Shown here: piece after piece, positions 1 through 64,000 of the stretch
Layout of the letters: every line of letters starts with the position of its first letter
How positions within the stretch are numbered: the first letter of the stretch is position 1
Assembly: GCF_030816965.1 (NCBI RefSeq)
Contig: NZ_JAUSYQ010000002.1
Span: 4,809,501 to 4,873,500, forward strand
Direction of reading: 5' to 3'
Source of the DNA: Streptomyces canus
Lineage (GTDB): Bacteria; Actinomycetota; Actinomycetes; Streptomycetales; Streptomycetaceae
Length of the DNA stretch: 64,000 nt
The notes under the pieces: model-generated
Told to the model about the DNA's origin: nothing
Seen by the model: only the letters and a program-made list of their open reading frames with translations
The model's database searches: none
Program-made: the position numbers and the translations under genes

Positions 1-217
1 TGGCGGCCGCGTTCGCTCCAGCCGAGCCGCCTCCGCCCCCCTGAACCCGGACGAACACCCTCGCCAGCCACGGGAAATCAGCTTTCCGGAACTGGAAGGT
101 GCCCGGGTCGTTGTGGACGACGACCCGGCGAAGGCCCATCGTGCCCGGCTTCAGGCAGAGTTCACCGGTGTCCGAGTCCACCGTGAAGTAGTCGTCGCAT
201 ACGCAGGCGCGCGCCAT
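1..217 (-). CDS. Gly-rich tail tip/minor tail protein (partial)
   Basis: Partial: the gene runs off the left edge, leaving 72 N-terminal residues. The start ATG at 217 follows a GGGAGG ribosome site and lies 27 nt downstream of a copy of the 20-nt late leader element. Two cysteines open the protein (MARACVCDDYFTVDSDTGEL). A short beta-rich segment follows (GTFQFRKADFPWLARVFVRVQ), then a glycine run GGGGGSAGAN. That layout is typical of glycine-rich phage tail-fibre or tail-tip proteins in which a poly-Gly core follows a short N-terminal module. It is last in the tail operon, which fits a distal adsorption component. The precise role is inferred. Confidence 0.6.
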   Translation of the reverse strand, partial: MARACVCDDYFTVDSDTGELCLKPGTMGLRRVVVHNDPGTFQFRKADFPWLARVFVRVQGGGGGSAGANAAA

Positions 218-244
218 GAGAGCCCCTCCCGGGGAATCGCACGT

Positions 245-264
245 GCCCGGCCCACAACCAGCGG
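245..264 (-). promoter_or_regulatory. late leader element copy 1
   Basis: Minus-strand copy of CCGCTGGTTGTGGGCCGGGC, 27 nt before the start at 217. A TAACCT box begins 16 nt upstream of the element, so a transcript would start just before it. No consensus -35 is visible. Confidence 0.7.
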
Positions 265-277
265 CTACCCGCAGAGG

Positions 278-772
278 TTAGCTGGCCGGTTCACCACTCG
301 CAGTGACGTGCACCTGCACCCCCGCCCCAGCGGGCAGCAACGGCAGCAGGCCCAGGCCGAGAAGCGGCTGCGTCCGCCACACGCGGACCATCGCGCACTC
401 GCCGGTCACCTGCTCCAGGGTCACCGTCACCGTGTGGTCGTCGCCCGGGTGAGGATCCACGGGCAGTGCGCTGATCACCGGGGCTTCTGCGAACGGCTCG
501 GCGTACGTCCAGGTGGCGCGGCCGTCAGCGGCCGTCGTGAGGACTGCGGCGGCGGGTGCCGCGCCCCGTGGTCCGGGCGGCCCCGGCACACCCTGTTCCC
601 CCGGCGGTCCCGGCACCCCCGGGACACCCTGCTCACCTTGCAGCCCCTGGTCGCCTTGGCGCCCACGTCGGCCCGGCTTCCGAGACAGCGTCCTCGACTG
701 GCGGTTCAGGTCGCGCAGGACGCCGCCCATGGGGTCCAGGTTGCGCCGCGCTGCGGATCCTCGTATCGCCAT
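278..772 (-). CDS. collagen-like tail fibre protein
   Basis: 164 residues. The start ATG overlaps the stop of the upstream gene (ATGA at 772), so translation is probably coupled. After a basic N-terminal stretch (MAIRGSAARRNLDP) there is a run of Gly-X-Y triplets at roughly residues 35-65 (GDQGLQGEQGVPGVPGPPGE), the hallmark of a trimeric collagen helix. A beta-rich C-terminal domain of about 85 residues follows (ATWTYAEPF to VQVHVTAS). Phage collagen-like proteins usually form trimeric stalks carrying a C-terminal binding head. Its place beside the Gp37-like gene and the tail-tip gene supports a side-fibre role in adsorption. The receptor is unknown. Confidence 0.7.
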   Translation of the reverse strand: MAIRGSAARRNLDPMGGVLRDLNRQSRTLSRKPGRRGRQGDQGLQGEQGVPGVPGPPGEQGVPGPPGPRGAAPAAAVLTTAADGRATWTYAEPFAEAPVISALPVDPHPGDDHTVTVTLEQVTGECAMVRVWRTQPLLGLGLLPLLPAGAGVQVHVTASGEPAS

Positions 773-1797
773 CAGTCCCCCAGATCGCTGCTCAGCGGCG
801 CAAGGGTGACCTGGACACTCTCGCCGTCTCCGTCCTCCGACACCTTCACGCCGCCGATCTTCAACCGCTGCCGCAGCGGCCGGCATGTCGCCGCGGTGGT
901 GACGTCCACACACCAGCCCGGCACGAGCCTGGCCACGTCCACCGCAGCCTCCGGCGACAGGGTCACCTCGTCGGAACTAAGGAACACCGGCACCGGGTAC
1001 GCCGACGCACGCTTCGACCGCGCCGCCGACGCCCCCGAGGCACTCGTCGTCACCGAGGTCTCCTCCACGCTGCGCTCGAGCAGCCCGTAGTAGGAATCCA
1101 TACCGCCCGAGACGCCCTTGACACCGCTGTCTTCGTCGCCGTGCACGATGTAGCGAGTCACGAGCGCCGAGCCGTCCTCGGCGACGACCAGGCCCTCGGG
1201 GAAGTCGACGTCCGTGAGCGTGCCGACGCTCGCGTCCCAGTCCTCCGGCATGAGGACGATCGTTGAGCCGATGGCCGTGTAGTCGAGGCCGGTATCCGCG
1301 AGATCGCGGAGGTGGTCGCCGCTCTGCCCGATGTCCTCGGTGTACTGCCGTCCGCCCTCCACACCGGAGCGCCCGAGGATGTCCACGGTATGGCCCGGGT
1401 CATCCGGCGCGAACGCGTCCTCGATCAGCCAGCTCGCGATGTCGGTGAGGTCGGAGCCGTCGAACACGATCGACTCGTGCGGAACGCGCCGGTCAAGCCA
1501 CACCAGAATGTCGGAGGCCCACAGCTCCACCTTCCCGAACGACCACTCGGCCTGGATGATCGGCCCCTCCCACACGGTGACACCGTCGCGGGCAAGGACA
1601 AGCTTGTGACGCCACGTGCGCACCTTGCCGAGCTGTGCGCAGCAGTCGCCGTCCGGGTTGATGACGACGTGCGCCGTGCTCACGTCGTCCAGGATCCTCG
1701 TCCAGTCCACGGACACCAGCGTGTCCGCCGGCGTCACCACCGCTCCGCCCCGATCCACGATGTAGGCCGAGTGGACGCCACACCCTGCTGAAGACAA
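772..1797 (-). CDS. siphovirus Gp37-like minor tail protein
   Basis: About 341 residues from a TTG at 1797, the first in-frame start after the leader element, with a G-rich ribosome site just upstream. The frame is open further upstream but would have to translate through that element. The segment WTRILDDVSTAHVVINP followed by WRHKLVLARDGVTVWEGPI and WLDRRV matches the ReqiPepy6 Gp37-like family of siphoviral tail proteins (PF14594 type). These act at the tail tip or baseplate. The middle (about 140-200) has a region typical of the family (DIASWLIEDAF, DLADTGLDYTAIGSTIVLMP). It ends in an ATGA overlap with the collagen-like gene. The start codon is less certain than the family call. Confidence 0.75.
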   Translation of the reverse strand: MSSAGCGVHSAYIVDRGGAVVTPADTLVSVDWTRILDDVSTAHVVINPDGDCCAQLGKVRTWRHKLVLARDGVTVWEGPIIQAEWSFGKVELWASDILVWLDRRVPHESIVFDGSDLTDIASWLIEDAFAPDDPGHTVDILGRSGVEGGRQYTEDIGQSGDHLRDLADTGLDYTAIGSTIVLMPEDWDASVGTLTDVDFPEGLVVAEDGSALVTRYIVHGDEDSGVKGVSGGMDSYYGLLERSVEETSVTTSASGASAARSKRASAYPVPVFLSSDEVTLSPEAAVDVARLVPGWCVDVTTAATCRPLRQRLKIGGVKVSEDGDGESVQVTLAPLSSDLGD

Positions 1798-1820
1798 CGG
1801 GCCCCCTGCGAGAGAAGGAG

Positions 1821-1840
1821 GCCCGGCCCAAAACCAGCGG
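1821..1840 (-). promoter_or_regulatory. late leader element copy 2
   Basis: Minus-strand CCGCTGGTTTTGGGCCGGGC, 23 nt before the proposed TTG start at 1797. A TAGTCT box starts 15 nt upstream. The plus-strand cargo gene at 1950 lies just beyond the promoter. Confidence 0.7.
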
Positions 1841-1949
1841 CACGACGCCAGACTAAACGGCCCGAGCCGGCGGTAAGTCATCAGGCAGAGGGCTGGGGAA
1901 CGGTTGGGCGCTGTGAGACAGGAAGTCGGTCACGGTCCGGGGAGGAACA

Positions 1950-2423
1950 ATGTGGTTCTGGCGGAAGCGGACCAAGAAGAAGCGGCTGACTTCGGTGGGC
2001 GTCTCGCTGACGGGCGTCTCGGCGAACTGGGAGGCTGTGAAGACCGATCGGGGACGGGCCCGGGAGGCCCTGCACCGTCTGGAAGATCATCGGATGCTCT
2101 ACGACGTCTACGAATCGGAGATCGCCGATCAGGTCGTCACTTCGGCTGAGCGTCTGCGGTCCTATCTCAGCGAGCAAATCCCTGAGTGCGAAACTATCGA
2201 ACTGCGGAGCGGTCTTCGGGAGATTCAGGCAGCGGTGCGTCAGTTCCTCACCGGCATGAGCAGCAACCGGGCACGGCGGAACTGGAATCCTTTCTGCAAC
2301 GCATTGCGGCGCCTGCGTAGGCGAGTGGGAACAGCGGTAGTCGAGATCGCTCAGACCTTCGACATCCCCGTGGATGGCGATCTCGCTCGCATCGTTGAAG
2401 CGGGCCGCAGGGCCGATCAGTAG
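1950..2423 (+). CDS. hypothetical cargo protein, plus strand
   Basis: 157 residues, with a good ribosome site (GGGGAGGA) before the ATG. It is basic at the N-terminus (MWFWRKRTKKKRL) and otherwise helical and charged. There is a central heptad-like segment (LRSGLREIQAAVRQFLTGM) and an Arg-rich stretch (NALRRLRRRVGTAVVEI). No signal peptide, membrane helix or known motif is visible. It lies against the direction of all neighbouring tail genes, its end overlaps the end of the next tail gene by 7 bp, and it sits directly upstream of a late promoter. This is the usual layout of a moron (extra prophage gene expressed independently). Function unknown. Confidence 0.7.
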   Translation: MWFWRKRTKKKRLTSVGVSLTGVSANWEAVKTDRGRAREALHRLEDHRMLYDVYESEIADQVVTSAERLRSYLSEQIPECETIELRSGLREIQAAVRQFLTGMSSNRARRNWNPFCNALRRLRRRVGTAVVEIAQTFDIPVDGDLARIVEAGRRADQ

Positions 2424-3757
2424 CCGCGGCCGGTGACCCCGATCGTCAGGCGCGCGTCGTCGGCGGGCGGGTGGATGGCGTCAGTCTCCAGGCAGACGCA
2501 GACCGAGGCGCAGTCGAAGGCCGGCCATGTCGGAGAGGCGCCGCCTGCCCCCCACACACTCGTGCTCGTCTCGCAGTTGCCCCCGCACTCCACAGTGGCG
2601 CGGCCGATCTGCCCGTCCAGCACGAGCGTGCCACCGGCGGGGACGAACCCGACCTCGAACACGGCGAGCGGGTCGCAGCGCTTGCGGTCCGCGATCTCCG
2701 CACACGACAGGTCCCCGTCCTGCTCGGCCCGCTCGTAGAAGGAGATCGTCAGCCGCCGCAGGTCCTCACTCCCGGCGAAGACCGAGATCACAGGCACATC
2801 CGTGCCCCACGCCGGACGGTTGGACAGATCGAGTTCGTAGCACTCCCGGTTCGTGGCGAGCGCCTCACAGAAGCAGGAGGAGGGCACGGCCGGTTGAGGG
2901 GGCGCCGGTGGTGTGCAGAACGGGTCCGCGCACGCGGCCGCCACGTCCGGGCAGCCCGCAAGCCGGCACGACCCATCGGCGCACTCACCCGAGGCGTTCT
3001 GACCGGTGTGCAGGCACCACGTGATGCACTCGGTGTCGTCGTCGGCCGGCAAGTGGACGTCCAGCAGCGGGATCTCGTCCGTCCACGCCCACGGAGTGGC
3101 AGCGACGAGAACGAACTCCACGGTGATGATGTCCGCGCCGATGGAGCACCGCCCGGAGGCGCAGTTGCCGTCGCCGTGCCGGGCCGTGACCGTCGGGCCG
3201 TCCACCAGCGCCACGCGCCGGTAGGTGCGGCGGTGCCGCTCGTTGAATTCGGCTGGTGTTTCCTGTTCGCCGGGGCAGCAGTTGAACATGCTCACGCAGT
3301 CGCCGCCGCACGCGCTGCCGGTGCAGCCTTGCAACGCCTCGGCCAGGAAGTGCAGTCCGTACTCCACGGCGCAGCAGGTGGCGCCGAGGAGGAGGCCAGT
3401 CACGGTGATGGTGCGCGGCTGCACCCGGGCGGGGCCGAGCGCGCCGCCGCCGACAACGGCGTTCGTGACCACCCGCTTCACCGGATAGTCGTCGATGCCA
3501 TCGAAGGAGAGCGGCAGGAACCCGGCGAAGTCGGCGGACTCGGGGACGTCGGGGTCGTACCAGGGTGCGGGGTTGTCCGGGTCGTCGGGTGTCGTGTACG
3601 GCCGGCCGTCCGGGTCGAGGACGTCGGCGGTGAGGGTGTCGCAGCCGCAGATGTCCGGGCCGGAGTCCAGCGGGGAGCCGACGGTCTCGAGGTAGGCGCG
3701 TAGGCGGGCCGTGTTGATGACCTCGATACCGCCTACCTGGAGGAAGTCGGTCAGCAC
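2417..3757 (-). CDS. cysteine-rich phage tail protein (distal-tail position)
   Basis: 446 residues from GTG at 3757, with ribosome site AGGGGTG and leader element copy 3 upstream. It follows the tape measure, the usual place for the distal tail protein. The N-terminal half (VINTARLRAYL, DYPVKRVVTNAVVGGG, RVQPRTITVTGLLLGATCCAVEYGLHFLAEAL) looks like a Dit-type ring protein that begins with a beta domain. The C-terminal half (VISVFAGSEDLRRLTISFYERA to DARLTIGVTG) looks like a beta-sandwich. It is strikingly rich in cysteine (CGCD, CCAVEYG, CTGSACGGDC, FNCCPG, SSCFCEA), as are many virion proteins here. Assignment is by order and fold impression, not by a diagnostic motif. Confidence 0.65.
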   Translation of the reverse strand: MLTDFLQVGGIEVINTARLRAYLETVGSPLDSGPDICGCDTLTADVLDPDGRPYTTPDDPDNPAPWYDPDVPESADFAGFLPLSFDGIDDYPVKRVVTNAVVGGGALGPARVQPRTITVTGLLLGATCCAVEYGLHFLAEALQGCTGSACGGDCVSMFNCCPGEQETPAEFNERHRRTYRRVALVDGPTVTARHGDGNCASGRCSIGADIITVEFVLVAATPWAWTDEIPLLDVHLPADDDTECITWCLHTGQNASGECADGSCRLAGCPDVAAACADPFCTPPAPPQPAVPSSCFCEALATNRECYELDLSNRPAWGTDVPVISVFAGSEDLRRLTISFYERAEQDGDLSCAEIADRKRCDPLAVFEVGFVPAGGTLVLDGQIGRATVECGGNCETSTSVWGAGGASPTWPAFDCASVCVCLETDAIHPPADDARLTIGVTGRGY

Positions 3758-3781
3758 GTGGCACCCCTAATTCGGAGAGGT

Positions 3782-3801
3782 GCCCGGCCCACAACCAGCG
3801 G
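3782..3801 (-). promoter_or_regulatory. late leader element copy 3
   Basis: Minus-strand CCGCTGGTTGTGGGCCGGGC, 24 nt before the GTG at 3757. A TAAGCT box starts 14 nt upstream. Confidence 0.7.
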
Positions 3802-3831
3802 CGTCCCTCAGCTTACGGCCGCCCCACCAGG

Positions 3832-6800
3832 TCACATGCTGTACGTCAGCGCCATGCGGTGCATGACCCGGGCGGCGGTCGTCTCGGCGTCGCCGACCTG
3901 GGAGATGTTGAACACGGGCGCGATGGTGACCCCGCCGTCGCTGCCCGGCGTGGAGGAGGAGCCGTCATTGCCGAGCATCTCGGCCAGACCTGACTGCGCG
4001 GCCAGCTGCCGGGCCCGCTTCGGCTTCGTCAGGGGGATGATCACCTCCGGGCCCGCCTCCCCGACCAGGGCGTGGGTGGGCCCGAGCACGATGCCGCCGT
4101 CCGCGAACGGCAAGTACTTGCGTACGGCCGACGGCAGACCGCTCTTGATGCTCGACATGATCCGCGAGCCGATGTTGCCGAGCGCGCCGGCGATGCGGCC
4201 CGGCAGGCCCGAGAACAGGGACACGATCCCGGAGATCAGCGACGAGACAGCGCCTCGCGCTGCGCCCGCGGCGCTGCTGAACACACCCGCGATACGGGAA
4301 CCCAGGGCGCTGAGGGTCGACACGATCCGGCCTGGCAGGCCGGAGAAGAACGAGACGATCGACGAGCCGAAGGACCGCGCGGCGGACAGGGCGCTCGATC
4401 CGGCCGACCGGAACAACGCGGACAGACGGCTGGGCAGCGCGGCGGCGGCCGATGCGATCCGGCCCGGCAACGACGAGAAGAACGCAGCCGCCGATGACAG
4501 GAACGACGAGATCGCCGAGCGGGCCGAGTTGAACGCCGATGTGAAGACCGACAGCAGCTGCGAGCCCAGCGACGACAGGCCGCTGACGATCCGGCCCGGC
4601 AGCGCGGTGAAGATGAACACGACGGCCGCGATCGCGGTCAGGATCGCGATGCCGACGGCCGCAACGGCCTGCACGAACAGGTCGACGAGCAGGCCCGGCA
4701 GCGCGGCAAGCCCAGACATGATCATTCCGGGTAGTTGGGTGAAGAAGCCGACGACCGTGGTGAAGGCGGTCGTCAGCCACGAACCGATGGTCGTGACGAG
4801 GCCGGTGAAGAACGTCGTGATCGTCGAGCCGAGCGCCGAAAGCCCGGAAACGATCATGCCGGGCAGTTGGGTGATGAACGTGACCGCCGACGTCAGCCCC
4901 GACACGAGCCCGGTCAGTACACCGACGACGCCCTGAATGATCGGGACGACGATATTGATCGCGGCCCACAACGCGAACGCCGCGGCGACCTGGAGCACAG
5001 GCGCGAGGAGTTGGACGATCAGGACGACGAGCGGCGCGAGGGCAGCGACGAGTCCGGCGATCGGAGGCAGGATCGGGATCAGCGCCTGCAAGATCGCGTT
5101 GATCGCGTCGACGATCGGCGGCAGCACCGGCAGCAGAGCGTCAGCGAACGCGGTGTAGACGGGCACCAGTGCGGTCGCCACCTGCACGAGCACGCCGGCC
5201 AGCGTCGACAGCAGCGGGGCGAGCCCGACGAAAATCTGAGCGACAGCCTGCCCGACCCCGGCGGCGAGCGGCGCCATGCCCTGCACGAGCATCCCGAACC
5301 CCTGCGCGATCTGCGGCAACACGGGCATGAGCGCGCCGACCAGCGCCTGAATGATCGGCGTGAACAGCGTCGCCAGGGTCTGCAGAACTGGCGCGAGCGC
5401 CTGCGCCAGGACCGCGACGAGCTGACCGGCGAGCGGCAGCAGCGGGGACAGCGCGGACAGGACCGAGCCGACAGCCGCACCCACGGGCCCGAGGCTCGGC
5501 CCGATGATGGCGAGCCCGTCGGCGAGCGCGGACGCGACAGTCTGGAGGCTCGGCGCGATCGCCGCCAGGGCGGGCCCGAGCGCGTTGATGACCCCGGTGA
5601 TCGCCGGGCCCAGGGTCGAGAAGACCGGCGCGAGGGCGGGAGCGATCTGCCCGATCTGTGTGACGAGCGCGGACAGGATCGGCCCGAGCTGCGCGGCGAT
5701 CGTCGCAACCGTGCGGAAGACGTTCCCGACCGCCTCCTGACCGGCCGCGCTCTGGACGAAGTCACGGAACGCACCCGTGATCGTCTGAAGGTTGTTCAGC
5801 AGCCCGCCGCCTGCGCCGGACGCCGCCGCGAATACCCCCGACACGATCTGCCCGACGTTGGAGGCGATCGCGCCGAGCTGCTGGAAGACACCGACTGCGC
5901 CGCGTACCGCTTCAACCGCGCGGCCCGACGCCGCGAACGCGGACAGGAACGTCCCGAACTGCGCGCCTGCCTGCGCGATTGCGCCGCCGATCTGAGACCC
6001 GAACGCCTGCGAGACGGCCGCGGCGACGTCCAGGAAGCCCTTCGCCAAGGGGGCGACGGCAGCCTGAAGCCCGGCTGCGGCCTGCGTGGTGCCCTGGATG
6101 ATGGCGTGCAGCGGCCCGACAGCCTGCTGCGATGCCGCGAACTTCAGGCCCTCGTCGGCGGCCTGGCCGAACTCGGTCGCCAGTGCGGCGAGCTGCGTCC
6201 GCAGCGGCAGCAGGTTCTTGATCGCCGCGGAGACGTCGTCGGCGAACTGGGCGAAGAACGCCTGCTGAATGGACTGCTGGACCTTCTGCAGCTCCGGCCC
6301 GAGATCCCTTACCGCGGTGACGGCCCGCTGTGCGGCCGGGGCCAGCTTCTCCAGCGCCTCTTCGAACTTGGCGGCGTCACCCGAGAACGCCGCCGACAGG
6401 GCATCGCCGACTCCGAGGACGGCAAGCTGCAGGGTGCCAAGAGCGACCTGGGCCCCGGCCATCGCCGCCGGAAACGCGGCGACGATTCCGGCGGCCGGGG
6501 CGAGAGCGGCCGTGAGCGCGAGGACGCCCTGCGCGGCGCCCGCCGCGGCGATCCCGAGTACGCCAAAGCGGAGCGCCGACGACAGCGCCGTGCCGAGGCG
6601 ACCGGCCACCCCGGACAGCCCGGCCAGGGCCCGCGTGAACCGGTCGTTATCGACGTCGACGTTCGCGTTGACCGTGACGTCGGGCGGCCGGTGAGCCCTG
6701 ATATGGGCGTCGAACCCGTCGAGATCGGGGACGACCCGGATCGAGACTTCTTCGCCGGCGAGCGCGGCCCGAAGCCGCTCGACGAACCCGGTCAGGTCAG

Positions 6801-7074
6801 GCGCGACCGGAATGTTGATCGAGTCGAGGGAGCGCAGCCCGTCCAGGAGCTGCGCATCGAACCGCCGCAGGTCCGGGGTTACCCGGACAGTGACCGCAGC
6901 GGCGTCCAGGCCCCTTTGGATGCTGCGGCGGATCTGCGCGCCGATACCGCGAGTTGCGCGGTTGAGAGCGCGCTGGATCCGGATGCCGAGGTCACGCGCA
7001 TCCGCGACGGCCCCGCTGTCATCGAGGTCGATGCGTATGACCGCGCGGCCGTAGTCCTCGTCCTCGCCGGCCAC
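3832..7074 (-). CDS. tail tape measure protein
   Basis: 1080 residues from GTG at 7074, 28 nt after leader element copy 4. It is the longest tail gene and follows the two-frame chaperones, as expected for the protein that sets tail length. The N-terminal 180 residues hold repeated short modules (VRVTPDLRRFD, IPVAPDLTGFVERLRAAL, IRVVPDLDGFDAHIRAH, VNANVDVDNDRFTRAL). A long Ala/Gly-rich helical body with several hydrophobic stretches follows (about 190-240 and 640-760). The C-terminal part repeats a SGLPGRIxSxLSALGS-like unit. It ends in FADGGIVLGPTHALVGEAGPEVIIPL, a common ending of siphoviral tape measures. It has no recognisable lysozyme or peptidase domain. Confidence 0.92.
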   Translation of the reverse strand: MAGEDEDYGRAVIRIDLDDSGAVADARDLGIRIQRALNRATRGIGAQIRRSIQRGLDAAAVTVRVTPDLRRFDAQLLDGLRSLDSINIPVAPDLTGFVERLRAALAGEEVSIRVVPDLDGFDAHIRAHRPPDVTVNANVDVDNDRFTRALAGLSGVAGRLGTALSSALRFGVLGIAAAGAAQGVLALTAALAPAAGIVAAFPAAMAGAQVALGTLQLAVLGVGDALSAAFSGDAAKFEEALEKLAPAAQRAVTAVRDLGPELQKVQQSIQQAFFAQFADDVSAAIKNLLPLRTQLAALATEFGQAADEGLKFAASQQAVGPLHAIIQGTTQAAAGLQAAVAPLAKGFLDVAAAVSQAFGSQIGGAIAQAGAQFGTFLSAFAASGRAVEAVRGAVGVFQQLGAIASNVGQIVSGVFAAASGAGGGLLNNLQTITGAFRDFVQSAAGQEAVGNVFRTVATIAAQLGPILSALVTQIGQIAPALAPVFSTLGPAITGVINALGPALAAIAPSLQTVASALADGLAIIGPSLGPVGAAVGSVLSALSPLLPLAGQLVAVLAQALAPVLQTLATLFTPIIQALVGALMPVLPQIAQGFGMLVQGMAPLAAGVGQAVAQIFVGLAPLLSTLAGVLVQVATALVPVYTAFADALLPVLPPIVDAINAILQALIPILPPIAGLVAALAPLVVLIVQLLAPVLQVAAAFALWAAINIVVPIIQGVVGVLTGLVSGLTSAVTFITQLPGMIVSGLSALGSTITTFFTGLVTTIGSWLTTAFTTVVGFFTQLPGMIMSGLAALPGLLVDLFVQAVAAVGIAILTAIAAVVFIFTALPGRIVSGLSSLGSQLLSVFTSAFNSARSAISSFLSSAAAFFSSLPGRIASAAAALPSRLSALFRSAGSSALSAARSFGSSIVSFFSGLPGRIVSTLSALGSRIAGVFSSAAGAARGAVSSLISGIVSLFSGLPGRIAGALGNIGSRIMSSIKSGLPSAVRKYLPFADGGIVLGPTHALVGEAGPEVIIPLTKPKRARQLAAQSGLAEMLGNDGSSSTPGSDGGVTIAPVFNISQVGDAETTAARVMHRMALTYSM

Positions 7075-7102
7075 CGGGCAACCCCCGCTTTCGCGTGTGG
7101 TT

Positions 7103-7122
7103 GCCCGGCCCAAAACCAGCGG
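7103..7122 (-). promoter_or_regulatory. late leader element copy 4
   Basis: Minus-strand CCGCTGGTTTTGGGCCGGGC, 28 nt before the GTG at 7074. The upstream box is weaker here (TAGCGG, 16 nt upstream). Confidence 0.65.
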
Positions 7123-7182
7123 CTACAGCAGACCGCTACGGGCCTGCCGTGATCTCCAGACTATCCGGCCCTACCTTCGGAC

Positions 7183-7503
7183 TTATGCTCGCGCGTCCTC
7201 GGCCGCCGCCTGTGCCATCAGCGCACGTGCCTGGCTCGGGTCGATGCGGGCCGCGCTGCGTGGCCATGCCCCTTCGGCCGGTCGACGGCGGGCGCCCTTG
7301 GGCGGGGCATACAGCTCGGCCCGGTTCCGCTGCCGCGCGGCGTCGTCCTCGGCCGCCATGTCCATGGACGCCTCGGCGGCGTTCAGCATTCGCCTCAGCG
7401 GCCAGGTGTGCGGGTCGACGCCCTGGAGGGCGAGACTCCCGTCCCACGCCTCCCAGCCTGCCGCGATGGAGTCGAGGAGGCGGAAGACGACGTAGTAGGG
7501 CGG
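7183..7503 (-). CDS. tail assembly chaperone, downstream (T) frame reached by -1 frameshift
   Basis: This frame has no start at its beginning. It opens after a TAA at 7506-7504 and encodes PPYYVVFRLLDSIAAGWEAW, then DGSLALQGVDPHTWPLRR and a charged tail. It ends at 7183. The aromatic YVVFRLLDSI segment is typical of the second half of actinophage tail chaperones. It is in the -1 frame relative to the upstream chaperone and overlaps it for about 109 nt, the standard GpG/GpGT arrangement. The slip must happen after the TAA. The nearest candidate is CCGCCCT (7503-7497), where CGC CCT could re-pair as CCG CCC. No canonical XXXYYYZ site is seen, so the exact site is inferred. Confidence 0.75.
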   Translation of the reverse strand, partial: PPYYVVFRLLDSIAAGWEAWDGSLALQGVDPHTWPLRRMLNAAEASMDMAAEDDAARQRNRAELYAPPKGARRRPAEGAWPRSAARIDPSQARALMAQAAAEDARA

Positions 7504-7937
7504 TTACCACCACCCCCATACAGCTCGACCACCCATTCGAGGAGTTCGACGATGACGCGCGTCGGCAGGCGGAACGCGTCGACGACACGGGCGCCCTCGT
7601 GCTGCGCCGCGTAGGCCTCGGCCTCGTCCAAGTCAGTGAAGGACTCCAACACGCTGCCGGCCTGGTCCTTGACTTCGAGGCGGAGGAACAGCGCGGCGGA
7701 CTCCTCCTGCATCTGCTTGGCGAGGAACAGGCGCAGCGCTCGTGCGGTGCGGCGGACGTCCTTCGGGTCGGCCTCGGCGAGGTTGTCCAGGTCGATGCCC
7801 TTGGCCTTCTGGGCGTCGCGCAACTCGGCGTACGCGTCCATGAACTCATCGCCCATGACCTCAGGCTGGAACCGCAGCTCGGTTCCACCGATGTCGGCGA
7901 CATGGGGCTCAGTGTGAAGGGCAAAGGTTTTGCGCAC
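7395..7937 (-). CDS. tail assembly chaperone, upstream (G) frame
   Basis: 180 residues from GTG at 7937, with ribosome site GGGGAAG and leader element copy 5 upstream. It is acidic and helical (EVMGDEFMDAYAELRDAQKA, ADPKDVRRTARALRLFLAKQ), with DLDEAEAYAAQHEG and RVIVELLEWVVELYG near the end of the conserved part. A low-complexity Ser/Thr/Arg tail follows, as expected when most ribosomes do not shift. Two chaperone products normally coat the tape measure during tail tube assembly. The position just before the tape measure, with an overlapping -1 frame after it, makes the call firm even without a sequence search. Confidence 0.85.
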   Translation of the reverse strand: MRKTFALHTEPHVADIGGTELRFQPEVMGDEFMDAYAELRDAQKAKGIDLDNLAEADPKDVRRTARALRLFLAKQMQEESAALFLRLEVKDQAGSVLESFTDLDEAEAYAAQHEGARVVDAFRLPTRVIVELLEWVVELYGGGGNRPTTSSSASSTPSRQAGRRGTGVSPSRASTRTPGR

Positions 7938-7965
7938 AGGTCTTCCCCTGGGGTTTCCGCTCCTC

Positions 7966-7985
7966 GCCCGGCCCACAACCAGCGG
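7966..7985 (-). promoter_or_regulatory. late leader element copy 5
   Basis: Minus-strand CCGCTGGTTGTGGGCCGGGC, 28 nt before the GTG at 7937. A TACCCT box starts 16 nt upstream. An overlapping TTGAAC-N16-TATGGC pair is the only copy with a recognisable -35. Confidence 0.7.
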
Positions 7986-8054
7986 CGCACCCCCGAGGGT
8001 AGCCATACCAGCGGAACAGCCTCGTTCAATGGCGCGTTGCGGCAAGATCAGATT

Positions 8055-8912
8055 ATGGATCTACAGGGAGTCGGCGCCCTTGCGGCGGCAGCCGTCGCAG
8101 CGGTGGGCATACCGGCCGCGCTGCTCGTCGGCCGGTGGCAGATGCGTGCGGCCCTGCGGACTGCTGAGACGACTTACCGCGCAGCCCTCGACGCGGTCCG
8201 CGCCGACGCCGCGAACACGCACACACAATGGCAAAGAAGTGCACGAAGGGATGCATACGCCGCATTTCTCTCGACAGCCGGAGACCTGAAGACACGGTCT
8301 ATGCGGCTGCGTTACTTGAACCCTCGCGACGAGGAAGCACATGCGGCTCTGCTAGGTGAACTGGGCGAGTTCAACGTTGCTTTGAATTCACAGCTCCTCA
8401 TAATCAAACTCGAAGGACCTCCAGAAGTCGCTTCGAAAGCGGACTGGTACAGCACACAAGTCCACGCCTATGTGCGCCGCGAGAGGCGCTGCTACGAGGA
8501 GATTCGAGCGTGGACGAAGTTGCTCGATCTGGTCGCCGCACATGACCCCGAGCAGGAAGCTGCCAGGGCTCTCCAAGCAAGCCTCGAAGCACTGGAGAGG
8601 GCTGTCACCGAAAGCAACTTCTCCGGCAGTTATGAAATCGTCGAGATACACGACCACAACGGCGATGAGGATGTTCCAGAGCCGGTCACCACGGCATACC
8701 GGGTAGCCCAGAATGCCTACGCCGACCTACCGAGTGACACGTTCACAGAGAAGGACCATATTGCACTCTTCACCCGCTGCTTTTGGGACGAAGAGAGAAT
8801 CCCTATGCCGCAAGGCTCGCACTTCTACGCCTACATCATGCAGGCGGAGGCCAAATTCATCGCCTCTGCCAGGACGGCTCTGTCGCATTCCGATGTGATC
8901 ACAGACCAGTAG
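8055..8912 (+). CDS. membrane-anchored hypothetical cargo protein, plus strand
   Basis: 285 residues from ATG at 8055. No clear ribosome site precedes it, so the message may be leaderless. One transmembrane helix lies at about residues 5-27 (VGALAAAAVAAVGIPAALLV), followed by a long cytoplasmic helical region (WQMRAALRTAETTYRAAL, HTQWQRSARRDAYAAFLSTA). This resembles a common class of Streptomyces hypothetical proteins with an N-terminal anchor and coiled helices. Codon use is less GC-biased than in the flanking tail genes, and it runs against them. It separates the connector genes from the chaperone genes and looks like a moron. No enzymatic motif was recognised. Confidence 0.75.
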   Translation: MDLQGVGALAAAAVAAVGIPAALLVGRWQMRAALRTAETTYRAALDAVRADAANTHTQWQRSARRDAYAAFLSTAGDLKTRSMRLRYLNPRDEEAHAALLGELGEFNVALNSQLLIIKLEGPPEVASKADWYSTQVHAYVRRERRCYEEIRAWTKLLDLVAAHDPEQEAARALQASLEALERAVTESNFSGSYEIVEIHDHNGDEDVPEPVTTAYRVAQNAYADLPSDTFTEKDHIALFTRCFWDEERIPMPQGSHFYAYIMQAEAKFIASARTALSHSDVITDQ

Positions 8913-8928
8913 GGTCCGAAATCAGGTC

Positions 8929-9306
8929 CTAACGGCCCAGCCGCAACGCACGGGCAAGGAAGTTGTTCGGCCGCGTGCCTGGATGCCGGACGAGCCGTGT
9001 GAACACCACCTCGCCGCCGACCTCGAACCTCAACGCCTTTGCGCGGCGGGGACGGATCAGGTGCGGGCGGGTGCCGCTGAGGACGTAGTGCACTGCGGGG
9101 TGGTCGCACACGATGACGCCTTCTAGACCGCGCGGCCCCTCCTGGACCTTCCACGAGATGTACGAGCCCATCGACCCGGGCGCTTCTCCCTCGGCGATCC
9201 GCGCGACCCGCTCGGTGCGTGCGCTGATCCGCCGGTAGGCGATGCCGCCCCGGGCACGCAGGAGTCTCGCGATCCGGCCCGGCTCGATCCGTACCTCAAC
9301 ACTCAC
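8929..9306 (-). CDS. HK97 gp10-like tail completion protein
   Basis: 125 residues from GTG at 9306, with a strong GAGGAGG ribosome site. The start overlaps the end of the previous gene by 11 nt. The order of features fits the HK97 gp10 family: an N-terminal helix with RIARLLRARGGIAYRR, then ISARTERVARIAEGEAP, then VVCDHPAVHYVLSGTRPHLIRP-like beta strands and PGTRPNNFLARALR at the end. This family closes the head-tail interface. It is the last connector gene before the chaperones, separated only by the plus-strand cargo gene. Confidence 0.8.
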   Translation of the reverse strand: MSVEVRIEPGRIARLLRARGGIAYRRISARTERVARIAEGEAPGSMGSYISWKVQEGPRGLEGVIVCDHPAVHYVLSGTRPHLIRPRRAKALRFEVGGEVVFTRLVRHPGTRPNNFLARALRLGR

Positions 9307-9895
9307 AGCTGGGCACCTCCTCTGGGCACTTGCAGCCGGGCAGGGCGATCGTGACGCGCTGCTCGACGCCGACGCAGCCGCCCTGTGGGCCGAGGGTTTG
9401 CTGACGGCCGAGGATGTACGGCCGGCCGCGCCGCCGTCCTCGTCCTCCGGTGGCGGCGAGACAGCAGGTGATCGCGTTGAAGACGCCGACGGCATCGATG
9501 TGGGTGACACGGGCCGCCGCCTCAAGGTCCTCACATGAAGGCGGGCAGCCCTCTTCGGTTGGGCCGGGCGCGCACCGCAGCACCGTGACGACGAGCTCGA
9601 CCGCCGTCGACAGCGGCGGCGTGCAGCCGCGTACGTTCTGGGGCGTGTTGTCCTCGGCGGGGAAGTTCGTCGACCCGTACATGCGGGACAGGTTGACCGT
9701 GAGCTGGCCGCCGGCGTCGCCGGTGCACGGGTCGGCGCACTCGTCCCACGCGGGCAGGCCGGGGACGAGGCAGCGTCGGCAGGTCGGGCAGCCCGGATAG
9801 TCCTCGACCTGGGTCGCGAGGTCGTCCAGGGTGGCGCACACGCATTCGAGGAGGTCGGAGGCGGCCTCGTGGATGGCGAGCGGCAGGAGCGGCAC
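9296..9895 (-). CDS. cysteine-rich head-tail connector protein
   Basis: 199 residues from GTG at 9895 (AAGGGA upstream), in the connector cluster between the adaptor and the gp10-like gene. It contains 18 cysteines, including CPTCRRC and CKCPEEVPSCEC at the C-terminus. The helical N-terminus (HEAASDLLECVCATLDDLA) and the strands VTVLRCAP and RVTIALPGC suggest a neck or stopper-type protein. No family was recognised outright, so the role rests on gene order. The cysteine pairs could form disulfides in the released particle or bind metal during assembly. Confidence 0.65.
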   Translation of the reverse strand: MPLLPLAIHEAASDLLECVCATLDDLATQVEDYPGCPTCRRCLVPGLPAWDECADPCTGDAGGQLTVNLSRMYGSTNFPAEDNTPQNVRGCTPPLSTAVELVVTVLRCAPGPTEEGCPPSCEDLEAAARVTHIDAVGVFNAITCCLAATGGRGRRRGRPYILGRQQTLGPQGGCVGVEQRVTIALPGCKCPEEVPSCEC

Positions 9896-9906
9896 GGTGG
9901 TCCCTT

Positions 9907-10716
9907 CTACGGCCAGATCTGGAGGCGCGGACGCTTGAAGTCGGGGCTGAAGACCCGGCTCGGAGAGGTCTGCCGGTAGGGGTTCACGGCGTTCAGCCAC
10001 AGGTCGACCGCGGGGATGCCAGTCCGCATCTCCGAGTAGATGACCGTCGGATCCGCGAACTCGAGATCCACCCCCTGCCGGGACAGGCGGCTCAAGTTCT
10101 TGTTCGAGGCAACCTTGCAGCCGCAGCCGCCAGAGCAGTCCTTCACCAGGTGGCAGACCAGGGTGCTGAACGCGGTGATCGCCGCCTCGTCGAGCGGCAG
10201 GCCGATCCGGTAGGTGACGCAGAAGGTGTTCGGGGCGCCGCACGTTGCGGCCATGTCCTGGCAGTCGGGCCAACAGCCGCCGTCCGTACGCACCAGGAGG
10301 CCCGCCGAGTCGACGCGGTAGGCGTTCTGGGGCAGCGTGACGCCGTCGATCTCGACGGCCAGGACGTCGTGGACCGGGGCTTCCAGGCGCACTTCGCACA
10401 ACTCGCCGCACGAGCAGTCCGACTTGCAGCCGCAGACGCTGGCGTTCCGCCAGGCCCCGTCACGGCCGAGGTATGGGATCCACGGGCCGGCTGTCTGCCA
10501 GTTCACGGTCAGCGGGGAGGCGTCGAGGCAAGCCCGGCGGCACGGGCGCACCGTGTAGGGGCATGACGGGCCTACGCGTCGGCCGGACAACGCCCACAGG
10601 ATGAACGTCGCGACGGCGCGCTGCCGGTCGATGACGTCCTCGTCGACGCCCTCCGGGAGGTTGCAGCACACCGGGTCGAACGGCCACGGCTCGCAGGGGC
10701 CGATACGGAGCGGCAT
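9907..10716 (-). CDS. cysteine-rich head-to-tail adaptor
   Basis: 269 residues from ATG at 10716, with GGGAGG upstream. The N-terminal part (DEDVIDRQRAVATFILWALSG) is a helix typical of actinophage head-to-tail adaptors. The middle is a beta-rich domain (VHDVLAVEIDGVTLPQNAYRVD) and the C-terminus contains EMRTGIPAVDLWLNAVNPYR, which also recurs in such adaptors. There are about 19 cysteines, five of them clustered in VCGCKSDCSCGELCEV. It lies 3 nt after the Stealth-like gene and before the other connectors. Confidence 0.72.
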   Translation of the reverse strand: MPLRIGPCEPWPFDPVCCNLPEGVDEDVIDRQRAVATFILWALSGRRVGPSCPYTVRPCRRACLDASPLTVNWQTAGPWIPYLGRDGAWRNASVCGCKSDCSCGELCEVRLEAPVHDVLAVEIDGVTLPQNAYRVDSAGLLVRTDGGCWPDCQDMAATCGAPNTFCVTYRIGLPLDEAAITAFSTLVCHLVKDCSGGCGCKVASNKNLSRLSRQGVDLEFADPTVIYSEMRTGIPAVDLWLNAVNPYRQTSPSRVFSPDFKRPRLQIWP

Positions 10717-10719
10717 GGG

Positions 10720-11427
10720 TCAGCGCCTCCCACGCTTCTCGTACCGGCACGGGTCCGGGAACCGTTCGCGGATGAACCGGCCGACGGCGCCGTTGGTGAA
10801 GGAGTCCGGCATGGTCGACAGGAACGGGGAGGCGGGGTCGAACTGAGGGCCGCGGCGGGCGACCTTCACGTCCCGCATCGGTAGGCCGGTGACACCGTTC
10901 AACACCCCGTACACGGTGCGCTTGTGGACGTCGTGGCCCGGCGCGGCCTCCAGTGCCCGCAGCATGCCGTCCTTGTGCACGGGCAGCGGCACATGCAGCT
11001 CGAACGACGTCGGATCCTCGTAGCCCAGGCCGACGAGGAAGGCGTGCGTCTCCCGCATGGCCGCCACGTACGCGGAAGAGCGGGTGCCGTACTGGGCGAA
11101 CACCTCCCGTACCGGGCCGCGGTGGAGCACCGGGAACGGCGACGGCTGCGGGGCCATGACGAAGAAGTCGTCGTTCGCCCACAGGAACGGGTCCGAGACG
11201 TCCGGGTGTTCGCACGCCGCTCGCACCGCGGTGGTGGTGTTGACGTATGCGGGGGTGGTCCGCTGGTGCGTCGGGATGTGCCGGGTGCCGGCCGCCCACC
11301 ATGGCCGGTAGCCGACGATCCAGACATGCCGGTGCGGGAGGTGGGCCGCCCACGAACGCAGCGCGTACCGCAGCTGCTCGTTGTGGGCCCCCTCCCGCAC
11401 CGGAACGACGATGTCCGGCAGCTCCAT
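10720..11427 (-). CDS. Stealth-like sugar-phosphate transferase
   Basis: 235 residues. The ATG at 11427 overlaps the stop of the major tail gene (TAATG), so translation is probably coupled. An upstream GTG at 11454 lacks a better ribosome site. The motif LWANDDFFVM and the earlier IVVPVREGAHNEQLRYALRSW and HVWIVGYRP match the Stealth CR2-type fold of capsular polysaccharide phosphotransferases. The DD pair is the expected catalytic acid pair. A sugar transferase embedded between tail tube and connector genes, together with the GT4 protein at 14.2-16.2 kb, suggests modification of virion proteins or host surface sugars. The acceptor is unknown. Confidence 0.7.
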   Translation of the reverse strand: MELPDIVVPVREGAHNEQLRYALRSWAAHLPHRHVWIVGYRPWWAAGTRHIPTHQRTTPAYVNTTTAVRAACEHPDVSDPFLWANDDFFVMAPQPSPFPVLHRGPVREVFAQYGTRSSAYVAAMRETHAFLVGLGYEDPTSFELHVPLPVHKDGMLRALEAAPGHDVHKRTVYGVLNGVTGLPMRDVKVARRGPQFDPASPFLSTMPDSFTNGAVGRFIRERFPDPCRYEKRGRR

Positions 11428-12125
11428 TACGAAGCGAGAGACATCGAGTCGCACGTCACCGGCGTGTAGTCACACGACGGCTCCGGCGGCGCCACGGTCG
11501 TGAGGAAGGTACGCCGGTGGCAGGACGAGGACAGCGGGGTGAGCATCGGGCCCGGGGTGCCGGCCGCGTCGAGCGGCTGCACGTCGTACGGGCCGACACC
11601 CCACGAGCCGCCCGCCCGGGTGGAGCCGGTGATCTGGAGGGTGACGGCCTCCGACCCGATCTCCAGATCGCCGATGATCCCGTTGGTGACCCACGGCATC
11701 AGCCAGTACAGCCACTGGCCTTCGGCGCCGTCCGCGCACTCCTCGCCCAGGACCTCCGCCCACAGTTCCAGTGCGAAGCCGGTGTTGCACTGGATGGAGC
11801 ACGTGTCGAAGCCGATGGGCGTGCCGTCGTAGCCGAGGAACACCGGGTTGCCGGTGAGGATCTCGACCATCTCCGGGGACACGGAGAACACGTTGAGTTC
11901 CAGGTCCAGCCCGTTGAACGTCGGGCAGCCTCGCTTCGTCCCGCAAACCTTGCCGTTCGCGGCCTTGTAGGTGATGTCGTCGCCGTCGTCCGAGTTGACG
12001 TTCATGGCGAGGGAGCTGAAGCACTCGAAGACGAAGCCGTTGTCTTCGCCGCAGACCGGGTTACCGCACTGGTCGACCCTGGTGATCCGCATGACGTCGG
12101 CGTTGGCGATCAGGGGACAGGACAT
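11427..12125 (-). CDS. major tail tube protein
   Basis: 232 residues from ATG at 12125, with AGGAG upstream and leader element copy 6 28 nt away. The central segment ITYKAANGKVC, then FNGLDLELNVFSVSPEMVEIL and TGNPVFLGYDG, is the usual core of siphoviral major tail proteins. In these a beta-barrel is followed by a 'xDPE-LxLLTG'-like turn. The WLYWLMPWVTNGIIGDLEIG region matches their C-terminal strand. It has 12 cysteines, unusual for a tube protein. It is the first gene of its transcription unit, as fits a highly expressed product. Confidence 0.8.
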   Translation of the reverse strand: MSCPLIANADVMRITRVDQCGNPVCGEDNGFVFECFSSLAMNVNSDDGDDITYKAANGKVCGTKRGCPTFNGLDLELNVFSVSPEMVEILTGNPVFLGYDGTPIGFDTCSIQCNTGFALELWAEVLGEECADGAEGQWLYWLMPWVTNGIIGDLEIGSEAVTLQITGSTRAGGSWGVGPYDVQPLDAAGTPGPMLTPLSSSCHRRTFLTTVAPPEPSCDYTPVTCDSMSLAS

Positions 12126-12153
12126 GCCCAAGGACTCCTGACATCTCGCAGAA

Positions 12154-12173
12154 GTCCGGCCCACAACCAGCGA
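12154..12173 (-). promoter_or_regulatory. late leader element copy 6
   Basis: Minus-strand TCGCTGGTTGTGGGCCGGAC, two changes from the consensus, 28 nt before the ATG at 12125. A TAGACT box starts 14 nt upstream. Confidence 0.65.
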
Positions 12174-12406
12174 CTTAGCACAGTCTAAGACTTGTCCCGT
12201 ACCGCCTGACCAGCTCGGAGCAGCTGCGGCCCTCAAGCACTTGCGCCAGCGCATCGGGGCTGGGTACCCCATCCGATCCGTGGCTGGTGGCTCATTTCTG
12301 GGATGTGCCTTGCGATGAGGTCATGGAGCTTGGCCTACACGACAAGCACCGACTCGTTAGGGATAAAAGGAGTAAAGTATACACATAAACGTTCTAAGGA
12401 GCGGTT
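12174..12406. other. intergenic region with possible gene remnant and plus-strand promoter
   Basis: No intact gene. On the plus strand a short coding-like stretch is visible in one frame (DPWLVAHFWDVPCDEVMELG then LHDKHRLVRDKR, stop at about 12387), with a different frame looking coding just upstream. This may be a degraded C-terminus. Just before the next gene is an AT-rich patch containing TTAGGG and TATACA 15 nt apart, a weak promoter candidate for the plus-strand gene at 12407. Confidence 0.3.
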
Positions 12407-12748
12407 ATGGGACTCAGTCTTGGATTCGGCTTCGGGCCGATCCGCATGTCCATCCCGCTGTCAGGAGGGCGGAGGCGCAGGCGTCCAGCGAACACTGATT
12501 TTTTCGGACGCAAGATCCCTAAGCCGCCCCGGCGCAACCCGACCACCGGCCTGTTCCCCGGCGAGACCGTGGGATACCACCATGACGGGTGCGCCGAGAT
12601 GCACATGACTGAGGCACAGGCTCTTGAGTGTGTGAAATCCAAGCTCCCGCCCGGCGAGAAGCTTGAGTTCATGCACGACGACTGCACCATCCACCACCGG
12701 ACCCCGGGCGCAGCAGCTAGGTGCTACGGCACGAATTACCGGCGCTAG
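12407..12748 (+). CDS. small Cys/His-repeat hypothetical protein, plus strand
   Basis: 113 residues with a good AAGGAG ribosome site 7 nt before the ATG. The N-terminal half is basic and Pro-rich (GGRRRRRPANTDFFGRKIPK). The C-terminal half carries two copies of one motif, HHDGCAEMHMTEAQALEC and MHDDCTIHHRTPGAAARC, that is H-D-x-C-x(3)-H-x-T-x(3)-A-x-x-C. The conserved Cys and His positions suggest a duplicated metal-binding or disulfide knuckle. Its stop codon lies inside the left arm of a 27-bp inverted repeat. It runs against the tail operon. Function unknown. Confidence 0.7.
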   Translation: MGLSLGFGFGPIRMSIPLSGGRRRRRPANTDFFGRKIPKPPRRNPTTGLFPGETVGYHHDGCAEMHMTEAQALECVKSKLPPGEKLEFMHDDCTIHHRTPGAAARCYGTNYRR

Positions 12749-12771
12749 TGCCGCATCAGGCAACGTTCGCC
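12745..12771. repeat. 27-bp inverted repeat, left arm
   Basis: Perfect inverted match to 13190-13216. It starts CTAGTGCCGCATC and contains the stop codon of the 113-residue gene. The two arms enclose the small membrane protein gene at 12795-13205. Confidence 0.9.
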
Positions 12772-12794
12772 TTGATTGCGGCTACTCTTCCGGC

Positions 12795-13205
12795 GTGACC
12801 GACGAGAAGGGCAGGGGGGACGGCTCGATCCGGCGCAGGCCGTCAGACCTAGTGATGGCCACCGTTGTGCTGGAACTCGTCGGCCTCGCTTTGTGCGGAG
12901 CTATCGTCTTGGTGGCGTGGCCATTCGGGTGGCTGCCCGACTCTCACTACGTCGCTCTCATGACTGCCATGTTCGCGGCGAAGCCTGCGGGCGAGCTGTA
13001 CCGCGAAGGGCCACCGCGTCGGCTCGCTGCTGCTGCCGCCCTGCTCTCGTTGATTACGGCGGCACTGCTCGTTGCTGCAGCAGCGGACTGGGTCTTTCCG
13101 ACAGCGGCTGATCACGACCTTGATTTCCTCGCAGGCTTCCTTATCGGGACACCCGTCGGCGCGGCTGTATTTGCTTGGTTCTACAACAGGGCGAACGTTG
13201 CCTGA
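12795..13205 (+). CDS. small multi-spanning membrane protein, plus strand
   Basis: 136 residues from GTG at 12795. No ribosome site is seen, but TACTCT lies 6 nt upstream, as in a leaderless transcript. There are three or four hydrophobic helices: VMATVVLELVGLALCGAIVL, a shorter HYVALMTAMFAAKPAG, LAAAAALLSLITAALLVAAA, and FLAGFLIGTPVGAAVFAWFY. The loops are short and charged. The gene is exactly enclosed by a perfect 27-bp inverted repeat, with its TGA stop inside the right arm, suggesting the segment could invert or was acquired as a unit. No holin, permease or toxin family was recognised. Confidence 0.65.
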   Translation: MTDEKGRGDGSIRRRPSDLVMATVVLELVGLALCGAIVLVAWPFGWLPDSHYVALMTAMFAAKPAGELYREGPPRRLAAAAALLSLITAALLVAAAADWVFPTAADHDLDFLAGFLIGTPVGAAVFAWFYNRANVA

Positions 13206-13216
13206 TGCGGCACTAG
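13190..13216. repeat. 27-bp inverted repeat, right arm
   Basis: Perfect reverse complement of 12745-12771. It covers the last codons and TGA of the membrane protein gene. An IS-transposase remnant starts directly after it. Confidence 0.9.
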
Positions 13217-13350
13217 ACGGTGTCCTATGTGGTGATCGACGTGTATTCGAGGACCTCCGGGCAGCTCTTGCCGCCTCGGCGGCCTGCTCATTCGCCTCCT
13301 GGCGGCCTCACCACTGCACCGCCCGGGGCACGACGAGGTGATGCACGACC
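13217..13350 (+). pseudogene. DDE integrase/transposase remnant
   Basis: A short stretch translates as SYVVIDVYSR. This is the core of IS3/IS481-type integrases around the second catalytic Asp region (usually xxVIDxxSRxxVGW). It then loses similarity, and a fragment ending MHDLREAAD-stop follows at about 13340-13369. No start, no full catalytic triad and no terminal repeats are visible. It is a scar of an earlier insertion event next to the inverted-repeat cassette. Confidence 0.4.
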
Positions 13351-13384
13351 TGCGCGAAGCAGCCGATAGCCCGGGAGGGGCCGG

Positions 13385-13888
13385 TCAATCGCGGGGGTAG
13401 AACTCCAGCACCGCCGTACCGCCGTCCAGGGACTTCACGCGGAAGCCGAGCTCGTTCAGGCCGCCGGTGCCACCCTCGCCGACCGACGTGCTCAGGAACA
13501 TTCCGGAGCCCGAGGACTGGAGCACCACGGCGTCGTCCGTGATCTGCGTGATCCGGAGATCGCTGACGCCGAGCCGACTGTCAGTCTTGATGGTCATCGG
13601 CTTCGACACGGTGATCTCGCAGCGTCCGTCGAAGCAGGCGCCGACATCGGTCCCGTCGGCCGCGGCCGATCCGCTCGTGGGGGTACTCGTGGGAGAGGGC
13701 GAGGTCGGCGGCCGCTCCGACGCCGACGGCGCGCCCGCGTCGCTCGCACTCAACGACGTACGCGGGGACGACGGCTCCGCCCCCTCCCCGGAGCCGTCGT
13801 CCCGGCCGCCGTTCCCTCCGCAGCCGGAGAGAACCGCCATCAGAGCCAGCACTACGGCGACACCCGCCCGGCCCCTGCCAGTGGTCAT
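13385..13888 (-). CDS. secreted lipoprotein
   Basis: 167 residues. A lipoprotein signal peptide is clear: basic MTTGRGRAG, hydrophobic VAVVLALMAVL, and lipobox LSGC at about residues 20-23. A Ser/Pro/Thr-rich linker (to about residue 80) follows, then a small beta domain (CFDGRCEITVSKPMTIKTD to GGTAVLEFYPRD) with one possible disulfide (CFDGRC). This is a typical actinobacterial surface lipoprotein. In a prophage, such proteins can act in superinfection exclusion, but nothing here proves that. It lies between cargo genes and the glycosyltransferase, on the minus strand. Confidence 0.75.
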   Translation of the reverse strand: MTTGRGRAGVAVVLALMAVLSGCGGNGGRDDGSGEGAEPSSPRTSLSASDAGAPSASERPPTSPSPTSTPTSGSAAADGTDVGACFDGRCEITVSKPMTIKTDSRLGVSDLRITQITDDAVVLQSSGSGMFLSTSVGEGGTGGLNELGFRVKSLDGGTAVLEFYPRD

Positions 13889-14217
13889 CGGTCAACCCCT
13901 CAACTCGTACGCCTGCCTACGCTGTAGCCCCGGCGAGGGGGCCTGTCTTTTATACGGGCCCGTTTTGGGGAGGGGTCCCGTCGCGGGCGCGGGACCCTGG
14001 TGGGTGCCCTGTGTGCCAAGGAGCCCACGAACCTCCGAGGAGAACAGCGATGCCCCTCTCCACCAGCCTTGGCGCGCGGTGTCGCGCCCAGCATGCCCGG
14101 CACCTTGCACGCCCGTACGGTCGCCGGGGACCTTAAGAGACCCCGTAAACGATCTCCAACGAACTGGATGACCGGCTCTCACCAGCGCCTGCAGCCCGCA
14201 GACCGTGCAACCGTCCG
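13889..14217. other. intergenic region with hairpin
   Basis: No convincing gene. It holds a hairpin GGGTCCCG (13973-13980) / CGGGACCC (13990-13997) and, on the minus strand, a GTATAAAAG box (about 13945-13957) that could serve as the -10 for the lipoprotein gene. The rest shows nothing recognisable. Confidence 0.4.
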
Positions 14218-16194
14218 TCACAGCAGCGCTTGAACCGCTTCCACCCACTTCTTGGTCTCCGTGTTCATCTGGTCGGCGAGGAACGCGCTCCGGGCGAACG
14301 CGGCGGCGACCGCCGCGTCCCGGCGCTCACCGTCCGGGTACAGCTCCTTGATCGCCGCCACCCACGCGCGGACGTCGGCCCGGTCGACGAACGTGCCCGC
14401 GTCGCCGAGGGCTTCCCGCAGGCCGGGGGTGGGGTGGGCGATGACGGGGATGCCGGAGGCGAGGGCCTCCACTGCGGCCATGCCGTACGACTCGTAGACG
14501 CTGGGCACCATCAACACCCGGGTCTGCGCCCACACGTTGCCGCGCATGTCGGAGGTCTGGCCGATGACGCGCATGTTCCGCAGCACCGGCCGCAGGATCT
14601 GTTTGCCGTGGCCGCCGGTGACGCCGAGGAACGGGGTGGACCGCAGGTGGGCAGCGGCCCCCCGCCACGTGTCCACGCCCTTGTGCCTGTTCAGGTTGAC
14701 CAGCGTGACCCGGTCGCCCGTCTTCGGGGCCCGGTGCTCTGCCGGGATCACCGGCGGGTGCACGACCAGGGACGGAATCGCATCGACCTCAAGGTAGCGG
14801 GGGGCCAGGGCGCGGCGGACCCAGTCCGTGTTGTAGATGCACAGGTCCGGCCACAGGGCCAGGGGACGGGCAGCAATATCGAAGTCGGAGTGGATGACCA
14901 CGACGGACTTCGCGCCGATGCCACGGGACAAGATGACGGAGCTCTCGGCGAAGTCGTGGTGCGAGACGAGGATGCGCGGCCGCATGGACCGGATCGCCGC
15001 GTCGGCGGCCGGAGAGGTGAGCTGGGCGTAGGTCACGCCGTCCACGTCCCACAGCGAGGGCGCCTCGGGCATCGCGGAACACACGACCAGGACGTCAAGA
15101 CCCTCGTCCTTCAAGGCCCGCATCATGGTGTGGATCATCGTCTCCGAGCCTGCACGCCGGTAGGGCACCCCGAAGTGGATCCAGGCCACGACGTCCGGCG
15201 ACCGCTCATGCAGGGCGGCGGGAGAGGCAGCGACCGGGTCGAGGTCGGCCGGCCGTACCAGGCTGGCGCACGTCGCCTCGAACTCCCGCAGGTTCCCCGC
15301 CCAGTCCAGGCCCGCGCCGTGTGCCCGCGCCTTGGCGGAGGCGTCGGCGTAGGCGTCGGGGTCGGACAGGCGGCGCAGCTCCTCAACCCACCGGTCGATG
15401 TTGTCGCGCGGGATGTACGTGGCTGCGTCGCCGAGCGCCTCCCGCAGGCCCGGCAGTGCGGCGGCCAGGACAGGGATGCCGGACAGCATCGCCTCAACCC
15501 CGGCCCGCCCATACGACTCCACCGTGGACGGCATCACCAGCACGCGGGTGCGGGCGTACACCGCCCGCGGGTCGGTCCGTTCGACCAGTTCGACGTTGCG
15601 GGGCATGCGGGCGGGGACGCGGCCGACGGTCTTCACCACCAGGAACCGCATGTCCGGTAGGCGGGCGGCGACCTGAGCAACGACGTCCGCGCCCTTGGCG
15701 GCCGTGGCCCCGTTCAGGGTGACCATGTCGCCCGGCGTCGTGCCGTACAGGGCCGGGTTGACGGGGGGCGGCAGAACGATCCCCGGGCCGCCGTAGTCGG
15801 CGTAATAGTCCCGGCACGCCTGCGAGGGGAACCAGGCCAGAGCGGGGCTGCTCAGGTTCCGGTTCGCTGACATGCCGTGCACCATCAGCAGATGTGGAAC
15901 CCTCCACAGCTGACGCACCACCAGGTCGGCACGCCGGTCGCCGTGGTGGGTGATGATCAGCTGTGGCCGCTCCTGGTGGATGGCCGACCGCCAGTTCCCC
16001 AGCGGCCACACCTTGACCCCGTCCTCCGTACGCACACGTCCCGACTGGCGGCCCGTGGTGACGACGTGTACGGAGTGGCCCGCTGCGACGAGCCCGCGAA
16101 GGTACTCGCGGGTGGTGATCACCGCCCCTGTGGGAGGCACCGCCCCGTACGACGGCAGGACAGCAAGGATGCACATGGCAGTGGTCCGGGGCAT
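14218..16194 (-). CDS. double-domain GT4 glycosyltransferase
   Basis: 658 residues forming two tandem GT-B glycosyltransferase domains, about 1-320 and 335-658. Each ends with the GT4 nucleotide-sugar binding signature. In the first it is MPSTVESYGRAGVEAMLSG followed by PGLREALGDAATYI. In the second it is VPSVYESYGMAAVEALASG followed by PGLREALGDAGTFV. The paired Glu residues of the E-x7-E motif are present in both halves, so both could be active. The first half also has a Gly-rich N-terminal loop (PSYGAVPPTGAVITTREYL). No membrane segment. It sits among virion structural genes, which suggests glycosylation of capsid, tail or decoration proteins. Donor and acceptor are unknown. Confidence 0.85.
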   Translation of the reverse strand: MPRTTAMCILAVLPSYGAVPPTGAVITTREYLRGLVAAGHSVHVVTTGRQSGRVRTEDGVKVWPLGNWRSAIHQERPQLIITHHGDRRADLVVRQLWRVPHLLMVHGMSANRNLSSPALAWFPSQACRDYYADYGGPGIVLPPPVNPALYGTTPGDMVTLNGATAAKGADVVAQVAARLPDMRFLVVKTVGRVPARMPRNVELVERTDPRAVYARTRVLVMPSTVESYGRAGVEAMLSGIPVLAAALPGLREALGDAATYIPRDNIDRWVEELRRLSDPDAYADASAKARAHGAGLDWAGNLREFEATCASLVRPADLDPVAASPAALHERSPDVVAWIHFGVPYRRAGSETMIHTMMRALKDEGLDVLVVCSAMPEAPSLWDVDGVTYAQLTSPAADAAIRSMRPRILVSHHDFAESSVILSRGIGAKSVVVIHSDFDIAARPLALWPDLCIYNTDWVRRALAPRYLEVDAIPSLVVHPPVIPAEHRAPKTGDRVTLVNLNRHKGVDTWRGAAAHLRSTPFLGVTGGHGKQILRPVLRNMRVIGQTSDMRGNVWAQTRVLMVPSVYESYGMAAVEALASGIPVIAHPTPGLREALGDAGTFVDRADVRAWVAAIKELYPDGERRDAAVAAAFARSAFLADQMNTETKKWVEAVQALL

Positions 16195-16270
16195 CAGGCG
16201 CTATCCGCCTCGTGGGGGGTGGTCAATTCAGCACGGAGTCCGTGGAACGGCCGGTAGCCGCACCCAGCGC

Positions 16271-16741
16271 TCATGCGACGCGCTCCCACCGAAGGGTGGT
16301 GCGCCCGTTGCCGTCGGACTGGACACGGGCCACGCTCGGCGCGGGGCCGCTGTAGTTCTTCACGGCTTGAAGGCGGACGAGCCGGGTGCCCGGGACCGTG
16401 TACGGGACGAGGATCGGCCCATGCTGGTTGACGCCCTGGGTGATGACCGGCGTGGCGGTCGAGACGGTCATGTCGAGCTGCTGGACCAGGAGCTCGGAGT
16501 CAGCCACGACCGCGCCCGCCGTGACATCGAACAGCCGGACGCCGATCCACGCGTTGGTGCCGTCCGCAGCGGTCAGCACCGCGCGCACGTTCGCGTCGAG
16601 GTGGTAGGTGCCGGCGGCCGGGAGCGTCACCTGAAGGCCCGTGTTCACCCACGTCCCGCTCGCGGTGGCCGCCAGGTCAACAGGGGCGGGCAGTTCGGCG
16701 TAGCCGTGCCCGGAGATGCGGATGCTGCTGGAGGTCCCCAT
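16271..16741 (-). CDS. beta-sandwich virion decoration protein
   Basis: 156 residues, starting 4 nt after the stop of the previous gene. It is almost all beta-strand: TASGTWVNTGLQVTLPAAGT, then YHLDANVRAVLTAADG, WIGVRLFDVTAGAVVADSEL, and VPYTVPGTRLVRLQAVKNYS. This pattern (jelly-roll or C1q/TNF-like) is common in phage fibre heads and decoration proteins. It contains no cysteine, unlike its neighbours. It is last in the block of modular proteins and directly before the glycosyltransferase gene, so it is a possible substrate. Role inferred. Confidence 0.6.
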   Translation of the reverse strand: MGTSSSIRISGHGYAELPAPVDLAATASGTWVNTGLQVTLPAAGTYHLDANVRAVLTAADGTNAWIGVRLFDVTAGAVVADSELLVQQLDMTVSTATPVITQGVNQHGPILVPYTVPGTRLVRLQAVKNYSGPAPSVARVQSDGNGRTTLRWERVA

Positions 16742-16744
16742 GGC

Positions 16745-17680
16745 TTAGTCCCAGTCCGTGTAGACATGCTCGGTCCAGTGGAGGAGGAAGTCCGCGCCCG
16801 CGGCCGTGCCGGTGAAGAGGAGGGAGCCGTCCAGCGCGAGGTCATAGGAGTCCCCGTCCACGCCCCACGACAGCGTCACCCCGGCCGGCACGGTGACGTC
16901 GTCCTCGAACGCGGTTGGTGCGCCCCCGTTGCGGGAGCCGGAACCTGCCGCCTGGACTCGTACCGCGCCCGCCAGGACGGTGAGCGTCACGGCCTGAACG
17001 TCCGAGGGGAAGGAGTCGACGTTGCCGCTCGTGGCTGTGCCGGTGAACCGCTTGATGCGCGACCGGACCCGCTGCGTCGGCGTGACCCGGGCATCGGGCG
17101 TGACCTGGACGGTGCACTCCACGATCTGTTCGGGATTCGGCGCGGGCACCGTGGCGCCGGCGTCGTTGGTCCACCGTGTGGTGGTGGTGCCGTCGCAGTC
17201 CACTTCGGTGATGCGGCGATAGAACGTGTCGGGGACCACGACGTCGACCGGGGCGAACGTGATCGTCTCCCCGGTGTCGTTGTCCACGGCGGTGAGGACG
17301 CCGTACTTGGTGCCCGTGGGCGGGAGCGCCCTTGAACGGAGGTGGTAGGCGCACTGGTCCGATACGGTCACCGTCCAGCCGCCCGCGAAGGGGTCCCAGG
17401 TGTTCATGATGGCGGCCAGGTCGGACAGGAGCGGCGTGCCGCACTCGTCCAGGCCGTCATTGAACGGGGCGTGGATGACGTTCCGGCCGTTGATGATCCA
17501 CGACGTGAACTTGAGGTTCGGCCGGTCGCAGACCCCGGTCGGGGTGCCGTTGATGGTCGAGACGCCGCACGGCGTGGTGCCGCTGTTGTCGTAGGAGACG
17601 TACCGGTAGCCGGGGATCTTCCAGCACTCGCTGCTCAGGGTCTGGGGGCAGTCGCCGACTTGGCCTGCGGTGCCGCTCAT
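16745..17680 (-). CDS. virion-associated beta protein with shared C-terminal module
   Basis: 311 residues with ribosome site GGAG 5 nt before the ATG. The N-terminal half (CWKIPGYRYVSYDNSG, WIINGRNVIHAPFNDGLDEC, LAAIMNTWDPFAGGWTVTV) is cysteine-containing and not recognised. A middle segment (DTFYRRITEVDCDGTTTTRW) resembles the FLRR repeat found in the following genes. The C-terminal domain (DDVTVPAGVTLSWGVDGDSY to LLHWTEHV) recurs in the next three upstream genes. It therefore belongs to a paralogous set that shares one C-terminal beta module, perhaps a common virion attachment domain. Confidence 0.6.
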   Translation of the reverse strand: MSGTAGQVGDCPQTLSSECWKIPGYRYVSYDNSGTTPCGVSTINGTPTGVCDRPNLKFTSWIINGRNVIHAPFNDGLDECGTPLLSDLAAIMNTWDPFAGGWTVTVSDQCAYHLRSRALPPTGTKYGVLTAVDNDTGETITFAPVDVVVPDTFYRRITEVDCDGTTTTRWTNDAGATVPAPNPEQIVECTVQVTPDARVTPTQRVRSRIKRFTGTATSGNVDSFPSDVQAVTLTVLAGAVRVQAAGSGSRNGGAPTAFEDDVTVPAGVTLSWGVDGDSYDLALDGSLLFTGTAAGADFLLHWTEHVYTDWD

Positions 17681-17753
17681 CAGTTCTCCGTTCCGTAGGG
17701 ATTCGCAGGGGGCCCGGTGCGGGCGACCGCCTGCCTCCCGCGAGGGCCGTCAG

Positions 17754-17769
17754 GCCTCCCGCGGGAGGC
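17754..17769. terminator. GC hairpin after the 17779 gene
   Basis: Palindrome GCCTCCCGCGGGAGGC just past the stop of the 216-residue gene. There is no U-run. Possible weak terminator or RNA stabiliser. Confidence 0.4.
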
Positions 17770-17778
17770 GTGGGGCTG

Positions 17779-18429
17779 TTACGGCTGGGCGGTCCAAAGG
17801 ACCTGCCACGTCGCCGTGGCCGGGTCGCCGTCGATGGTGATCGTTCCGGTGAGCGCGGAGTCGACCGCGTCACCGTCGACACCCCACGTGAGGGAGCTGC
17901 CGGCCGGGACGGTGAGGGTGCCGTCGGCGGTGGTGATCGTGACGGTGCCGCTGTAGACGAGCAGGGTCACGGACTGCGTGCCCGCGTTCGCGGCCAGGTC
18001 CCAGTTCGTGTTCTGCGTGCCGTGCGGGGTCACGGTCTTCGGCGGGGCGGTGAGCGGGCACTGGCCGACGGTTCCGGCTGGGGTGTAGGCGGTGACCGCG
18101 TCCAGGGTGGTGTCCGTGACGGTGACCGTGCCGTCTTCGGCGATCGCCAGACGGCGCAGGAACGGCGTCACGGTGCCGTCGGCGGCGACGTCGCACAGCT
18201 CGATGACCTCGTAGTCGGTCACCTCGGCCGGGCATACGCCGACGGTGCCCGCCGGGGTGTACGCGGTGATGCCGTCGAGGGCGGTGTCGGCCACGGTCGT
18301 GTTGCCGGTGCTGTCGACGGACACGCGACGCAGGAACGGGGTAGGGGTGCCGTCGGCGGCGACGTCACAGAGGAGTTCGAACTCGCGATCCGGGGCGCTC
18401 GTCGAGATGCTTCCACCGGTACCAGACAT
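17779..18429 (-). CDS. modular Cys-rich virion protein with two FLRR repeats
   Basis: 216 residues from ATG at 18429 with AAGGAG upstream. It contains two adjacent copies of a module of about 50 residues: ELLCDVAADGTPTPFLRR...ALDGITAYTPAGTVGVCP and ELCDVAADGTVTPFLRR...TLDAVTAYTPAGTVGQCP. A C-terminal beta domain follows (LTVPAGSSLTWGVDGDAVDS, ending VLWTAQP) that is shared with its neighbours. The paired cysteines at module ends suggest one disulfide per module. Similar repeats occur in tail or decoration proteins of several unrelated phages. The function is taken to be structural or adhesive. Confidence 0.65.
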   Translation of the reverse strand: MSGTGGSISTSAPDREFELLCDVAADGTPTPFLRRVSVDSTGNTTVADTALDGITAYTPAGTVGVCPAEVTDYEVIELCDVAADGTVTPFLRRLAIAEDGTVTVTDTTLDAVTAYTPAGTVGQCPLTAPPKTVTPHGTQNTNWDLAANAGTQSVTLLVYSGTVTITTADGTLTVPAGSSLTWGVDGDAVDSALTGTITIDGDPATATWQVLWTAQP

Positions 18430-18465
18430 GGCTCTCCTTGCAGGATGGTCGAAACAGGGGCGGGG

Positions 18466-19020
18466 TCAGGGGCGTTCGGTCCACGAGACGGCGACGATGT
18501 CTCCGGCGGTGGTCTCCACGGAGAGCGGGCCGGTGAGCTCGTCGGAGCCCGCGGCGACATCGGGGAGCGCCGACCAGGTGACGGACTCCCCGCCGTACAG
18601 GTGGGAGGTTCCGGAGGCGGTCGTCACCGATGGGCCTTCGGTTCCGGTGGCGATGACGGTCACGGTGACCGACTCGACGGTCCCGGCCGCCGTGGCGAAT
18701 ACGTCGAACGACTGGGCGCTGTCGAGGACCTGGCGGTGGCTGCTGGCCGTCTGGGTGGTGACCGGCGGCGTGGTCGTATCGCTGCTGGCATCGCAGACGG
18801 TGACGGTCCCGGCCGGGGTGTAGGCGGTGACCCCATCCAGCGCGAGGTCTGCCGTGGCGCTCAGCGTGCCGTCGGCAGCGTGCGTGAAGCGGCGCAGGAA
18901 GGGCGTGGAGGTGCCGTCGGCAGCGACATCGCACAGCGTCACGTACTCGACGTCCATGCTCGGCTGGGTGCTGCCCCCGGTGCCTGAGCCGACGAGGATC
19001 GGCCCGCAGCATCCGCTCAT
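18466..19020 (-). CDS. modular Cys-rich virion protein with one FLRR repeat
   Basis: 184 residues. The ATG overlaps the stop of the 834-residue gene (ATGA at 19017-19020). The N-terminus MSGCCGPILVGSGTGGS is Gly/Cys-rich. One module follows (YVTLCDVAADGTSTPFLRRF ... ALDGVTAYTPAGTVTVC), then a linker and the shared C-terminal beta domain (SHLYGGESVTWSALPD, ending VAVSWTERP). It is a shorter paralogue of the gene on either side. The tandem arrangement implies growth by duplication and recombination. Confidence 0.65.
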   Translation of the reverse strand: MSGCCGPILVGSGTGGSTQPSMDVEYVTLCDVAADGTSTPFLRRFTHAADGTLSATADLALDGVTAYTPAGTVTVCDASSDTTTPPVTTQTASSHRQVLDSAQSFDVFATAAGTVESVTVTVIATGTEGPSVTTASGTSHLYGGESVTWSALPDVAAGSDELTGPLSVETTAGDIVAVSWTERP

Positions 19021-21521
19021 AGCGTGACTCCCGTGGTGTAGGTGATGGTGGTCGTCCCGGTGTCCGCGGTGATCGTGAGCGGCCCGGTCAGCCTCGCGTC
19101 CGGGTCTTCGCCGATCGACCAGGTGACCGACTCGCCCTGGAAGAGGGTCGAGGTGCCGTCCGCCGTGGTGATCAGCCCGGTGCCGGTGTGGGCCGTGGCG
19201 GTCGCCGAACGCAGCGCCGGATAGGTCGCGGCATCCCACGTCTCGCCCGCATCAAGCTGCACACGTCGGGCCTGCACGCCCACCGCAGCCTCGGCGCCCA
19301 GTACGCCGGCGTCGCAGTCGACCGGGGCAACCGGCGTGTACCGAGCGGACAGGTCCGCGGTGTACGTACCGAGGCTGGAGAGCGCTCCATCGCAGTCCAC
19401 GGCCAGCAGCTCGACGTAATCGGTGTCGCCGATGCCGTCGCCGTCCGTGTCGTCGCAGCGGCATGCCTCAAGTACGTTCTGGGCCGGGCAGGGCTCCTCC
19501 GGGCAGCAGGAGCCGCCGGACCCCCCGCAGGCCATGTAGCCGTCCGGGAGGCCGCCCTCGTACCGCTTGCCGTCCGGGGCGATGAACGTGGTGGTGCCGC
19601 AGTCGCGGTGCTCGACCGTCCAGTACTCCGGTACGCCCGGCACGCGGTAGGTGAGAGTGACGTCGAGCAGGACACCGCCGTTACTCCCAGGGCCGGCCTC
19701 GGTCACGCGGATGGCGAGGAGGTTGGAGCCCCGCACCGCGCCAGCGATGCGGTGTTCGGCCTCTCTGTAGGGCGGCTGGTTGAACCATGTCGCCGCCTGC
19801 GGGTTGGTCCGCGTCTCCGCCGCGCCGTTGAGGGCGTAGCCCGGCACGGCGTTGTCGGCGTTGAGCGTGTCGATCTTGATCGTGGTGGCGTCCAGGACCG
19901 CATCGTCCGGCAGCTCGAACTCTGTGACCATGTAGTAGTCGACCGGGGCCCCGGGGGGCAGCGGCGTGGTCAGCGTGCTCGGTGTCAGGGACACCCAGCC
20001 GCCGCCGGGGGGACGCGGAGTCCTCCAAGCCGCCGGTCCGGCAACGTCGTAGACGGGGCGGCCTCCGGCCTTGGTCATTCCCCAGGTCCAGGCCGGGTCT
20101 ACGCGCCCGCTGGTGTTGTTGCCGGGGTTGGACACCACCCGCTTGGAGGTCGGCAAGAGTGGGGTGACGCACACGGTTTCCCGTGTGGTCTCGCAGCACT
20201 CGCCGAGGCGCGTGCCCGCCGGCAGCGTGTACGGGTTGCCGGTCATCGCGTCGACGAGCCGCGTCGTGATCGCCTCGCCGTTGCCGTCGTAGACCGTCTC
20301 GCGGCGGACCTGGGTGACCGTGACACCGGTGGACGCGTTCACGACGCACAGGGGCCAGGACTCCACATCTGCTGTCTCGGGCTCATGGCAGGCGCCCACG
20401 GCGCCGGTCGACGTGTACGGCTGGCCGTCCAGCGTGTAGTCCGTGTGCCCGATGATCTGCCCGCTCGCCGGATCGCGCCGATAGTCCCGCACGAAGGCGG
20501 TGACCGTGCCGTCCGCCGCGGTGTCGCAGAGGACCGCGAGATCCTGCTCCGGCTGCTCCTCAGTGCCGGCGGGGCAGTGCCGTAGCTCGCCCTGGAGGGT
20601 GTACGTCGTCCCGGTGGCGGGGTCGACCAGGCGCACGGACGCGAGGGAGCCGTCCGGGTTGTACGCGTACTCGACGAGGACCAGGCCGAGGACGTCCCCG
20701 CTGGCCGGGTCGACGTCGCAGAGGAGCCCAGCAAGTTCGAACGCGCGGGAGTCGCCGCACGCCATCGCCCCGGCCGGGGGCGGGCCGCTGGTGTAGGCGC
20801 CGGTGGTGAGGTTGAGCCATCCGTCCTGGGTGACGGTGCCAGCGCAGTCCCGGGTGATGAGGACGGCGAGCGGAGTCCCGTCCGGCAGGCACAGGCCGAG
20901 CGTGGCGGCTGGGGTAGTGGCCGCCTCACACGGCGTCTCCGGGCTGCCGTCCCCGGCGCATGTACGGACGGTGCCGGTCACCGTGTGCGGGGTGGCGCCG
21001 TCCAACTCGAAGTCTTCGAAGGTGGCGGTGCCGCCCAGCCACGTGTAGCGGCGCAGGAACGGGCCCGCGTCGTCGCAGAGGGTCAGGGTGTCGGTCTCGG
21101 TGCACCCGTACTCGCAGTCCACCGGGGCGGTCGGCGTGTACGGGCTGGCCGGGTCGTCCTGGTAGGTGAGGAGGAGCTGAGCGGTGCCGTCGGCGCGAAT
21201 GCACCACAGCTCGCTGTACGTCTGGTCGGCGGCGCCGTCCCCGTCGGTGTCGTCGCAGCGCTGCACACAGATCGTGTCGGCGCACCCGGTGTCACATGAG
21301 CCCGTGTCAGCTGGGGCCGGGCCGGGCGTGAACTGGCCGGTGAGGAGGTTGATCCAGCCCTCGGAGGTGATGTTCCCGGCGCAGTCCCGCACGACGGTCA
21401 CCGCGATCGGGGTCCCGTCGGCCAGGCACAGGCCCACCGTCGCGACCGGCTGAGTCGGCGACTGGCAAGTCTCCGCCCCTGGGCCGCAGTTGCAGTTCGT
21501 GAAGTTTCCGCCGACGGCCAC
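19017..21521 (-). CDS. large modular Cys-rich virion protein (candidate adhesin)
   Basis: 834 residues from GTG at 21521, overlapping the upstream TAG by one base, with GGAGAG upstream. It is a mosaic of two repeat types. Type B is LCLADGTPIAVTVVRDCAG ... GWINLLTGQFTPGPAPA, seen twice. Type A is LCDxxxDGT ... FLRRY ... LDGxxYTxTGxVxxC, with five or more versions, some carrying CDDTDGDG Asp-rich loops that could bind calcium. Between them (about residues 475-650) is a galactose-binding-like beta domain (YYMVTEFELPDDAVLDATTI, IAGAVRGSNLLAIRVTEAGP). The shared C-terminal module (TLFQGESVTWSIGEDPDARL) closes the protein. Its size and carbohydrate-binding look suit a decoration or receptor-binding protein. 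Confidence 0.65.
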   Translation of the reverse strand: MAVGGNFTNCNCGPGAETCQSPTQPVATVGLCLADGTPIAVTVVRDCAGNITSEGWINLLTGQFTPGPAPADTGSCDTGCADTICVQRCDDTDGDGAADQTYSELWCIRADGTAQLLLTYQDDPASPYTPTAPVDCEYGCTETDTLTLCDDAGPFLRRYTWLGGTATFEDFELDGATPHTVTGTVRTCAGDGSPETPCEAATTPAATLGLCLPDGTPLAVLITRDCAGTVTQDGWLNLTTGAYTSGPPPAGAMACGDSRAFELAGLLCDVDPASGDVLGLVLVEYAYNPDGSLASVRLVDPATGTTYTLQGELRHCPAGTEEQPEQDLAVLCDTAADGTVTAFVRDYRRDPASGQIIGHTDYTLDGQPYTSTGAVGACHEPETADVESWPLCVVNASTGVTVTQVRRETVYDGNGEAITTRLVDAMTGNPYTLPAGTRLGECCETTRETVCVTPLLPTSKRVVSNPGNNTSGRVDPAWTWGMTKAGGRPVYDVAGPAAWRTPRPPGGGWVSLTPSTLTTPLPPGAPVDYYMVTEFELPDDAVLDATTIKIDTLNADNAVPGYALNGAAETRTNPQAATWFNQPPYREAEHRIAGAVRGSNLLAIRVTEAGPGSNGGVLLDVTLTYRVPGVPEYWTVEHRDCGTTTFIAPDGKRYEGGLPDGYMACGGSGGSCCPEEPCPAQNVLEACRCDDTDGDGIGDTDYVELLAVDCDGALSSLGTYTADLSARYTPVAPVDCDAGVLGAEAAVGVQARRVQLDAGETWDAATYPALRSATATAHTGTGLITTADGTSTLFQGESVTWSIGEDPDARLTGPLTITADTGTTTITYTTGVTL

Positions 21522-22093
21522 TAGTTCTCTCCGCTCATCGTCGCGCCGCCTTGGTCGCAGGGACCGAGGAAGTTGATGTATGCCGCCGCTCCGTCGAGGA
21601 CCTGCACCGTGAACGGCGTGCACAAGCGGCCAGGGGCGCATCCGCCGGGCGGCGCCGACCAGTTCAGGCCCGTCCCGCATTCGTTGATCTGCGTCTCATT
21701 GCCGGCGCAGTCCGTGACGATCACGGGCCCGCACGCGACCTGGATGGACACGGACTCCGTGCCCTCGGGCATGGCCCACGTCTCCGGCCCTGACAGGCCG
21801 AGGAGTTGAGGACACAGCGGGGTGGGATCGCACTGGTCGCACGGCCCGGCCCCGGCCGGGGGCGGCCCCGGGGTGAACGCTCCTGTGGTGAGGTCGACCC
21901 AGCCGGTGACGGCCGGTTGCGCGGCCGCGGTACCGCAGTCGACGCACGCGCCTTCGATCAGGACGGTGATCGGGGTGCCGTCCTGAAGGCACAGGGGCTG
22001 TGAGGTCAGCGACGGGGAACAGCACGTCGTCACCTCAACGGGTTCACCACCGCAGCCCCCACACGGGGCGCACGGGGCAGGCTCAAGGGCCAT
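21521..22093 (-). CDS. Cys-rich virion protein with type B module
   Basis: 190 residues from ATG at 22093 with GGGAGGC upstream. The N-terminus is extremely cysteine-rich (PCAPCGGCGGEPVEVTTCC). One type B module follows (LCLQDGTPITVLIEGACVDC ... GWVDLTTGAFTPGPPPAGAG). The C-terminal half is a small beta domain with more cysteines (ACGPVIVTDCAGNETQINEC, GCAPGRLCTPF). It ends in a one-base overlap with the large modular protein, so the two are co-translated. Role presumed structural. Confidence 0.6.
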   Translation of the reverse strand: MALEPAPCAPCGGCGGEPVEVTTCCSPSLTSQPLCLQDGTPITVLIEGACVDCGTAAAQPAVTGWVDLTTGAFTPGPPPAGAGPCDQCDPTPLCPQLLGLSGPETWAMPEGTESVSIQVACGPVIVTDCAGNETQINECGTGLNWSAPPGGCAPGRLCTPFTVQVLDGAAAYINFLGPCDQGGATMSGEN

Positions 22094-22096
22094 CGC

Positions 22097-22612
22097 TCAT
22101 GCCTCCCGGTGCACTTGGCGGTGGTGGGCGTCCCTGCCGCGCGCTGTGCTGAACGTGCGCGGGCACAACTGGCAGGCGTACGGCGGGCCCGACGGGCTGG
22201 TGGGGTCGCTGCTGTCCCCTTCAGCAGCAGCGTCCTCGGCGGCTTGGACGACGGTCGCCGCTTCTTCCACTGCCGCCTGGCCCGGTTCGGCGGCACCTGC
22301 CAGCAAGGCACCGTGGCCGGGGGCGGCGTCGAGCGGTACAGAGCCCGGCCCGTACGCGGAGTCCGGTACAGCCGGTAGCGGCTCCCCGGGCACGGCCGTC
22401 AGCCACTCCGGGTTCTCGTCCTCCACCGGGACGTACCGGTGGCCGTCCACGAGGGAGCCGACGAGGAGGTGTTCCGGCAGGTGCGTGAACAGATGCGGCG
22501 GCACAGCGAAGTCCGTGGTGGAGCAGGTGCGGACCTTCGGCGTCTGGGCGACCGCCCACCGGGCGAAGTCCACGCGCAGCTCCCGCGCGGGCCGGACGAT
22601 GATCAGGTTCAC
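22097..22612 (-). CDS. head-region protein with C-terminal C2H2 zinc finger
   Basis: About 171 residues. The GTG at 22612 overlaps the previous stop (GTGA); a GTG two codons earlier is equally possible. The first 80 residues form a compact domain (IIVRPARELRVDFARWAVAQ, VPPHLFTHLPEHLLVGSLVD). An Ala/Glu-rich linker follows. The last 27 residues are YACQLCPRTFSTARGRDAHH followed by RQVHREA, a textbook C-x2-C-x12-H-x4-H zinc finger of the eukaryotic type. It is encoded next to capsid genes. It could contact DNA at the portal or another head protein. No role is proven. Confidence 0.7.
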   Translation of the reverse strand: MNLIIVRPARELRVDFARWAVAQTPKVRTCSTTDFAVPPHLFTHLPEHLLVGSLVDGHRYVPVEDENPEWLTAVPGEPLPAVPDSAYGPGSVPLDAAPGHGALLAGAAEPGQAAVEEAATVVQAAEDAAAEGDSSDPTSPSGPPYACQLCPRTFSTARGRDAHHRQVHREA

Positions 22613-23436
22613 GGGCACAGCACCACCCGGATCGCTGCGGCCTCACAGCACGCGACCTCGACCACGAACGACCGCTCGGCCAGCACGAACCGGTCGTTGG
22701 TGCTGATCCGGAAGCTCTCCTTGTCCGTGTCCGGGACGATCTGCGGGGCCTCGCGGCGGATACGGATCGGGCCGGTGATGTAGAGCCACGCCTCACCGGG
22801 AGGGGCCTGCGTGCAGTCCGGCGGGCCGACGTTCACGGAGTAGCCGCTGCCCATGATCACGCAGTTGCCCATGAGGGTGCGCGGGACGCCGTCCTCCATG
22901 TGGACGACGTTGCAGCAGCCCAACAGGGCGGCGGCCCCGGCGGGGACGTGGAGGATGCCCTGACCGCCGTAGTTCTCCGCGAGCCACCCTTCAAGGGCGG
23001 CCACACCCTGCGCGATGGACACGGCCCCAGTGGCGGGGGTGAGGTCGGCGGCCATGGGACAGAGCACGTCCCGCGCGAACCACTCCTCCAGGGCGCGCTG
23101 CTCCCCCATGCGCAGCGTCTCGCGGGCGTGCTGGACCGCCTCCTCGTACGGCCAGCCGACCGTGGAGCAGGTGGCGCCGGCGTAAATGGTGATCGGCGAG
23201 GCGGAGCACACGCCGGGCCGCTCGAACACCTTGGCCGCTGGCCCGGGTGTGGTGCTGTCCTCGGGGCACCAGTCCCAGTCGTGCGCGGCGGCGCACGAGA
23301 GCGGCATCCACTCGGTGCCGAGGAGTTCGTGCACGTCCTCCACGTCGATGATGTCGACGCAGCCGCCGAGGATGCCGTGGGGCAACGGCGTGCCCGGGAT
23401 GGCCGCAACGCGCCTACGCAGTCCGGCTGATGGCAT
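22609..23436 (-). CDS. capsid-associated protein downstream of the major capsid gene
   Basis: 275 residues from ATG at 23436, 8 nt after AGGAGG. The C-terminus (ISTNDRFVLAERSFVVEVAC then CEAAAIRVVLCP) resembles the C-terminal strand of HK97-type capsid proteins. The middle (YEEAVQHARETLRMGEQRAL EEWFARDVL) resembles their long spine helix followed by a Pro/Ala-rich turn. It may therefore be a second, smaller capsid-fold protein such as a vertex or minor shell component. It has about a dozen cysteines. The alternative is an unrelated connector. Adjacency to the major capsid gene is firm, the fold is inferred. Confidence 0.5.
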   Translation of the reverse strand: MPSAGLRRRVAAIPGTPLPHGILGGCVDIIDVEDVHELLGTEWMPLSCAAAHDWDWCPEDSTTPGPAAKVFERPGVCSASPITIYAGATCSTVGWPYEEAVQHARETLRMGEQRALEEWFARDVLCPMAADLTPATGAVSIAQGVAALEGWLAENYGGQGILHVPAGAAALLGCCNVVHMEDGVPRTLMGNCVIMGSGYSVNVGPPDCTQAPPGEAWLYITGPIRIRREAPQIVPDTDKESFRISTNDRFVLAERSFVVEVACCEAAAIRVVLCP

Positions 23437-23506
23437 CTGCCTCACCTCCTCTCATCCGGGCAGCCCCGACCGGGCAGATGGCCGGGGCTGCGAACGGTGA
23501 AGGGGG

Positions 23507-25138
23507 TCAGCTGCTGCCGGCGGCGCAGACGAGCTCCAGCTGCGCGCCGGTCGCGCCGTCCGGGCAGACCGGGACGGTGACGAGGCGGGTGTCCACCGAC
23601 CGGTCGACGAGGGTCGAGCACTCCTCAGCGAACAAGGCCGTGTAGTCATTCGTGACAAACTTGGTCGAATCGTGCACGACGCCCAAGTTGACCTCCTCAC
23701 CGCGCCCGATCTGGAGCGACCCGGACGGGTACATGAGGAACCGGACGACGGCGGGCCAGTCGACGGCCGCGTCGGAGCCGCCGATCTCGTCCGGGACGGC
23801 CGGGGACAGGCCGCGCGCGAACTGGACCCGCACCCCGAGCGTGCTGAACACGTCCTGGATGCAGGTCGGGCTCAGGTCACAGATGTTGACGCCGTTCTGC
23901 CGCGCCAGGTCGGTGAGGAACAGGTTGCGGCTCCACCACGGGAACACGACCTCCAGCGCCGTGGTCTCGCAGAGGCTGTGCCGCTCGATGACGTCGGCGG
24001 CCTGGAGGGCGACCGCGCCGTAGATCGCGGACAAGGCGCCGAACGTCGGGGCCAGGGTGACCGGGGTCGCCGTGTTCAGGGCCTGCTGGAACAGGACCTG
24101 CTTCACGCGGATCTCGTGGGCGACCATCGCGTTGCGCAGGTACCAGGCCACCAGCTCCGGGAAGTGCCTTTGGGTCAAGATGCCCGCTTCGAGGCAGACG
24201 CCGATGGCGTCGCAGCGGACCTCTACCGGGTCCGGGCAAGGGATCTTGAAACAGGGTTTCGTGGCACCGCTGATGTCGTCGGCCTCGGTGTGGACCCACG
24301 TCATCGACCCGACGTCCAGGGACAGCGGCTTGTAGTAGCGCAGTCCGCCACGGGCGAGCTGGATTTCGGGGGCGTCCCACAGCATGTCCGGGCAGGCCAC
24401 GCCGGTGATGTCGTACAGCGTTTCGCTGGGCGCGCACCAGCCGCCGGACGCGACGAGTTCACCCTGCGGGAGCCGTCCCTGGTTCTGCGCGGCGATCGCC
24501 ACGGTGGTGCCCTCGGGCGCCGAGCTGGAGTCGGTGACGATCAGCTCGTCCGGGTACGGGTGCCGGTACGAGATGACCTGACCGGTGCCGCCACCAGCGG
24601 TTTTTAGGGCGTTGGCGCGGCTGATGATGCCGGTGACGACCTGCCCGAAGTCGAGCGGTGCGCCTGGGGTGTAGCCGGGGACGTCGACGGCCGCGGTGAT
24701 GTGCGTGCCCGGGGCCGGCGGCTCCGGCAGGACGCGCGGCTGTACGGCCCGCACCGACGCGAGGTTGAGGGCGGGACGCCGCACCATGGCGGCGGACGCC
24801 ACCACCGGCTCCGGGTCGGGCTCCGGCTCGGCCACGGGCTCCTCGACGACGGGCTCTTCCACGGCCGGGGCAGCGTTCGGGTCGTCCCCACGGACCTGCG
24901 CGGCGAGCTGCTCGATCTCCGCAGCGGCAGCCTTCGCGGCGGTGATGCGGTCGTTCTGCTCCGTGCGCATGGCCTCAACAGCGGAGGCCAGCGAGCGGAG
25001 TTCGGTGATGTCCTTCTCGGTGACGAGGCTGGACGTCGCCTTGGCGTCGAAGGCCTGAACGGCGCCCGCAAGGGCAGCAGCAAGCTGCTCGTCGTCCAGG
25101 GCAGTGTGGTCTTCGGGAAGCTCGAACGGCTCGGTCAT
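23507..25138 (-). CDS. major capsid protein with N-terminal scaffold-like domain
   Basis: 543 residues from ATG at 25138, with AGGAG upstream and leader element copy 7 27 nt away. Residues 1-130 are acidic, helical and Pro/Glu-rich (AALAGAVQAFDAKATSSLVT, EEPVVEEPVAEPEPDPEPVV), as in a fused scaffolding or delta domain. The rest is HK97-like: GTGQVISYRHPYPDELIVTD, WVHTEADDISGATKPCFKIP, RHFPELVAWYLRNAMVAHEI spine helix, and VFPWWSRNLFLTDLARQNGV. It ends with TLVDRSVDTRLVTVPVCP. The prohead protease domain in the 28.4-31.8 kb gene would remove the scaffold part. Confidence 0.8.
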   Translation of the reverse strand: MTEPFELPEDHTALDDEQLAAALAGAVQAFDAKATSSLVTEKDITELRSLASAVEAMRTEQNDRITAAKAAAAEIEQLAAQVRGDDPNAAPAVEEPVVEEPVAEPEPDPEPVVASAAMVRRPALNLASVRAVQPRVLPEPPAPGTHITAAVDVPGYTPGAPLDFGQVVTGIISRANALKTAGGGTGQVISYRHPYPDELIVTDSSSAPEGTTVAIAAQNQGRLPQGELVASGGWCAPSETLYDITGVACPDMLWDAPEIQLARGGLRYYKPLSLDVGSMTWVHTEADDISGATKPCFKIPCPDPVEVRCDAIGVCLEAGILTQRHFPELVAWYLRNAMVAHEIRVKQVLFQQALNTATPVTLAPTFGALSAIYGAVALQAADVIERHSLCETTALEVVFPWWSRNLFLTDLARQNGVNICDLSPTCIQDVFSTLGVRVQFARGLSPAVPDEIGGSDAAVDWPAVVRFLMYPSGSLQIGRGEEVNLGVVHDSTKFVTNDYTALFAEECSTLVDRSVDTRLVTVPVCPDGATGAQLELVCAAGSS

Positions 25139-25165
25139 GCCAGATGTCTCCTGTGTGAGCACCTG

Positions 25166-25185
25166 ACACGGCCCTGAACCAGCTG
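25166..25185 (-). promoter_or_regulatory. late leader element copy 7 (diverged)
   Basis: Minus-strand CAGCTGGTTCAGGGCCGTGT, the most diverged copy, 27 nt before the capsid ATG at 25138. A strong TAATAT box starts 16 nt upstream. The capsid unit needs its own promoter because the plus-strand cassette and a terminator separate it from the upstream head genes. Confidence 0.6.
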
Positions 25186-25430
25186 TCCAACAGGCATATT
25201 AGCTGTACGGGCGCTCTGGCCTAGGCCTCAAGGACGGCTGCCTGTACGAACGGCGTCCGGACCTGATGACGCTCCCTGTAACCCGCCGCGCCCTGCTCAA
25301 GGGTGACCTCACACCTGCTCGATTGCTCTCCCCAGCATGCGGCCCATGAGTGCGATGCCGAGGTCCTCGAGCGCTCTTCGACGCATGATGAGCCGACGAC
25401 AACTACGCAGCGGGAAGGAAGTTTTGGGCT

Positions 25431-26339
25431 GTGCAGAAACAGGTTTCGGAGCAGTTCGCTTTCTGGACGTGCCGCAGGCTGTTCGGCCCCATCTATCCCT
25501 ACGACAGGTGCTTCGGCTGCGGAGCCATGCACATCCCGCCCAGTTCCGAGGATCCTCATAACGGCCGCTACGACTTCGCGGGGGAGGATGTGGCCGTTGA
25601 GGTCGTTTCGGTCGTGAACTCGTCCGCGCTCAGGAACTTCTCCTCCTGGAACAGGCGCCACCCTGGACCACTCGATGGGGATCCGGCCGAGTTCGGACTG
25701 ACCCTCCCGTGGGTGATCGAGGTGCCCGCCCGTACTCGCACCGACCGGTTGGACTCGGTCCTGGAAGCAGTGCGTTCTATGGAGCGGGCCGGTATCCACA
25801 CAACCCACGCTCATGGATGCGGTGGTCGCCGCTGCCCCGCCGGATCGGGCGGCCACATTTGCACCTTCTGTCAGGTCGCATGCACCGCGCCCTTCGACGC
25901 CTACGTGGATGACGAGGGGCTAATGGCTTCCCGGACCGGGAACGTGGTCGTCAGTGTGACCGAGAGCCTGCTCTCCCAGGGGCTGCATGACCTGGCTCAC
26001 GAGATCGCGGGTCTACTCCGGGCGAGCCCGGATGGGAAGAGAACAGACGTTCAGCAAAAGCTCGACTTGGCCGAACGGCAGGGCAAGAGCCGAAGGGTGG
26101 TGTGCTTCGTGCTGGATCTCTACTTCGCTCTCCGGCTCAACGCGGCCCCGGGTACCTGGAAGAAGCTGGGAACCTTCCCCTGGGATGCGATCCGCCCTGT
26201 CACCGACGTCGTAGTGGCTTCACCAGACTTTCACCGCGCCGTGGTCTTCTCGGACGCTGCTCCCACCAGGCAGATACCGGTACGCAACACGGACAGGACA
26301 CCGACCCCTCGCACTCTTGGATGCCGCCTCCACCGGTAG
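25431..26339 (+). CDS. cassette gene A: Cys-cluster protein of unknown function
   Basis: 302 residues from GTG at 25431, with GGAAGGAAG about 9 nt upstream. The N-terminal part has FGCGAM and then YDFAGEDVAVEVVSV (about 47-60), where an Asp and a Glu in strand context could be a remote nuclease-like core. That is only an impression. A cysteine and histidine cluster follows (HAHGCGGRRCPAGSGGHICT, then FCQVA), probably a zinc site. The rest is mixed alpha/beta (NVVVSVTESLLSQGLHDLAH, RRVVCFVLDLYFALRL). It forms a plus-strand pair with the nuclease-domain gene 139 nt downstream, inserted between head genes of opposite direction. No family recognised. Confidence 0.7.
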   Translation: MQKQVSEQFAFWTCRRLFGPIYPYDRCFGCGAMHIPPSSEDPHNGRYDFAGEDVAVEVVSVVNSSALRNFSSWNRRHPGPLDGDPAEFGLTLPWVIEVPARTRTDRLDSVLEAVRSMERAGIHTTHAHGCGGRRCPAGSGGHICTFCQVACTAPFDAYVDDEGLMASRTGNVVVSVTESLLSQGLHDLAHEIAGLLRASPDGKRTDVQQKLDLAERQGKSRRVVCFVLDLYFALRLNAAPGTWKKLGTFPWDAIRPVTDVVVASPDFHRAVVFSDAAPTRQIPVRNTDRTPTPRTLGCRLHR

Positions 26340-26478
26340 CAACTGCCGTGCCTTGCTGTCAGGTTGGCGCTCCATCTGGGTAGTAGAAACCGGTTCTGCT
26401 GGAAACGCTGCATGGGGGGCTCGGTTCCGCAGGCGGCCGGCTTTCGAAGTGAACCGTCATCGCGGGATGGGAGTGCAG

Positions 26479-27864
26479 ATGGACGTGGACAGTCTTCGGA
26501 GGCTGATCGACGAGGCAGTTGTCTCTCGATACGAGGTTTTCCGCCATGACGACATCCCAGCACTGTGTGAAAGCCTCAGCATGCCTGCGCCTCCACCACG
26601 TATAGATCCCCACACGAACCGCGAGATCTCTAAGCACAAGCGCCTGACTGCCAGCTTGAGCGCCTGCAAAGGCGAAGCCCTTCCGGCGATCGCGCACGCT
26701 GTCCTGGCCAGCCAGCCCGTCGCCGCAGCCCATCGCAACGCCTTGCAAGACGTGCTGTGGCAAGAGAGTAGTTGCGTCGAGATCCCAGGTCGGACCAGAC
26801 GTGAACTGGCCGCGTCGTTTGCCCTTGAGGATCACGCTCGTCACTCGGAACGCTTCCTCAAGACGCTCGACGCCTTCTGGATCTTGGACGACGATCCTCT
26901 GGCCGGCTGGGGCGGGCCCGACAAGAGCCTGCGCGCGAAGATCATCCGGCATGTGATCGGGCACGATGACTGGGACGCCGAATACCTCTTCGAACAGCTT
27001 GGCTGTTTCGAGGCACCGCATCCACGTTTCGCGCGCTTCCTGGAGGCGTTGGCGGCGCCTTCAACGCTGCCTGAGGAGCCAGCACAGCGGCGCTTCACCG
27101 AAATGGCCAATGAGCACCTGCTACGAGTGGGCGCACAACTTCAAGCAGTCGGAGAACACGACGGTTACCCGCTATTCGAATTGATCAACGTCGGACAGGC
27201 GTCATCCCGTCGGCCCCGGCAGGTCATCTTCGCCACCCTGGTTAAGCCGGACATCAGGGTCAGCAGCGTCCTGGACGGTGACTTGGAGGTCATCGAACAC
27301 GCCGAGCAAGCCGACGAGATCCTCGTGTACAACCGCGTCATCGGCAACGACGGCCTCCGCTGGCGTGACCTCATGAGCTGGTGGCAGGAAAAGCACGACA
27401 TCACCGACACCGGACATGCCCGGTCGTCGCTGTTCGACCGCATGCGGGCCAGCCTGCCCAAGGAATCAAGTGGTCAGGACAACCTGTACTGGCTGTACTA
27501 CAACATCTATCAGCACGAGCTCGACGATCTTCCCGCCTTGCTGCCCGAGGTATGGCTGCACTGGGATCACCAGACGGTCAAGCAGCGCCGTGAGCGCGCC
27601 CAGCAACACATCCGGATGGACTTCCTGCTGCTGATGCCCGGCCGTAAACGCGTCGTACTCGAGGTCGACGGAAGCCAGCACTTCACGGACAACCGAGGCA
27701 CGGTTCCCAACCCTCGCAAATACGCAGAAACTATGGCCGGGGACCGCGAACTGAAGCTTCTGGGCTATCACGTCTACCGCTTTGGTCATGACGAGCTCGA
27801 GAAGCGAGAGCACGCCCGTTCGATACTTACCGATTTCTTCAGCAGGCTGCTTCGGGCAGCGTGA
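26479..27864 (+). CDS. cassette gene B: protein with C-terminal PD-(D/E)xK (DUF559/Vsr-like) domain
   Basis: 461 residues from ATG at 26479, with GGGAG 5 nt upstream. The first 370 residues are helical and not recognised (SLRRLIDEAVVSRYEVFRHD, WHFILDD-like DAFWILDDDPLAGWGG, LYWLYYNIYQHELDDLPALL). The last 83 residues form a small restriction-fold domain: MDFLLLMPGRKRVVLEVDGS then QHF, DRELKLLGYHVYRFGHDEL. Asp in MDF, Glu in LEVDG and the following Gln-His are arranged as in DUF559/Vsr-type nucleases. Together with gene A it is a candidate two-gene defence or exclusion system. A perfect hairpin terminator follows. Confidence 0.75.
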   Translation: MDVDSLRRLIDEAVVSRYEVFRHDDIPALCESLSMPAPPPRIDPHTNREISKHKRLTASLSACKGEALPAIAHAVLASQPVAAAHRNALQDVLWQESSCVEIPGRTRRELAASFALEDHARHSERFLKTLDAFWILDDDPLAGWGGPDKSLRAKIIRHVIGHDDWDAEYLFEQLGCFEAPHPRFARFLEALAAPSTLPEEPAQRRFTEMANEHLLRVGAQLQAVGEHDGYPLFELINVGQASSRRPRQVIFATLVKPDIRVSSVLDGDLEVIEHAEQADEILVYNRVIGNDGLRWRDLMSWWQEKHDITDTGHARSSLFDRMRASLPKESSGQDNLYWLYYNIYQHELDDLPALLPEVWLHWDHQTVKQRRERAQQHIRMDFLLLMPGRKRVVLEVDGSQHFTDNRGTVPNPRKYAETMAGDRELKLLGYHVYRFGHDELEKREHARSILTDFFSRLLRAA

Positions 27865-27917
27865 CCTGGGCCCTCCCCGAGGTAGTGGTGCACCTGTGGG
27901 GCCGGCCTTCAAATCGC

Positions 27918-27950
27918 GATGGGCTGCACAGTGCGACTGTGCAGCCCATC
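27918..27950. terminator. bidirectional hairpin terminator
   Basis: Perfect 15-bp stem GATGGGCTGCACAGT / ACTGTGCAGCCCATC with a GCG loop. It lies between the end of the plus-strand cassette and the end of the minus-strand portal-to-CxC operon, so it can serve both. Confidence 0.85.
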
Positions 27951-27991
27951 CTCCTGCTCGGCCGCCCGAATCGGCCTGGGCGCCAATGGGC

Positions 27992-28204
27992 TTAAGTCTC
28001 CGAGGGCGTTGTGACAGCGCCGAGCGGGCGCACGATGCTCCCGGCGTAGCTGCGGGAGACGCTGTTCGCCAAGGGCTCGTTGCTGGTGGTGAAGGCGACG
28101 CGGCCGTTACCGCCGTCCATGACCACCTGATATGTGGTCCTGGAGGGGCGGGCGGGGCCTACGTTCGGGGACCGTTTGCGGTTGCTGCCGCAGCCACATC
28201 CCAT
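27992..28204 (-). CDS. small CxC head-operon protein 1
   Basis: 70 residues, ATG at 28204 with GGGGAG upstream. It begins MGCGCGSNRKRS, then has a short beta domain (TYQVVMDGGNGRVAFTTSNE, SRSYAGSIVRPL). Such 50-80 residue proteins with a CxC start and a YxVV strand are common beside actinophage head genes and have only a DUF label (DUF7196-like, from memory). It is a paralogue of the next gene. The cysteines could bind metal. Function unknown. Confidence 0.65.
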   Translation of the reverse strand: MGCGCGSNRKRSPNVGPARPSRTTYQVVMDGGNGRVAFTTSNEPLANSVSRSYAGSIVRPLGAVTTPSET

Positions 28205-28220
28205 GGGGCTCTCCCCTTCG

Positions 28221-28373
28221 CTACTTCTTGGCCACTTCGCGGACTTCGCGGCCGTCGCCGCGCGCGGCCATGGCGTCGGCGGTCGTCTTGTACGGGGTGG
28301 GCCCGAACACGCGCTTCCCGTCGGCGTCGACGACCTCGTACTGCGTCTTGTTCTTCTGGCACGAGCACGGCAT
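28221..28373 (-). CDS. small CxC head-operon protein 2
   Basis: 50 residues, ATG at 28373 with AAAGGAA upstream, 2 nt after the stop of the large head protein. Sequence starts MPCSCQKNKTQYEVVDADGK and ends in a charged helix (DAMAARGDGREVREVAKK). It repeats the CxC-basic-YxVV plan of the neighbouring 70-residue protein, so the two arose by duplication. Confidence 0.6.
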   Translation of the reverse strand: MPCSCQKNKTQYEVVDADGKRVFGPTPYKTTADAMAARGDGREVREVAKK

Positions 28374-28375
28374 GG

Positions 28376-31300
28376 TCAGTTCCTTTCCGGCTGCGGGGCA
28401 GCAGTGGCAGCGAGCTCGGCGCGGAGGGGTGCGAGCCGGGCGGTGAGTTCGGCGAGTTCGGCGCGCGCGGCGACGGCACGCTGTTCCTCGCGGGTCTTGA
28501 GGGCGTCGGCGAACTGGTCGAGGAATGCGGGCTCCAGGAGCGCAGCCGTGATCTCGCCGACGTACGGTGCCGGGGCCTCGTCGCGGGCGGGTGCATGCTC
28601 GGGCTCGGGTTCCGGCTCGCTGACAAGGGGCTCGCTGGCGGTGACGGTGGTCTCGTCGATGACGGCCGCGGCGGCGGTGAGCGCGAGGTTCGACCGGTCG
28701 ACGACGGCGGCCGCGGTGAGCGGCGACGAGTGCCCGGGTACGGGCACCGAGAGGACCGCCTTGAGCTGCCAGCGGCCGTCTCCGCCCCGCGTCATGTGGT
28801 AGCTGGGCTGGCACGCCTGGAACACGGTGCGATCCCAGGGGGACAGCCATGGGGCGGCGGCACCGGAGAACCAGAGGCCGCCCTCGTTCATGCCGACGGT
28901 GACGACGGCTGCGACGGTGCGGGAGTCGTCGAACTGGCAGGACGCGGTCTCGCACTCGTAGCCGTCGCGGTGGTGGCCGACGTTCATCGTCATCGCACCC
29001 GCACGGACCTCGCTGCCGTCGTCGAGCCGGAACTGTGTCCGCAGGAAGTGACTGAAGTCCAGGCCGCGCTGGGCGAGCTTCTCGATGGTGACCTTCCGGC
29101 CGTGCGCGGCGTGCGGCACACCGCGCTGTGCGACCCAGCCGTACGCGCGGCCGCCGACGATGTGGACGCCGCCGCTACCCGGCGGCAGCTCCTCGGGGGT
29201 CGGCTCACGGAACCAGGCGGCGGGCATCGGATCTTCGGTCTGCATCACCTGCCAGGCGGAGGCGACGATATCGGCGCCCCGCTCCTCGTACAGGGCATCC
29301 AGGGCTGCGGCGGCCGTCGCCTCATCCGCTGAGAGCGGGGCGGGTTCCGTGTCGTCGGGCGCGGCGGCCGTGATCGGGCCTTCGGGGAGGGTGGACGCGC
29401 CTACGTAGAGGCCTCGGGCGATCCGTACCAGGCTGCCGACCTCCAGGGCGCGGTTGAGGTGGGCGTGGACCTGGTCGAGGCTCATGCCGAGCTTGTTGGA
29501 CAGGTGGCGCGGGCCAACCGGTGTCGGCGAGGTACGCACATAGGTGACGACGCGCTCGTGGCCGTCGCTGGAGGACGCCACCAGCACGGGCGCGGACGCG
29601 GTCTGTTCGTCGGGCGGGTCGAGGACGATACGGGCCTTGTCGTAGGCGGGCATCGACACGAGAGTTGCGCCGCGCAGCCGGGCCCGGGTGATCCGTACGA
29701 GGTAGTCGCCGGACTTCTCCTCGTGGAAGACGACGCCGTCGCCCGGGTCGGAGTCGCCGGCGGCCGCGGTGATCTGGTCGCCGAACACGCGGCGGGCGGT
29801 CGCGCCGGTGATGGTGCCGCCGGGGCTGGTGAACAGCATGACGGAGCGGGCGCTGTGTGCCATCTCGACGCCGGAGGCGGTCCATTCGGCGCGGGAGCGG
29901 GCGGTGATCATCCACGCGCCGTCTGCGAGGCGCATGACGCTCGCTGACGCGAACGACGCTTCCAGGAATGCCGGTTCGGCCTCGTCGTCTTCGGGCTGGG
30001 GTGTGGTGTCGACGAGCTGCACATCCACGTCGTCCAGGTCGACGGACACTCCGAGTGGCGCTTCCTGGTCGAGGAGCATCGCGGCGTCGAATCCGGCGGG
30101 CTGTGTCATGTAGAGCACGCCGGTGCCGGTGATGCGGTTACCGGCCCGGCCGAGCGTCTGGATCGCTCCGGCGAGTTCGGCACCGTTGTGGCCCTGGCCC
30201 ATCGCTTCCGCGTACTGGAGCGGCCACGGGCCGCCGCTGTCCCAGAACAGGGCGTTCGGGGTGAAGACCCGGCCGTCGCCGGTCTGCTCGTCCTCGTAGG
30301 CGAGCGCGGCACCGTCGGGTGTCGACCACGTACGGACGGGTGGCGGCGGTGGGGTTTCCGTTTCCGCCTGCACGGGTGTGGCCATGGGGGGTTCCTCCTC
30401 TGCGGGGCCGAGCGGAATGTCGTAGTGGTCGCCCGCGAAGGCGAGGCGGATCCGGTCGAAGGTGATCGCGCCGAGCCGCTCACACATCGCCTCGAACGGC
30501 CACGTGTCGGCCCCGTAGGCGCCGGTGACATGGGCGACCCAGGGCGTGTGCTGGACGGGCGTCTCGGGCCGGTCGTGGGTGCCTTCGAGGGCCTGCACGG
30601 CGAGAGAGCGCGCGTCGTACAGGCCGGGGCCGTCGTGGTCACCGTCGTCGCCGACGGCCCACACCCAGGCCGGGTTGTCGGAGTCGGGATTCCAGTGGTT
30701 CACGCCGAACGCGCGGGCGACGACGGGACCTGACAGGGCGGCAGCCTGGGCGCGCACGTCTTCGACAAGTTCGTTGCGCTGGTCGTCGGTCCACTGGGAG
30801 ACGTCGTCGCCGAGGAACCACAGCGTGCAGTGGAGTTCGCCGGCGTCCTCCCCGTCGGGCAGGGCGAGGAACCGTGCGTCTTCGTCCCGGGGCAGGAGCG
30901 CGATCATGCCGCCAATGAGGTGACTCCCATCCGCTGCGGCCGCCTCATCCCTCGAATTCCGTGGATCTGCAAATGCAGCCGGTGACGGTTCCTGAGATTC
31001 GTAGGCCGACGCCTGCTGTTCTGCTGCAAGTCGCAGGACGCACCGGCAGTTCACGGTAAGCTGCGGCGGCGCGGCCGGGTCGCCGGGATACGCCATGGCG
31101 ACACCGCTGACGGTGAAGGCTTCACCGAGGAGGCGGAGTTGCCCGTCTACGTCGTCGTGGGCATCACGGACACGGCTATCGCGGCGGGTCTGCCACTGCT
31201 TGACCAGCGGGCGCCCCTCACCGGTGAGGTCTTCGGCGGCTGCCAGGGTGGCGGCGTTCCACGCGCGGGTGGACTCGGTGCGCGCGATGCGCTCCTCCCG

Positions 31301-31786
31301 CATCTCGCCGAGCTGGGCGCCCTCACGGGAGAACACCTCACGCAGCCGGGCCCGCAGCGCCTCAACATCCTCCCCGGCATCGAGGCCGGCGCCCAGCTCG
31401 GTGACGGCAGCCTCGGTCAACCGGTCACCCACGGCCCGTAGAAGGTGCTCGGTGTCGGTGACGTAGGAGCCGAGGGAGGCGGGGAGACCGTCACCACGGT
31501 CGTGGCGGCCTGGCAAGTCGTCCCAGCCGTCGGGGAGTTCCGCGTCGACGTCGCTCGCCGCCTGCTGGCCGGCCGTTTCGGCGACACCGAGGAGGCGGCG
31601 CACGAGGCGCGGCATCCGGGACGTCCACATGCGGCCGATCTGGGCGAGGGAGAACCGGGCGGCGACGATCTCGCTCGCATCGGCGAGTTCGGCCGCTATC
31701 TCGGCGGCGACCTCGTCCAGGACGGCGCGCCCCTCGTCGGCGACGGTCTGTTCCGCCGCGGTGAGCGCATCGAGCAGGTCAGCCAC
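28376..31786 (-). CDS. fused head morphogenesis protein: MuF + 2H phosphoesterase + prohead protease + winged helix
   Basis: 1136 residues from GTG at 31786 (GGAGGTG upstream). Residues 150-252 are a MuF head morphogenesis domain (ERIARTESTRAWNAATLAAA ... WQTRRDSRVRDAH ... NCRCVL). Residues 310-460 carry the two H-x-T motifs of 2H phosphoesterases, HCTLWFLGDD (His319) and HVTGAYGAD (His419). About 480-720 is a prohead-protease-like region (LGVSVDLDDVDVQLVD; LRGATLVSMPAYDKARIVLD). A winged helix-like segment follows (LSNKLGMSLDQVHAHLNRAL). The C-terminal 300 residues include YGWVAQRGVPHAAHGRKVTI and a coiled tail. Each part is usually a separate protein or a two-way fusion. It probably acts on the scaffolded capsid and the injected DNA or RNA. 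Confidence 0.75.
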   Translation of the reverse strand: MADLLDALTAAEQTVADEGRAVLDEVAAEIAAELADASEIVAARFSLAQIGRMWTSRMPRLVRRLLGVAETAGQQAASDVDAELPDGWDDLPGRHDRGDGLPASLGSYVTDTEHLLRAVGDRLTEAAVTELGAGLDAGEDVEALRARLREVFSREGAQLGEMREERIARTESTRAWNAATLAAAEDLTGEGRPLVKQWQTRRDSRVRDAHDDVDGQLRLLGEAFTVSGVAMAYPGDPAAPPQLTVNCRCVLRLAAEQQASAYESQEPSPAAFADPRNSRDEAAAADGSHLIGGMIALLPRDEDARFLALPDGEDAGELHCTLWFLGDDVSQWTDDQRNELVEDVRAQAAALSGPVVARAFGVNHWNPDSDNPAWVWAVGDDGDHDGPGLYDARSLAVQALEGTHDRPETPVQHTPWVAHVTGAYGADTWPFEAMCERLGAITFDRIRLAFAGDHYDIPLGPAEEEPPMATPVQAETETPPPPPVRTWSTPDGAALAYEDEQTGDGRVFTPNALFWDSGGPWPLQYAEAMGQGHNGAELAGAIQTLGRAGNRITGTGVLYMTQPAGFDAAMLLDQEAPLGVSVDLDDVDVQLVDTTPQPEDDEAEPAFLEASFASASVMRLADGAWMITARSRAEWTASGVEMAHSARSVMLFTSPGGTITGATARRVFGDQITAAAGDSDPGDGVVFHEEKSGDYLVRITRARLRGATLVSMPAYDKARIVLDPPDEQTASAPVLVASSSDGHERVVTYVRTSPTPVGPRHLSNKLGMSLDQVHAHLNRALEVGSLVRIARGLYVGASTLPEGPITAAAPDDTEPAPLSADEATAAAALDALYEERGADIVASAWQVMQTEDPMPAAWFREPTPEELPPGSGGVHIVGGRAYGWVAQRGVPHAAHGRKVTIEKLAQRGLDFSHFLRTQFRLDDGSEVRAGAMTMNVGHHRDGYECETASCQFDDSRTVAAVVTVGMNEGGLWFSGAAAPWLSPWDRTVFQACQPSYHMTRGGDGRWQLKAVLSVPVPGHSSPLTAAAVVDRSNLALTAAAAVIDETTVTASEPLVSEPEPEPEHAPARDEAPAPYVGEITAALLEPAFLDQFADALKTREEQRAVAARAELAELTARLAPLRAELAATAAPQPERN

Positions 31787-31979
31787 GGTTCACCTCCGGG
31801 GCGTCGGGGTCGTCGCAGAACTCGCAGACGGCGACGGTGCTGATGTACGTCACTCCGGTCGGGAAGAGCGCGTGCACGTCGACGGCGAGGGCACTGTTCG
31901 CCTTGCAGTCCGGGCACCACTTCGGCCGTGGCCGGCTGGTGGCCACGGTGACGGTGACGTGCGCCTCCCGGGAGTTCAT
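31779..31979 (-). CDS. small zinc-ribbon protein
   Basis: 66 residues. The ATG overlaps the portal stop (ATGA at 31976-31979) and its end overlaps the next start by 8 nt. Two CxxC pairs (WCPDCKAN and VCEFCDDP) about 35 residues apart form a zinc ribbon. The strands between them are VDVHALFPTGVTYISTVAV. Tight overlaps on both sides show it is translated with the portal and head proteins. Confidence 0.7.
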   Translation of the reverse strand: MNSREAHVTVTVATSRPRPKWCPDCKANSALAVDVHALFPTGVTYISTVAVCEFCDDPDAPEVNRG

Positions 31980-33724
31980 GCGGCCTCGGAGATGCACGGG
32001 GCGCGCAGCACCCGCACGGTGTCCTCGTACGTGTGCGGGTGCCGGGCCGCGAACAGCGCTCGCGCGTAGTCGTCGAGGACGCCGGTGAGACATTCCGGGT
32101 TGAGGCCGTAGCGGGAGGCGATCTCTGGGACGCGCACCCACGCCCCGTCGAAGAGGTGCCAGGCGTCGATCATGTCCGGCTCTACCGGGAACACGGTGTG
32201 CAGCTCGGCAGGCACGATGTCGCGGGCGCGGGCGCGTTCGGAGCGGGGGCAGGCCGGCTTGTTCCGCAGGCGCTCCCCCGCGGCCTGGAGGGCGGCCCAG
32301 ATCAGCCCGTCGACGGCGGCCAGGACGCGTTCAGGGTGGGCGGCCGAGGCGGGAAGGGTGTCGGGGATGCTGGTGGTCTCTCCCACGGGCAGGGTCGTCA
32401 CGTTGCTCGGCGTCTCCTCTTCGGCGTTGCCCTCGGTGTCGTCGGGGTCGTCGGTGGTGGTCTTACGCGCTGCGGTCTCGGCCGCGGTGGGGGCGTCGGC
32501 TTCGTCGAAGCCGGTCTCACGGCGGGCGGCAGCGGCGGAGATCAGGCCGGCCTGGAACGCTTCGAGGGCGGTCTGGGCGCGGTTGGCCTGGACGCGGAGC
32601 TGGCTCGTGTCGTACCAGACGAGCCACTCGTCGGCGTCCTCCAGGCCCTGGTCCTCAAGGAGGGGGCGGAGCCACTGGGTGGTCAGGGCGAACGCGACGA
32701 GCGCGAGACGCGGCTCGACACCGAGACGAACAGCCTCGGCGGAAATCGCCCAGGCGGACCAGTGGTTCGCCTCAGAGAGACCCAACAAGATCTCGGCGGG
32801 GACTTCCAAGCCGTTGGCGAAGCGGCGGATCGCCTCGTCCCGCAACCGCAGGGCGAGTTCGTCGAAGTTCGACTCGAACGACATCCACTTGATGTCGCTG
32901 ATCACCTCGGCGGGCACTTCCAAGATGATCGGCACCGTCGCCGCCGCGCTGTCCGGTTCACGGATCGCGGTGGAGGCGACCTCGAGGAACACTTCCAGCA
33001 GGTCGTCCTCTGCGTCGCCGGCCGTGCCGGGCGAGGTGGGGAACCTGGTGCCCTTGGGGACGAGCAACACACCCCTGCCGGTGATGCGGGAGCGGGCGAT
33101 GGCGGCGACGGCCGCGTTGAGGAGCTGGAGTTCTTCGAGGAGGACGAGGCTGGAGCGGACGGGACTGTCGGCTTCGATGTGCCGGTCGGGGGACGGCTTC
33201 CACACGCGGATCGCGATGGGTGCCATCGGATCGGGTTCGGCGTCCGGGTCGTACGGCGGGATCGGTATGTCTTCGCCGTCGATCTCGACGGTCATCTTCC
33301 CGCCGCTCTGCTGCTTCACCTCGCGGGTGGACAGGACCCGCCAGTCGTAGCCGTCGACGTTGTCGGTCTTGTCGACGGTGGGCCGGACGACAATCCAGCC
33401 TTCCCCGGCTACGACGAGGTGGGGGCCGAAGTCGCCGAGGAGCTGGGACTGCCCGTCGGGGCCGCCTGCGATCTCCCGGACGATCTCACTGGCCGGGTGG
33501 TTGTCGGGGGCGCGTTCGATGGTGCCGTCGTCGGCACGGCGCCCGGCGTACAGGGTGGCGCCGCCCATGGCGTTGCCGACCCACGTTCCAGCGAACCGCA
33601 CTTCGGGGACGTCCTTGAAGTGCTTCCACGCCTCTTGCTGCCATGAGGAGTCGCTTCTGCTGGCCCTGCTCTTGGTGGTCTTGACGCTGTAGCGGGAGGC
33701 TGCCGCGGTGAGCTGACGGGGCAC
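31976..33724 (-). CDS. portal protein
   Basis: 582 residues from GTG at 33724. The features are those of actinophage portals. They include SRYSVKTTKSRASRSDSSWQ at the start, FAGTWVGNAMGGATLYAGRR, and a clip-like DWRVLSTREVKQQ with the phrase IAIRVWKPSPDRHIEADSPV. The segment ELQLLNAAVAAIARSRITGR precedes a stem region with LRLRDEAIRRFANGLEVPAE. ILLGLSEANHWSAWAISAEAV is a near-universal portal segment. The C-terminal 130 residues (Thr/Asp-rich linker, then EPDMIDAWHLFDGAWVRVP) are an extension. It lies upstream of the MuF fusion, as usual, but is separated from terminase by the control region. Confidence 0.88.
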   Translation of the reverse strand: MPRQLTAAASRYSVKTTKSRASRSDSSWQQEAWKHFKDVPEVRFAGTWVGNAMGGATLYAGRRADDGTIERAPDNHPASEIVREIAGGPDGQSQLLGDFGPHLVVAGEGWIVVRPTVDKTDNVDGYDWRVLSTREVKQQSGGKMTVEIDGEDIPIPPYDPDAEPDPMAPIAIRVWKPSPDRHIEADSPVRSSLVLLEELQLLNAAVAAIARSRITGRGVLLVPKGTRFPTSPGTAGDAEDDLLEVFLEVASTAIREPDSAAATVPIILEVPAEVISDIKWMSFESNFDELALRLRDEAIRRFANGLEVPAEILLGLSEANHWSAWAISAEAVRLGVEPRLALVAFALTTQWLRPLLEDQGLEDADEWLVWYDTSQLRVQANRAQTALEAFQAGLISAAAARRETGFDEADAPTAAETAARKTTTDDPDDTEGNAEEETPSNVTTLPVGETTSIPDTLPASAAHPERVLAAVDGLIWAALQAAGERLRNKPACPRSERARARDIVPAELHTVFPVEPDMIDAWHLFDGAWVRVPEIASRYGLNPECLTGVLDDYARALFAARHPHTYEDTVRVLRAPCISEAA

Positions 33725-33727
33725 AGG

Positions 33728-34060
33728 TCACCCGCTGAACGTGTCGTCGCGGCGGTTGAGCAGTGCTTGCACTCCAGCGATGGAGAACCACTCGATGCCG
33801 TGGACGATCCACGGGGCCTGGTCCCAGCTGTCGGTGGCGAGGAGGTACACGAGGAGCGTGATCCCGGACAGCCACCAGCCGAGGCAGTACACGCAGCTGA
33901 TCAGCTGGATCAGGAAGGAGCGCGGCTTGGAGTCGAGGTTGTTCGCCTGCCAGGCGGCGAGCCGCTCCCGCGCCGGGTCGAGGATCGTGTCATGGACGCC
34001 GAGCTGAGTCGCGCGGTACGCGGCGAAGCCAAGCACTGCGAGCACGGGCAGAGAAATCAC
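33728..34060 (-). CDS. DUF1360-like small membrane protein
   Basis: 110 residues from GTG at 34060 with GGAGGCGG upstream. It has an N-terminal helix (ISLPVLAVLGFAAYRATQL), then DTILDPARERL, a conserved CVYCLGWWLSGITLLVYLLA helix with C-x2-C, and a C-terminal segment IEWFSIAGVQALLNRRDD. This is the layout of DUF1360 proteins, which occur in phages and in Bacillus (YjcA). A role in lysis or membrane has been supposed but not shown. It is the first gene of the head operon. Confidence 0.7.
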   Translation of the reverse strand: MISLPVLAVLGFAAYRATQLGVHDTILDPARERLAAWQANNLDSKPRSFLIQLISCVYCLGWWLSGITLLVYLLATDSWDQAPWIVHGIEWFSIAGVQALLNRRDDTFSG

Positions 34061-34109
34061 GAACCGCCTCCGGTGAAGATCCCCAGGTCAAGAAACGGCG
34101 GTAAGGATA

Positions 34110-34145
34110 CTGCGCAGCACTACGTGCGTAGTGCGCAGGACTACG
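34110..34145. promoter_or_regulatory. paired 21-bp repeats, candidate operator
   Basis: Two 15-mers, CTGCGCAGCACTACG (34110-34124) and GTGCGCAGGACTACG (34131-34145), start 21 bp apart. Between them they also form an inverted repeat, GCACTAC / GTAGTGC. They lie between the XRE regulator and the head operon start, a natural place for repressor sites. Confidence 0.55.
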
Positions 34146-34302
34146 AGGGGCAGGCGGTGTCAGCCGTGCTTGCGGCTGGCCGAGGGTGCCCTGCGCGAGA
34201 TCGAGGGCGTCACATGCCCACCATCAACACAGACGCCGAACCTCGACACTCCTGTCGCTTGGACACCAGCGCCGCGGGACGCGGGCATCCTGGCTCCCAG
34301 TC

Positions 34303-34971
34303 TCAGAAGGGCGGAATCTCTGCCTTGTACGTCCAGTATGAACTGGCCTTCTCGGAATCTGCGGGCACCTCAAGGTCGTCGACCTGCAGATACGTGCGCG
34401 GAGGCGTTAGGCCACGTCTGACCATTTCCTCCCTCAGCCCTTTCAACTCAAGCTTCAGGTGATAGGCGCGTTCCTTTTGCGATTCGGCATCGACAGCTGA
34501 CATCTCCCACAAGCCCTTAGCGTCTTCGTTGATGTCCTTGTAGATGCCGCTGATCAGGTTCTCCAGCCAGCGGTGGGTACGGGCCACGGTCAGGGCCCAT
34601 TCGTCCTTGGGTAGGCCGTCGAGACTCGACCTCCGGTGAATGGTGATGACGCCTGAGAACCAATTGACCGCGCGAATGGGATCGATCCAGCGATTAGGGA
34701 GATGCTCCACTTCTTCCACATACCCGGCAGGAATGATCAGCGCGATGGGCGGCACCCCTAGGGCCTGCGCAAGCGCCACGGTCTCCGCTACCGAGATGTT
34801 GGTCCGCCGCCCGTTCTCGATGTTGGAGATCACGGTGCGAGGGATCGGAGTGCCGAGCTCCTCGCAGGCGTCCGACAACTGCTGCGCGCTCATACCGCGA
34901 GCCAATCTGTGGCGTCGGATCTCCCGGGCGATCCCCGTGCCGACACGCGACATCCAGTCCGGTTGCTCCAT
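34303..34971 (-). CDS. XRE-family transcriptional regulator (candidate phage repressor)
   Basis: 222 residues from ATG at 34971, with a leaderless-type promoter directly upstream. The HTH lies at about residues 12-70 (IAREIRRHRLARGMSAQQLS, then IPRTVISNIENGRRTNISVA, ETVALAQALGVPPIALIIP). A C-terminal helical domain follows (WLENLISGIYKDINEDAKGL, KERAYHLKLELKGLREEMVR). There is no LexA-like protease domain. Streptomyces has many such proteins. Here it is the only DNA-binding repressor-like gene in the window and lies between packaging and head genes with repeats nearby, so a role in lysogeny control is plausible but unproven. Confidence 0.7.
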   Translation of the reverse strand: MEQPDWMSRVGTGIAREIRRHRLARGMSAQQLSDACEELGTPIPRTVISNIENGRRTNISVAETVALAQALGVPPIALIIPAGYVEEVEHLPNRWIDPIRAVNWFSGVITIHRRSSLDGLPKDEWALTVARTHRWLENLISGIYKDINEDAKGLWEMSAVDAESQKERAYHLKLELKGLREEMVRRGLTPPRTYLQVDDLEVPADSEKASSYWTYKAEIPPF

Positions 34972-34979
34972 ATCGACGC

Positions 34980-35008
34980 AAGATACGGCAGATGTTGCGC
35001 CATGTCGA
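34980..35008 (-). promoter_or_regulatory. sigma-70-type promoter of the XRE gene
   Basis: Minus strand: -35 TCGACA (35008-35003), 17-nt spacer, -10 TATCTT (34985-34980). The start ATG at 34971 is 8 nt beyond the -10, so the transcript is probably leaderless, which agrees with the absence of a ribosome site. Confidence 0.6.
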
Positions 35009-35043
35009 GTGGTGCCGTAGGGTCCACCCACTCGCCGAATCAA

Positions 35044-35565
35044 ACAGATTCAGCTACGGCTGAGAGTTGCGTCAAAATGACCCAACCAGAAGCACCAGAC
35101 GGGGAGGCGCGCCATCCCGGCCCTGTCGCTACTCCTCGTCTGGGACTTCTTGCGGCTCGTCGAACAAGGGCATCTGAGCGTGCTACTTGGAGGCCTCAGA
35201 CAGGAGCGAGATGCGAGCCCCCAAGGGCGACTACGAGCTCAACGGCTCGGGGACTGCAGCCGGGCGGACTGGCGCGTCGCCGAGTTCGACAAGCGCATCA
35301 AGACGGGCATCTGCACCCGTGTCGTGGACGTGGATCTTCAGCGACGCCAAGTTCACCGCCGAGCTCCACCGCGACACGCCATAGGCACTCCAATCCACAG
35401 GTAAGAGATGCAATGGCGCTTCATCACTTACGAAAACCCACGGTGGGGGCGCGCAGCGGGCACCTGAAGAAGCAATCCTGGGGCGACTGCGTACTTTTTC
35501 TTCCTCACAGGCTGGGGACGGGTAAGCCTGCTGGTCAAAGCCACCTTTTGGTGTTGCGTGCCACG
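35044..35565. other. region without an intact gene
   Basis: Coding-like fragments appear in two different plus frames (MRAPKGDYELNGSG at about 35211 and DWRVAEFDKRIKTGI at about 35270), which suggests a frameshifted old gene. No product was recognised. It leads into the DnaA-box cluster. Confidence 0.35.
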
Positions 35566-35654
35566 TCGTCCACAGGCTCGTACCGGGCTCGTCCACAGCT
35601 GAGACTCAACTGTCCCCAGAGGTACGGGCATTGTCCCCAGACCCCTGTGGACGG
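35566..35654. other. DnaA-box-like cluster, putative replication origin
   Basis: Five 9-mers close to the Streptomyces DnaA box TTGTCCACA: TCGTCCACA at 35566 and 35589, CTGTCCCCA at 35610, TTGTCCCCA at 35631 and, inverted, CCGTCCACA (TGTGGACGG on the plus strand) at 35646. The first four start 23, 21 and 21 bp apart. Each has one or two mismatches. A parS site follows 90 bp later. This is a plausible plasmid-type origin, though binding is not shown. Confidence 0.55.
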
Positions 35655-35743
35655 CCAGATTGGCCGACGGTCCGGCGCGTGCCACTATCAGCAGGCCGAG
35701 CGGCTGTACTGCTCCTTCGATCAAGGCAGTTGCCGCTGAGCAC

Positions 35744-35757
35744 GTTTCACGTGAAAC
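35744..35757. promoter_or_regulatory. parS partition site
   Basis: Perfect 14-bp palindrome GTTTCACGTGAAAC, the chromosomal ParB binding site of Streptomyces and most bacteria. It sits in a noncoding stretch next to the DnaA-box cluster. Confidence 0.88.
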
Positions 35758-35947
35758 AACGCGGACGCACCGGCCTGCACGTAAGCGGAGTTGGGCGTCT
35801 CATTTGTCAGGGTCGTGCCGTAGAAACGACACGCCAGACAAGATGCAGGGCTTCAACTGCCCCGCTGCAACGACCGAGTCACTCCCCGGACGTACCCCGG
35901 TTTTGTCAGTGCTGCACTACAGACTAGTTCTCGGCGGCCTTTCGGGC

Positions 35948-35970
35948 GCCGCCGCCAAAACGGCGGCGGC
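35948..35970. terminator. GC hairpin
   Basis: Perfect 9-bp stem GCCGCCGCC / GGCGGCGGC with loop AAAAC, about 65 bp before the small plus-strand gene. Terminator or attenuator candidate. Confidence 0.55.
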
Positions 35971-36034
35971 CCCCTGTTGCGAGCAGGAGGCCACCGACTT
36001 CGACAGCAAGAACCGACGACCTGAGGAGGTCACG

Positions 36035-36262
36035 ATTCCCACCGAAAACGAGCCTACGGGCTCCCACTGTCAAAGCAACTCTGACCAGCACCTTGAGGGC
36101 CCGCCCCTCGGTGAGAAGCCGCAGAACAGGCGGCTGAGCCCAGCCCGGATGCGTGCGCGCCGGCTGCTGGACACCGCGAGCGATGAACTCGTACGGCTGG
36201 CGGTTAAGGCGTCCGTGACGGGCGTGTTCGCGGGGGCGGTCTACTGGTTCGAGCACCGCTGA
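36035..36262 (+). CDS. small membrane protein, apparent ATT start
   Basis: 75 residues. A perfect GAGGAGG ribosome site ends 5-6 nt before ATT at 36035, and no ATG, GTG or TTG lies nearby in frame, so a rare ATT start is proposed. The N-terminus is polar (PTENEPTGSHCQSNSDQHLE), then a basic segment (RRLSPARMRARRLL) and one C-terminal helix (LAVKASVTGVFAGAVYWFEH). It resembles the short membrane proteins of Streptomyces plasmids in size and layout, but no family was recognised. Confidence 0.45.
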   Translation: MPTENEPTGSHCQSNSDQHLEGPPLGEKPQNRRLSPARMRARRLLDTASDELVRLAVKASVTGVFAGAVYWFEHR

Positions 36263-36780
36263 ACGGGGCCGCCTTGAGGTGCCCGAGGTGCCTCCAGGCG
36301 GCCCACCCTGCCAGCACTACAAGATGGGCCACCTCGCGAAGGACGAGGTGCGCATCCTTCGGCTCCTCCAGTTCGAGAACGCGGGGGCGGCTCCCGGCCA
36401 CTACCTAGCCGTCGGTGCACGAAGGCCACTTGCCTACCGCCCACTCGGGCCAGCACGCCTGTGTGGTGGAAATCTCTTTTTGTCCACGCCGGAGCAGACC
36501 CCAAAATCTGTGACCTGCGACAACCCGATAAAGCTGCGGTCAAATCGCAGATTTCCGTGAAGCGACTGCAGATTCCCGCGATCAGATATCCACGTTTCCG
36601 CAGGTCAGAGCCTTATATCTCCCCTCTCACACCTGGGGATGACCTAAGCTCGGAAACGAGACCGCGAATTTGTGGAACGACAAAGGGAAGCGCTCGGTGG
36701 CACCGCGAAGAGCCTTTTACCGAGAACTTCCCTGCCGTGCCACGGTCGCACCATTCGAGAAACGAGAGGGCAGCAAAACC
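36263..36780. other. low-GC intergenic region with short repeats
   Basis: No confident gene. The part 36470-36670 is clearly less GC-rich than the rest. It contains a repeated GCAGATTyCCG (GCAGATTTCCG at about 36547 and GCAGATTCCCG at about 36568) inside a longer similar context (GCGACTGCAGATTCCCGCG; AAATCGCAGATTTCCGTG). This looks like a control region for the small membrane protein gene that follows. Confidence 0.45.
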
Positions 36781-37032
36781 GTGACCACTACCGACGGTAC
36801 CCCACTGCGGGTACCCAACCCGGAGACACCGCAGCCTGCGCACCTGCCAGAGCCGGAGATGCCTACCCGGCCTTCCTCGGCTCTGGCGTGGGCCCAACTC
36901 GCTCTGTGCACCGCGAGCGTCATCTGCGGCGTCATCATCGGCCTCACGTGCTCGATCACGTTAGGGGCTGCCCTGGCGAGCGCCGGCGTCAGTGGCGCCG
37001 GCATCCGCATCGTCATCAACGTCCGCCGATAA
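36781..37032 (+). CDS. small membrane protein, plasmid-spread-like
   Basis: 83 residues from GTG at 36781 with GAGAGGG about 10 nt upstream. A Pro-rich N-terminus (TPLRVPNPETPQPAHLPEPE) is followed by two hydrophobic helices (ALAWAQLALCTASVICGVII, GLTCSITLGAALASAGVSGA) and a basic end. Size, proline-rich start and paired helices resemble the small Spd-type or holin-like proteins of Streptomyces mobile elements. It faces the terminase gene head-on, with a hairpin between. Function unknown. Confidence 0.55.
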   Translation: MTTTDGTPLRVPNPETPQPAHLPEPEMPTRPSSALAWAQLALCTASVICGVIIGLTCSITLGAALASAGVSGAGIRIVINVRR

Positions 37033-37045
37033 CTGCACAGGCTGA

Positions 37046-37077
37046 CGGCCCGGTACAGAGAGAGCGGTACCGGGCCG
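37046..37077. terminator. bidirectional hairpin terminator
   Basis: Perfect 11-bp stem CGGCCCGGTAC / GTACCGGGCCG with a 10-nt loop, between the convergent ends of the small membrane protein gene and the terminase gene. Confidence 0.8.
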
Positions 37078-37103
37078 CTGCCGTCTCAGCCACGGCAGCG
37101 CCT

Positions 37104-38702
37104 TCATCGGCCGATACGGCGCCCGTACGGGGCCGCCGGCCGGTTCTGCTGCACGGCGCCCGGTAGACCGCTCCGGGCAGCTCCGCCAGCTTCAGGGGCC
37201 TGCGGGAGCGGGGCGTGCACGATGGCGCCCGCGTTGGCTTCCGGGATCAGCCCGTACACGAGGATGCAGGACGCGTCGATACGGCCGGGGCTGTCGGGGT
37301 CGGTGGGCTGCCACGTCGCCCACTCGCGTTCCATGTCGGGGAACAGGCCACCGAAGCGGACCTTGTCCTGCACCATCTGCTGGGCGATCGGCTCCGCCCG
37401 CAGCAGCTTGCCCTGCTTCGCGCGCACGGGCGCGATGGCGGGCATGAGGACGTTCTTCGGGATCTCCCCCTCGCGCTGGAGCGCCTCCCACGACGTCTGG
37501 ATCGCCAGGACACACATGTCCCGGCCGAAGTTCCACTCGACGTAGATGATCGCCGCGTTGGTCCGGTAGGCGAGGCGGCAGGCCGCCGTCGACCACTCGG
37601 CCGACGACATGGGCGCGGAGACGTCGTCGGTGATCCACACGCGGCCGTCGTCGCCGAGGAAGCCGCCGATGACGCCGGCGACGTCGCGGCCGCCGCCGGA
37701 GGGGTCGATGGAGACGGCGATCTTCTGTGGTTCCACGGGGGTGGTGGTGTCGCGGAGCAGGCGCAGCAGGTCCTCGGACACGAGCGCTCCTTCACCGGGC
37801 TGGGGGTCGCCCTGGTAGAGGGCGTGCCAGTCACGGACGATCGACGTGGCCTTCTTCTGCGCCCACCACGCCTTCAGTCGCGCGACGGCACGGGTGGGGA
37901 TCTTCGGGTGGGGCAGCGGCTCCCCGGGTTCACGGCCGAGCGGGTCGTCCCCGAACTTGGGGTCGGCGACCGCGGGGAGGTGAATCACCTTCCACCGGCC
38001 GCCGTCCTCGATGCGGCCCTCTTCCTGGATGCGGCGGCCGGCGAAGTCGTCCGGGTGCCAGCGGGTCTGGATCGCCACCACGGCGCTCCGGTCGGGCTGG
38101 AGGCGGGACAGGGCCGCCGACGAGTACCAGTCGTGCAGGGCGCGCCGCGCGGCCTCGGATTCGGCGTCGGCGCGGTCCTTGTGCGGGTCGTCGATGATCA
38201 GCAGGTTCACGTCGAAGCCGGTGAGGCCCTTACCGACGGACACGGAGCGGCAGCCGCCGCCCTTGGTGATCTCCCAGTCCTGCATCGCCCCGGAGCCGGG
38301 TTTCATCCGCAGCTCCCACTCGTCGCCGAAGTCCTCGACGTAGCCGCGGATCCTCTTGCCGCGCCGCAGCGCCAGGTCGTCGCCGTACGAGGTGACGGCG
38401 ACCTTGTCCTCCGGGTAGGTGCACAGCCACCAGAACGGAAACCACTCCGCGACCGTCGTGCTCTTCCCGACCTGGGGCGGGGTCAGGATCAGCAGCCGGT
38501 CGTACTCGCCCCGGCCCACCTCGGCGAGGGAGTCGCCGATGAGCTTCAGGTGTGGGCGTAGCCGGAACCGGCGGTCGAGGCCGCGGGCGAGCGTCACCGG
38601 ATCTCGTAGCAGGTCAGCGCTCATGGCCCGGCGTGCCGCCTCCAGCTGCCGGTAGACCTCCTCGTCGTCCAGGTGCTCCAGCTCGTCCACGGCCGTCGTC
38701 AC
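37104..38702 (-). CDS. terL: terminase large subunit
   Basis: 532 residues from GTG at 38702, about 10 nt after GAGGAGG. The ATPase domain has Walker A TPPQVGKST (about 74-82), Walker B LLIIDDPHKD (about 168-177) and the coupling motif AVVAIQTRWHPDD. The nuclease half starts at about 330 with KIAVSIDPSGGGRD and continues with IIYVEWNFGRDM and FPDMEREWATWQPTDPDSPG. It packages DNA into the head through the portal. It follows the small subunit directly. Portal is 3.4 kb further on, beyond the control region, instead of adjacent as is usual. Confidence 0.93.
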   Translation of the reverse strand: MTTAVDELEHLDDEEVYRQLEAARRAMSADLLRDPVTLARGLDRRFRLRPHLKLIGDSLAEVGRGEYDRLLILTPPQVGKSTTVAEWFPFWWLCTYPEDKVAVTSYGDDLALRRGKRIRGYVEDFGDEWELRMKPGSGAMQDWEITKGGGCRSVSVGKGLTGFDVNLLIIDDPHKDRADAESEAARRALHDWYSSAALSRLQPDRSAVVAIQTRWHPDDFAGRRIQEEGRIEDGGRWKVIHLPAVADPKFGDDPLGREPGEPLPHPKIPTRAVARLKAWWAQKKATSIVRDWHALYQGDPQPGEGALVSEDLLRLLRDTTTPVEPQKIAVSIDPSGGGRDVAGVIGGFLGDDGRVWITDDVSAPMSSAEWSTAACRLAYRTNAAIIYVEWNFGRDMCVLAIQTSWEALQREGEIPKNVLMPAIAPVRAKQGKLLRAEPIAQQMVQDKVRFGGLFPDMEREWATWQPTDPDSPGRIDASCILVYGLIPEANAGAIVHAPLPQAPEAGGAARSGLPGAVQQNRPAAPYGRRIGR

Positions 38703-38706
38703 GGGC

Positions 38707-39303
38707 TTATGCCTCCTCGTCCCCGTCGTCTCCGCCGTCGACGGCCTTGATCCGCTGGTTCACCGAGGCGGCCAGGTCGGCGAGGCGAGCACGCCGCTGC
38801 TCGGCCGGCATCTGCGCGAACTCGGCGAACTTCTGGGCGAGCGGGTTCGATCCGTCACCGGTGACGGCGATCGTCTCCGTCGGATCGCCGAACAGGACGC
38901 GCCGGTGGCGCATGGCGACGTCCATCAGCCGGATGAAGTCGCCGGCCGACAGCTCGTCGGCGCGCAGGGTGCCGAGCCGCTGGGCGAGCTTGCCGATCGC
39001 TGCGCCCAGGATCTTCGCGTCGGTCTCGGCCGCCTTCCGGCGTTCCTCCAGCCACATCGCCTCGTACTGCCGGTCTAGGTGCCGGTCGTACGCCTCGACG
39101 CGCTCTCGCCACCGGTACTGGGCGGCGAGGTTCCTCACGTGCCCGTACGCGAGAGTCAGCCTTTGCGCGGCTTCGGTCAGGGTGCGGGTCCTGCCGATGT
39201 CTCGGTAGGTGACGAACTGTCCGTGTTTGTGTGGGGTTTCGGTGGGCTGACGTTCCCACGGGTCCAGGCCGGGGTCGAGGGTGATGGGTGGGCGGATGCT
39301 CAT
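38707..39303 (-). CDS. terminase small subunit (putative)
   Basis: 198 residues. The ATG overlaps the stop of the ParB-like gene (ATGA at 39300-39303), and the gene ends 4 nt before the terminase large subunit start. The N-terminal half has an HTH-like part (TEAAQRLTLAYGHVRNLAAQ, YRWRERVEAYDRHLDRQYEA), which reads as an HTH that recognises cos or pac sites. The middle is a coiled helix (EERRKAAETDAKILGAAIGK), and the C-terminus is acidic (DGGDDGDEEA). Small terminases are poorly conserved, so the assignment rests on position, the HTH and the coil. Confidence 0.7.
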   Translation of the reverse strand: MSIRPPITLDPGLDPWERQPTETPHKHGQFVTYRDIGRTRTLTEAAQRLTLAYGHVRNLAAQYRWRERVEAYDRHLDRQYEAMWLEERRKAAETDAKILGAAIGKLAQRLGTLRADELSAGDFIRLMDVAMRHRRVLFGDPTETIAVTGDGSNPLAQKFAEFAQMPAEQRRARLADLAASVNQRIKAVDGGDDGDEEA

Positions 39304-40238
39304 GCCGCTTCGCTGGGGACGTGGTTGGGGCCGGAGAGGTACTCACCTGCCAGGCGCTCGAGGAGACGCCAGCCCTGCCCCTGCTCTATCTCTCCGCGTC
39401 CTTCTGCGGCTGCGATGGCCTTGTTGATGGTGACGGCCGCGGGGGCGGGCAGGGTGCGGGCTCCGAGGACGGTCTCCAGGCCGACGTTGCCGCTGTGCAG
39501 GTGGGTGCCGTCCGGGGCGGTGTAGCCCTCTTGGAGTTCGTCGAGGTGGCGTTCGACGATCGCCAGGATGGCGTGGAGGGCGGTGGCGACGTTGCCGACC
39601 TTGTGGGCGGCGTGGGTGGAGGCGAGCGTGTCCAGGGTCTGTTCGTAGTCGGCGCGTGCGGCGAGCCAGCTTTCGTTCTGTCCGAGGCGGGCCTGCTCGA
39701 AGGCTTCGCGGGCGGCTTCCAGCTCCATGGGCAGGAAGATCAGGCTCACGGTGGCAAAGTCGAGGTTCGCTTCGGAGAGGCCTTCGGGGCTGACTTCGGC
39801 GAGGAGCTGGAGCTGTGCGTCGTCGAGGCCGGAGTAGGCCCGCCAGTCCACGTCTTCGATCTGGTCGTAGAGCTGCTGGAGGGTGGCCGGGTCGTCCTTG
39901 CCGGTGATGGCGTTGTGCGACAGCTGCCGGGCGATGAGCTGATCTTTCTCCTGCGGGTCGTCGATGAGCAGGCAGGTGATCTGTTGGAGCTCGGCTTGCA
40001 CGGCCGCGTCGCAGCGATGGTTGCCGGACAGGATCAGCTCGGATCCTTCGGCATACTCGCCGGCCCCGTAGATGAGGGGGACGCTGGTGAGGCAGCCGTC
40101 GGCCCTGACGTTCGCGACGAGCCGGTCGTATTCCTCCTTGGTCTGGTAGTGCGCGTTGACGGCGAGGCGGGTGAGGGCGCGGGGGTCGCGCTGGACGAGG
40201 CGGGGCCGGATGCGCTTGTCGCTGGTGCTGGTCGTCAT
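39300..40238 (-). CDS. ParB/Srx-superfamily phage protein
   Basis: 312 residues. The ATG overlaps the upstream stop (ATGA at 40235-40238). The N-terminal 110 residues have the ParB/sulfiredoxin fold signature: VNAHYQTKEEYDRLVANVRA, TSVPLIYGAGEYAEGSELIL, and SGNHRCDAAVQA, where GNHR is the GxxR box. The rest is helical (DPATLQQLYDQIEDVDWRAY, ELEAAREAFEQARLGQNESW). Phages often encode such ParB-like nuclease or CTPase proteins beside an adenine methylase and terminase. It has no typical ParB HTH, so it is unlikely to bind the parS site at 35.7 kb. Confidence 0.75.
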   Translation of the reverse strand: MTTSTSDKRIRPRLVQRDPRALTRLAVNAHYQTKEEYDRLVANVRADGCLTSVPLIYGAGEYAEGSELILSGNHRCDAAVQAELQQITCLLIDDPQEKDQLIARQLSHNAITGKDDPATLQQLYDQIEDVDWRAYSGLDDAQLQLLAEVSPEGLSEANLDFATVSLIFLPMELEAAREAFEQARLGQNESWLAARADYEQTLDTLASTHAAHKVGNVATALHAILAIVERHLDELQEGYTAPDGTHLHSGNVGLETVLGARTLPAPAAVTINKAIAAAEGRGEIEQGQGWRLLERLAGEYLSGPNHVPSEAA

Positions 40239-42349
40239 CGCATGTCCTTGCCGTGCTTGGTCTTCCACAGGGTCAGGGCTTCGTTCAGGTCGTAGGCGCC
40301 GAGGGGACCGCCGTACTGGAGCTGGTAGCGGTGGATGCCGTCGCCGGGATCCTTGCTGCTCGCTTCGGTGCGTTTCTGGAGCTTCACGCCGGGGATGCCG
40401 CGCCCGTACTTCGCCGAGTTCGGCCGGTCGGTGAACGCGGTCGTCGCCCAGCCGTCGATCCGCTTGGACAGCGAGCGCTGGATGAGGAGCTGCGCCTCCT
40501 TCGTGGACGCGGCCATGACGATGAGCTTCGCAAGGCGCCGGTAGCGGGTCCACGACACGGGGAAGTCGGACATCAGGTAGGCGGTGTTCGGGTCGAACTT
40601 CGGCGGCAGGTAGGCGAACGCGCCGATCAGCTTGCCGTCGACGGCGACACCACAGGCGATGAGCGGGCTGCCGGGTTTGATCGTCTTCGACATGAACTGG
40701 GAGCGGATGCCCGCGAACTGGCCGCCGGTGAGGATGTGGAGCGTCATGCGGTCGCCGAGGTCCTCGTTAGGCGCGATCTTCGGCATGGGGATCGGCTCGA
40801 CCGGCTGGTGAGGCCGGACGATGCGGCGCGGGCCTGCGGCGGCGTACACGTAGATAGGGAGGCCGCGGTTCGCGGTCTGGACGACGCCGGCGAGCTTGTC
40901 TCGCAGCTCGGGGCGTTCGATGTGCAGGCCGAGGACCCAGTTGGGCCGGTCCTGTACCTGGGCGATGATCTCCTCTTTGCCCTCTTCGGTCAGGTCACGG
41001 AAAGTGGGCTCGGGCCAGTTGAATGCGGCGTCGATGGGCGCGAACTGGGCCTGGTAGTCGCCGCTGTTGTGCATGGCGAAGCCTTCGCCGATGTACGTGC
41101 CCGTCGTCGTCATGATCGACTGGATCGGGCGGACGCCGACCCGCTCGACAGCGACGACCTTCACCCGGGGGTTGCCGCGCGACCGGACGCTGAGGCGCTC
41201 GACCTCCAGTTTCTGGAGGCGAGCGACCAGGCGCTCGGGGCGCAGAGTGCCGAGGGCGCGCAGCATCTCTGGCCAGCCGCCCGCTATGTCGATCCCATTC
41301 ACGCCACTGGGGCGCGGGCTCACGCTGGTGTCGAAACCGAGTTCCTTCAACCGTAGAGCGAACTGGTCGGCGGCCAGGCCGGGCCGCTGTGAGATGCCCA
41401 CCTTCGACGCCGACTTGCCGAGGTACACCGAGCCCTCGCCGTCGAACATCCCCGCGAGCCACCCGGACTCGTATGTACGGACCGGCTCCCACGTGTTCGT
41501 GAGGCGGATGACGTACGGCGCCTCTTCGAGCAGCCGGTCAGCGCGCACCCACTTGCGGAGCACGCGGCTGGGTCGGTTATGGCGGTCGGCCAGCCACGGG
41601 TGGTCCTCTGTGCAGACGATGTCTGTGCCGTCCTCCAGGACGACGCGCACGCACTCCTTCATGGCGGGCTCGGACCGGACGATCTCCGACCAGCGCAGGC
41701 GGCGATGCGTGTACCCCTCGGGTGCTTCCTCGTCGAAGGCGATGAGGCGATCGCCGGCCCGCAGTTCACCGCACGGCACCCACCGCAGGTCTGCGGTCAA
41801 CAGCCGGTGTTCGGGGGCGAGGCAGTAGAACGGCGGGAACATCACGACCGGCGCTTTGGATGGCACGGCCTCGCGCAGGTAGTCGCGGACGTCGCCGGCG
41901 TAGAAGGAGCCCAGCTTCGTTTGGAGGCCTCGGAGCTTGGTTGCTGTCTTCTCGTGCATGCGCGGCCACTGGTCCTGGGTCGCGTCCATCATTCGCCGGT
42001 AGTAGGCGCCGTCCTTTCCGACGTACTGGAGGAAGCGGGTGCCGAGCATGAGGGTGGCGAGGAGGTCGGTGCGGTCCTCCAGGTAGGGCTTGAGCCAGCC
42101 CAGGGGCTCCTCGTACTCCTCGCGCAGGGTGTAGTTGAGCTCGTCTCCGGCGAGGTACCAGCCGAGGGCGCAACTGTAGGCCTGGATGTCGTTGCCGTGG
42201 ACGCGCCGCTCATCACCGAAACGGGCGTGCAGCACACGCTCGATGGTCATGTTCCCGGAGCAGCCGATGTAGATGTCTTCCCCGGGCCAGGTCCCGGCGT
42301 GCTCGTAGATGATCGAGCGGAGGGGCGCGGGTATCGAGCCGTGGAACAT
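40235..42349 (-). CDS. adenine methyltransferase-like protein interrupted by an intein
   Basis: 704 residues precursor from ATG at 42349 with GGAGCGG upstream. The extein (residues 1-175 and 429-704) resembles D12-class N6-adenine methylases. Motif I-like YIGCSGNMTIERVLHARFG and GNDIQAYSCALG bind SAM, and the catalytic DPPY-type motif reads FPPFY|SGDY across the intein junction. Phage relatives are labelled antirestriction methylases. The C-extein includes GGQFAGIRSQFMSKTIKPGS and RYRRLAKLIVMAASTKEAQL, which resembles an additional acetyltransferase-like or recognition domain. The ATGA overlap links it to the ParB-like gene. It should be inactive until the intein is spliced out. Confidence 0.8.
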   Translation of the reverse strand: MFHGSIPAPLRSIIYEHAGTWPGEDIYIGCSGNMTIERVLHARFGDERRVHGNDIQAYSCALGWYLAGDELNYTLREEYEEPLGWLKPYLEDRTDLLATLMLGTRFLQYVGKDGAYYRRMMDATQDQWPRMHEKTATKLRGLQTKLGSFYAGDVRDYLREAVPSKAPVVMFPPFYCLAPEHRLLTADLRWVPCGELRAGDRLIAFDEEAPEGYTHRRLRWSEIVRSEPAMKECVRVVLEDGTDIVCTEDHPWLADRHNRPSRVLRKWVRADRLLEEAPYVIRLTNTWEPVRTYESGWLAGMFDGEGSVYLGKSASKVGISQRPGLAADQFALRLKELGFDTSVSPRPSGVNGIDIAGGWPEMLRALGTLRPERLVARLQKLEVERLSVRSRGNPRVKVVAVERVGVRPIQSIMTTTGTYIGEGFAMHNSGDYQAQFAPIDAAFNWPEPTFRDLTEEGKEEIIAQVQDRPNWVLGLHIERPELRDKLAGVVQTANRGLPIYVYAAAGPRRIVRPHQPVEPIPMPKIAPNEDLGDRMTLHILTGGQFAGIRSQFMSKTIKPGSPLIACGVAVDGKLIGAFAYLPPKFDPNTAYLMSDFPVSWTRYRRLAKLIVMAASTKEAQLLIQRSLSKRIDGWATTAFTDRPNSAKYGRGIPGVKLQKRTEASSKDPGDGIHRYQLQYGGPLGAYDLNEALTLWKTKHGKDMR
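41066..41824 (-). other. intein with LAGLIDADG-type endonuclease
   Basis: Residues 176-428 of the precursor (253 residues). It starts CLAPEHRLLT (Cys1, block A), has block B CTEDHPW (T-x2-H) and block C/D-like WLAGMFDGEGSVYLG, a LAGLIDADG variant. It ends TYIGEGFAMHN followed by Ser+1. All residues for splicing are present: Cys1, block B His, penultimate His, last Asn, Ser+1. It is inserted inside the methylase catalytic motif. Confidence 0.88.
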
Positions 42350-42476
42350 GAGGGCCGCTCCTTGGTGATCCGTCTGAGGCGGGCGGAGATGGTAGCCGAC
42401 CTGCGGCTTTCTCCCGGTTCCAAGGATCGGCGGGCATGCGGAAGGCCCCCGCCGGGGGGTGAGACGCTGTTGGTAA

Positions 42477-42511
42477 CTCCGCCCCGCTGGATCTCATCCA
42501 GCGGGGCGGAG
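42477..42511. terminator. strong bidirectional hairpin
   Basis: Perfect 16-bp stem CTCCGCCCCGCTGGAT / ATCCAGCGGGGCGGAG with a CTC loop, overlapping the stop of the transposase remnant. It separates the island from the methylase gene. Confidence 0.85.
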
Positions 42512-42851
42512 TGCTGCGAAGGGTGAGATGCGGGTGCGGGCGAGCGGTCTGCCGGTGAGCCAGGCATCGATGCGGGCGAGGTTGACGGCGGCGCCGGTGA
42601 CGTGGTGTTGCAGCCGGGTTTTGGCGAGGCCGCGGTAGCGGGATCGGCAGGCCGAACGCCTGGACGCCTTGAGAGATGGTGCCCTCGACGCCGGCGCGGT
42701 GTCCGTAGCGGCGGCGCCAGTGGTCGGTGTCCTGCTCGGTGCGGGCCTGCTGGAGGATCTCGTGTTCGGCCTTGGGGCGCAGGGTCAGGTTGCGGCCGGT
42801 TTCGGCAGTGGTGCAGGAGGTCCGCAGTTCACAGGGGGTGCAGTGATTGAA
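42494..42851 (-). pseudogene. IS1182-like transposase C-terminal remnant (frameshifted)
   Basis: Minus strand. One frame reads HCTPCELRTSCTTAETGRNL, TLRPKAEHEILQQAR, and YGHRAGVEGTISQGVQAFGL. It then shifts frame at about 42655 and continues SRYRGLAKTRLQHHVTGAAV and NLARIDAWLTGRPLARTRIS, to a TGA at 42494. This is the conserved C-terminus of actinobacterial IS1182-type transposases (GVEGTISQGVRAFGL-RR-RYRGLAKT). The N-terminal two thirds are missing and no terminal repeats were identified. It marks the left boundary of the RHS island. Confidence 0.8.
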
Positions 42852-42945
42852 GCGGCCTTCGCCTGATCATGTGCTCCGATCAAGGTGCACCGATCAAGAC
42901 GAAGGCCGTGAGGGTGAGTCTGCTGCCTGACGCCGGTCCCGTATT
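42852..42945. other. inverted-repeat patch, possible IS end
   Basis: Contains CGGCCTTCG and, about 36 bp on, CGAAGGCCG, with a direct repeat CGATCAAG in between. A short plus frame VRVSLLPDAGPVFQ starts at 42909 and stops at once. This looks like the edge of another truncated insertion sequence. Confidence 0.4.
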
Positions 42946-43620
42946 TCAGTAGGAGACACGGGAGAAATGGAAGTTGGCGCGCCAATCCGAATCTCCAGAT
43001 AGAGACCTGTGGAAGGCATCGATGATGCGCGGAAGTTCTGTCACCATGGCACGAAAATGCTTATTTTCCGACCCGTCCCTGACTTCCAAGACGTAGGAGC
43101 CAGCGGGAATTCCAGCGGCGGCACCAAACCCTACCTGAATGAACCAACCTGGCCGGGTCTCGAGAATCAGGTACCAATCTTCCGGGGAAAGTCCATTCAA
43201 TGCTCGAGTTACGTCGTCTCGGCTTGGACTGTGAACTACGGAACCGTCAGCAAATTCTAGGGTTACCGAGTTCCCGCTTGTCGGAAAATGCACATTTTCG
43301 GATTGAGGGTCGTAACAAGTTACCCCGCTCGCACTAGCCAATTCCAGCAGAAACTCAGACGCTTCCGGCTGTCGGGGGTACGAGATAGAGACGATCAGGC
43401 ATTCGCTAGTTCGATATAGAGGTGCCGCCCACGGGGAGGTTTCGAAATTCTCCTCGGTCAGGTCAGGAAACCGGCTGATTAGCTCACCGAAGAACCGGTC
43501 CAATGCGGGGTGCTCGCTTACAACTCCAGCTTCGCCCGCGATCATCGCACTGTACTTTCGAGCCGCTTCAGCAGGAGGAATCGGCTGCGCCTCCCACCAA
43601 AACCCAAGATCAAAGCTCAC
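42946..43620 (-). CDS. candidate immunity protein for the RHS toxin
   Basis: 224 residues from GTG at 43620, about 8 nt after AGGAG. It starts 75 nt downstream of the RHS gene on the same strand. It is acidic and mixed alpha/beta (FDLGFWWEAQPIPPAEAARK, FFGELISRFPDLTEENFETS, LIVSISYPRQPEASEFLLEL, WYLILETRPGWFIQVGFGAA), with the WFIQVGF-type strand seen in several small immunity families. No signal peptide, so it stays in the cytoplasm where it could block a cognate toxin. Position, size and acidity are the usual traits of polymorphic-toxin immunity genes. GC content is lower than in phage genes nearby. Confidence 0.7.
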   Translation of the reverse strand: MSFDLGFWWEAQPIPPAEAARKYSAMIAGEAGVVSEHPALDRFFGELISRFPDLTEENFETSPWAAPLYRTSECLIVSISYPRQPEASEFLLELASASGVTCYDPQSENVHFPTSGNSVTLEFADGSVVHSPSRDDVTRALNGLSPEDWYLILETRPGWFIQVGFGAAAGIPAGSYVLEVRDGSENKHFRAMVTELPRIIDAFHRSLSGDSDWRANFHFSRVSY

Positions 43621-43694
43621 TAGATCACTCCTGTAGGAAAAAGCTCCTGAGCACTGCTGGGGGCAGCCTACAGACGCAGGCCGCCCCCAGCCAA

Positions 43695-46600
43695 TCAGTG
43701 GGGAACCCAAGCGTTGAAGGTTCCCTCCAGGGTGGGACCCCCGGTGATTGTAACCGTGTTCCCCGGCTTATTGAGCCATTGGTCAAATGCCCTTTGCGGC
43801 GGAGTCAGCGGCGATGACCCCCCCTTCACCTCCACGCCAAGCCAGCGTCCACCAATCTGAACCGCTCCGTCATATTTCCGGAGCGGGAAACCAGGAACCC
43901 TTGCATAGACCTGGCCACGAATTATGGGAGCGCCGTCCAATTCGAGCTGATCCATCACGGTTCGCTCATCGAGAGAGCCGTCCGTTCCTCGCTCGCCATT
44001 TCGCTTTGCAAATTTCCCATCAGGCGTACGCGGTGCTTTTCCTGCAGGGCTGCCCGTTCCTGGCTCCCCGTTTGCAAACTTCCCGTCAGGCGTGCGCGGT
44101 GATAGTCCGCCCCCACCCAGAAGTCCACCCCCACCGGCAAAGGTTCCACCTTTTGTCTCGATAGTTCCACAATAGGAGTGGTCTGGGGTGCACATGACGG
44201 TGGGTTCCGGCTCTTTTGTGAGCTCTCTCAGAATGCCACCGAGCGCCCATGCGACTCCTGCCATGAAACGCTTTTCGTCAAATACCTGGCCGCTGCTGAA
44301 GTGCGTTATGGAGGTATTTGCCAGGGCGTTCTGGAAGGGCAGGCCGGGGACGATGTTATTAGTGAAAATGCTGGTGTAGGTTGCGGTGCCGGTGTTCCAT
44401 CCGGGTGCTACTCCGCCGCCGGTTGGATTGCCGTTCTTGGACAGGCTGCCGTCCCCATGGGTGACGACGCCGTTGCCGCAGCCGACGTCGAAGCCGTCGC
44501 CGCATGCGAGTCCTTCGCCGGTGGGGTCGGAGAAGGTGGCGGGGTTGTTGGAACTGTAGGTGTAGCCGTTGAGGGTCTGTGGTTTGTCGGTTTCCAGGAG
44601 CGGGTCGACGCTGATGAACCGGGCGAGGACGGGGTCGTATTCGCGGGCGCCGATGTGGGTGAGGCCGGAGGAGGAGTCGGCGCTCTTGCCGAGGAAGGAC
44701 TTGTCGTCCGGCCAGGTTCCGGTGCCGCCGCTGCGGGAGGCTCCGAAGGGGGTGGTGTAGCGCTTGGTGATGGCCTGGGTCGTTGCGTCCAGGGCGAGGC
44801 TGGACGTGCCGTGCTGGTCCGCAGCGAGGTAGGAGAGAGTCGAGGTGCCGGACTTGTTGCTGCGGACCGCGATGACGGCGGAGCCGGCCGAGTAGTAGCG
44901 CTGGGCCCAGTACTTGGTGGTGGAGGTGCTGGTGTCCAGGTGGACCTCGGTGGCGCCGAGGTAGAGGACCGTCTCGCCCGCGGTGTTGCGGCGGATGAGC
45001 AGGGTGCCGTCGGCGTCGTAGACGTAGCCGGTGGTGCTGCTGCCTTCCACCAGCTTGTTCAGGCGGCTTTCGTTGTCCCAGGCCAGGGTCTGGGAGGTGG
45101 TGCCGTCGAGGCGGGTGGTGGTGTTGCCGGTGTCGTCGTAGACGTAGGTGGGGGCGACGCCGGTGCAGGTGCTGCCGGTCGTGGTGGCGGCGAGCTGGTG
45201 GAGCTTGGTGGCGCTGTAGCAGTAGGTCTTGGTGGTGTCGGCGCTGGTGGTGTGGGTGGTCTCGGTCTTCCGCAGGCCGGCGTCGGTGTAGGTGTAGGAG
45301 GACCAGTACGGGCTGGCGCCGCCGAGATTGGCGGTGGTGCGCTTGCTGGTGGAGCAGTCGGCAGTGGACGGGGTCCAGGCATTGGTCAGGCGGCGGTAGC
45401 CGTCGTAGGCGAAGCACTGGTTGTCCGCTACAACTGTGCCGCTCTGGGTGGTGGCGTCGCTGATCGCGGTGACGTTGCCGGCGTCGTCGTAGGTGTAATT
45501 GAGGTTCTGCAGCTGATGGGTCGGGTCGGTGACCCTGGATTCGGTCAGCCGGTCCGTGCCCTCCTCGTACTTGTTTTTGATGTACGCCTTATAGATACCG
45601 GCCGCGGCGGATGTTCCCAGGGTGAGCTCTGCGGTCTGGCCAGTGGCAGAGTATCCGGCGTCCAGGAGGTATCCCGTGGTGCCGGTGACGGCGGTGGGCA
45701 GACCGAGTCCGTTGTACTCGGTGTCGATGGTTTCGGCAGTGAGGCCGCCGGCGGCGGGCTCGGAGGTGTACTGCTGGGTTCCGTCGATGTTGTAGTACGT
45801 CGAGAAGGACAGGGTCGAGGACGGGACTGCACCGGACTTGACCAGGGCGTCGCCAGCGGGCAGGACTACCTGTGTGGTGGTGGCGCGGTAGAGGTTGTCG
45901 TAGGCCGTGACCTGCTTGGTGTAGGCGCTGCCGCTCGCGGAGGCTCCGCCGACATAGCGGGTGGAGGAGTCCGGCTGTCCCTTGGCCAGGGTGTCGTAGG
46001 CGTAGTGGGTGAGCTTGTTGGCGTCGACCTGTTCCTCCAGCGTGGAGGTGAGGTCGGCGGTGGAGGCGGCGCTCCATGTGTCGGTGGTGCGGCCGAGGCT
46101 GTCGTAGGCGTAGACGGTGACGCGGCCCGCGCCGTCCTTGGTCCAGGACGTCTGGTCGAGGTTGGTGTAGCCGGTGGTGGCGGTGCCCTTGTCAGGGTCG
46201 GTGCTCGAGGTCTGGCGGCCGAAGAGGTCGTAGGAGTAGGTCCACTTGCTGTCGGGGCCGGTGATCGTGGCTTGTTTGCCGTCGCGGGTGTAGGTGTACG
46301 CAGTGGGGGTGTAGGCGGCGCCGACGGTGGCCCCGTAGCCGGTGTCGGCCGGGGAGGTGCTGGCGTACTCGCGGCGCTCCACCGGCCGGCCCTGCACGTC
46401 GGTGATCGTCCGTACCGCGGAGCCGCCTGAGGGGGCGGTGGTGGCGCTGGAGTCACCGGTGTAGCTGCTGGTAGTGGACCATTTCTGAACGCCGTAGATG
46501 AGCAGGGTGCTGGAGGTGGGGCGCCCGGCGCCGTCGAAGACGATCTTGGTCTGCTTGGGTGCTTCGCCGTACTCCGCCCGGGTGTAGGTGCCCGACGGGG

Positions 46601-49600
46601 TCGCCGTGGAGTCGAAGATGTCGGCGTATGTCTCGTAGGCCAGGCCCCGGCTGTCGTAGCGGGTGTCCGTCAGCAGCTGGCCCCCGACGGGTGTCGGGGA
46701 CTGCGTCTGAAGGGTGCGCAGCAGGGAGTCGTAGACGGTGTAGGTGGTGTTGTACGTGCCGTCGGCTTTGAGCGTCGAGGTGGACGTCCAGGACGGTGCG
46801 TCGTTGGAGACGGAGTAGGCGTAGGTGTAGTTGGCGCTCTGTTCCAGCGACCGGGAGCGGTTGGGCAGCCAGGTGGCTGTCTTGCGGCCGAGCGCGTCGT
46901 AGGTGCTCTCGGTGATCTTGTTGTTGGCGTCGTAGACCTTGGTGGGCGTGCCCCGGGCGTAGTCGGCGTAGGTGTAGACGTTCTGGGACTTGGGGTTGGT
47001 GACCTTGGTCTTGGTCAGTGGGCCGGCGCCGGTGGGGGTATAGACCGTGGTCGTGGTGTTGCTGGCGGCGTCGGTCGACGTCACGACGCGGCCGAGGGTG
47101 TCGTAGGTCAGCTTGGAGAGCGTCTGCCAGGAGCTCGGGGCGCGCTCGCCGCTGGTGGCGGTGGCCGGGTAGGCGGAGGCGCGGCCGGTCCAGGTCGCCT
47201 CGCCCTTGGTGGGGGTCTGGGAGGCGGTCCACGTGGTGGCGGTGGTGGTGTCGTAGACGGTGGCAGTGTCGGCCAGGACGTCACCGCGCGCGGCGGTAGA
47301 GGTCGGTAGGGACAGGGAGGTTTCGGCGACCGAGCAGGGCTGGCCGACCGTGCGGGTGCGCGAAACCAGGGAGTTGATGCCGAGGGTGTCGTTGCGGGCG
47401 TACCAGGTGCGGGTGCAGGTCTCGTCGCCGGTGGCAGCAGTGTCGCCCTCGTTGTAGACCTTGGTCGGCATGCCGTAGTCGTCGAAGGCGGTGGTTGAGG
47501 AGGCGCTGGTGCGCCACTTCGACGTGGCGGTGAGGTAGGTGTGGGTGTAGGTCTTAGCGGTGCGGACGTAGTACGCCTCGATGTCGGCGTACGACTTGTG
47601 CTGGGTGGCGGTCTTCTTCAGCCAGGGATCGTTGACCGTGACCGCCACGGGTGTCGAGCCGTTGTAGGTGATCTGCTGGCGCAGTTGGCCGGCGTAGGGG
47701 TCGCTGTCGGTCTGGTCGGCCACGTCCAGGCCGGTGAAGTCGATGCCGGCGACGGAGGCGGTACGTGTGGTGCCGTTCTTCTGTTTGTCGCCGTTCATGC
47801 CCTGCAGGTAGAGCGACACGGTCTTGGACTGGGTGCCGCCGGAGATACCGGTGGTCTCGGTGACCTTGCCGTAGCCGCGCCAGATGGACCAGGTGCGCTC
47901 GTCGGAGGGGGTGATGGGGTCGTCGTTGTAGTGCCAGGCCGGGCCGGAGTAGGTGTAGGCGTGCTCGACCGCGAGGTTCTTGCCGGTCGGGTCGGAGGAG
48001 AGGACCGCGGTCACGCGGTATTTGTGGAACCAGTCGATCAACGACTCGGCGGCGCCGTTGATGTGCCAGTAGGTCGGGTAGCAGCTTTTGGTGTCGTTGT
48101 CCTCGGCGGCCGGCATGTTGGAGCCGCGCACGCATTCCGGGTCGGACAGGGTCACGGTGGTGATCGCGCCGGTCTCGGACGTCACCGTCTCGATGCGCGG
48201 GCGGGTCAGCGGGAGGATGTCGTCGTCGTTGGAGTCGACCCGGTTGGCGCGCATCTGGTAGTCGAACGTGACTGGGTCCAGAGCGATGTCGGTGCCGTTC
48301 TTACCGGTGTGCCGGATGGACATCAATGCCAGCGTCTGGTCGGAGGTGTCCCCGGCCAGGTCGCCGCCGTCCAGGAAGTTCTGGGTGAGCGTCCAGGAGT
48401 CGACGGCGGTGAAGGCGCTGGATGCGGCAGACCAGGCGTAGGTGTCAATGCCGGTCAAGCGCTTGCGGGTGAAGAAGGACGGACTCTTGGCGTCGCAGTC
48501 GGCGTCCTGCTTGCAGACGGAGTCAAAGGGGACATCGGGCCAGTTGTCGGCGGTGGAGTCCGTCAGTGAGGAGCAGTCGGCGGCGGTGCAGCGCTCGTCG
48601 TAGGAGAAGGTGACTTTGTCCGAGGTGACCCCGCTGAACAGGGTGTCCTTGTTCTGCCCGTAAAGAATCTTGGAGAGGTAGCCGCCCCGGGTGTAGGCGG
48701 TGGTGGCGGTGGCGGCGCCGTTCTTGGCGTAGTAGTTGGTCTCGGCGGTGTACCAGTACGTCATCGCGTTACCGCGCAGGTCTACGACATAGTCCAGGTT
48801 CCAGCGCCAGGCTTGGGTGAGGGAGCGGCCGGAGAAGGAGTCACCCTTGTCGTAGCCGGGATCACCAAAGTCGTCGCCGTAAACCGGAACGGTCCATACG
48901 GAGTTGGTCCGCTCGGTGCCGGCACCGGTGAGCTTGTTGAGGCCGAAGACGTACTTCGTGCCGTCGCCCGTGATCACCGTCCAGTACTCACCGTCGTCGT
49001 CGCCGTTCTCGGCGCCGGTGGAGTGGGTGACGGTGGAGGCGTCGTCGTTCTTCAGCCGCCACTTGCCGTCGGTGTCGTCCTTGATCAGCTCGCTGGACTT
49101 GCCGTTGAGGACCAGCGAGGCATTGTCGTACTTCCAGCACTGGTCGTACTTGTCGTCCTGGCCGTCGTTGTCGCAGGCACCGTAGGAACGGTCGATGTAG
49201 GAGGACGTGAGGTTGAAGCCCTCGCCGACCTGCGTGGACTGGTTGTTCGTGGACGCCGTCTTGCCGTCCGAGCTGCCGGAGTCGTACGACAGCGACAGCG
49301 ACGGGGCAGGGCCTGCCGCGGCAGGGGGCGTGCTCAGCGGGTACGACCAGGTGAACGCGCCGGAGGAGCCGCCCGCCTCCCAGGTCGAGGACGACGACAG
49401 CGGGGAAGCTGCGTAGTTGCCCGCGCCCGAGGCGGACTCCCCGGCGGCAGCGGTCAATGCGAGGACCGTGGCCGAGGACGTCGCGGCTGCCGTCTGCGAA
49501 GTGCTCAGCAGGCTGGTGGCTGTCGTGGTCGAGGCGGGGGCGAGACCTACCTTGGCCGAGACGGCCTGGCCGGAGATGTCATTGTGCGAATCGAGCGGGG

Positions 49601-50201
49601 TCTCAACCCGGCACGCCGCCTTCTTCGGCGTGGTGAGGGCACACGCAGGAAGCTGGACCAACCGCAAACGGCCGGACCAGCCGCCGCCGTACGCCGACGC
49701 GAACGCCGAGTAGTCGACACTCACCTCGGCCGTGCCCGGATCGGCGGCATCCGCGGTGAGCAGAACCCCCTTGATACCGGCCGCCTTGGCGGCCTCATGA
49801 CTCAGAACGCGTACCCGTGCCTGGCCCGAGGCGGCGCTCTTGGCGCCGGACCGGGCGATCGTCACCGGCAGGCCCCCGGCGGTGACCTTGGCCTTCCCAC
49901 TGTCCGGGATCTGCGCGGTGTCCTCGGCCGCGGTGGGCCACGACGCCTTCTGTTCCGCAGCTGCCCGCTTGGACTGGGCGGCGTTGGCCGCTTTCGCCTT
50001 GGCGACCGTGGCGCGGGCCTTCTTGTCACCCAACCCGGTGACCTTGCGGACTTTGCTCACGCGCTGTTCGGCCACCGCGGGCTTGCCCAGGCCACCGCCC
50101 GTCGCGGCAGCCGCGACGGGCGTCAGAGCGACCGGCACGGTCAAAGCCATGGACAGGGCCACTACGAGCGGCGCCCATCGGGCTGGTATTCGGGTACGCA
50201 C
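43695..50201 (-). CDS. secreted RHS/YD-repeat polymorphic toxin with PD-(D/E)xK tip
   Basis: 2168 residues from GTG at 50201 (GGGGG upstream). It has a signal peptide (RWAPLVVALSMALTVPVALT, then AAAA). An N-terminal region is followed by the SpvB/TcdB-like start (GSSGAFTWSYPLSTPPAAAG). A long array of YD repeats follows (YDSLGRTTDTW, YTYDDAGNVTAISD). The core ends at LAWDNESRLNKL and REYDPVLARFISVDPL with the junction NNPATFSDPTG. After it come 273 variable residues with two RTPDGKFA copies and a nuclease-like core YDGAVQIGGRWLGVEVKGGS, where D-x(12)-E-x-K fits a restriction-type fold. The RHS shell probably encloses this tip until delivery. Confidence 0.88.
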   Translation of the reverse strand: MRTRIPARWAPLVVALSMALTVPVALTPVAAAATGGGLGKPAVAEQRVSKVRKVTGLGDKKARATVAKAKAANAAQSKRAAAEQKASWPTAAEDTAQIPDSGKAKVTAGGLPVTIARSGAKSAASGQARVRVLSHEAAKAAGIKGVLLTADAADPGTAEVSVDYSAFASAYGGGWSGRLRLVQLPACALTTPKKAACRVETPLDSHNDISGQAVSAKVGLAPASTTTATSLLSTSQTAAATSSATVLALTAAAGESASGAGNYAASPLSSSSTWEAGGSSGAFTWSYPLSTPPAAAGPAPSLSLSYDSGSSDGKTASTNNQSTQVGEGFNLTSSYIDRSYGACDNDGQDDKYDQCWKYDNASLVLNGKSSELIKDDTDGKWRLKNDDASTVTHSTGAENGDDDGEYWTVITGDGTKYVFGLNKLTGAGTERTNSVWTVPVYGDDFGDPGYDKGDSFSGRSLTQAWRWNLDYVVDLRGNAMTYWYTAETNYYAKNGAATATTAYTRGGYLSKILYGQNKDTLFSGVTSDKVTFSYDERCTAADCSSLTDSTADNWPDVPFDSVCKQDADCDAKSPSFFTRKRLTGIDTYAWSAASSAFTAVDSWTLTQNFLDGGDLAGDTSDQTLALMSIRHTGKNGTDIALDPVTFDYQMRANRVDSNDDDILPLTRPRIETVTSETGAITTVTLSDPECVRGSNMPAAEDNDTKSCYPTYWHINGAAESLIDWFHKYRVTAVLSSDPTGKNLAVEHAYTYSGPAWHYNDDPITPSDERTWSIWRGYGKVTETTGISGGTQSKTVSLYLQGMNGDKQKNGTTRTASVAGIDFTGLDVADQTDSDPYAGQLRQQITYNGSTPVAVTVNDPWLKKTATQHKSYADIEAYYVRTAKTYTHTYLTATSKWRTSASSTTAFDDYGMPTKVYNEGDTAATGDETCTRTWYARNDTLGINSLVSRTRTVGQPCSVAETSLSLPTSTAARGDVLADTATVYDTTTATTWTASQTPTKGEATWTGRASAYPATATSGERAPSSWQTLSKLTYDTLGRVVTSTDAASNTTTTVYTPTGAGPLTKTKVTNPKSQNVYTYADYARGTPTKVYDANNKITESTYDALGRKTATWLPNRSRSLEQSANYTYAYSVSNDAPSWTSTSTLKADGTYNTTYTVYDSLLRTLQTQSPTPVGGQLLTDTRYDSRGLAYETYADIFDSTATPSGTYTRAEYGEAPKQTKIVFDGAGRPTSSTLLIYGVQKWSTTSSYTGDSSATTAPSGGSAVRTITDVQGRPVERREYASTSPADTGYGATVGAAYTPTAYTYTRDGKQATITGPDSKWTYSYDLFGRQTSSTDPDKGTATTGYTNLDQTSWTKDGAGRVTVYAYDSLGRTTDTWSAASTADLTSTLEEQVDANKLTHYAYDTLAKGQPDSSTRYVGGASASGSAYTKQVTAYDNLYRATTTQVVLPAGDALVKSGAVPSSTLSFSTYYNIDGTQQYTSEPAAGGLTAETIDTEYNGLGLPTAVTGTTGYLLDAGYSATGQTAELTLGTSAAAGIYKAYIKNKYEEGTDRLTESRVTDPTHQLQNLNYTYDDAGNVTAISDATTQSGTVVADNQCFAYDGYRRLTNAWTPSTADCSTSKRTTANLGGASPYWSSYTYTDAGLRKTETTHTTSADTTKTYCYSATKLHQLAATTTGSTCTGVAPTYVYDDTGNTTTRLDGTTSQTLAWDNESRLNKLVEGSSTTGYVYDADGTLLIRRNTAGETVLYLGATEVHLDTSTSTTKYWAQRYYSAGSAVIAVRSNKSGTSTLSYLAADQHGTSSLALDATTQAITKRYTTPFGASRSGGTGTWPDDKSFLGKSADSSSGLTHIGAREYDPVLARFISVDPLLETDKPQTLNGYTYSSNNPATFSDPTGEGLACGDGFDVGCGNGVVTHGDGSLSKNGNPTGGGVAPGWNTGTATYTSIFTNNIVPGLPFQNALANTSITHFSSGQVFDEKRFMAGVAWALGGILRELTKEPEPTVMCTPDHSYCGTIETKGGTFAGGGGLLGGGGLSPRTPDGKFANGEPGTGSPAGKAPRTPDGKFAKRNGERGTDGSLDERTVMDQLELDGAPIIRGQVYARVPGFPLRKYDGAVQIGGRWLGVEVKGGSSPLTPPQRAFDQWLNKPGNTVTITGGPTLEGTFNAWVPH

Positions 50202-50370
50202 GAAACCCCCAGGTGAAAAAGGATCGAAAAAGTCCGAGAGAGCGGCGGCGGGATACATAAGTCGGCGCAGCAGACGTGGTGGTGGCACGCGGGCGGCAAC
50301 CCGCGTCCGACGGCGGACGCGGGGCGGGCGGCGGTGCCTGCCGCCGCCCGTCCCGCGCCAAGTTTCGGGA

Positions 50371-53300
50371 TTAGTCCCCGACGGTGTTGGCGATCTGGTC
50401 CTGGCTGGCCATGGCGCCGGCCCAGACCCGGATGTCGGTGACGGATCCCGGCAAATAGTGGCCCCAGGCAGAGTTGGCGAAGCCCTTGCCAACCGCGAAG
50501 TCGCCGGATCCGACCACGGCTGTGTAGGCGGTGTCGTCACCGTTCTGGTTGAGGCCCAGATAGAGGCTGACCGTGCCGGACTGCGCGTCGTATACGCCGG
50601 TCATACGGACCGAGCTGCCTAGCATGGCTGCCGCGTCGGAGGTGACGCCGCTGAAGCTGCCATCGGCGTTGAGGCGTCCGAAGTGCCAGACGCCGACCGG
50701 AATCGTCTTGTCCGTCTCCAGGTCGGTGTCGGTGTTCTTCAGCTCGTACCAAAACCCCCAGGCGGACCCGTCGGCGCTGCGCTGACCGATCACCTGCGCG
50801 GTGTAGCCGATGTTCTTGGCTACCAGTGCGTCAGCGTCCAGTTGCACGGCGGTGGTCGCGGTGAACGAACCGGTCTCATCCACCAGCGGCCCGGAAGCTG
50901 TAGCCGCGCTGTCCGCACCGTGGAGGACGATCCCTTCACCGTCCAACGAGGCACCACCGGAGAGAGTGAGCGAGCGGCCGTAGCCGGAGTCGCTGTCCGC
51001 GAGGGTGGTGCCGCTGGCATCGGCCGGGTTCCAGGAGGCCACCAACTCGGCTCCCGCGTACCCGTTGGGGTTCTTCAGCCGTGCGTCCGTGGACACGAGG
51101 TCATCGGTGAGCTTGACCTGCCAGGCCCGGACCTCGTCGATCTGGCCACCGAAGTAGTCGGTGGGAGATCCGGCCGTGTAAAGGGCCCGGCCGATCAGGA
51201 AACTGCCATTGGCGGCCGTGGGCTGCCCACTGTCCAGGACGACAGGGGAGCCTTGGGCCTTGCCGTTGACGTACAGCTGGATGGTCTTGGCCTTCGAGTC
51301 GTAAACGCCGGCCAGATGGGTCCACACGCCGAAGGGCACCGAGGTCTGGTTGGCATAGGAGCGGGCGATGTGCGAGGTCCCCGCGGAGTCCCGCCAGTGC
51401 CAGTTGAAGATCCAGCCCTTGTAGGAGGTGGAGTAGTAGATCGAGAACCCTGACGCGGTGGCATCGCTGCTCACCTGCGAGACGACGGCGTAGTTGTGGG
51501 CCGGAGCCGAGGCGATGCGGGCCCACGCCGAGACCGTATAGGAGGCCCGGGTCTCCAGCACCGCGCCGGAGGTCGCCGCGTAGCCGGCGGAACCGTCAAG
51601 AGTCAGCCCGGTGTCGGTCACGGGGGTGCCGAGGTCGTTGCCGTTGGCATCCTTGGTGATGACGCCGCGCCGACCGCGTCCGTCACGGGAGGCACCCGAG
51701 GCGGAGAGGGCGGCGTTGTCCTGGTCGGCCGTCACCGTGGTTGAGGTATCGACGGCAGCGCCACTGGGCTCATCGAAATGCCACTGTCCGACGGGGCCGG
51801 GGCCTTCGGCGACCACGAAATCGATCGCGTTCTGGGCACCCCAGCCGATGGTGTCCTTGGCGCGCACAAAGATGGTGTATGTGCCCGGTGCGGTCGGAGT
51901 GATGACCTTGGTCACCGTCGAGCCGGGGATCGGGGCAGACCAGGAGACCTCCGTGGAGAACTTGTACATGTAGGCGGTGTTGGTGTCCCCCGAGTACGGA
52001 GTGAAGGTGAAGGACGCATCGACGCCCGGTCCGCCGCCCGGCACGCAGGCGTTGGTCGTGCAACGGAAGTACGGGCTGGCCACCGCGATGCCGGGGGCTT
52101 TCGGGCGAGTCGAATCGACCTTGAAGTAACACCAGCCTGTCGTAGAAGCGTTGGAGGCCGACGACAGATGGCTGTTGTAGCTGTTGTAGTACGAGCGGGT
52201 CCAGGTCCGGTAGCGGTACAGCGTGCCATCCGTCAGCGTCGGAGTGTCCGCGAACAGCTGGGTGTTGTCGGCGGCGTGTCCGCTGGTGGGCCGCTCCATC
52301 TCATCGACCGCCTGGGACCAGGACTTGCTGCTGTCGGTGTACTTGTCCAGGTCGAACGCCGCGCGCAACAGCGCGTCCTCCTCGCCCCCCTTGGCCGTCT
52401 GCACGGTCGCGGTCAACCGGGCGTTGGGGGTCGAGACGATCAACGGATCGCTCTGGTCGGTCTCGCACTGGATGCCATCACCGGTGACCAGTCCGATCGC
52501 GGTGGGCTTAGCCGGAATGCCGACGAAGTCCACGTCCAAGGTCGCGTCGTCGTCGAACCGCTTCCAGCCGTTGGGGTCGGACTCGTCGTGCGCCTTCAGC
52601 ATCAGAGTAAGACGGGAGATGTCACCGGCCGCGAACTTCTTCACGGTCGAAGTGAGGTTCTCGTTGGGCTCGGTCGAGCTGTCGTTGAACTCGATCGCCT
52701 TGTCCGGCTGACTCGGATCGCAGGCCGAACCCCGGCCCGCCGAAACGTACCGGTCGACCATCAGGTCCCAGTTCGCGGTCGGCCCCGGCCACCTGGTGGA
52801 CGAGGAGATGTTTCCGGTGCGCGCCAGATCCACCCAGGTCGGTTCACAGGACATCGAGAATCGCTCGGTGATCCGGAAGGTGGCATCCAGCACCTGCTTG
52901 CCCGCCAGCTGGCTCGGCGAGAACTCGAAGTACATCCGGTTCCTGTATCCCGAACCGCAGTAGTAGGCGTATCCGCCGGTCACATAGGTGCCGCAGTAGC
53001 CAACACCCTTGCCATCGTCACCGCCGGAGAAGTTGTAGAACGTGTCCCCGTCAGAGGACAGCAGCGTGCGCTCCGACTCGCCCCACGACACATCCGGATC
53101 GATGTACAGCGGGTACACCGTGTCCTCGCCGGTCAGCAGCTCCGCGTCCGGTACCACCGTCACCGAATCCGCATCCGCCGACACCGGCAACATCACCGAG
53201 GCATCGCCCTCGCCCGGGCCATCCGCCGGATCTGCCGATGCCTCACCGGACCCGTCCTCATCCCCTGCCGATGTGCCCTCCGCCGACGCCAGGCTGAACG

Positions 53301-54126
53301 AAGCCTGCGACGCGTTCGCTGACGAGGCACTCGGCGATGAGGAGACCGAGTCCCCTGCCGAGTCCCACATCTGCGCGGACGGGGCACGGAAGACCGTGTT
53401 GCCGTTGGCGTCCACCGCAGACAGGCTCCCGCCCCCGTCCCGCACAGTGAGGCCCTTGGCCCTCAGGGAGAAATCGAGCTTCTTCAACTGCGGATTGGCG
53501 GCCGCGGCCGCGCTCTTGACAACCAACACCTGCCGAACGCCCTCGACGGTGGCCGTCATCCGCAAGTCCACACCCGGCAGCACGTCCGCATACAGCGCGG
53601 ACGCACCCTCCAGCGCCGGCTCGGGAAGCGACCCAGGCCAGCCCAACGACAGGGACATGCCGTCGTCAGCCAACGTCACCAGGCCGGCGCCGTCGCCGCC
53701 TCCGGACAGCGAGACGTTCAACACGGCGGCCTTCGGCCCGATCGAGCCGTCGGCTCGCCGTTCCAACGTCGCATCCGGTGCCACCCACGACCCGTCAGCA
53801 AGCTTGGCCCGCACCGGAACCGCCGACTGCACCAGCTTGAAGGTCAGACCGTCAGGATTGGCGTACGTCGTCGAGTACTCAGTGCGCTGGCCCACGACCT
53901 CGACCCGCTCGCCGGACTCGGCTGCCTGGGCCGAAGCGGCCTGCGCCTCCGACGTCGCATCCGCCTGCGCCTGCGTCGCGGACCCGGCGACGACTGGCAG
54001 TCCGGCCAGCAGCGCCGTCACGACCGCGCTCGCCAGGAATCGTCCCCTAGTTCGCCCGCCGTGTTCACTGTGTTTGCTCTGCACCGCATGCACGCAGGCA
54101 TGACGGCGTGACACACGCCACCCCAT
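50371..54126 (-). CDS. secreted LamG-domain protein partner of the RHS gene
   Basis: 1251 residues from ATG at 54126 (a GTG 15 nt upstream is also possible). The signal sequence is long (GRFLASAVVTALLAGLPVVA). The N-terminal third is beta-rich (FKLVQSAVPVRAKLADGSWV, DRYVSAGRGSACDP) like DNRLRE-type actinobacterial wall proteins. Two concanavalin/LamG domains lie at about 800-960 (GPVGQWHFDEPSGAAVDTST, WTHLAGVYDSKAKTIQLYVN) and 1040-1245 (WNPADASGTTLADSDSGYGR, TGVYDAQSGTVSLYLGLNQN). This gene type is regularly found immediately before RHS genes in Streptomyces and may help anchor or deliver the RHS protein. It ends 170 nt before the RHS start. Confidence 0.82.
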   Translation of the reverse strand: MGWRVSRRHACVHAVQSKHSEHGGRTRGRFLASAVVTALLAGLPVVAGSATQAQADATSEAQAASAQAAESGERVEVVGQRTEYSTTYANPDGLTFKLVQSAVPVRAKLADGSWVAPDATLERRADGSIGPKAAVLNVSLSGGGDGAGLVTLADDGMSLSLGWPGSLPEPALEGASALYADVLPGVDLRMTATVEGVRQVLVVKSAAAAANPQLKKLDFSLRAKGLTVRDGGGSLSAVDANGNTVFRAPSAQMWDSAGDSVSSSPSASSANASQASFSLASAEGTSAGDEDGSGEASADPADGPGEGDASVMLPVSADADSVTVVPDAELLTGEDTVYPLYIDPDVSWGESERTLLSSDGDTFYNFSGGDDGKGVGYCGTYVTGGYAYYCGSGYRNRMYFEFSPSQLAGKQVLDATFRITERFSMSCEPTWVDLARTGNISSSTRWPGPTANWDLMVDRYVSAGRGSACDPSQPDKAIEFNDSSTEPNENLTSTVKKFAAGDISRLTLMLKAHDESDPNGWKRFDDDATLDVDFVGIPAKPTAIGLVTGDGIQCETDQSDPLIVSTPNARLTATVQTAKGGEEDALLRAAFDLDKYTDSSKSWSQAVDEMERPTSGHAADNTQLFADTPTLTDGTLYRYRTWTRSYYNSYNSHLSSASNASTTGWCYFKVDSTRPKAPGIAVASPYFRCTTNACVPGGGPGVDASFTFTPYSGDTNTAYMYKFSTEVSWSAPIPGSTVTKVITPTAPGTYTIFVRAKDTIGWGAQNAIDFVVAEGPGPVGQWHFDEPSGAAVDTSTTVTADQDNAALSASGASRDGRGRRGVITKDANGNDLGTPVTDTGLTLDGSAGYAATSGAVLETRASYTVSAWARIASAPAHNYAVVSQVSSDATASGFSIYYSTSYKGWIFNWHWRDSAGTSHIARSYANQTSVPFGVWTHLAGVYDSKAKTIQLYVNGKAQGSPVVLDSGQPTAANGSFLIGRALYTAGSPTDYFGGQIDEVRAWQVKLTDDLVSTDARLKNPNGYAGAELVASWNPADASGTTLADSDSGYGRSLTLSGGASLDGEGIVLHGADSAATASGPLVDETGSFTATTAVQLDADALVAKNIGYTAQVIGQRSADGSAWGFWYELKNTDTDLETDKTIPVGVWHFGRLNADGSFSGVTSDAAAMLGSSVRMTGVYDAQSGTVSLYLGLNQNGDDTAYTAVVGSGDFAVGKGFANSAWGHYLPGSVTDIRVWAGAMASQDQIANTVGD

Positions 54127-54167
54127 AGCCCCCCACCCCACCCTTAACAGATCTTTACAATTTGAAG

Positions 54168-54196
54168 ATCTAAGTTGACTCGTTGCATCAAGTCAA
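54168..54196 (-). promoter_or_regulatory. promoter of the LamG-RHS operon with operator-like repeats
   Basis: Minus strand: -35 TTGACT (54196-54191), 17-nt spacer, -10 TTAGAT (54173-54168). The promoter is overlaid by the inverted repeat GTTGACT / AGTCAAC and is followed by AGATCTT / AAGATCT. It is well formed and probably regulated. Confidence 0.72.
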
Positions 54197-54272
54197 CACT
54201 TTTGAGTGACGAAACCTTGACAGGGCCAGGTCAGGGTTTGAATCGAATCAAGCCCCCTCCCTCACAGAAAAC

Positions 54273-54590
54273 TCACAGCACGGCAGGGAGTCTCGACCCC
54301 CACCTCAGGTCGCTGAATCGACGCTCTCGATCTATGGGTGTGCAGGGCGGCGGCCTGCCGGTTGATGACGTCAACGTCCGTGTAACAGCGGGCCCGATGT
54401 GCCAGTTCCTCGGGCCGCGCTTCTCCCAGTACGAGGGGCTGCCGCAGCTGCAACTGTTCTGCGTCAGGTGCTCCGTGGCCGTGGCGCACGGCCAGGCGGT
54501 GCCGCAGGTTCGGCACTTCCAGTCGGTCTCGGGGCCGCTGGGAAGGTGGGAGTCGGGGAGGCGGATGGGGCGCGGCTTCCAGTTGTCCAT
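54273..54590 (-). CDS. small zinc-ribbon-like phage protein
   Basis: 105 residues from ATG at 54590. The N-terminal 70 residues look genuine: NWKPRPIRLPDSHLPSGPET, then CRTCGTAWPCA and NSCSCGSPSYWEKRGPRNWH, with C-x2-C-x5-C and C-x-C sites. Small proteins with this pattern are common in the early arm of actinophages. The last 30 residues (TPIDRERRFSDLRWGSRL) are less convincing and may reflect recombination with the RHS island, whose promoter begins just downstream. No strong ribosome site is seen. Confidence 0.5.
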   Translation of the reverse strand: MDNWKPRPIRLPDSHLPSGPETDWKCRTCGTAWPCATATEHLTQNSCSCGSPSYWEKRGPRNWHIGPAVTRTLTSSTGRPPPCTPIDRERRFSDLRWGSRLPAVL

Positions 54591-54653
54591 CTGTGGCGGC
54601 CTATCGCGGTCAGGTGGGGTGGGTTGTGCGGCAAGGGGGTGGGCCCGGTAGAA

Positions 54654-54700
54654 CAGCAGTGAGCCCGGGGAACGCTGCCTGTTCCCCGGGCTCACTGCTG
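54654..54700. terminator. 20-bp perfect hairpin, loop GCTGCCT
   Basis: CAGCAGTGAGCCCGGGGAAC (54654-54673), loop GCTGCCT, and the exact reverse complement (54681-54700). Longest of the early-arm hairpins. It lies 13 nt past the stop of the 204-residue gene. Confidence 0.88.
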
Positions 54701-54712
54701 GTCGGATGGCGG

Positions 54713-55327
54713 TCAGCTCTGCGCCGCCGGCTGCGCCTCAGCGGTGTCCGGTGCGGCCAGGACGTGGGTCGCGGTCCGGTTGCCTGCCTGGCGGGGTCCG
54801 GCGCACAGGTACTCGCCCCATCCGTCGTTCACGCGCTTGCCGGTTCCGTCCCAGATCAGCAGTCGGCCGCACTGGGCGCGGTTCCCGGCGTTCTCCCCCG
54901 GTGTTCCGTGCGGCCAGTCGTCGGCGGCCGGGGCGGCGTCCTGTTCCTGGTCCTTGTCGGGGTCTTCGGGCAGGTCGACGCGCAGTGTGCCGAGCAGGTC
55001 GTTGACCGGCTTCCAGTCGGCCGCCAGCAGCGGGTGCACGGTGCGGCTGAAGGTGGTCATGTCGAGGAGCGTGTGCCGGATGTCGTTGACGGCCTGGCGG
55101 CTCAGCGTGTGGAAGGTGTCGTCGTTGAAACGCCAGATCACCTTGTCGCCGTCGTGGACCGTGGTCAGGACGTTGGCGTTGACGCTGATGGCGGTAGCCG
55201 TGGGCAGCTCCTCGCGGATCAGGTGGGCGATGAGGAGCAGGCCTCGGTCGAGGACTTCGCGCCGCTTCTTGGCGGCGTCGCGGTAGGCGTCCTCGAAGTA
55301 CTCGGTCCAGAAGGCTTTGCTGGTCAT
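54713..55327 (-). CDS. hypothetical early protein
   Basis: 204 residues from ATG at 55327 with GGAAGGAA about 10 nt upstream. It begins TSKAFWTEYFEDAYRDAAKK, with a helix-rich first half (RGLLLIAHLIREELPTATAI, DDTFHTLSRQAVNDIRHTLL) and an acidic Pro/Asp linker. The C-terminal domain has CGRLLIWDGTGKRVNDGWGE and ATHVLAA. No family recognised. It is the last gene of the sub-operon that starts at element 56.9 kb, and is bounded by hairpins on both sides. Confidence 0.65.
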   Translation of the reverse strand: MTSKAFWTEYFEDAYRDAAKKRREVLDRGLLLIAHLIREELPTATAISVNANVLTTVHDGDKVIWRFNDDTFHTLSRQAVNDIRHTLLDMTTFSRTVHPLLAADWKPVNDLLGTLRVDLPEDPDKDQEQDAAPAADDWPHGTPGENAGNRAQCGRLLIWDGTGKRVNDGWGEYLCAGPRQAGNRTATHVLAAPDTAEAQPAAQS

Positions 55328-55365
55328 GTGGGGCGGTTCCTTCCGTTGGTGGGGGTGGGCGGGTG

Positions 55366-55402
55366 GTGGGGCCGGGGTGGGCTGCCTGCGCCCCGGCCCC
55401 AC
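55366..55402. terminator. 12-bp hairpin with GCTGCCT in the loop
   Basis: GTGGGGCCGGGG / CCCCGGCCCCAC with a 13-nt loop containing GCTGCCT, directly after the stop of the ChlI-like gene. Confidence 0.75.
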
Positions 55403-55407
55403 GATGG

Positions 55408-56154
55408 CTAGGAGTTGGCCCGGTCGAAGGTCTGGAGGGTGAGGACGGCCTGGTGGAGGTTCTCCACGCTGTAGATGCCGATGTCGGCGACGTCGATGGT
55501 GCTGAGGTCGTCGTCGGCGATGAGCGCGGTCGTCCAGTCGCTGACGATGGCGAAGCGGGCGGTTTCGTTGACGTCAGCCACGGGCCGCACCCGGCCGTCG
55601 AGGCCGAGTTCACCGATGAACACGACGTTGGCCAGGGCGTCCGAGCTGTAGTGCCCGTCCGCGCCGAGGATCGCGCAGGCGATGGCGAGGTCGTGGGTAC
55701 TGTCCAGAGGGGGGCCGGTGACCTTCTCGACGGTGACCGTGACCCGGCCGGTGGGCCAGGAGTAGCCGCCGTTGATGATGGCCGCGCGGATGCGGTCCCT
55801 GGTCTCCTGCCCGTGGGTGACGCCGTCGATGGTGAACGAGTCGAGGCCGGGGCTGACCGTCGCGTGGATCACGGCGGCGGTCTTGGTGGCGGCGCGCACC
55901 GTGGCGCGGCCCTGGCTCGTGCTGTTCTGCTCGGTCGGCCAGGCAACGCCGAGGCCGCGCTGGTCGGCGTCGACGACCAGGCCGGTGCGGTACAGGGCGT
56001 CGCCCACGACGTAGTTCGGGGTAGTGACGTCCTCGAGAACGTCGCCGGGCTGCGCGGCGAGGACGGCGTACTTCAGGTTGAACGGGTTGCCGTCCTCAGT
56101 GAGGACGCCGTCGGTGATGACGCCTGTGCGGGTGGGGCGGGCGGTGGTGGTCAT
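55408..56154 (-). CDS. stand-alone ChlI/Lon-like domain protein
   Basis: 248 residues from ATG at 56154 with AAGGAG upstream. Residues about 80-215 match the ChlI/Lon-protease-like domain found at the N-terminus of ComM and the C-terminus of RadA. The matching segments are ATVSPGLDSFTIDGVTHGQE, TRDRIRAAIINGGYSWPTGR, VTVTVEKVTGPPLDSTHDLA and VVFIGELGLDGRVRPVADV. In ComM and RadA this domain is joined to an AAA+ or RecA motor. Here no ATPase domain is present. The Lon catalytic Ser motif is not evident (LDSTHDL instead). It may partner a host or phage ATPase in recombination or protein handling. Confidence 0.72.
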   Translation of the reverse strand: MTTTARPTRTGVITDGVLTEDGNPFNLKYAVLAAQPGDVLEDVTTPNYVVGDALYRTGLVVDADQRGLGVAWPTEQNSTSQGRATVRAATKTAAVIHATVSPGLDSFTIDGVTHGQETRDRIRAAIINGGYSWPTGRVTVTVEKVTGPPLDSTHDLAIACAILGADGHYSSDALANVVFIGELGLDGRVRPVADVNETARFAIVSDWTTALIADDDLSTIDVADIGIYSVENLHQAVLTLQTFDRANS

Positions 56155-56192
56155 GCTGGTGCTCCTTCGTGGGGTGGTGGCCGATCGGGCGA

Positions 56193-56219
56193 GCCGGGGA
56201 GCGCTGCCTGCTCCCCGGC
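56193..56219. terminator. 10-bp hairpin, loop GCTGCCT
   Basis: GCCGGGGAGC / GCTCCCCGGC with the exact loop GCTGCCT, past the stop of the 97-residue gene. Confidence 0.75.
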
Positions 56220-56236
56220 ATCACGTGGGGTACTGG

Positions 56237-56530
56237 TCATCCCTCCTGCTCGTCCAACTTCTCCGTCCTGCTGTCGGGGGTCAGCCCGTAGTCGTCCAGG
56301 CCGGACTGCTCGCGCATGATGGCGAGGAAGTTGTCGAGGGCCTCGCGGGGCGTGGCGCCCCACTCGGTGTTCACGTCACCGAAGGCGTCCGCCGCGTCGA
56401 CGCCGAGCTCTTCGAGGACCGCGCTCCGCTTGGCGGGGTCGGTCGGAGCGGGGGCGATGTCCCACAGGGCGTAGCCGGCGCCCCGCTCCTGGCCGACGAT
56501 GATGAACTCGCGGGTGGGGGTGCTGGTCAT
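56237..56530 (-). CDS. small early protein
   Basis: 97 residues from ATG at 56530 with GGAGAA upstream. It is acidic: REFIIVGQERGAGYALWDIA, KRSAVLEELGVDAADAFGDV, and ATPREALDNFLAIMREQSGL. This is a short alpha/beta domain of unknown function, bounded by hairpins. Confidence 0.6.
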   Translation of the reverse strand: MTSTPTREFIIVGQERGAGYALWDIAPAPTDPAKRSAVLEELGVDAADAFGDVNTEWGATPREALDNFLAIMREQSGLDDYGLTPDSRTEKLDEQEG

Positions 56531-56597
56531 TCGGGTTCTCCTTCTTGGGGTGGTGGTGAGCCAGGCCCCGGGTGGGGCGGTTGGCGGCTCCTGGGCG

Positions 56598-56633
56598 GGC
56601 AGCGCGCACCGGGCGGTGGCCCGTCGCGCTGCC
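56598..56633. terminator. hairpin with inner stem
   Basis: Outer stem GGCAGCGCG / CGCGCTGCC with an inner GGGC / GCCC stem. GCTGCC is again present, here in the right arm. It follows the stop of the zinc-ribbon gene at 56668. Confidence 0.6.
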
Positions 56634-56667
56634 TGCTCAGGGGGCGGCCTGGCGGCCGCCCGGCCAG

Positions 56668-56850
56668 TCACTCGTCGCAGTAGGGGCAGAACACCGCCCG
56701 GATCTCGCCGTTGTTGCCGGTGAGCGTGTCCAGGTCGCCACCGCAGTCGGTGCAGGTGTCGAGGTCCTCGGTGGGCAGGTCGCGCACGCTGGTGACCTCC
56801 GTCTTGACGGGGCCGGTGGTGGTGGGGGGCGTGAGGCGGATGTTCAGCAT
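56668..56850 (-). CDS. small zinc-ribbon protein
   Basis: 60 residues from ATG at 56850 with AGGAAGG upstream. A polar N-terminus precedes CTDCGGDLDTLTGNNGEIRA and VFCPYCDE, a two CxxC zinc ribbon. It is the first gene after the regulatory element at 56.9 kb, so it is probably strongly expressed early. Possibly a transcription or nuclease inhibitor, but nothing in the sequence shows which. Confidence 0.65.
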   Translation of the reverse strand: MLNIRLTPPTTTGPVKTEVTSVRDLPTEDLDTCTDCGGDLDTLTGNNGEIRAVFCPYCDE

Positions 56851-56905
56851 GGCGCTCGCCTTCCTGTCGGGGTGGTGTGGTTTGAACTACTTCCATTCTT
56901 TCCGA

Positions 56906-56950
56906 ATTGACTTGCCCTAGCCAGTTTTAACAAGTCAATTCGGTAAAAGA
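56906..56950 (-). promoter_or_regulatory. early-arm element copy 1
   Basis: Minus strand. CTTTTACC is followed by a perfect 13-bp inverted repeat, CCGAATTGACTTG / CAAGTCAATTCGG, around the core TTAAAACTGGCTAGGG. The element then continues AAAGAATG. It is the first of three similar elements and lies upstream of the zinc-ribbon gene. Confidence 0.7.
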
Positions 56951-56971
56951 ACTCCCAAGGAAAGGGGCAGG

Positions 56972-58690
56972 TCAGGCGGCCATCGCGTACCGGTCCATCT
57001 CCTGGCCGGTGATGCATTCGACCAGCGCGCAGTACAGGACCTCGGCGACCGCCGGGGTGACGGCGTTCCCGAGCTGGCGGACCTGGTGCCGCTTGGAGCC
57101 CATGACCTTGTACTTCGGCCGGAAGGCCATCGCCCTGTGGATCTCGTGCGGCTGAAGCATCCTGAACAGGACCTCTTCGAGCGTGAAGTTCTTCTTGACC
57201 AGCGCGTACCTGTCACGGGTCGGCAAGGCGCCGACCGGGTCGCTGACCGGCCGGGCCTGGCCGTTGCCGTAGTACGGGACCAGGAGGTGCTCAGGCTGAC
57301 TCACCAGCCCGTGATGGTTGCCTCCGGCCGAGACCGTGTGCAGCGGGTGGCCGAGGTGCCGGGCCTTCTCCTTGTCGCCGCCGCCGCGCATGGGGACCAC
57401 GAACGGCGCGTGGGCGATGGCGAGTTCCGCGCGGGCCGTCTGGGTGCGCATCGGCTCGTCCACCCGCATCGGCTTCTTGCCGGTGCGGCCCTCGCACGGG
57501 ACGAGGAAGGGCGGGAAGGCGACGCCGTCGGTCTCCACCGTCGTGCGGGTCGGCATCGGCACATCCAGGGTGATCGCCTTGTCCCGCCAGGTGCCGCCGG
57601 CCGGGACGAGGAGCGAGCCGGGCTCGGCGGCGGGCTCGGCGCCCATGTCGCCGAACAGTGAGTCCTGGCCGTCATCCTCCTCGACGCCCCAGCCCCAGTA
57701 CTGGGCGCCTCCAGCGCGCACGCGGGCGATCGTGGCCGGGGCGAGGCCCTCGGGGCAGTCGTCCGTCTTCTCTCGGTCGCCGATCGGCGTGCCCAGGATC
57801 GAGAAGTCGATCGCCGCCGCTGCCGGGAGGACGGCAGGCTCGACGACCGCGCGGCAGTTGGCGTTCGGGCACCGGTAGTCGTAGCTCTGGCGGTAGCGCC
57901 CCATGTCCTTGCCGGGCTTGCGGAAGACCTGGATCGCGCGGACCACGTCGTCGCAGTCGGGGCACCAGGCGTCGGGGCGCAGCACCCACTTGTCGAAGTC
58001 CGGGTTGCGGCCGAGGCTCTCGTGCCAGTACGCGAAGTACAGCCGGTCGCGGCTCTGCGGGACGCGCAGCATGGTGCGCGGGTCGACGTGCATCGAGTTG
58101 ATGGCGAGGAGCTTCGTGCGGTAGCCCATCTTGTGGAACTCGCCGACCCACCGGTCCCACTGGTCCCAGTCCCGGCAGTCGATGACGTTTTCGACCACCC
58201 CGGCGAGGACCAGGCCGCCGCGGTTGATGACGCCCCACAGGTACATCGGGACTTCTTCCATCAGGGCGCGCGAGCGCTCCTCGGCCGCCCGGCGCTCCTT
58301 CTCGTTCTTGAAGTCCTCCTCTTCGAAGTCGAAGTCGCCTTGCATGGTGCGGTCGAAGTCGCGCTTCACGCCCCGGGCCGCGCTCCACTTCGGGCACTCG
58401 GGGCTCGCCCAAAAGAGCTGGCAGACCGGCCACTTCTCGACGGGGGCGCGGCGGATGTCGCCCTTCCACACGTCGCAGTACGGGTTGTTCCAGGTGTGCG
58501 TGGCGAGGGCCACGTCCCAGTGGTTCGCGGCTCTCGTGACCTGCACGCCGGGGACCGCATCCGATCCCTGGGTGTCGCCTCCGGCGCCGCAGAACCAGCT
58601 CATGCCGGTCAGCACGTTCCCGTCGTGCTTGTAGGCGCGGGCCGGACTGCTGGCGGCCCAAGCCTGAGTGGTGGCGTCGATGTAGGGCAT
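56972..58690 (-). CDS. DNA C5-cytosine methyltransferase
   Basis: 572 residues from ATG at 58690 with AAGGAAG upstream. The motif order of C5-methylases is present: motif I MSWFCGAGGDTQGS (about 29-42), motif IV WASPECPKWSAARG with the catalytic Cys (about 94-107), and motif VI VENVID. Motif VIII-like VPQSRDRLYFAYW and motif X QLGNAVTPAVAEVL near the C-terminus follow. The canonical PCQ is changed to ECPKWS. A zinc site (WCPDCDD ... CPNANC) lies in the variable region. It probably protects phage DNA from host restriction. The recognition sequence is unknown. Confidence 0.88.
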   Translation of the reverse strand: MPYIDATTQAWAASSPARAYKHDGNVLTGMSWFCGAGGDTQGSDAVPGVQVTRAANHWDVALATHTWNNPYCDVWKGDIRRAPVEKWPVCQLFWASPECPKWSAARGVKRDFDRTMQGDFDFEEEDFKNEKERRAAEERSRALMEEVPMYLWGVINRGGLVLAGVVENVIDCRDWDQWDRWVGEFHKMGYRTKLLAINSMHVDPRTMLRVPQSRDRLYFAYWHESLGRNPDFDKWVLRPDAWCPDCDDVVRAIQVFRKPGKDMGRYRQSYDYRCPNANCRAVVEPAVLPAAAAIDFSILGTPIGDREKTDDCPEGLAPATIARVRAGGAQYWGWGVEEDDGQDSLFGDMGAEPAAEPGSLLVPAGGTWRDKAITLDVPMPTRTTVETDGVAFPPFLVPCEGRTGKKPMRVDEPMRTQTARAELAIAHAPFVVPMRGGGDKEKARHLGHPLHTVSAGGNHHGLVSQPEHLLVPYYGNGQARPVSDPVGALPTRDRYALVKKNFTLEEVLFRMLQPHEIHRAMAFRPKYKVMGSKRHQVRQLGNAVTPAVAEVLYCALVECITGQEMDRYAMAA

Positions 58691-58717
58691 GGATGTCTTC
58701 CTTCTGCGCTGGGGAGG

Positions 58718-59128
58718 TCAGTTGCTGGCTTCGCGGATCAGGCGCGCGTCGCCGCTGTCGCCGTGGAAGCCGTGGCGCCCGTACCAGGCGCGCAGCTGCT
58801 CGTTGTTGAGGCCGGGGCGCTTGGGCTCCCAGTACGTGTCGGACACGAAGGCGGAGCAGGACAGGGCGAGGTCCTGGTCGCCGAACTCGGCGATGACCGC
58901 GGTGAGGAGGCGGGTGGCGAGGCGCCGGCCGCGGTGGGCGGGGTGGACCGCGATCTCTTCGATCCAGGCGAAGCTCCGGCACTGGATGACGTGGACGTGG
59001 GCGACGTGGCCGCCTTCCGGGCCGATCTCGAACCAGTGGCCGTGCTCCCCGGAGAGGACGGTGTGCCGGATGGGCGGCTCGGGGTTGCTGGCGGCCGCGG
59101 GCTGGGGGGTGGTGTCGAGGCGGGGCAC
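58718..59128 (-). CDS. GNAT acetyltransferase 1
   Basis: 136 residues from GTG at 59128, 8 nt after AAGGAG. The GNAT fold is clear: FEIGPEGGHVAHVHVIQC, then FAWIEEIAVHPAHRGRRLAT with the R-G-R-R-L-A acetyl-CoA loop (usually R-G-x-G-x-A), RLLTAVIAEF, and RAWYGRHGFHGDSG. The first arginine-glycine pair is kept but the second glycine is replaced by Arg. It is a paralogue of the GNAT domain encoded at 60193-60588. Its upstream neighbour is a paralogue of the domain fused to GNAT 2. Confidence 0.8.
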   Translation of the reverse strand: MPRLDTTPQPAAASNPEPPIRHTVLSGEHGHWFEIGPEGGHVAHVHVIQCRSFAWIEEIAVHPAHRGRRLATRLLTAVIAEFGDQDLALSCSAFVSDTYWEPKRPGLNNEQLRAWYGRHGFHGDSGDARLIREASN

Positions 59129-59154
59129 GACTTCGTCTCCTTGCTGAAATGAGG

Positions 59155-59182
59155 GACGCCGCCCCGTGGCCGGGGCGGCGTC
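59155..59182. terminator. 11-bp hairpin
   Basis: GACGCCGCCCC / GGGGCGGCGTC with loop GTGGCC, between regulatory element copy 2 and the GNAT 1 start. It could attenuate that gene. Confidence 0.7.
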
Positions 59183-59212
59183 GACTGGTCGGGTTGGTTC
59201 CAAGATCATTCT

Positions 59213-59262
59213 TTCCGAATCGGCTTGCCCTAGCCAGTTTAAACAATCCGATTTGGTAAAAG
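59213..59262 (-). promoter_or_regulatory. early-arm element copy 2
   Basis: Minus strand. CTTTTACC, arms CCAAATCGGATTG / CAAGCCGATTCGG (11 of 13 pair), core TTTAAACTGGCTAGGG, and AAAGAATG after it. Several arm positions differ from copy 1 on both sides, so pairing is mostly retained. Confidence 0.7.
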
Positions 59263-59280
59263 ACTCGAAAAGAATGCAGG

Positions 59281-60162
59281 TCAGGTGCCGTCGGGCAGGA
59301 ACGGGATCATCGGGTGCAGGTCGTCCGAGACGGCGTACCAGCACCAGTCGTGACCGCCGACCGCGTACCGGCCGACCTCGTTCGGCTGGAGGATCTCGGT
59401 CGCCTGCTCGTGCTTGTCCCCGCCGAGGTACATCCAGGAGACGACCAGGACGACCGCATGCGCCGTGCGGTCGACACTGCCGTCCAAGACGTGCACCGTG
59501 TCGACAGAGCCGTGCCCGTAGCGGACGGCTTCGGCCTGACTGTCGGCCGCGATCCACCGGACCGTGTCGAGGTCGAACCAGGGCCTCACGTACCCGTCGC
59601 GCTGGTCGGCGGGGTCCACCTTGGCCGGGTAGCGGTCGCGGTCGTTCGCGCAGACCGTGACGTCGACCATCGCGCTCAAGGGACGGGCCGGAGTGGCGGG
59701 CGCGGGCGGGGCGAGCGGGACGGCCGCCGCCTTGAGGAGGTCGAGGCGGTAGGCGGGGCACCCGTCACGGTCAGGCAGCTCGGTGCACAGCGGGTACCAG
59801 ACGTAGCGCGTGCTGTCGTCCAGGTACACGGTCCACTCGCTCATGTCGTGGATGCCGTTACCGGCCTCGCTCTCGCCGACGGCCTCGGTGAAGGTGCGCT
59901 CCTCGCCGGCCAGCGTCCAGTACCGGCCGGTCGGGTAGAGCGGGCCGCGCACGGCTTCGACCAACTCCAGGCCCGCCGCGTCGAACGGGGCGTCGGGCTC
60001 GTAACCGGTCAGGATGTCGCGCACGGCGGCGGCGATCGCGACGACCATCGCGCGGCCGAGCTGGTCGCGTGCGTCAGTGGCGCTGTCCAGGGCGGTGTGG
60101 GTCACGGTGCCGAGGTCGGCGGGGATCGTATAGGCGGGGCGGGAGGCGGGCTGGTTGTCCAT
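59281..60162 (-). CDS. hypothetical protein, partner domain of GNAT 1
   Basis: 293 residues from ATG at 60162 with GAGGACC upstream. The N-terminal half is helical (RDQLGRAMVVAIAAAVRDIL). The C-terminal 110 residues (FDLDTVRWIAADSQAEAVRY, GSVDTVHVLDGSVDRTAHAV, YAVGGHDWCWYAV) are similar to residues 25-170 of the next upstream gene. Those share TVHVxDG, a VxVxW strand and GRYxxGGxxWxW. Two adjacent copies of a domain-plus-GNAT pair therefore exist. Function unknown. Confidence 0.65.
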   Translation of the reverse strand: MDNQPASRPAYTIPADLGTVTHTALDSATDARDQLGRAMVVAIAAAVRDILTGYEPDAPFDAAGLELVEAVRGPLYPTGRYWTLAGEERTFTEAVGESEAGNGIHDMSEWTVYLDDSTRYVWYPLCTELPDRDGCPAYRLDLLKAAAVPLAPPAPATPARPLSAMVDVTVCANDRDRYPAKVDPADQRDGYVRPWFDLDTVRWIAADSQAEAVRYGHGSVDTVHVLDGSVDRTAHAVVLVVSWMYLGGDKHEQATEILQPNEVGRYAVGGHDWCWYAVSDDLHPMIPFLPDGT

Positions 60163-60192
60163 GTGAGGTCCTCGTTTTCGTGCGGGTGGAGG

Positions 60193-61515
60193 TCAGGAGG
60201 CGGGGCGGATCAGGGTGTTGCCGTCGTCGGGCTCGAAGCCGTGACGGCCGTACCAGGCGCGCAGCTGGTCGGCGTCGAGTCCGGTGCGCTTCACCGGGAA
60301 GGCGGGCTGGAACACCTCGCAGCCCAGGCCGAGTTGCTGGCGGCCGAACCTGTCGATGGCTGCAACGAGCAGGCGGGTGGCAAGGCCGTGGCCTCGGTGG
60401 TCGGGGTGGACGGCGATCTCTTCGAGCCAGGCGAAGCCGTGGCACTGCATGACGCAGGCGTAGGCGATGCGCTCGCCGTCCGGGCCGAGCTCGAACCAGA
60501 ACCAGTGCTCGGCCTTCCGGGTCAGGGGCATCTGCCGCAGTACGGGCTCGGCGGCCGCGGTGCGGGCGGTGGTGTCAGTGCTGGTCACGCGCGTTCTCCT
60601 TGGTGCGCAGCGGGAGGTCGGGAAGGTGATCCGGTACAGCCGGGCGGACTCCTCGTCCGGGACGTGCTCCCATCCGGCCGCGGCGAGGTCCTGGTCCTCG
60701 TCGAGCGCCTGGCGGAGGATCGCGTCGGCCGCGCCGAGCGTCTCGGTGTCGAACGGGCCGATGTCGTCGGTTCCGGTGATGACGCGCTCGCCGGCAAAGA
60801 CGTCGATGATGCAGGCGCTGTTGGTCAGGTCGACCGTGACCGACGTCGTCTCGGGGGCCAGGGTTCGCAGCTCGGTTCCGGCCAGGTGGCTGGCAGCCGC
60901 GAGGGTCGTGGGCGGCTGCCCGTCGCGGGTCAGGCCGCACAGGCACTCGGTCACGTGCCAACCCATCTCGTATCCGCACGCGCACTTCCAGGTGACCAGG
61001 CACCACGGCCACACCCAGCCGCCAATCGGATAGCGGCCATCGGCGAGCGGCTCGATAACGTCGAGCGCGCCCGAGCCCTCGTTGTCCACCCACTGCCAGT
61101 GGACACAGATGACTGCCGTGCGGGCGGCGGCGCCCCGGCCGCCACGGGCCTTGCTCCGCGTCTTGCGGGCAGCCCTGCGGGTCTCCCTGTTAACCGGCAC
61201 CGGGGTGACGGTCGGGGTCTTGCCGCGCCAGCAGACGCGCACCGCGACCGCACGGGGGGCGCGCTCGCCGTCCTCGTTCAGCACATACGTCTCGCCGCTG
61301 TCGAAGAGGTGGACCGTGTCCGGGCTGCCCGCATACCCGTCGATGACGTGGACGGTCTCCGTGCAGCTGAAGCCGTAGTCGTCGGCCATCTGGAGCGTCC
61401 CCGCCGATACCTCCCGGGTGACGTCGAGAGTGAAGCGAGGAGCGCGGCCTTCCTCGGTGGCCACGCAGTCGTAAGGGCCGACGATGCTGTCCAGGGTGAC
61501 GCGGGTGTCGATCAT
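60193..61515 (-). CDS. fusion of partner domain and GNAT acetyltransferase 2, with internal start at 60588
   Basis: 440 residues from ATG at 61515, one uninterrupted frame. The first 310 residues are the partner domain (APRFTLDVTREVSAGTLQMA, TVHVIDGYAGSPDTVHLFDS, GRYPIGGWVWPW) with a cysteine site (CACGYEMGWHVTECLCGL). Residues 310-440 are a complete GNAT domain (FAWLEEIAVHPDHRGHGLAT, RAWYGRHGFEPDDG) with the normal R-G-x-G-x-A loop. AAGGAG followed by GTG at 60588 lies at the junction, so a separate 131-residue acetyltransferase could also be made. The separate pair just downstream suggests loss of a stop codon here. Confidence 0.75.
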   Translation of the reverse strand: MIDTRVTLDSIVGPYDCVATEEGRAPRFTLDVTREVSAGTLQMADDYGFSCTETVHVIDGYAGSPDTVHLFDSGETYVLNEDGERAPRAVAVRVCWRGKTPTVTPVPVNRETRRAARKTRSKARGGRGAAARTAVICVHWQWVDNEGSGALDVIEPLADGRYPIGGWVWPWCLVTWKCACGYEMGWHVTECLCGLTRDGQPPTTLAAASHLAGTELRTLAPETTSVTVDLTNSACIIDVFAGERVITGTDDIGPFDTETLGAADAILRQALDEDQDLAAAGWEHVPDEESARLYRITFPTSRCAPRRTRVTSTDTTARTAAAEPVLRQMPLTRKAEHWFWFELGPDGERIAYACVMQCHGFAWLEEIAVHPDHRGHGLATRLLVAAIDRFGRQQLGLGCEVFQPAFPVKRTGLDADQLRAWYGRHGFEPDDGNTLIRPAS

Positions 61516-61538
61516 GACTGTTCCCTTCGGGTATGGGT

Positions 61539-61569
61539 CCGGCCGGGACCCTTGCGGGGTCCCGGCCGG
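61539..61569. terminator. 13-bp hairpin
   Basis: CCGGCCGGGACCC / GGGTCCCGGCCGG with loop TTGCG, just past the stop of the 61-residue gene. Confidence 0.8.
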
Positions 61570-61585
61570 TCGGTCGTGCAGAGCG

Positions 61586-61771
61586 TCAGTCGCTGTTGCT
61601 CTGCACCGGGTTGATGGCGGTCGTGTGGTCGTGGCCGGTCTGCTTCCGGTCGTGCGCCATGCCCTGGGCGCAGGTGGCGAGGTGCCCGGCCCATCCCTTC
61701 TCGGGGCCGTCGGGGATCTCCCGGTAGACGAAGCAACGGCGGCCGCAGAACTTGCAGTAGGCGCCGGGCAT
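61586..61771 (-). CDS. small zinc-finger protein
   Basis: 61 residues from ATG at 61771 with GGGAGG upstream. The start AYCKFCGRRCFVYREI is followed by GHLATCAQGMAHD, giving C-x2-C-x3-C and a distant C/H. It is likely a small zinc-binding domain. Function unknown. Confidence 0.6.
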   Translation of the reverse strand: MPGAYCKFCGRRCFVYREIPDGPEKGWAGHLATCAQGMAHDRKQTGHDHTTAINPVQSNSD

Positions 61772-61794
61772 GGCGTCCTCCCTGTGTGGGGTGG

Positions 61795-62214
61795 TCAGAA
61801 GAGGCTGGGGGGCGGGGTCGAGGGCCTGGCGCCGAGTTCGGGGATCTCCTCGCCGGTCTGCTCAAGCCACCACTTCGCGAAGTGGTTGCGGTGGCACCAG
61901 GCGTCTGCGGGCTTCAGCTTGTCGAGGCGGTCGAAGCAGAGCAGGACCAGGCGGGCGCCGCCGTTCCGTGCTGCGAGGCCGGCCAGCTCGGCGTAGACGC
62001 GGTCGATGCCGTAGCTGTTCAGGATCCGCCGGTAGCTGAACTCGTACGCGTCTTGCGGCAGGTTCTGCGCGAGCAGCTCCCGTGTCGGCGTGACGAGCTT
62101 CGCGTGACCGGCCAGTTCGTAGCCGAGCGGGAAGCGCGGGTGGCCGGCGGTGGTGCGGATCGGAGCGCCCATGGGGGGCTGGAACTCCTGATAGGTGCAG
62201 GTGGCGAGATCCAT
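61795..62214 (-). CDS. DUF488-like protein
   Basis: 139 residues from ATG at 62214 with AAAGGACGAGG upstream. The first half carries TYQEFQPPMGAPIRTTAGHP and YELAGHAKLVTPTRELL. The second half has LVLLCFDRLDKLKPADAWCH then RNHFAKWWLEQTGEEIPEL. The LLCFD ... CHR pair is the signature of DUF488. That family occurs widely in bacteria and phages and has an unproven role. The Cys residues near the two motifs are kept. Confidence 0.72.
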   Translation of the reverse strand: MDLATCTYQEFQPPMGAPIRTTAGHPRFPLGYELAGHAKLVTPTRELLAQNLPQDAYEFSYRRILNSYGIDRVYAELAGLAARNGGARLVLLCFDRLDKLKPADAWCHRNHFAKWWLEQTGEEIPELGARPSTPPPSLF

Positions 62215-62252
62215 CCTCGTCCTTTCTGGTGGTGCTGGGTGCTGGTGCCATA

Positions 62253-62280
62253 GGGAGGGGCCGTGTGGACGGCCCCTCCC
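62253..62280. terminator. 12-bp hairpin
   Basis: GGGAGGGGCCGT / ACGGCCCCTCCC with loop GTGG, after the stop of the 75-residue gene. Confidence 0.8.
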
Positions 62281-62289
62281 CATGGGGCC

Positions 62290-62517
62290 TTAGCCGTGAC
62301 AGATGCACGTGCTCCTGTCGCCCGGCTCGGTGCCGTAGAGCCGGTTGGAGAGCCGGAGGATCCGCGCGGTGAGCTGGCAGAGGTCGGAGTTCTCGTCCTT
62401 CCTCTCCTGGGCGGTGAGGGTCTCCCGGAGCCAGGGAAGGAGAAGGGCCATTTCCTCCCTGGTGAGGGTGAAGATGTCGCCGCTCTGGATTGCCTTGAGG
62501 ATGTCCTGGTTCTCCAT
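62290..62517 (-). CDS. small early protein
   Basis: 75 residues from ATG at 62517 with AAAGG upstream. It is helical and acidic (NQDILKAIQSGDIFTLTREE, MALLLPWLRETLTAQERK) and ends TEPGDRSTCICHG with a CxCH tail. It is the first gene after regulatory element copy 3. No known family. Confidence 0.6.
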   Translation of the reverse strand: MENQDILKAIQSGDIFTLTREEMALLLPWLRETLTAQERKDENSDLCQLTARILRLSNRLYGTEPGDRSTCICHG

Positions 62518-62559
62518 GGCCTTTGCCTTTCTTAGGGGTGGTGTGTGGTACTTCCTCCA

Positions 62560-62612
62560 TTCTTTCCTAGTTGGCTTTACCTAGCCAGTTTAACAGAACT
62601 GATTAGGTAAAA
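62560..62612 (-). promoter_or_regulatory. early-arm element copy 3
   Basis: Minus strand. CTTTTACC, core TTAAACTGGCTAGG and AAAGAATG are all kept, but the arms (CCTAATCAGTTCTG / TAAAGCCAACTAGG) pair only partly. The linear core therefore seems more conserved than the stem. Confidence 0.65.
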
Positions 62613-62631
62613 GAATGCCAAAGAGTGGTGG

Positions 62632-63459
62632 TCAGGCGAGCGTGAACAGGTCGAGCTGTCGGGGCTGCCTCTGGTGCCAGCCGTGGGTGGGCAGCGGTCC
62701 GCCCTCCTCGGCGTCGACGACCAGGATGACCGTGCGCATGCTCGTCCCTGACGGCGCGAACGACTCGTCGGGCAGTGGTGCGAACGTGCCCTCGGCGAGG
62801 GCGATCAGCTCACGGAACTCGACGGTGGCGCGGTCGCTGTGCCACGTCACCGACTCCGGCAGGACCGCGACGAGCGTGCCGTTGTCGTCGAGGAACCCCA
62901 GCGCGTGCGTGACGTGCTGGACGGCTGCCGAGAACGGCGGGTTCATCAGCACCCGTCCGTAGCCGTGCGGGCAGTCGAGCGGGTCCAGGTCGAGGAAGTC
63001 CGCCTCGAGTACGCGGCGGGCGGTGCCCTGCTCGCGGAGGACGTGTACGCGCCGGGCGTCGATCTCCACGCAGTCGACGACCCCGCCACACTCGGCGGCC
63101 GGTCCCACGATGGAGCCGGTGCCCGCTGACGGCTCCAGGACGCTCATCCCTTCACGGACACCCGCGTGCGCCAGCATGTCGTCGACCACGCGCGGCGGGG
63201 TCGGGTACCAGCCCTGCTCGAACCGGCTCGGGAACTCGCGGGTGGCGAGGCACGCCCGCATGAACTCCTCCACCGGGAACGGGAAGACGTGGGCGCGTAC
63301 CGCGGTGCGGCCGTCCCAACGTCCGCCGATCTCCTTCAGGACCTTGTTCACCTGCTCGTACGTGGGCCTGTCCAGCTCGAACGGGATCTGCACCCGGTCG
63401 CCGGTGATGACGGTGCGGGTGTCGGTGAGGATGTCGTGGACGCCGCTTGGGATCTCCAT
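62632..63459 (-). CDS. N6-adenine DNA methyltransferase
   Basis: 275 residues from ATG at 63459 with GGAGGG upstream. The N-terminal 90 residues (QIPFELDRPTYEQVNKVLKE, GRWDGRTAVRAHVFPFPVEE) are typical of phage methylases that precede a SAM domain. The motifs are YPTPPRVVDDMLAHAGVREG, LEPSAGTGSIVGPAAECGGV (motif I), EADFLDLDPLDC, and MNPPFSAAVQH (motif IV, NPPF). The order fits a gamma-type N6-adenine methylase. Together with the cytosine and intein-split methylases the element encodes three modification enzymes. Confidence 0.85.
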   Translation of the reverse strand: MEIPSGVHDILTDTRTVITGDRVQIPFELDRPTYEQVNKVLKEIGGRWDGRTAVRAHVFPFPVEEFMRACLATREFPSRFEQGWYPTPPRVVDDMLAHAGVREGMSVLEPSAGTGSIVGPAAECGGVVDCVEIDARRVHVLREQGTARRVLEADFLDLDPLDCPHGYGRVLMNPPFSAAVQHVTHALGFLDDNGTLVAVLPESVTWHSDRATVEFRELIALAEGTFAPLPDESFAPSGTSMRTVILVVDAEEGGPLPTHGWHQRQPRQLDLFTLA

Positions 63460-63544
63460 CGGACCCTCCGAAGGGGTTGGGGTGTCTGGCCGCGTGAACG
63501 GGGCTTAGATCGGCAGTGGTGGCCGGTGATCGATGTCCGGCCGA

Positions 63545-63575
63545 GAGGCGCACCGCGCGGTGGGCGGTGCGCCTC
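63545..63575. terminator. 12-bp hairpin
   Basis: GAGGCGCACCGC / GCGGTGCGCCTC with a 7-nt loop, after the stop of the last gene in the window. Confidence 0.75.
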
Positions 63576-63589
63576 GGGCGGGACGGGGG

Positions 63590-64000
63590 TCAGGCCTCGA
63601 CGTCGGCCCCGGCGTCGGGGGTGGCATCGTCGCCGGCCTCGGCGTCGGGGTTGACGGTCAGGCCACTGGCGCGGACCGCGGCGACCATCTCCGCCTTGCG
63701 GAGGTTGGCCATCGCCTTACCCGCGATGTCCTGGAGGTGCTTGATGCGCAGCCGGTGACCGCCGATGCCGCCGGGCGTACCGGCCAGGAGCAGTGCCAGC
63801 TCTTCCGGCTCGGTGGCGGCGAGCAGCGAGAGGATCTCCCCGGCTTCACCGAGCTTCTCGATCTTCCCGACGAGCTTCTTCCGGTCGACGACGATCCGCT
63901 CGCGTTCCTGCTCGGGCAGGTCGAGGGTGCCCGGCAGGGACTCCTGCCCGTTGTCCTTGCGTGCGGCGGCGGCCTCGTCGGAGAGGACGAAGAACGATCC
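63590..64000 (-). CDS. early-arm protein (partial)
   Basis: The C-terminal 136 residues of a gene that runs off the right edge. It is charged and helical: SFFVLSDEAAAARKDNGQES, PEQERERIVVDRKKLVGKIE, EILSLLAATEPEELALLLAG. It then has GHRLRIKHLQDIAGKAMANL and an acidic Ala/Asp tail. This could be the end of a DNA-binding or recombination-associated protein, but no family is certain. A hairpin follows the stop. Confidence 0.55.
   Translation of the reverse strand, partial: GSFFVLSDEAAAARKDNGQESLPGTLDLPEQERERIVVDRKKLVGKIEKLGEAGEILSLLAATEPEELALLLAGTPGGIGGHRLRIKHLQDIAGKAMANLRKAEMVAAVRASGLTVNPDAEAGDDATPDAGADVEA

Follow-up and report, generated by a model that had tools for sequence, protein, structure and literature searches.

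Small hairpins near the ribosome-binding site, with conserved bulge and loop bases, serve as operators for the MS2/R17 coat protein and for T4 RegA and gp43. Other regulatory hairpins, such as lambda boxB (nut) and lentiviral TAR, are 5′-proximal; they have a five-base loop, or bulges with single pairs between them. In leader switches that sequester the Shine-Dalgarno (SD) sequence, the stem that hides the SD competes with an upstream hairpin. To our knowledge, little is known of how Streptomyces phages control their late genes.

The start-associated sequence (SAS) of Cluster K mycobacteriophages is a 13-bp site (GGGATAGGAGCCC) that contains an SD core and typically lies 3-7 bp from the start (PMC3203893). 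In the same text, SAS is confined to the half of the genome with non-structural genes, mRNA hairpins at the ESAS repeats are little supported, and a role in translation initiation is suggested for SAS (PMC3203893). Cluster A stoperators are presented there as 13-bp sites that regulate transcription (PMC3203893).

Here we examine a 20-nt element that recurs ahead of late genes in a Streptomyces prophage of roughly 122 kb, part of which lies in the 64-kb stretch analysed (the window). The element resembles SAS and ESAS in being a short asymmetric repeat, nearly always in one orientation and before gene starts, in a group of actinobacteriophages, and in its suggested part in translation initiation. 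It differs in its length, in its distance from the start (23-33 nt), in its association with structural genes and in forming a covarying hairpin. Its consensus is not that of SAS, and its copies stand ahead of genes for capsid, tail and tape-measure proteins; the likeness is one of position only, as the first-pass annotation had judged. With stoperators the element shares the repetition of asymmetric sites in phage genomes, but it conserves RNA pairing, and the strong copies found sit in leaders.

The element is also a small hairpin near the ribosome-binding site with conserved bulge and loop bases, like the MS2/R17 and T4 operators, but it lies upstream of the SD instead of over it, and it recurs in nine leaders of a single prophage. 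Like boxB and TAR it is 5′-proximal, with a five-base loop and bulges separated by a single pair, whereas it is linked to each gene's start codon and no N-like protein was found. Part of its leaders are predicted to pit an SD-hiding stem against the upstream hairpin as SD switches do; however, this second hairpin is not universal, and the leaders have no Rfam match.

Copies, promoters and start codons

A search of the window with the 20-mer pattern, allowing up to three mismatches, returned six matches, all on the minus strand, where 0.07 are expected by chance and none of 100 shuffles reached six. A seventh, diverged copy was matched at E = 0.0055 by a covariance model whose alignment already included it, which sustains the seven copies originally reported. 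That list was incomplete, since two more copies lie to the left of the window (about -1792..-1773 and -573..-554) and bring the prophage total to nine. The seven gaps between element and start codon, from the copy at 245 to that at 25166, are 27, 23, 24, 28, 28, 28 and 27 nt, in agreement with the 23-28 nt given before. The coordinates of these features are collected in Table 1. TurkishDelight gp26, whose homologue starts at 7937, is annotated as a tail assembly chaperone.

Table 1. Element copies, late genes, promoter-like boxes and predicted hairpins in the window
Feature	Position	Strand	Remarks
Hairpin I copy	245..264	-	leader of gene with start 217, tail fibre assembly family, phrog_863
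Hairpin I copy	1821..1840	-	leader of minor tail gene (phrog_837), TTG start 1797
Hairpin I copy	3782..3801	-	leader of phrog_838 gene, GTG start 3757
Hairpin I copy	7103..7122	-	leader of tape-measure gene, GTG start 7074
Hairpin I copy	7966..7985	-	leader of TurkishDelight gp26 homologue, GTG start 7937
Hairpin I copy	12154..12173	-	leader of major tail gene, ATG start 12125; compensatory U1-A19 pair
Hairpin I copy, diverged	25166..25185	-	leader of major capsid gene, ATG start 25138; compensatory A2-U18 pair
Minor tail protein gene	772..1797	-	phrog_837
phrog_838 gene	2417..3757	-	minor tail protein per annotation of TurkishDelight homologue
Tape measure protein gene	3832..7074	-	
Major tail protein gene	11427..12125	-	
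Major capsid protein gene	23507..25138	-	
-10-like box TAACCT	275..280	-	
-10-like box TAGTCT	1850..1855	-	
-10-like box TAAGCT	3810..3815	-	
-10-like box TAGTCT	7158..7163	-	displaced, 41 nt upstream of element 7103-7122
-10-like box TACCCT	7996..8001	-	
-10-like box TAGACT	12182..12187	-	
-10-like box TAATAT	25196..25201	-	
Segment holding extra hairpin	7123..7151	-	z -3.5; between -10 box 7158-7163 and element
Hairpin II, 10 bp	1798..1825	-	element 3′ end and SD region; predicted fold, z -1.3
Hairpin II over SD region	3757..3786	-	predicted fold, z -1.9
Hairpin II over SD region	7074..7108	-	GGGCAACC/GGTTGCCC; predicted fold, z -2.5
Hairpin II over SD region	12132..12157	-	GGACTTCTG/CAGGAGTCC; predicted fold, z -1.5
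Hairpin II, capsid leader	25138..25168	-	predicted, weaker; fold, z -1.2

The first-pass annotation placed the element in the 5′ UTRs of structural genes, just downstream of a -10 box that lacks a -35, and this description holds. The TAnnnT box it put 14-16 nt upstream is found there for six of the seven window copies; ahead of the tape-measure gene the distance is 41 nt, with a hairpin in between. As a general rule a fixed promoter distance fails: the box lies 12-19 nt before the element in 104 of 135 non-redundant leaders, at 11 or 20-55 nt in 19, and is absent within 60 nt in 12 (five of 140 leaders, which have a second element copy upstream, were omitted from these counts). Across the 104 aligned non-redundant leaders, most of which come from relatives, every position between -36 and -12, counted from the -10 box, stays at or below 0.16 bit, and the reported lack of a conserved -35 is upheld.

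The start codon lies 23-33 nt from the element in 133 of the 140 non-redundant leaders, a count made after removal of the 8 of 280 leaders outside 18-36 nt. The element is thus tied to the start codon more tightly than to the promoter. Among ten segments inserted between promoter and element, four have folding z-scores of -2 or below relative to shuffles. Tandem copies occur in 10 of 271 leaders, the second beginning 23-45 nt after the first. These leader sets derive from at least 311 element matches, with 31 of 311 dropped for want of a plausible start codon; the resulting 280 became 271 on removal of the 8 just mentioned and one duplicate. A further set of 339 was reduced to 322 by removing 10 outside 20-34 nt and 7 duplicates.

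Covariation of hairpin I

The original observation held that the element does not fold, a claim contradicted by compensatory changes in pairs 1-19, 2-18 and 4-17 among 74 distinct versions. The proposed structure, hairpin I, consists of six pairs (1-19, 2-18, 4-17, 6-16, 7-15 and 8-14), with bases 3 and 5 as single-base bulges on one strand and a five-base loop (9-13) that mostly reads UNUGG, UNAGG or GNUAG. Pairs 6-16 and 7-15 are invariant, 8-14 is U-G or C-G, and 2-18 is unformed in 15 of the 74. In this alignment, whose members were picked by a core that holds columns 5-8 and 12-16 partly constant, 95.3% of cells are paired, compared with 87.6 ± 0.7 in shuffles, and 38 cells are changed on both sides, compared with 8.8 ± 3.6 (reached in 0 of 500 shuffles). 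About eight of the versions retained in this main test look like chance matches. When these are dropped, the 66 that remain are 97.7% paired versus 90.8, with 32 double changes versus 8.6 and a maximum of 16 among 500 shuffles. Slid versions of the fold are 20-59% paired. The lowest-energy pairing, 4-18 with 5-17, has zero double changes and was dropped for 1-19, 2-18 and 4-17.

Trees of the capsid and major tail proteins point the same way. The former uses 47 of the 80 capsid loci and the latter 47 of the 64 tail loci, each with the window and TurkishDelight added; the loci left out are near-identical, truncated or distant. Among the 49 capsid leaders, pairs 1-19, 2-18 and 4-17 are kept in 48, 48 and 49, and with four independent contrasts per pair the partner follows in 3.8, 3.9 and 4.0. 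The 49 major tail leaders keep them in 49, 47 and 49, and the partner follows in 3.2, 1.7 and 2.0 of 4, 3 and 2 contrasts. The opposite direction never occurs in either tree. Taken singly, each covarying position offers two to four independent contrasts, which places significance in a sign test out of reach.

Nearest-neighbour energies of hairpin I range from -5.4 to +1.6 kcal/mol over five versions, the common version having -2.1, RNAfold favours other pairings, and RNAalifold alone recovers three pairs from the element alignment and no more. Hairpin I is weak by energy, yet its pairing, bulge and loop bases are conserved, which is the anatomy of a protein-recognition hairpin. Compensatory base changes, the criterion for a structured cis-regulatory RNA, are found in the leader. 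On this comparative evidence, the repeats all represent the same small RNA hairpin, placed in predicted mRNA leaders.

Distribution among related phages

A search of actinophage genomes for the 20-mer before late genes had been proposed together with the element, and it does find copies. Streptomyces phage TurkishDelight has nine, related copies are abundant among the matches listed in two IMG/VR scans, and three Woodruffvirus phages carry a variant ahead of the major capsid and major tail genes. Among the matches listed (67 of 80 capsid loci and 54 of 64 major tail loci), the element is recognised in 53 of 53 capsid leaders with protein identity of at least 48% and in 53 of 54 major tail leaders. 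None was seen upstream of the 14 distant capsid homologues among those matches (identity at most 36%), and thus the element marks one clade. By these sequence matches, a large group of related phages has hairpin I in common.

An exact 17-mer is present in 16 of 150 genomes of the genus, with at least four copies in 6 of those 16 (own genome included). This distribution suggests prophages, and a host-wide signal was rejected. Rfam 15 gave two weak unrelated matches in positions 1-26000 of the window at E up to 10, neither at an element, and no match at gathering score in the loci of seven relatives. A literature search on the element found no description of it.

Late-leader function and competing explanations

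The element's 3′ end can, in roughly one leader out of three, pair with the SD region (hairpin II), in competition with hairpin I. Such pairing through positions 18, 19 and 20 is predicted in 105, 119 and 125 of 322 leaders; permuted leaders average 40, 47 and 55, which makes the enrichment 2-3 fold. Hairpin II is weak or absent in about two thirds of leaders, including those of window copies 245 and 7966. Because it is not universal, it was rejected as the sole explanation of the element.

We regard the element as an RNA-level feature of late 5′ UTRs, most likely a binding site that controls translation, and hairpin I probably serves to control expression of the late genes jointly. With somewhat better than even confidence, we propose that the late (virion) genes are controlled collectively through it when translation initiates. 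A copy of hairpin I would lie within the 5′ UTR of its late transcript, usually 23-33 nt ahead of the start codon, where its 3′ strand could alternatively lengthen hairpin II and hide the SD in about a third of leaders. A putative trans-acting factor would hold hairpin I, bases 17-20 would then not be free to lengthen hairpin II, and ribosome access would change, presumably towards activation where hairpin II is strong.

A bolder version, possible though rather unlikely, is a regulon-wide RNA switch. One phage-encoded protein, possibly of the virion module, would recognise hairpin I in every late leader, hold bases 17-20 and free the SD from hairpin II, such that translation would be the step at which the whole late programme of a double-stranded DNA phage is switched on or kept in balance with assembly. 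A comparison of five phages yielded no RNA-binding protein: the set shared by all five consisted of virion proteins, a WhiB-like protein and an HNH nuclease. Composition offers two weak leads, namely a basic 125-aa protein (window 8929-9306), which we take to resemble a neck or tail-completion protein, and the product of 278-913, whose arginine-rich N-terminus is common to relatives.

An unlikely alternative is a transcription elongation signal of the lambda boxB/nut or HK022 put kind, in which the hairpin, at the 5′ end of the nascent RNA, would load a factor or act directly on RNA polymerase and so carry late transcription past pauses or terminators. It would suit the hairpin near the predicted transcript 5′ end in 104 of 135 non-redundant leaders, the tolerance of tandem copies, and a bulged stem and five-base loop that recall boxB and BIV TAR. 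However, antitermination does not need the distance to the start codon, which is the tighter constraint, and many late genes or gene groups have a separate copy and promoter. Terminator-like sites in window positions 1-18000 are also not in excess (6 versus 5.0 ± 2.7 in shuffles, both strands), and no Rfam match falls at the elements.

The 5′-proximal structure and the extra upstream hairpins of some leaders could instead mean that a hairpin, possibly protein-bound, shields late mRNAs against RNase E or J, or that they are cut there. We rate this stabilising or processing role lower still, as a mere stabiliser needs neither constant bulge and loop bases nor a set distance to the start codon.

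It is quite improbable that the element is a double-stranded DNA site which overlaps the transcription start and binds a late activator or repressor of the phage. WhiB-like proteins can help promoters without a -35, all five compared phages have one, the element adjoins a -10 without a -35, and all window copies share one orientation. Nevertheless, such a site would not be expected to show compensatory changes across an inverted repeat that is asymmetric and bulged, the -10 spacing varies by up to about 40 bp, and second tandem copies begin 23-45 nt after the first. Of the two options in the first-pass annotation, an activator or a 5′ UTR signal, the evidence favours the latter.

Base pairing with rRNA or a small RNA is the least credible reading: the common version is very highly conserved in sequence, but the GGTT and GGCG versions alter it. 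In eight tests on loci with the host 16S and 23S genes and their flanks, 20-80% of 40 shuffled elements match the duplex energy of the element, which does no better than shuffled versions, and rRNA pairing was rejected. Complementary matches in the window hardly depart from the chance level (14-mer, at most three mismatches, other strand; 28 versus 17.9 expected, seven being the element copies themselves), and an antisense RNA in the window was rejected as well.

If control of translation through hairpin I is correct, a shared, covarying hairpin that a phage carries in as many as nine leaders would constitute a coordinated post-transcriptional layer for virion genes. The natural compensatory variants offer a direct handle for tests, and hairpin I could serve as bait for the putative RNA-binding factor. 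The element can flag late-gene starts in annotation work, and the hairpin leader may be a portable expression element for Streptomyces.

Copies of the element in the prophage

Six minus-strand matches to the 20-nt element were found in the window at up to three mismatches, where 0.07 would be expected and none of 100 shuffled sequences yielded six. The diverged seventh copy reported in the first-pass annotation is also present. The proposed spacing of 23-28 nt to the start codons of structural genes was confirmed, with gaps of 27, 23, 24, 28, 28, 28 and 27 nt to starts predicted by a simple, purpose-written gene caller, and the downstream products match PHROG families for minor tail, tape measure, major tail and major head proteins. 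Two further copies lie just left of the window in the 10.66-Mb genome, bringing the prophage total to nine.

The late gene order is much like that of Streptomyces phage TurkishDelight. Homologues of the integrase, excisionase, immunity repressor, Cro, exonuclease, RecT-like and WhiB-like proteins of this phage are located between two tRNA-Lys(ttt) genes, which have an identical 3' stretch of 48 bp in common. Given that these phage genes fall between tRNA copies about 122 kb apart, the window takes up the central part of a large temperate prophage.

Other features of the window were noted. One protein combines phage DAM-like methylase and GNAT-like domains with a LAGLIDADG match just under the Pfam cut-off, pointing to a possible intein or homing insertion. 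Two very long ORFs are present upstream of the terminase side, and a glycosyltransferase-like gene, found in TurkishDelight too, separates the capsid and major tail genes.

Coordinates of the element copies and associated features (L numbers denote individual loci outside the window, with coordinates local to each)
Feature	Location	Strand	Remarks
Element, six copies	window 245, 1821, 3782, 7103, 7966, 12154	minus	
Element, seventh copy	window 25166-25185		diverged
Tail-side protein	window 278-913		
Glycosyltransferase-like gene	window 14218-16122		
Three-domain protein	window 40235-42349		
Two long ORFs	window 43695-54141		2281 and 1256 codons
tRNA-Lys(ttt) pair	L015:949-1023 and L487:14968-15043		bounds the ~122-kb prophage; about window -28550 to +93540
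WhiB-like protein	L487:7456-7812	minus	118 aa, arginine-rich tail; homologue of TurkishDelight gp66
Element before ParB-like gene	L105, around 10100		

A hairpin supported by covariation

The element was originally described as unable to fold. On the contrary, its 20 nt form a hairpin (hairpin I; pairs 1-19, 2-18, 4-17, 6-16, 7-15 and 8-14) that is supported by paired changes across leaders, as seen when the leaders of capsid homologues or of major tail homologues are compared. We aligned 339 leaders, selected with a core in which positions 1-4, 9-11 and 17-20 could vary and by the resemblance of the peptides encoded downstream; they comprise 74 distinct elements. Among these, 95.3% of the cells in the six-pair model pair (87.6 ± 0.7% when shuffled), and 38 cells carry changes on both sides versus 8.8 ± 3.6, a count reached by none of 500 shuffles. 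Eight of these elements resemble chance matches; with them removed, the share of paired cells is 97.7% versus 90.8%, and both-side changes number 32 versus 8.6, the largest value among 500 shuffles being 16. The structure preferred by RNAfold, which shows zero double changes, was rejected.

Pair 1-19 is CG in 48 of the 74 elements, UA in 12, UG in seven, AU in three, GC in two and other in two. The corresponding tally for pair 2-18 is CG 31, UA 14, UG 13, AU 1 and unpaired 15, and seven of the unpaired elements are [C/T]G[A/T]C versions, whose bulge seems to be one base longer. Pair 4-17 is CG in 64, AU in four, GC and UA in one each (both held by the probable chance matches) and other in four.

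On the capsid protein tree, whose leaders include a U4-A17 version (locus L388), outer pairs 1-19, 2-18 and 4-17 are kept in 48, 48 and 49 of 49 leaders, and the partner follows in 3.8, 3.9 and 4.0 of the four independent contrasts available for each. The major tail protein tree retains them in 49, 47 and 49 of 49 leaders; of its 4, 3 and 2 contrasts, those in which the partner follows amount to 3.2, 1.7 and 2.0. The partner moved oppositely in zero contrasts on both trees, the contrasts per position being too few for a sign test. The element is an RNA structure and not simply a motif in the DNA.

Within the loop, the bases at positions 9 and 12 are linked (U with G in 55 elements, G with A in 12, C with G in three, other in four), although this reflects very few events. 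Tandem major tail leaders (loci L278, L298, L433, L437 and others) carry two hairpin versions with different loops, as in L278, where GNUAG precedes UNUGG.

Position relative to the promoter and ribosome-binding site

A TAnnnT-like promoter box beginning 14-16 nt upstream had been noted for each copy. In 104 of 135 non-redundant leaders the box lies at 12-19 nt; 12 leaders have none, and the rest have it at 11 or 20-55 nt. Shuffled upstream regions place a box at 12-19 nt in 3.4% of cases. Among 271 leaders, the box is so placed in 214, not in 47, and 10 are tandem. Its consensus is TAnnCT, with C in 82%, and the aligned leaders show no conserved position at -35, as first noted. Where the box is displaced, the segment between promoter and element folds at a z score of -2 or below in four of 10 leaders examined, including the tape-measure leader of the window (z -3.5), and not in the other six. 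The start codon lies 23-33 nt from the element in 133 of 140 leaders, and because the box distance varies, the element is tied more tightly to the start codon than to the promoter. This closer tie and the tolerated duplication would fit a signal acting in RNA close to where the ribosome binds.

Some leaders can form a second stem (hairpin II), wherein the 3' end of the element pairs with the Shine-Dalgarno region. Stems of at least six pairs run through positions 18, 19 and 20 in 105, 119 and 125 of 322 leaders, versus means of 40, 47 and 55 (maxima 54, 63 and 80) when 3' halves are swapped among leaders. A thinned set of 84 leaders gives 25, 28 and 31 versus 8.4, 11.7 and 13.6. In another thinned set, a Shine-Dalgarno-like triplet occupies the 3' strand of 19 of 26 stems, a count without a control. 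Since positions 17-19 also participate in hairpin I, the two hairpins are mutually alternative in those leaders. Some observations speak against a general switch: roughly two thirds of leaders lack hairpin II, and 9 of 21 leaders in which position 19 is not G still have a stem of at least six pairs through it. When window leaders are folded singly, the leader at 7103 alone attains z -2.5, four more score between -1.2 and -1.9, and that at 7966 scores +0.8; the leader at 245, truncated in those folds, has a weak hairpin II in a separate analysis.

Distribution and candidate factors

The 15-mer core and the 20-mer each have at least 120 IMG/VR matches, although some for the 15-mer fall in contigs without any relation to these phages and are probably fortuitous. 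Among INPHARED phages, a 43-nt leader query matched TurkishDelight, which is represented by two records, and beyond that gave only one weak mycobacteriophage match. We scanned 10 sources and the prophage right end with a covariance model, covering Mischief19 and phiSAJS1 over their first 50 kb. At E <0.01, nine copies were found in TurkishDelight and two each in YDN12, Mischief19 and phiSAJS1, all before late genes, and the early regions searched gave no match (best E 0.098, at the prophage right end). Homologues of the virion module are also encoded at 156 of 163 strict-leader loci. Among the seven exceptions, L153, L175 and L195 look like chance matches in unrelated bacteria, L205 precedes a capsid-like start, and L188 and L207 are of uncertain nature. 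The last of the seven, L105, has an element with a U2-A18 pair that precedes a ParB-like gene and is not part of the virion module. The element is real and broadly distributed within a single clade of Streptomyces phages and prophages.

Five phages were compared: the prophage itself, TurkishDelight and three members of Woodruffvirus. The proteins they have in common are virion proteins, and all five also encode an HNH nuclease and a WhiB-like protein. By analogy with the known biology of its family, the WhiB-like protein could serve late promoters that lack a -35 element. No RNA-binding protein stands out among the proteins examined. A tail-side protein with collagen-like GXX repeats carries, close to its probable N-terminus, a short run rich in arginine that is also present in three relatives.

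The start-associated sequences of Cluster K phages differ from the element in sequence, distance and gene class, and have little hairpin support (PMC3203893). Rfam has no match at the elements, and the literature searched, with most subscription papers outside its reach, holds no description of them. Phage operator hairpins and leader switches are the nearest kinds in their manner of working. Our best inference is that the element would function at translation.
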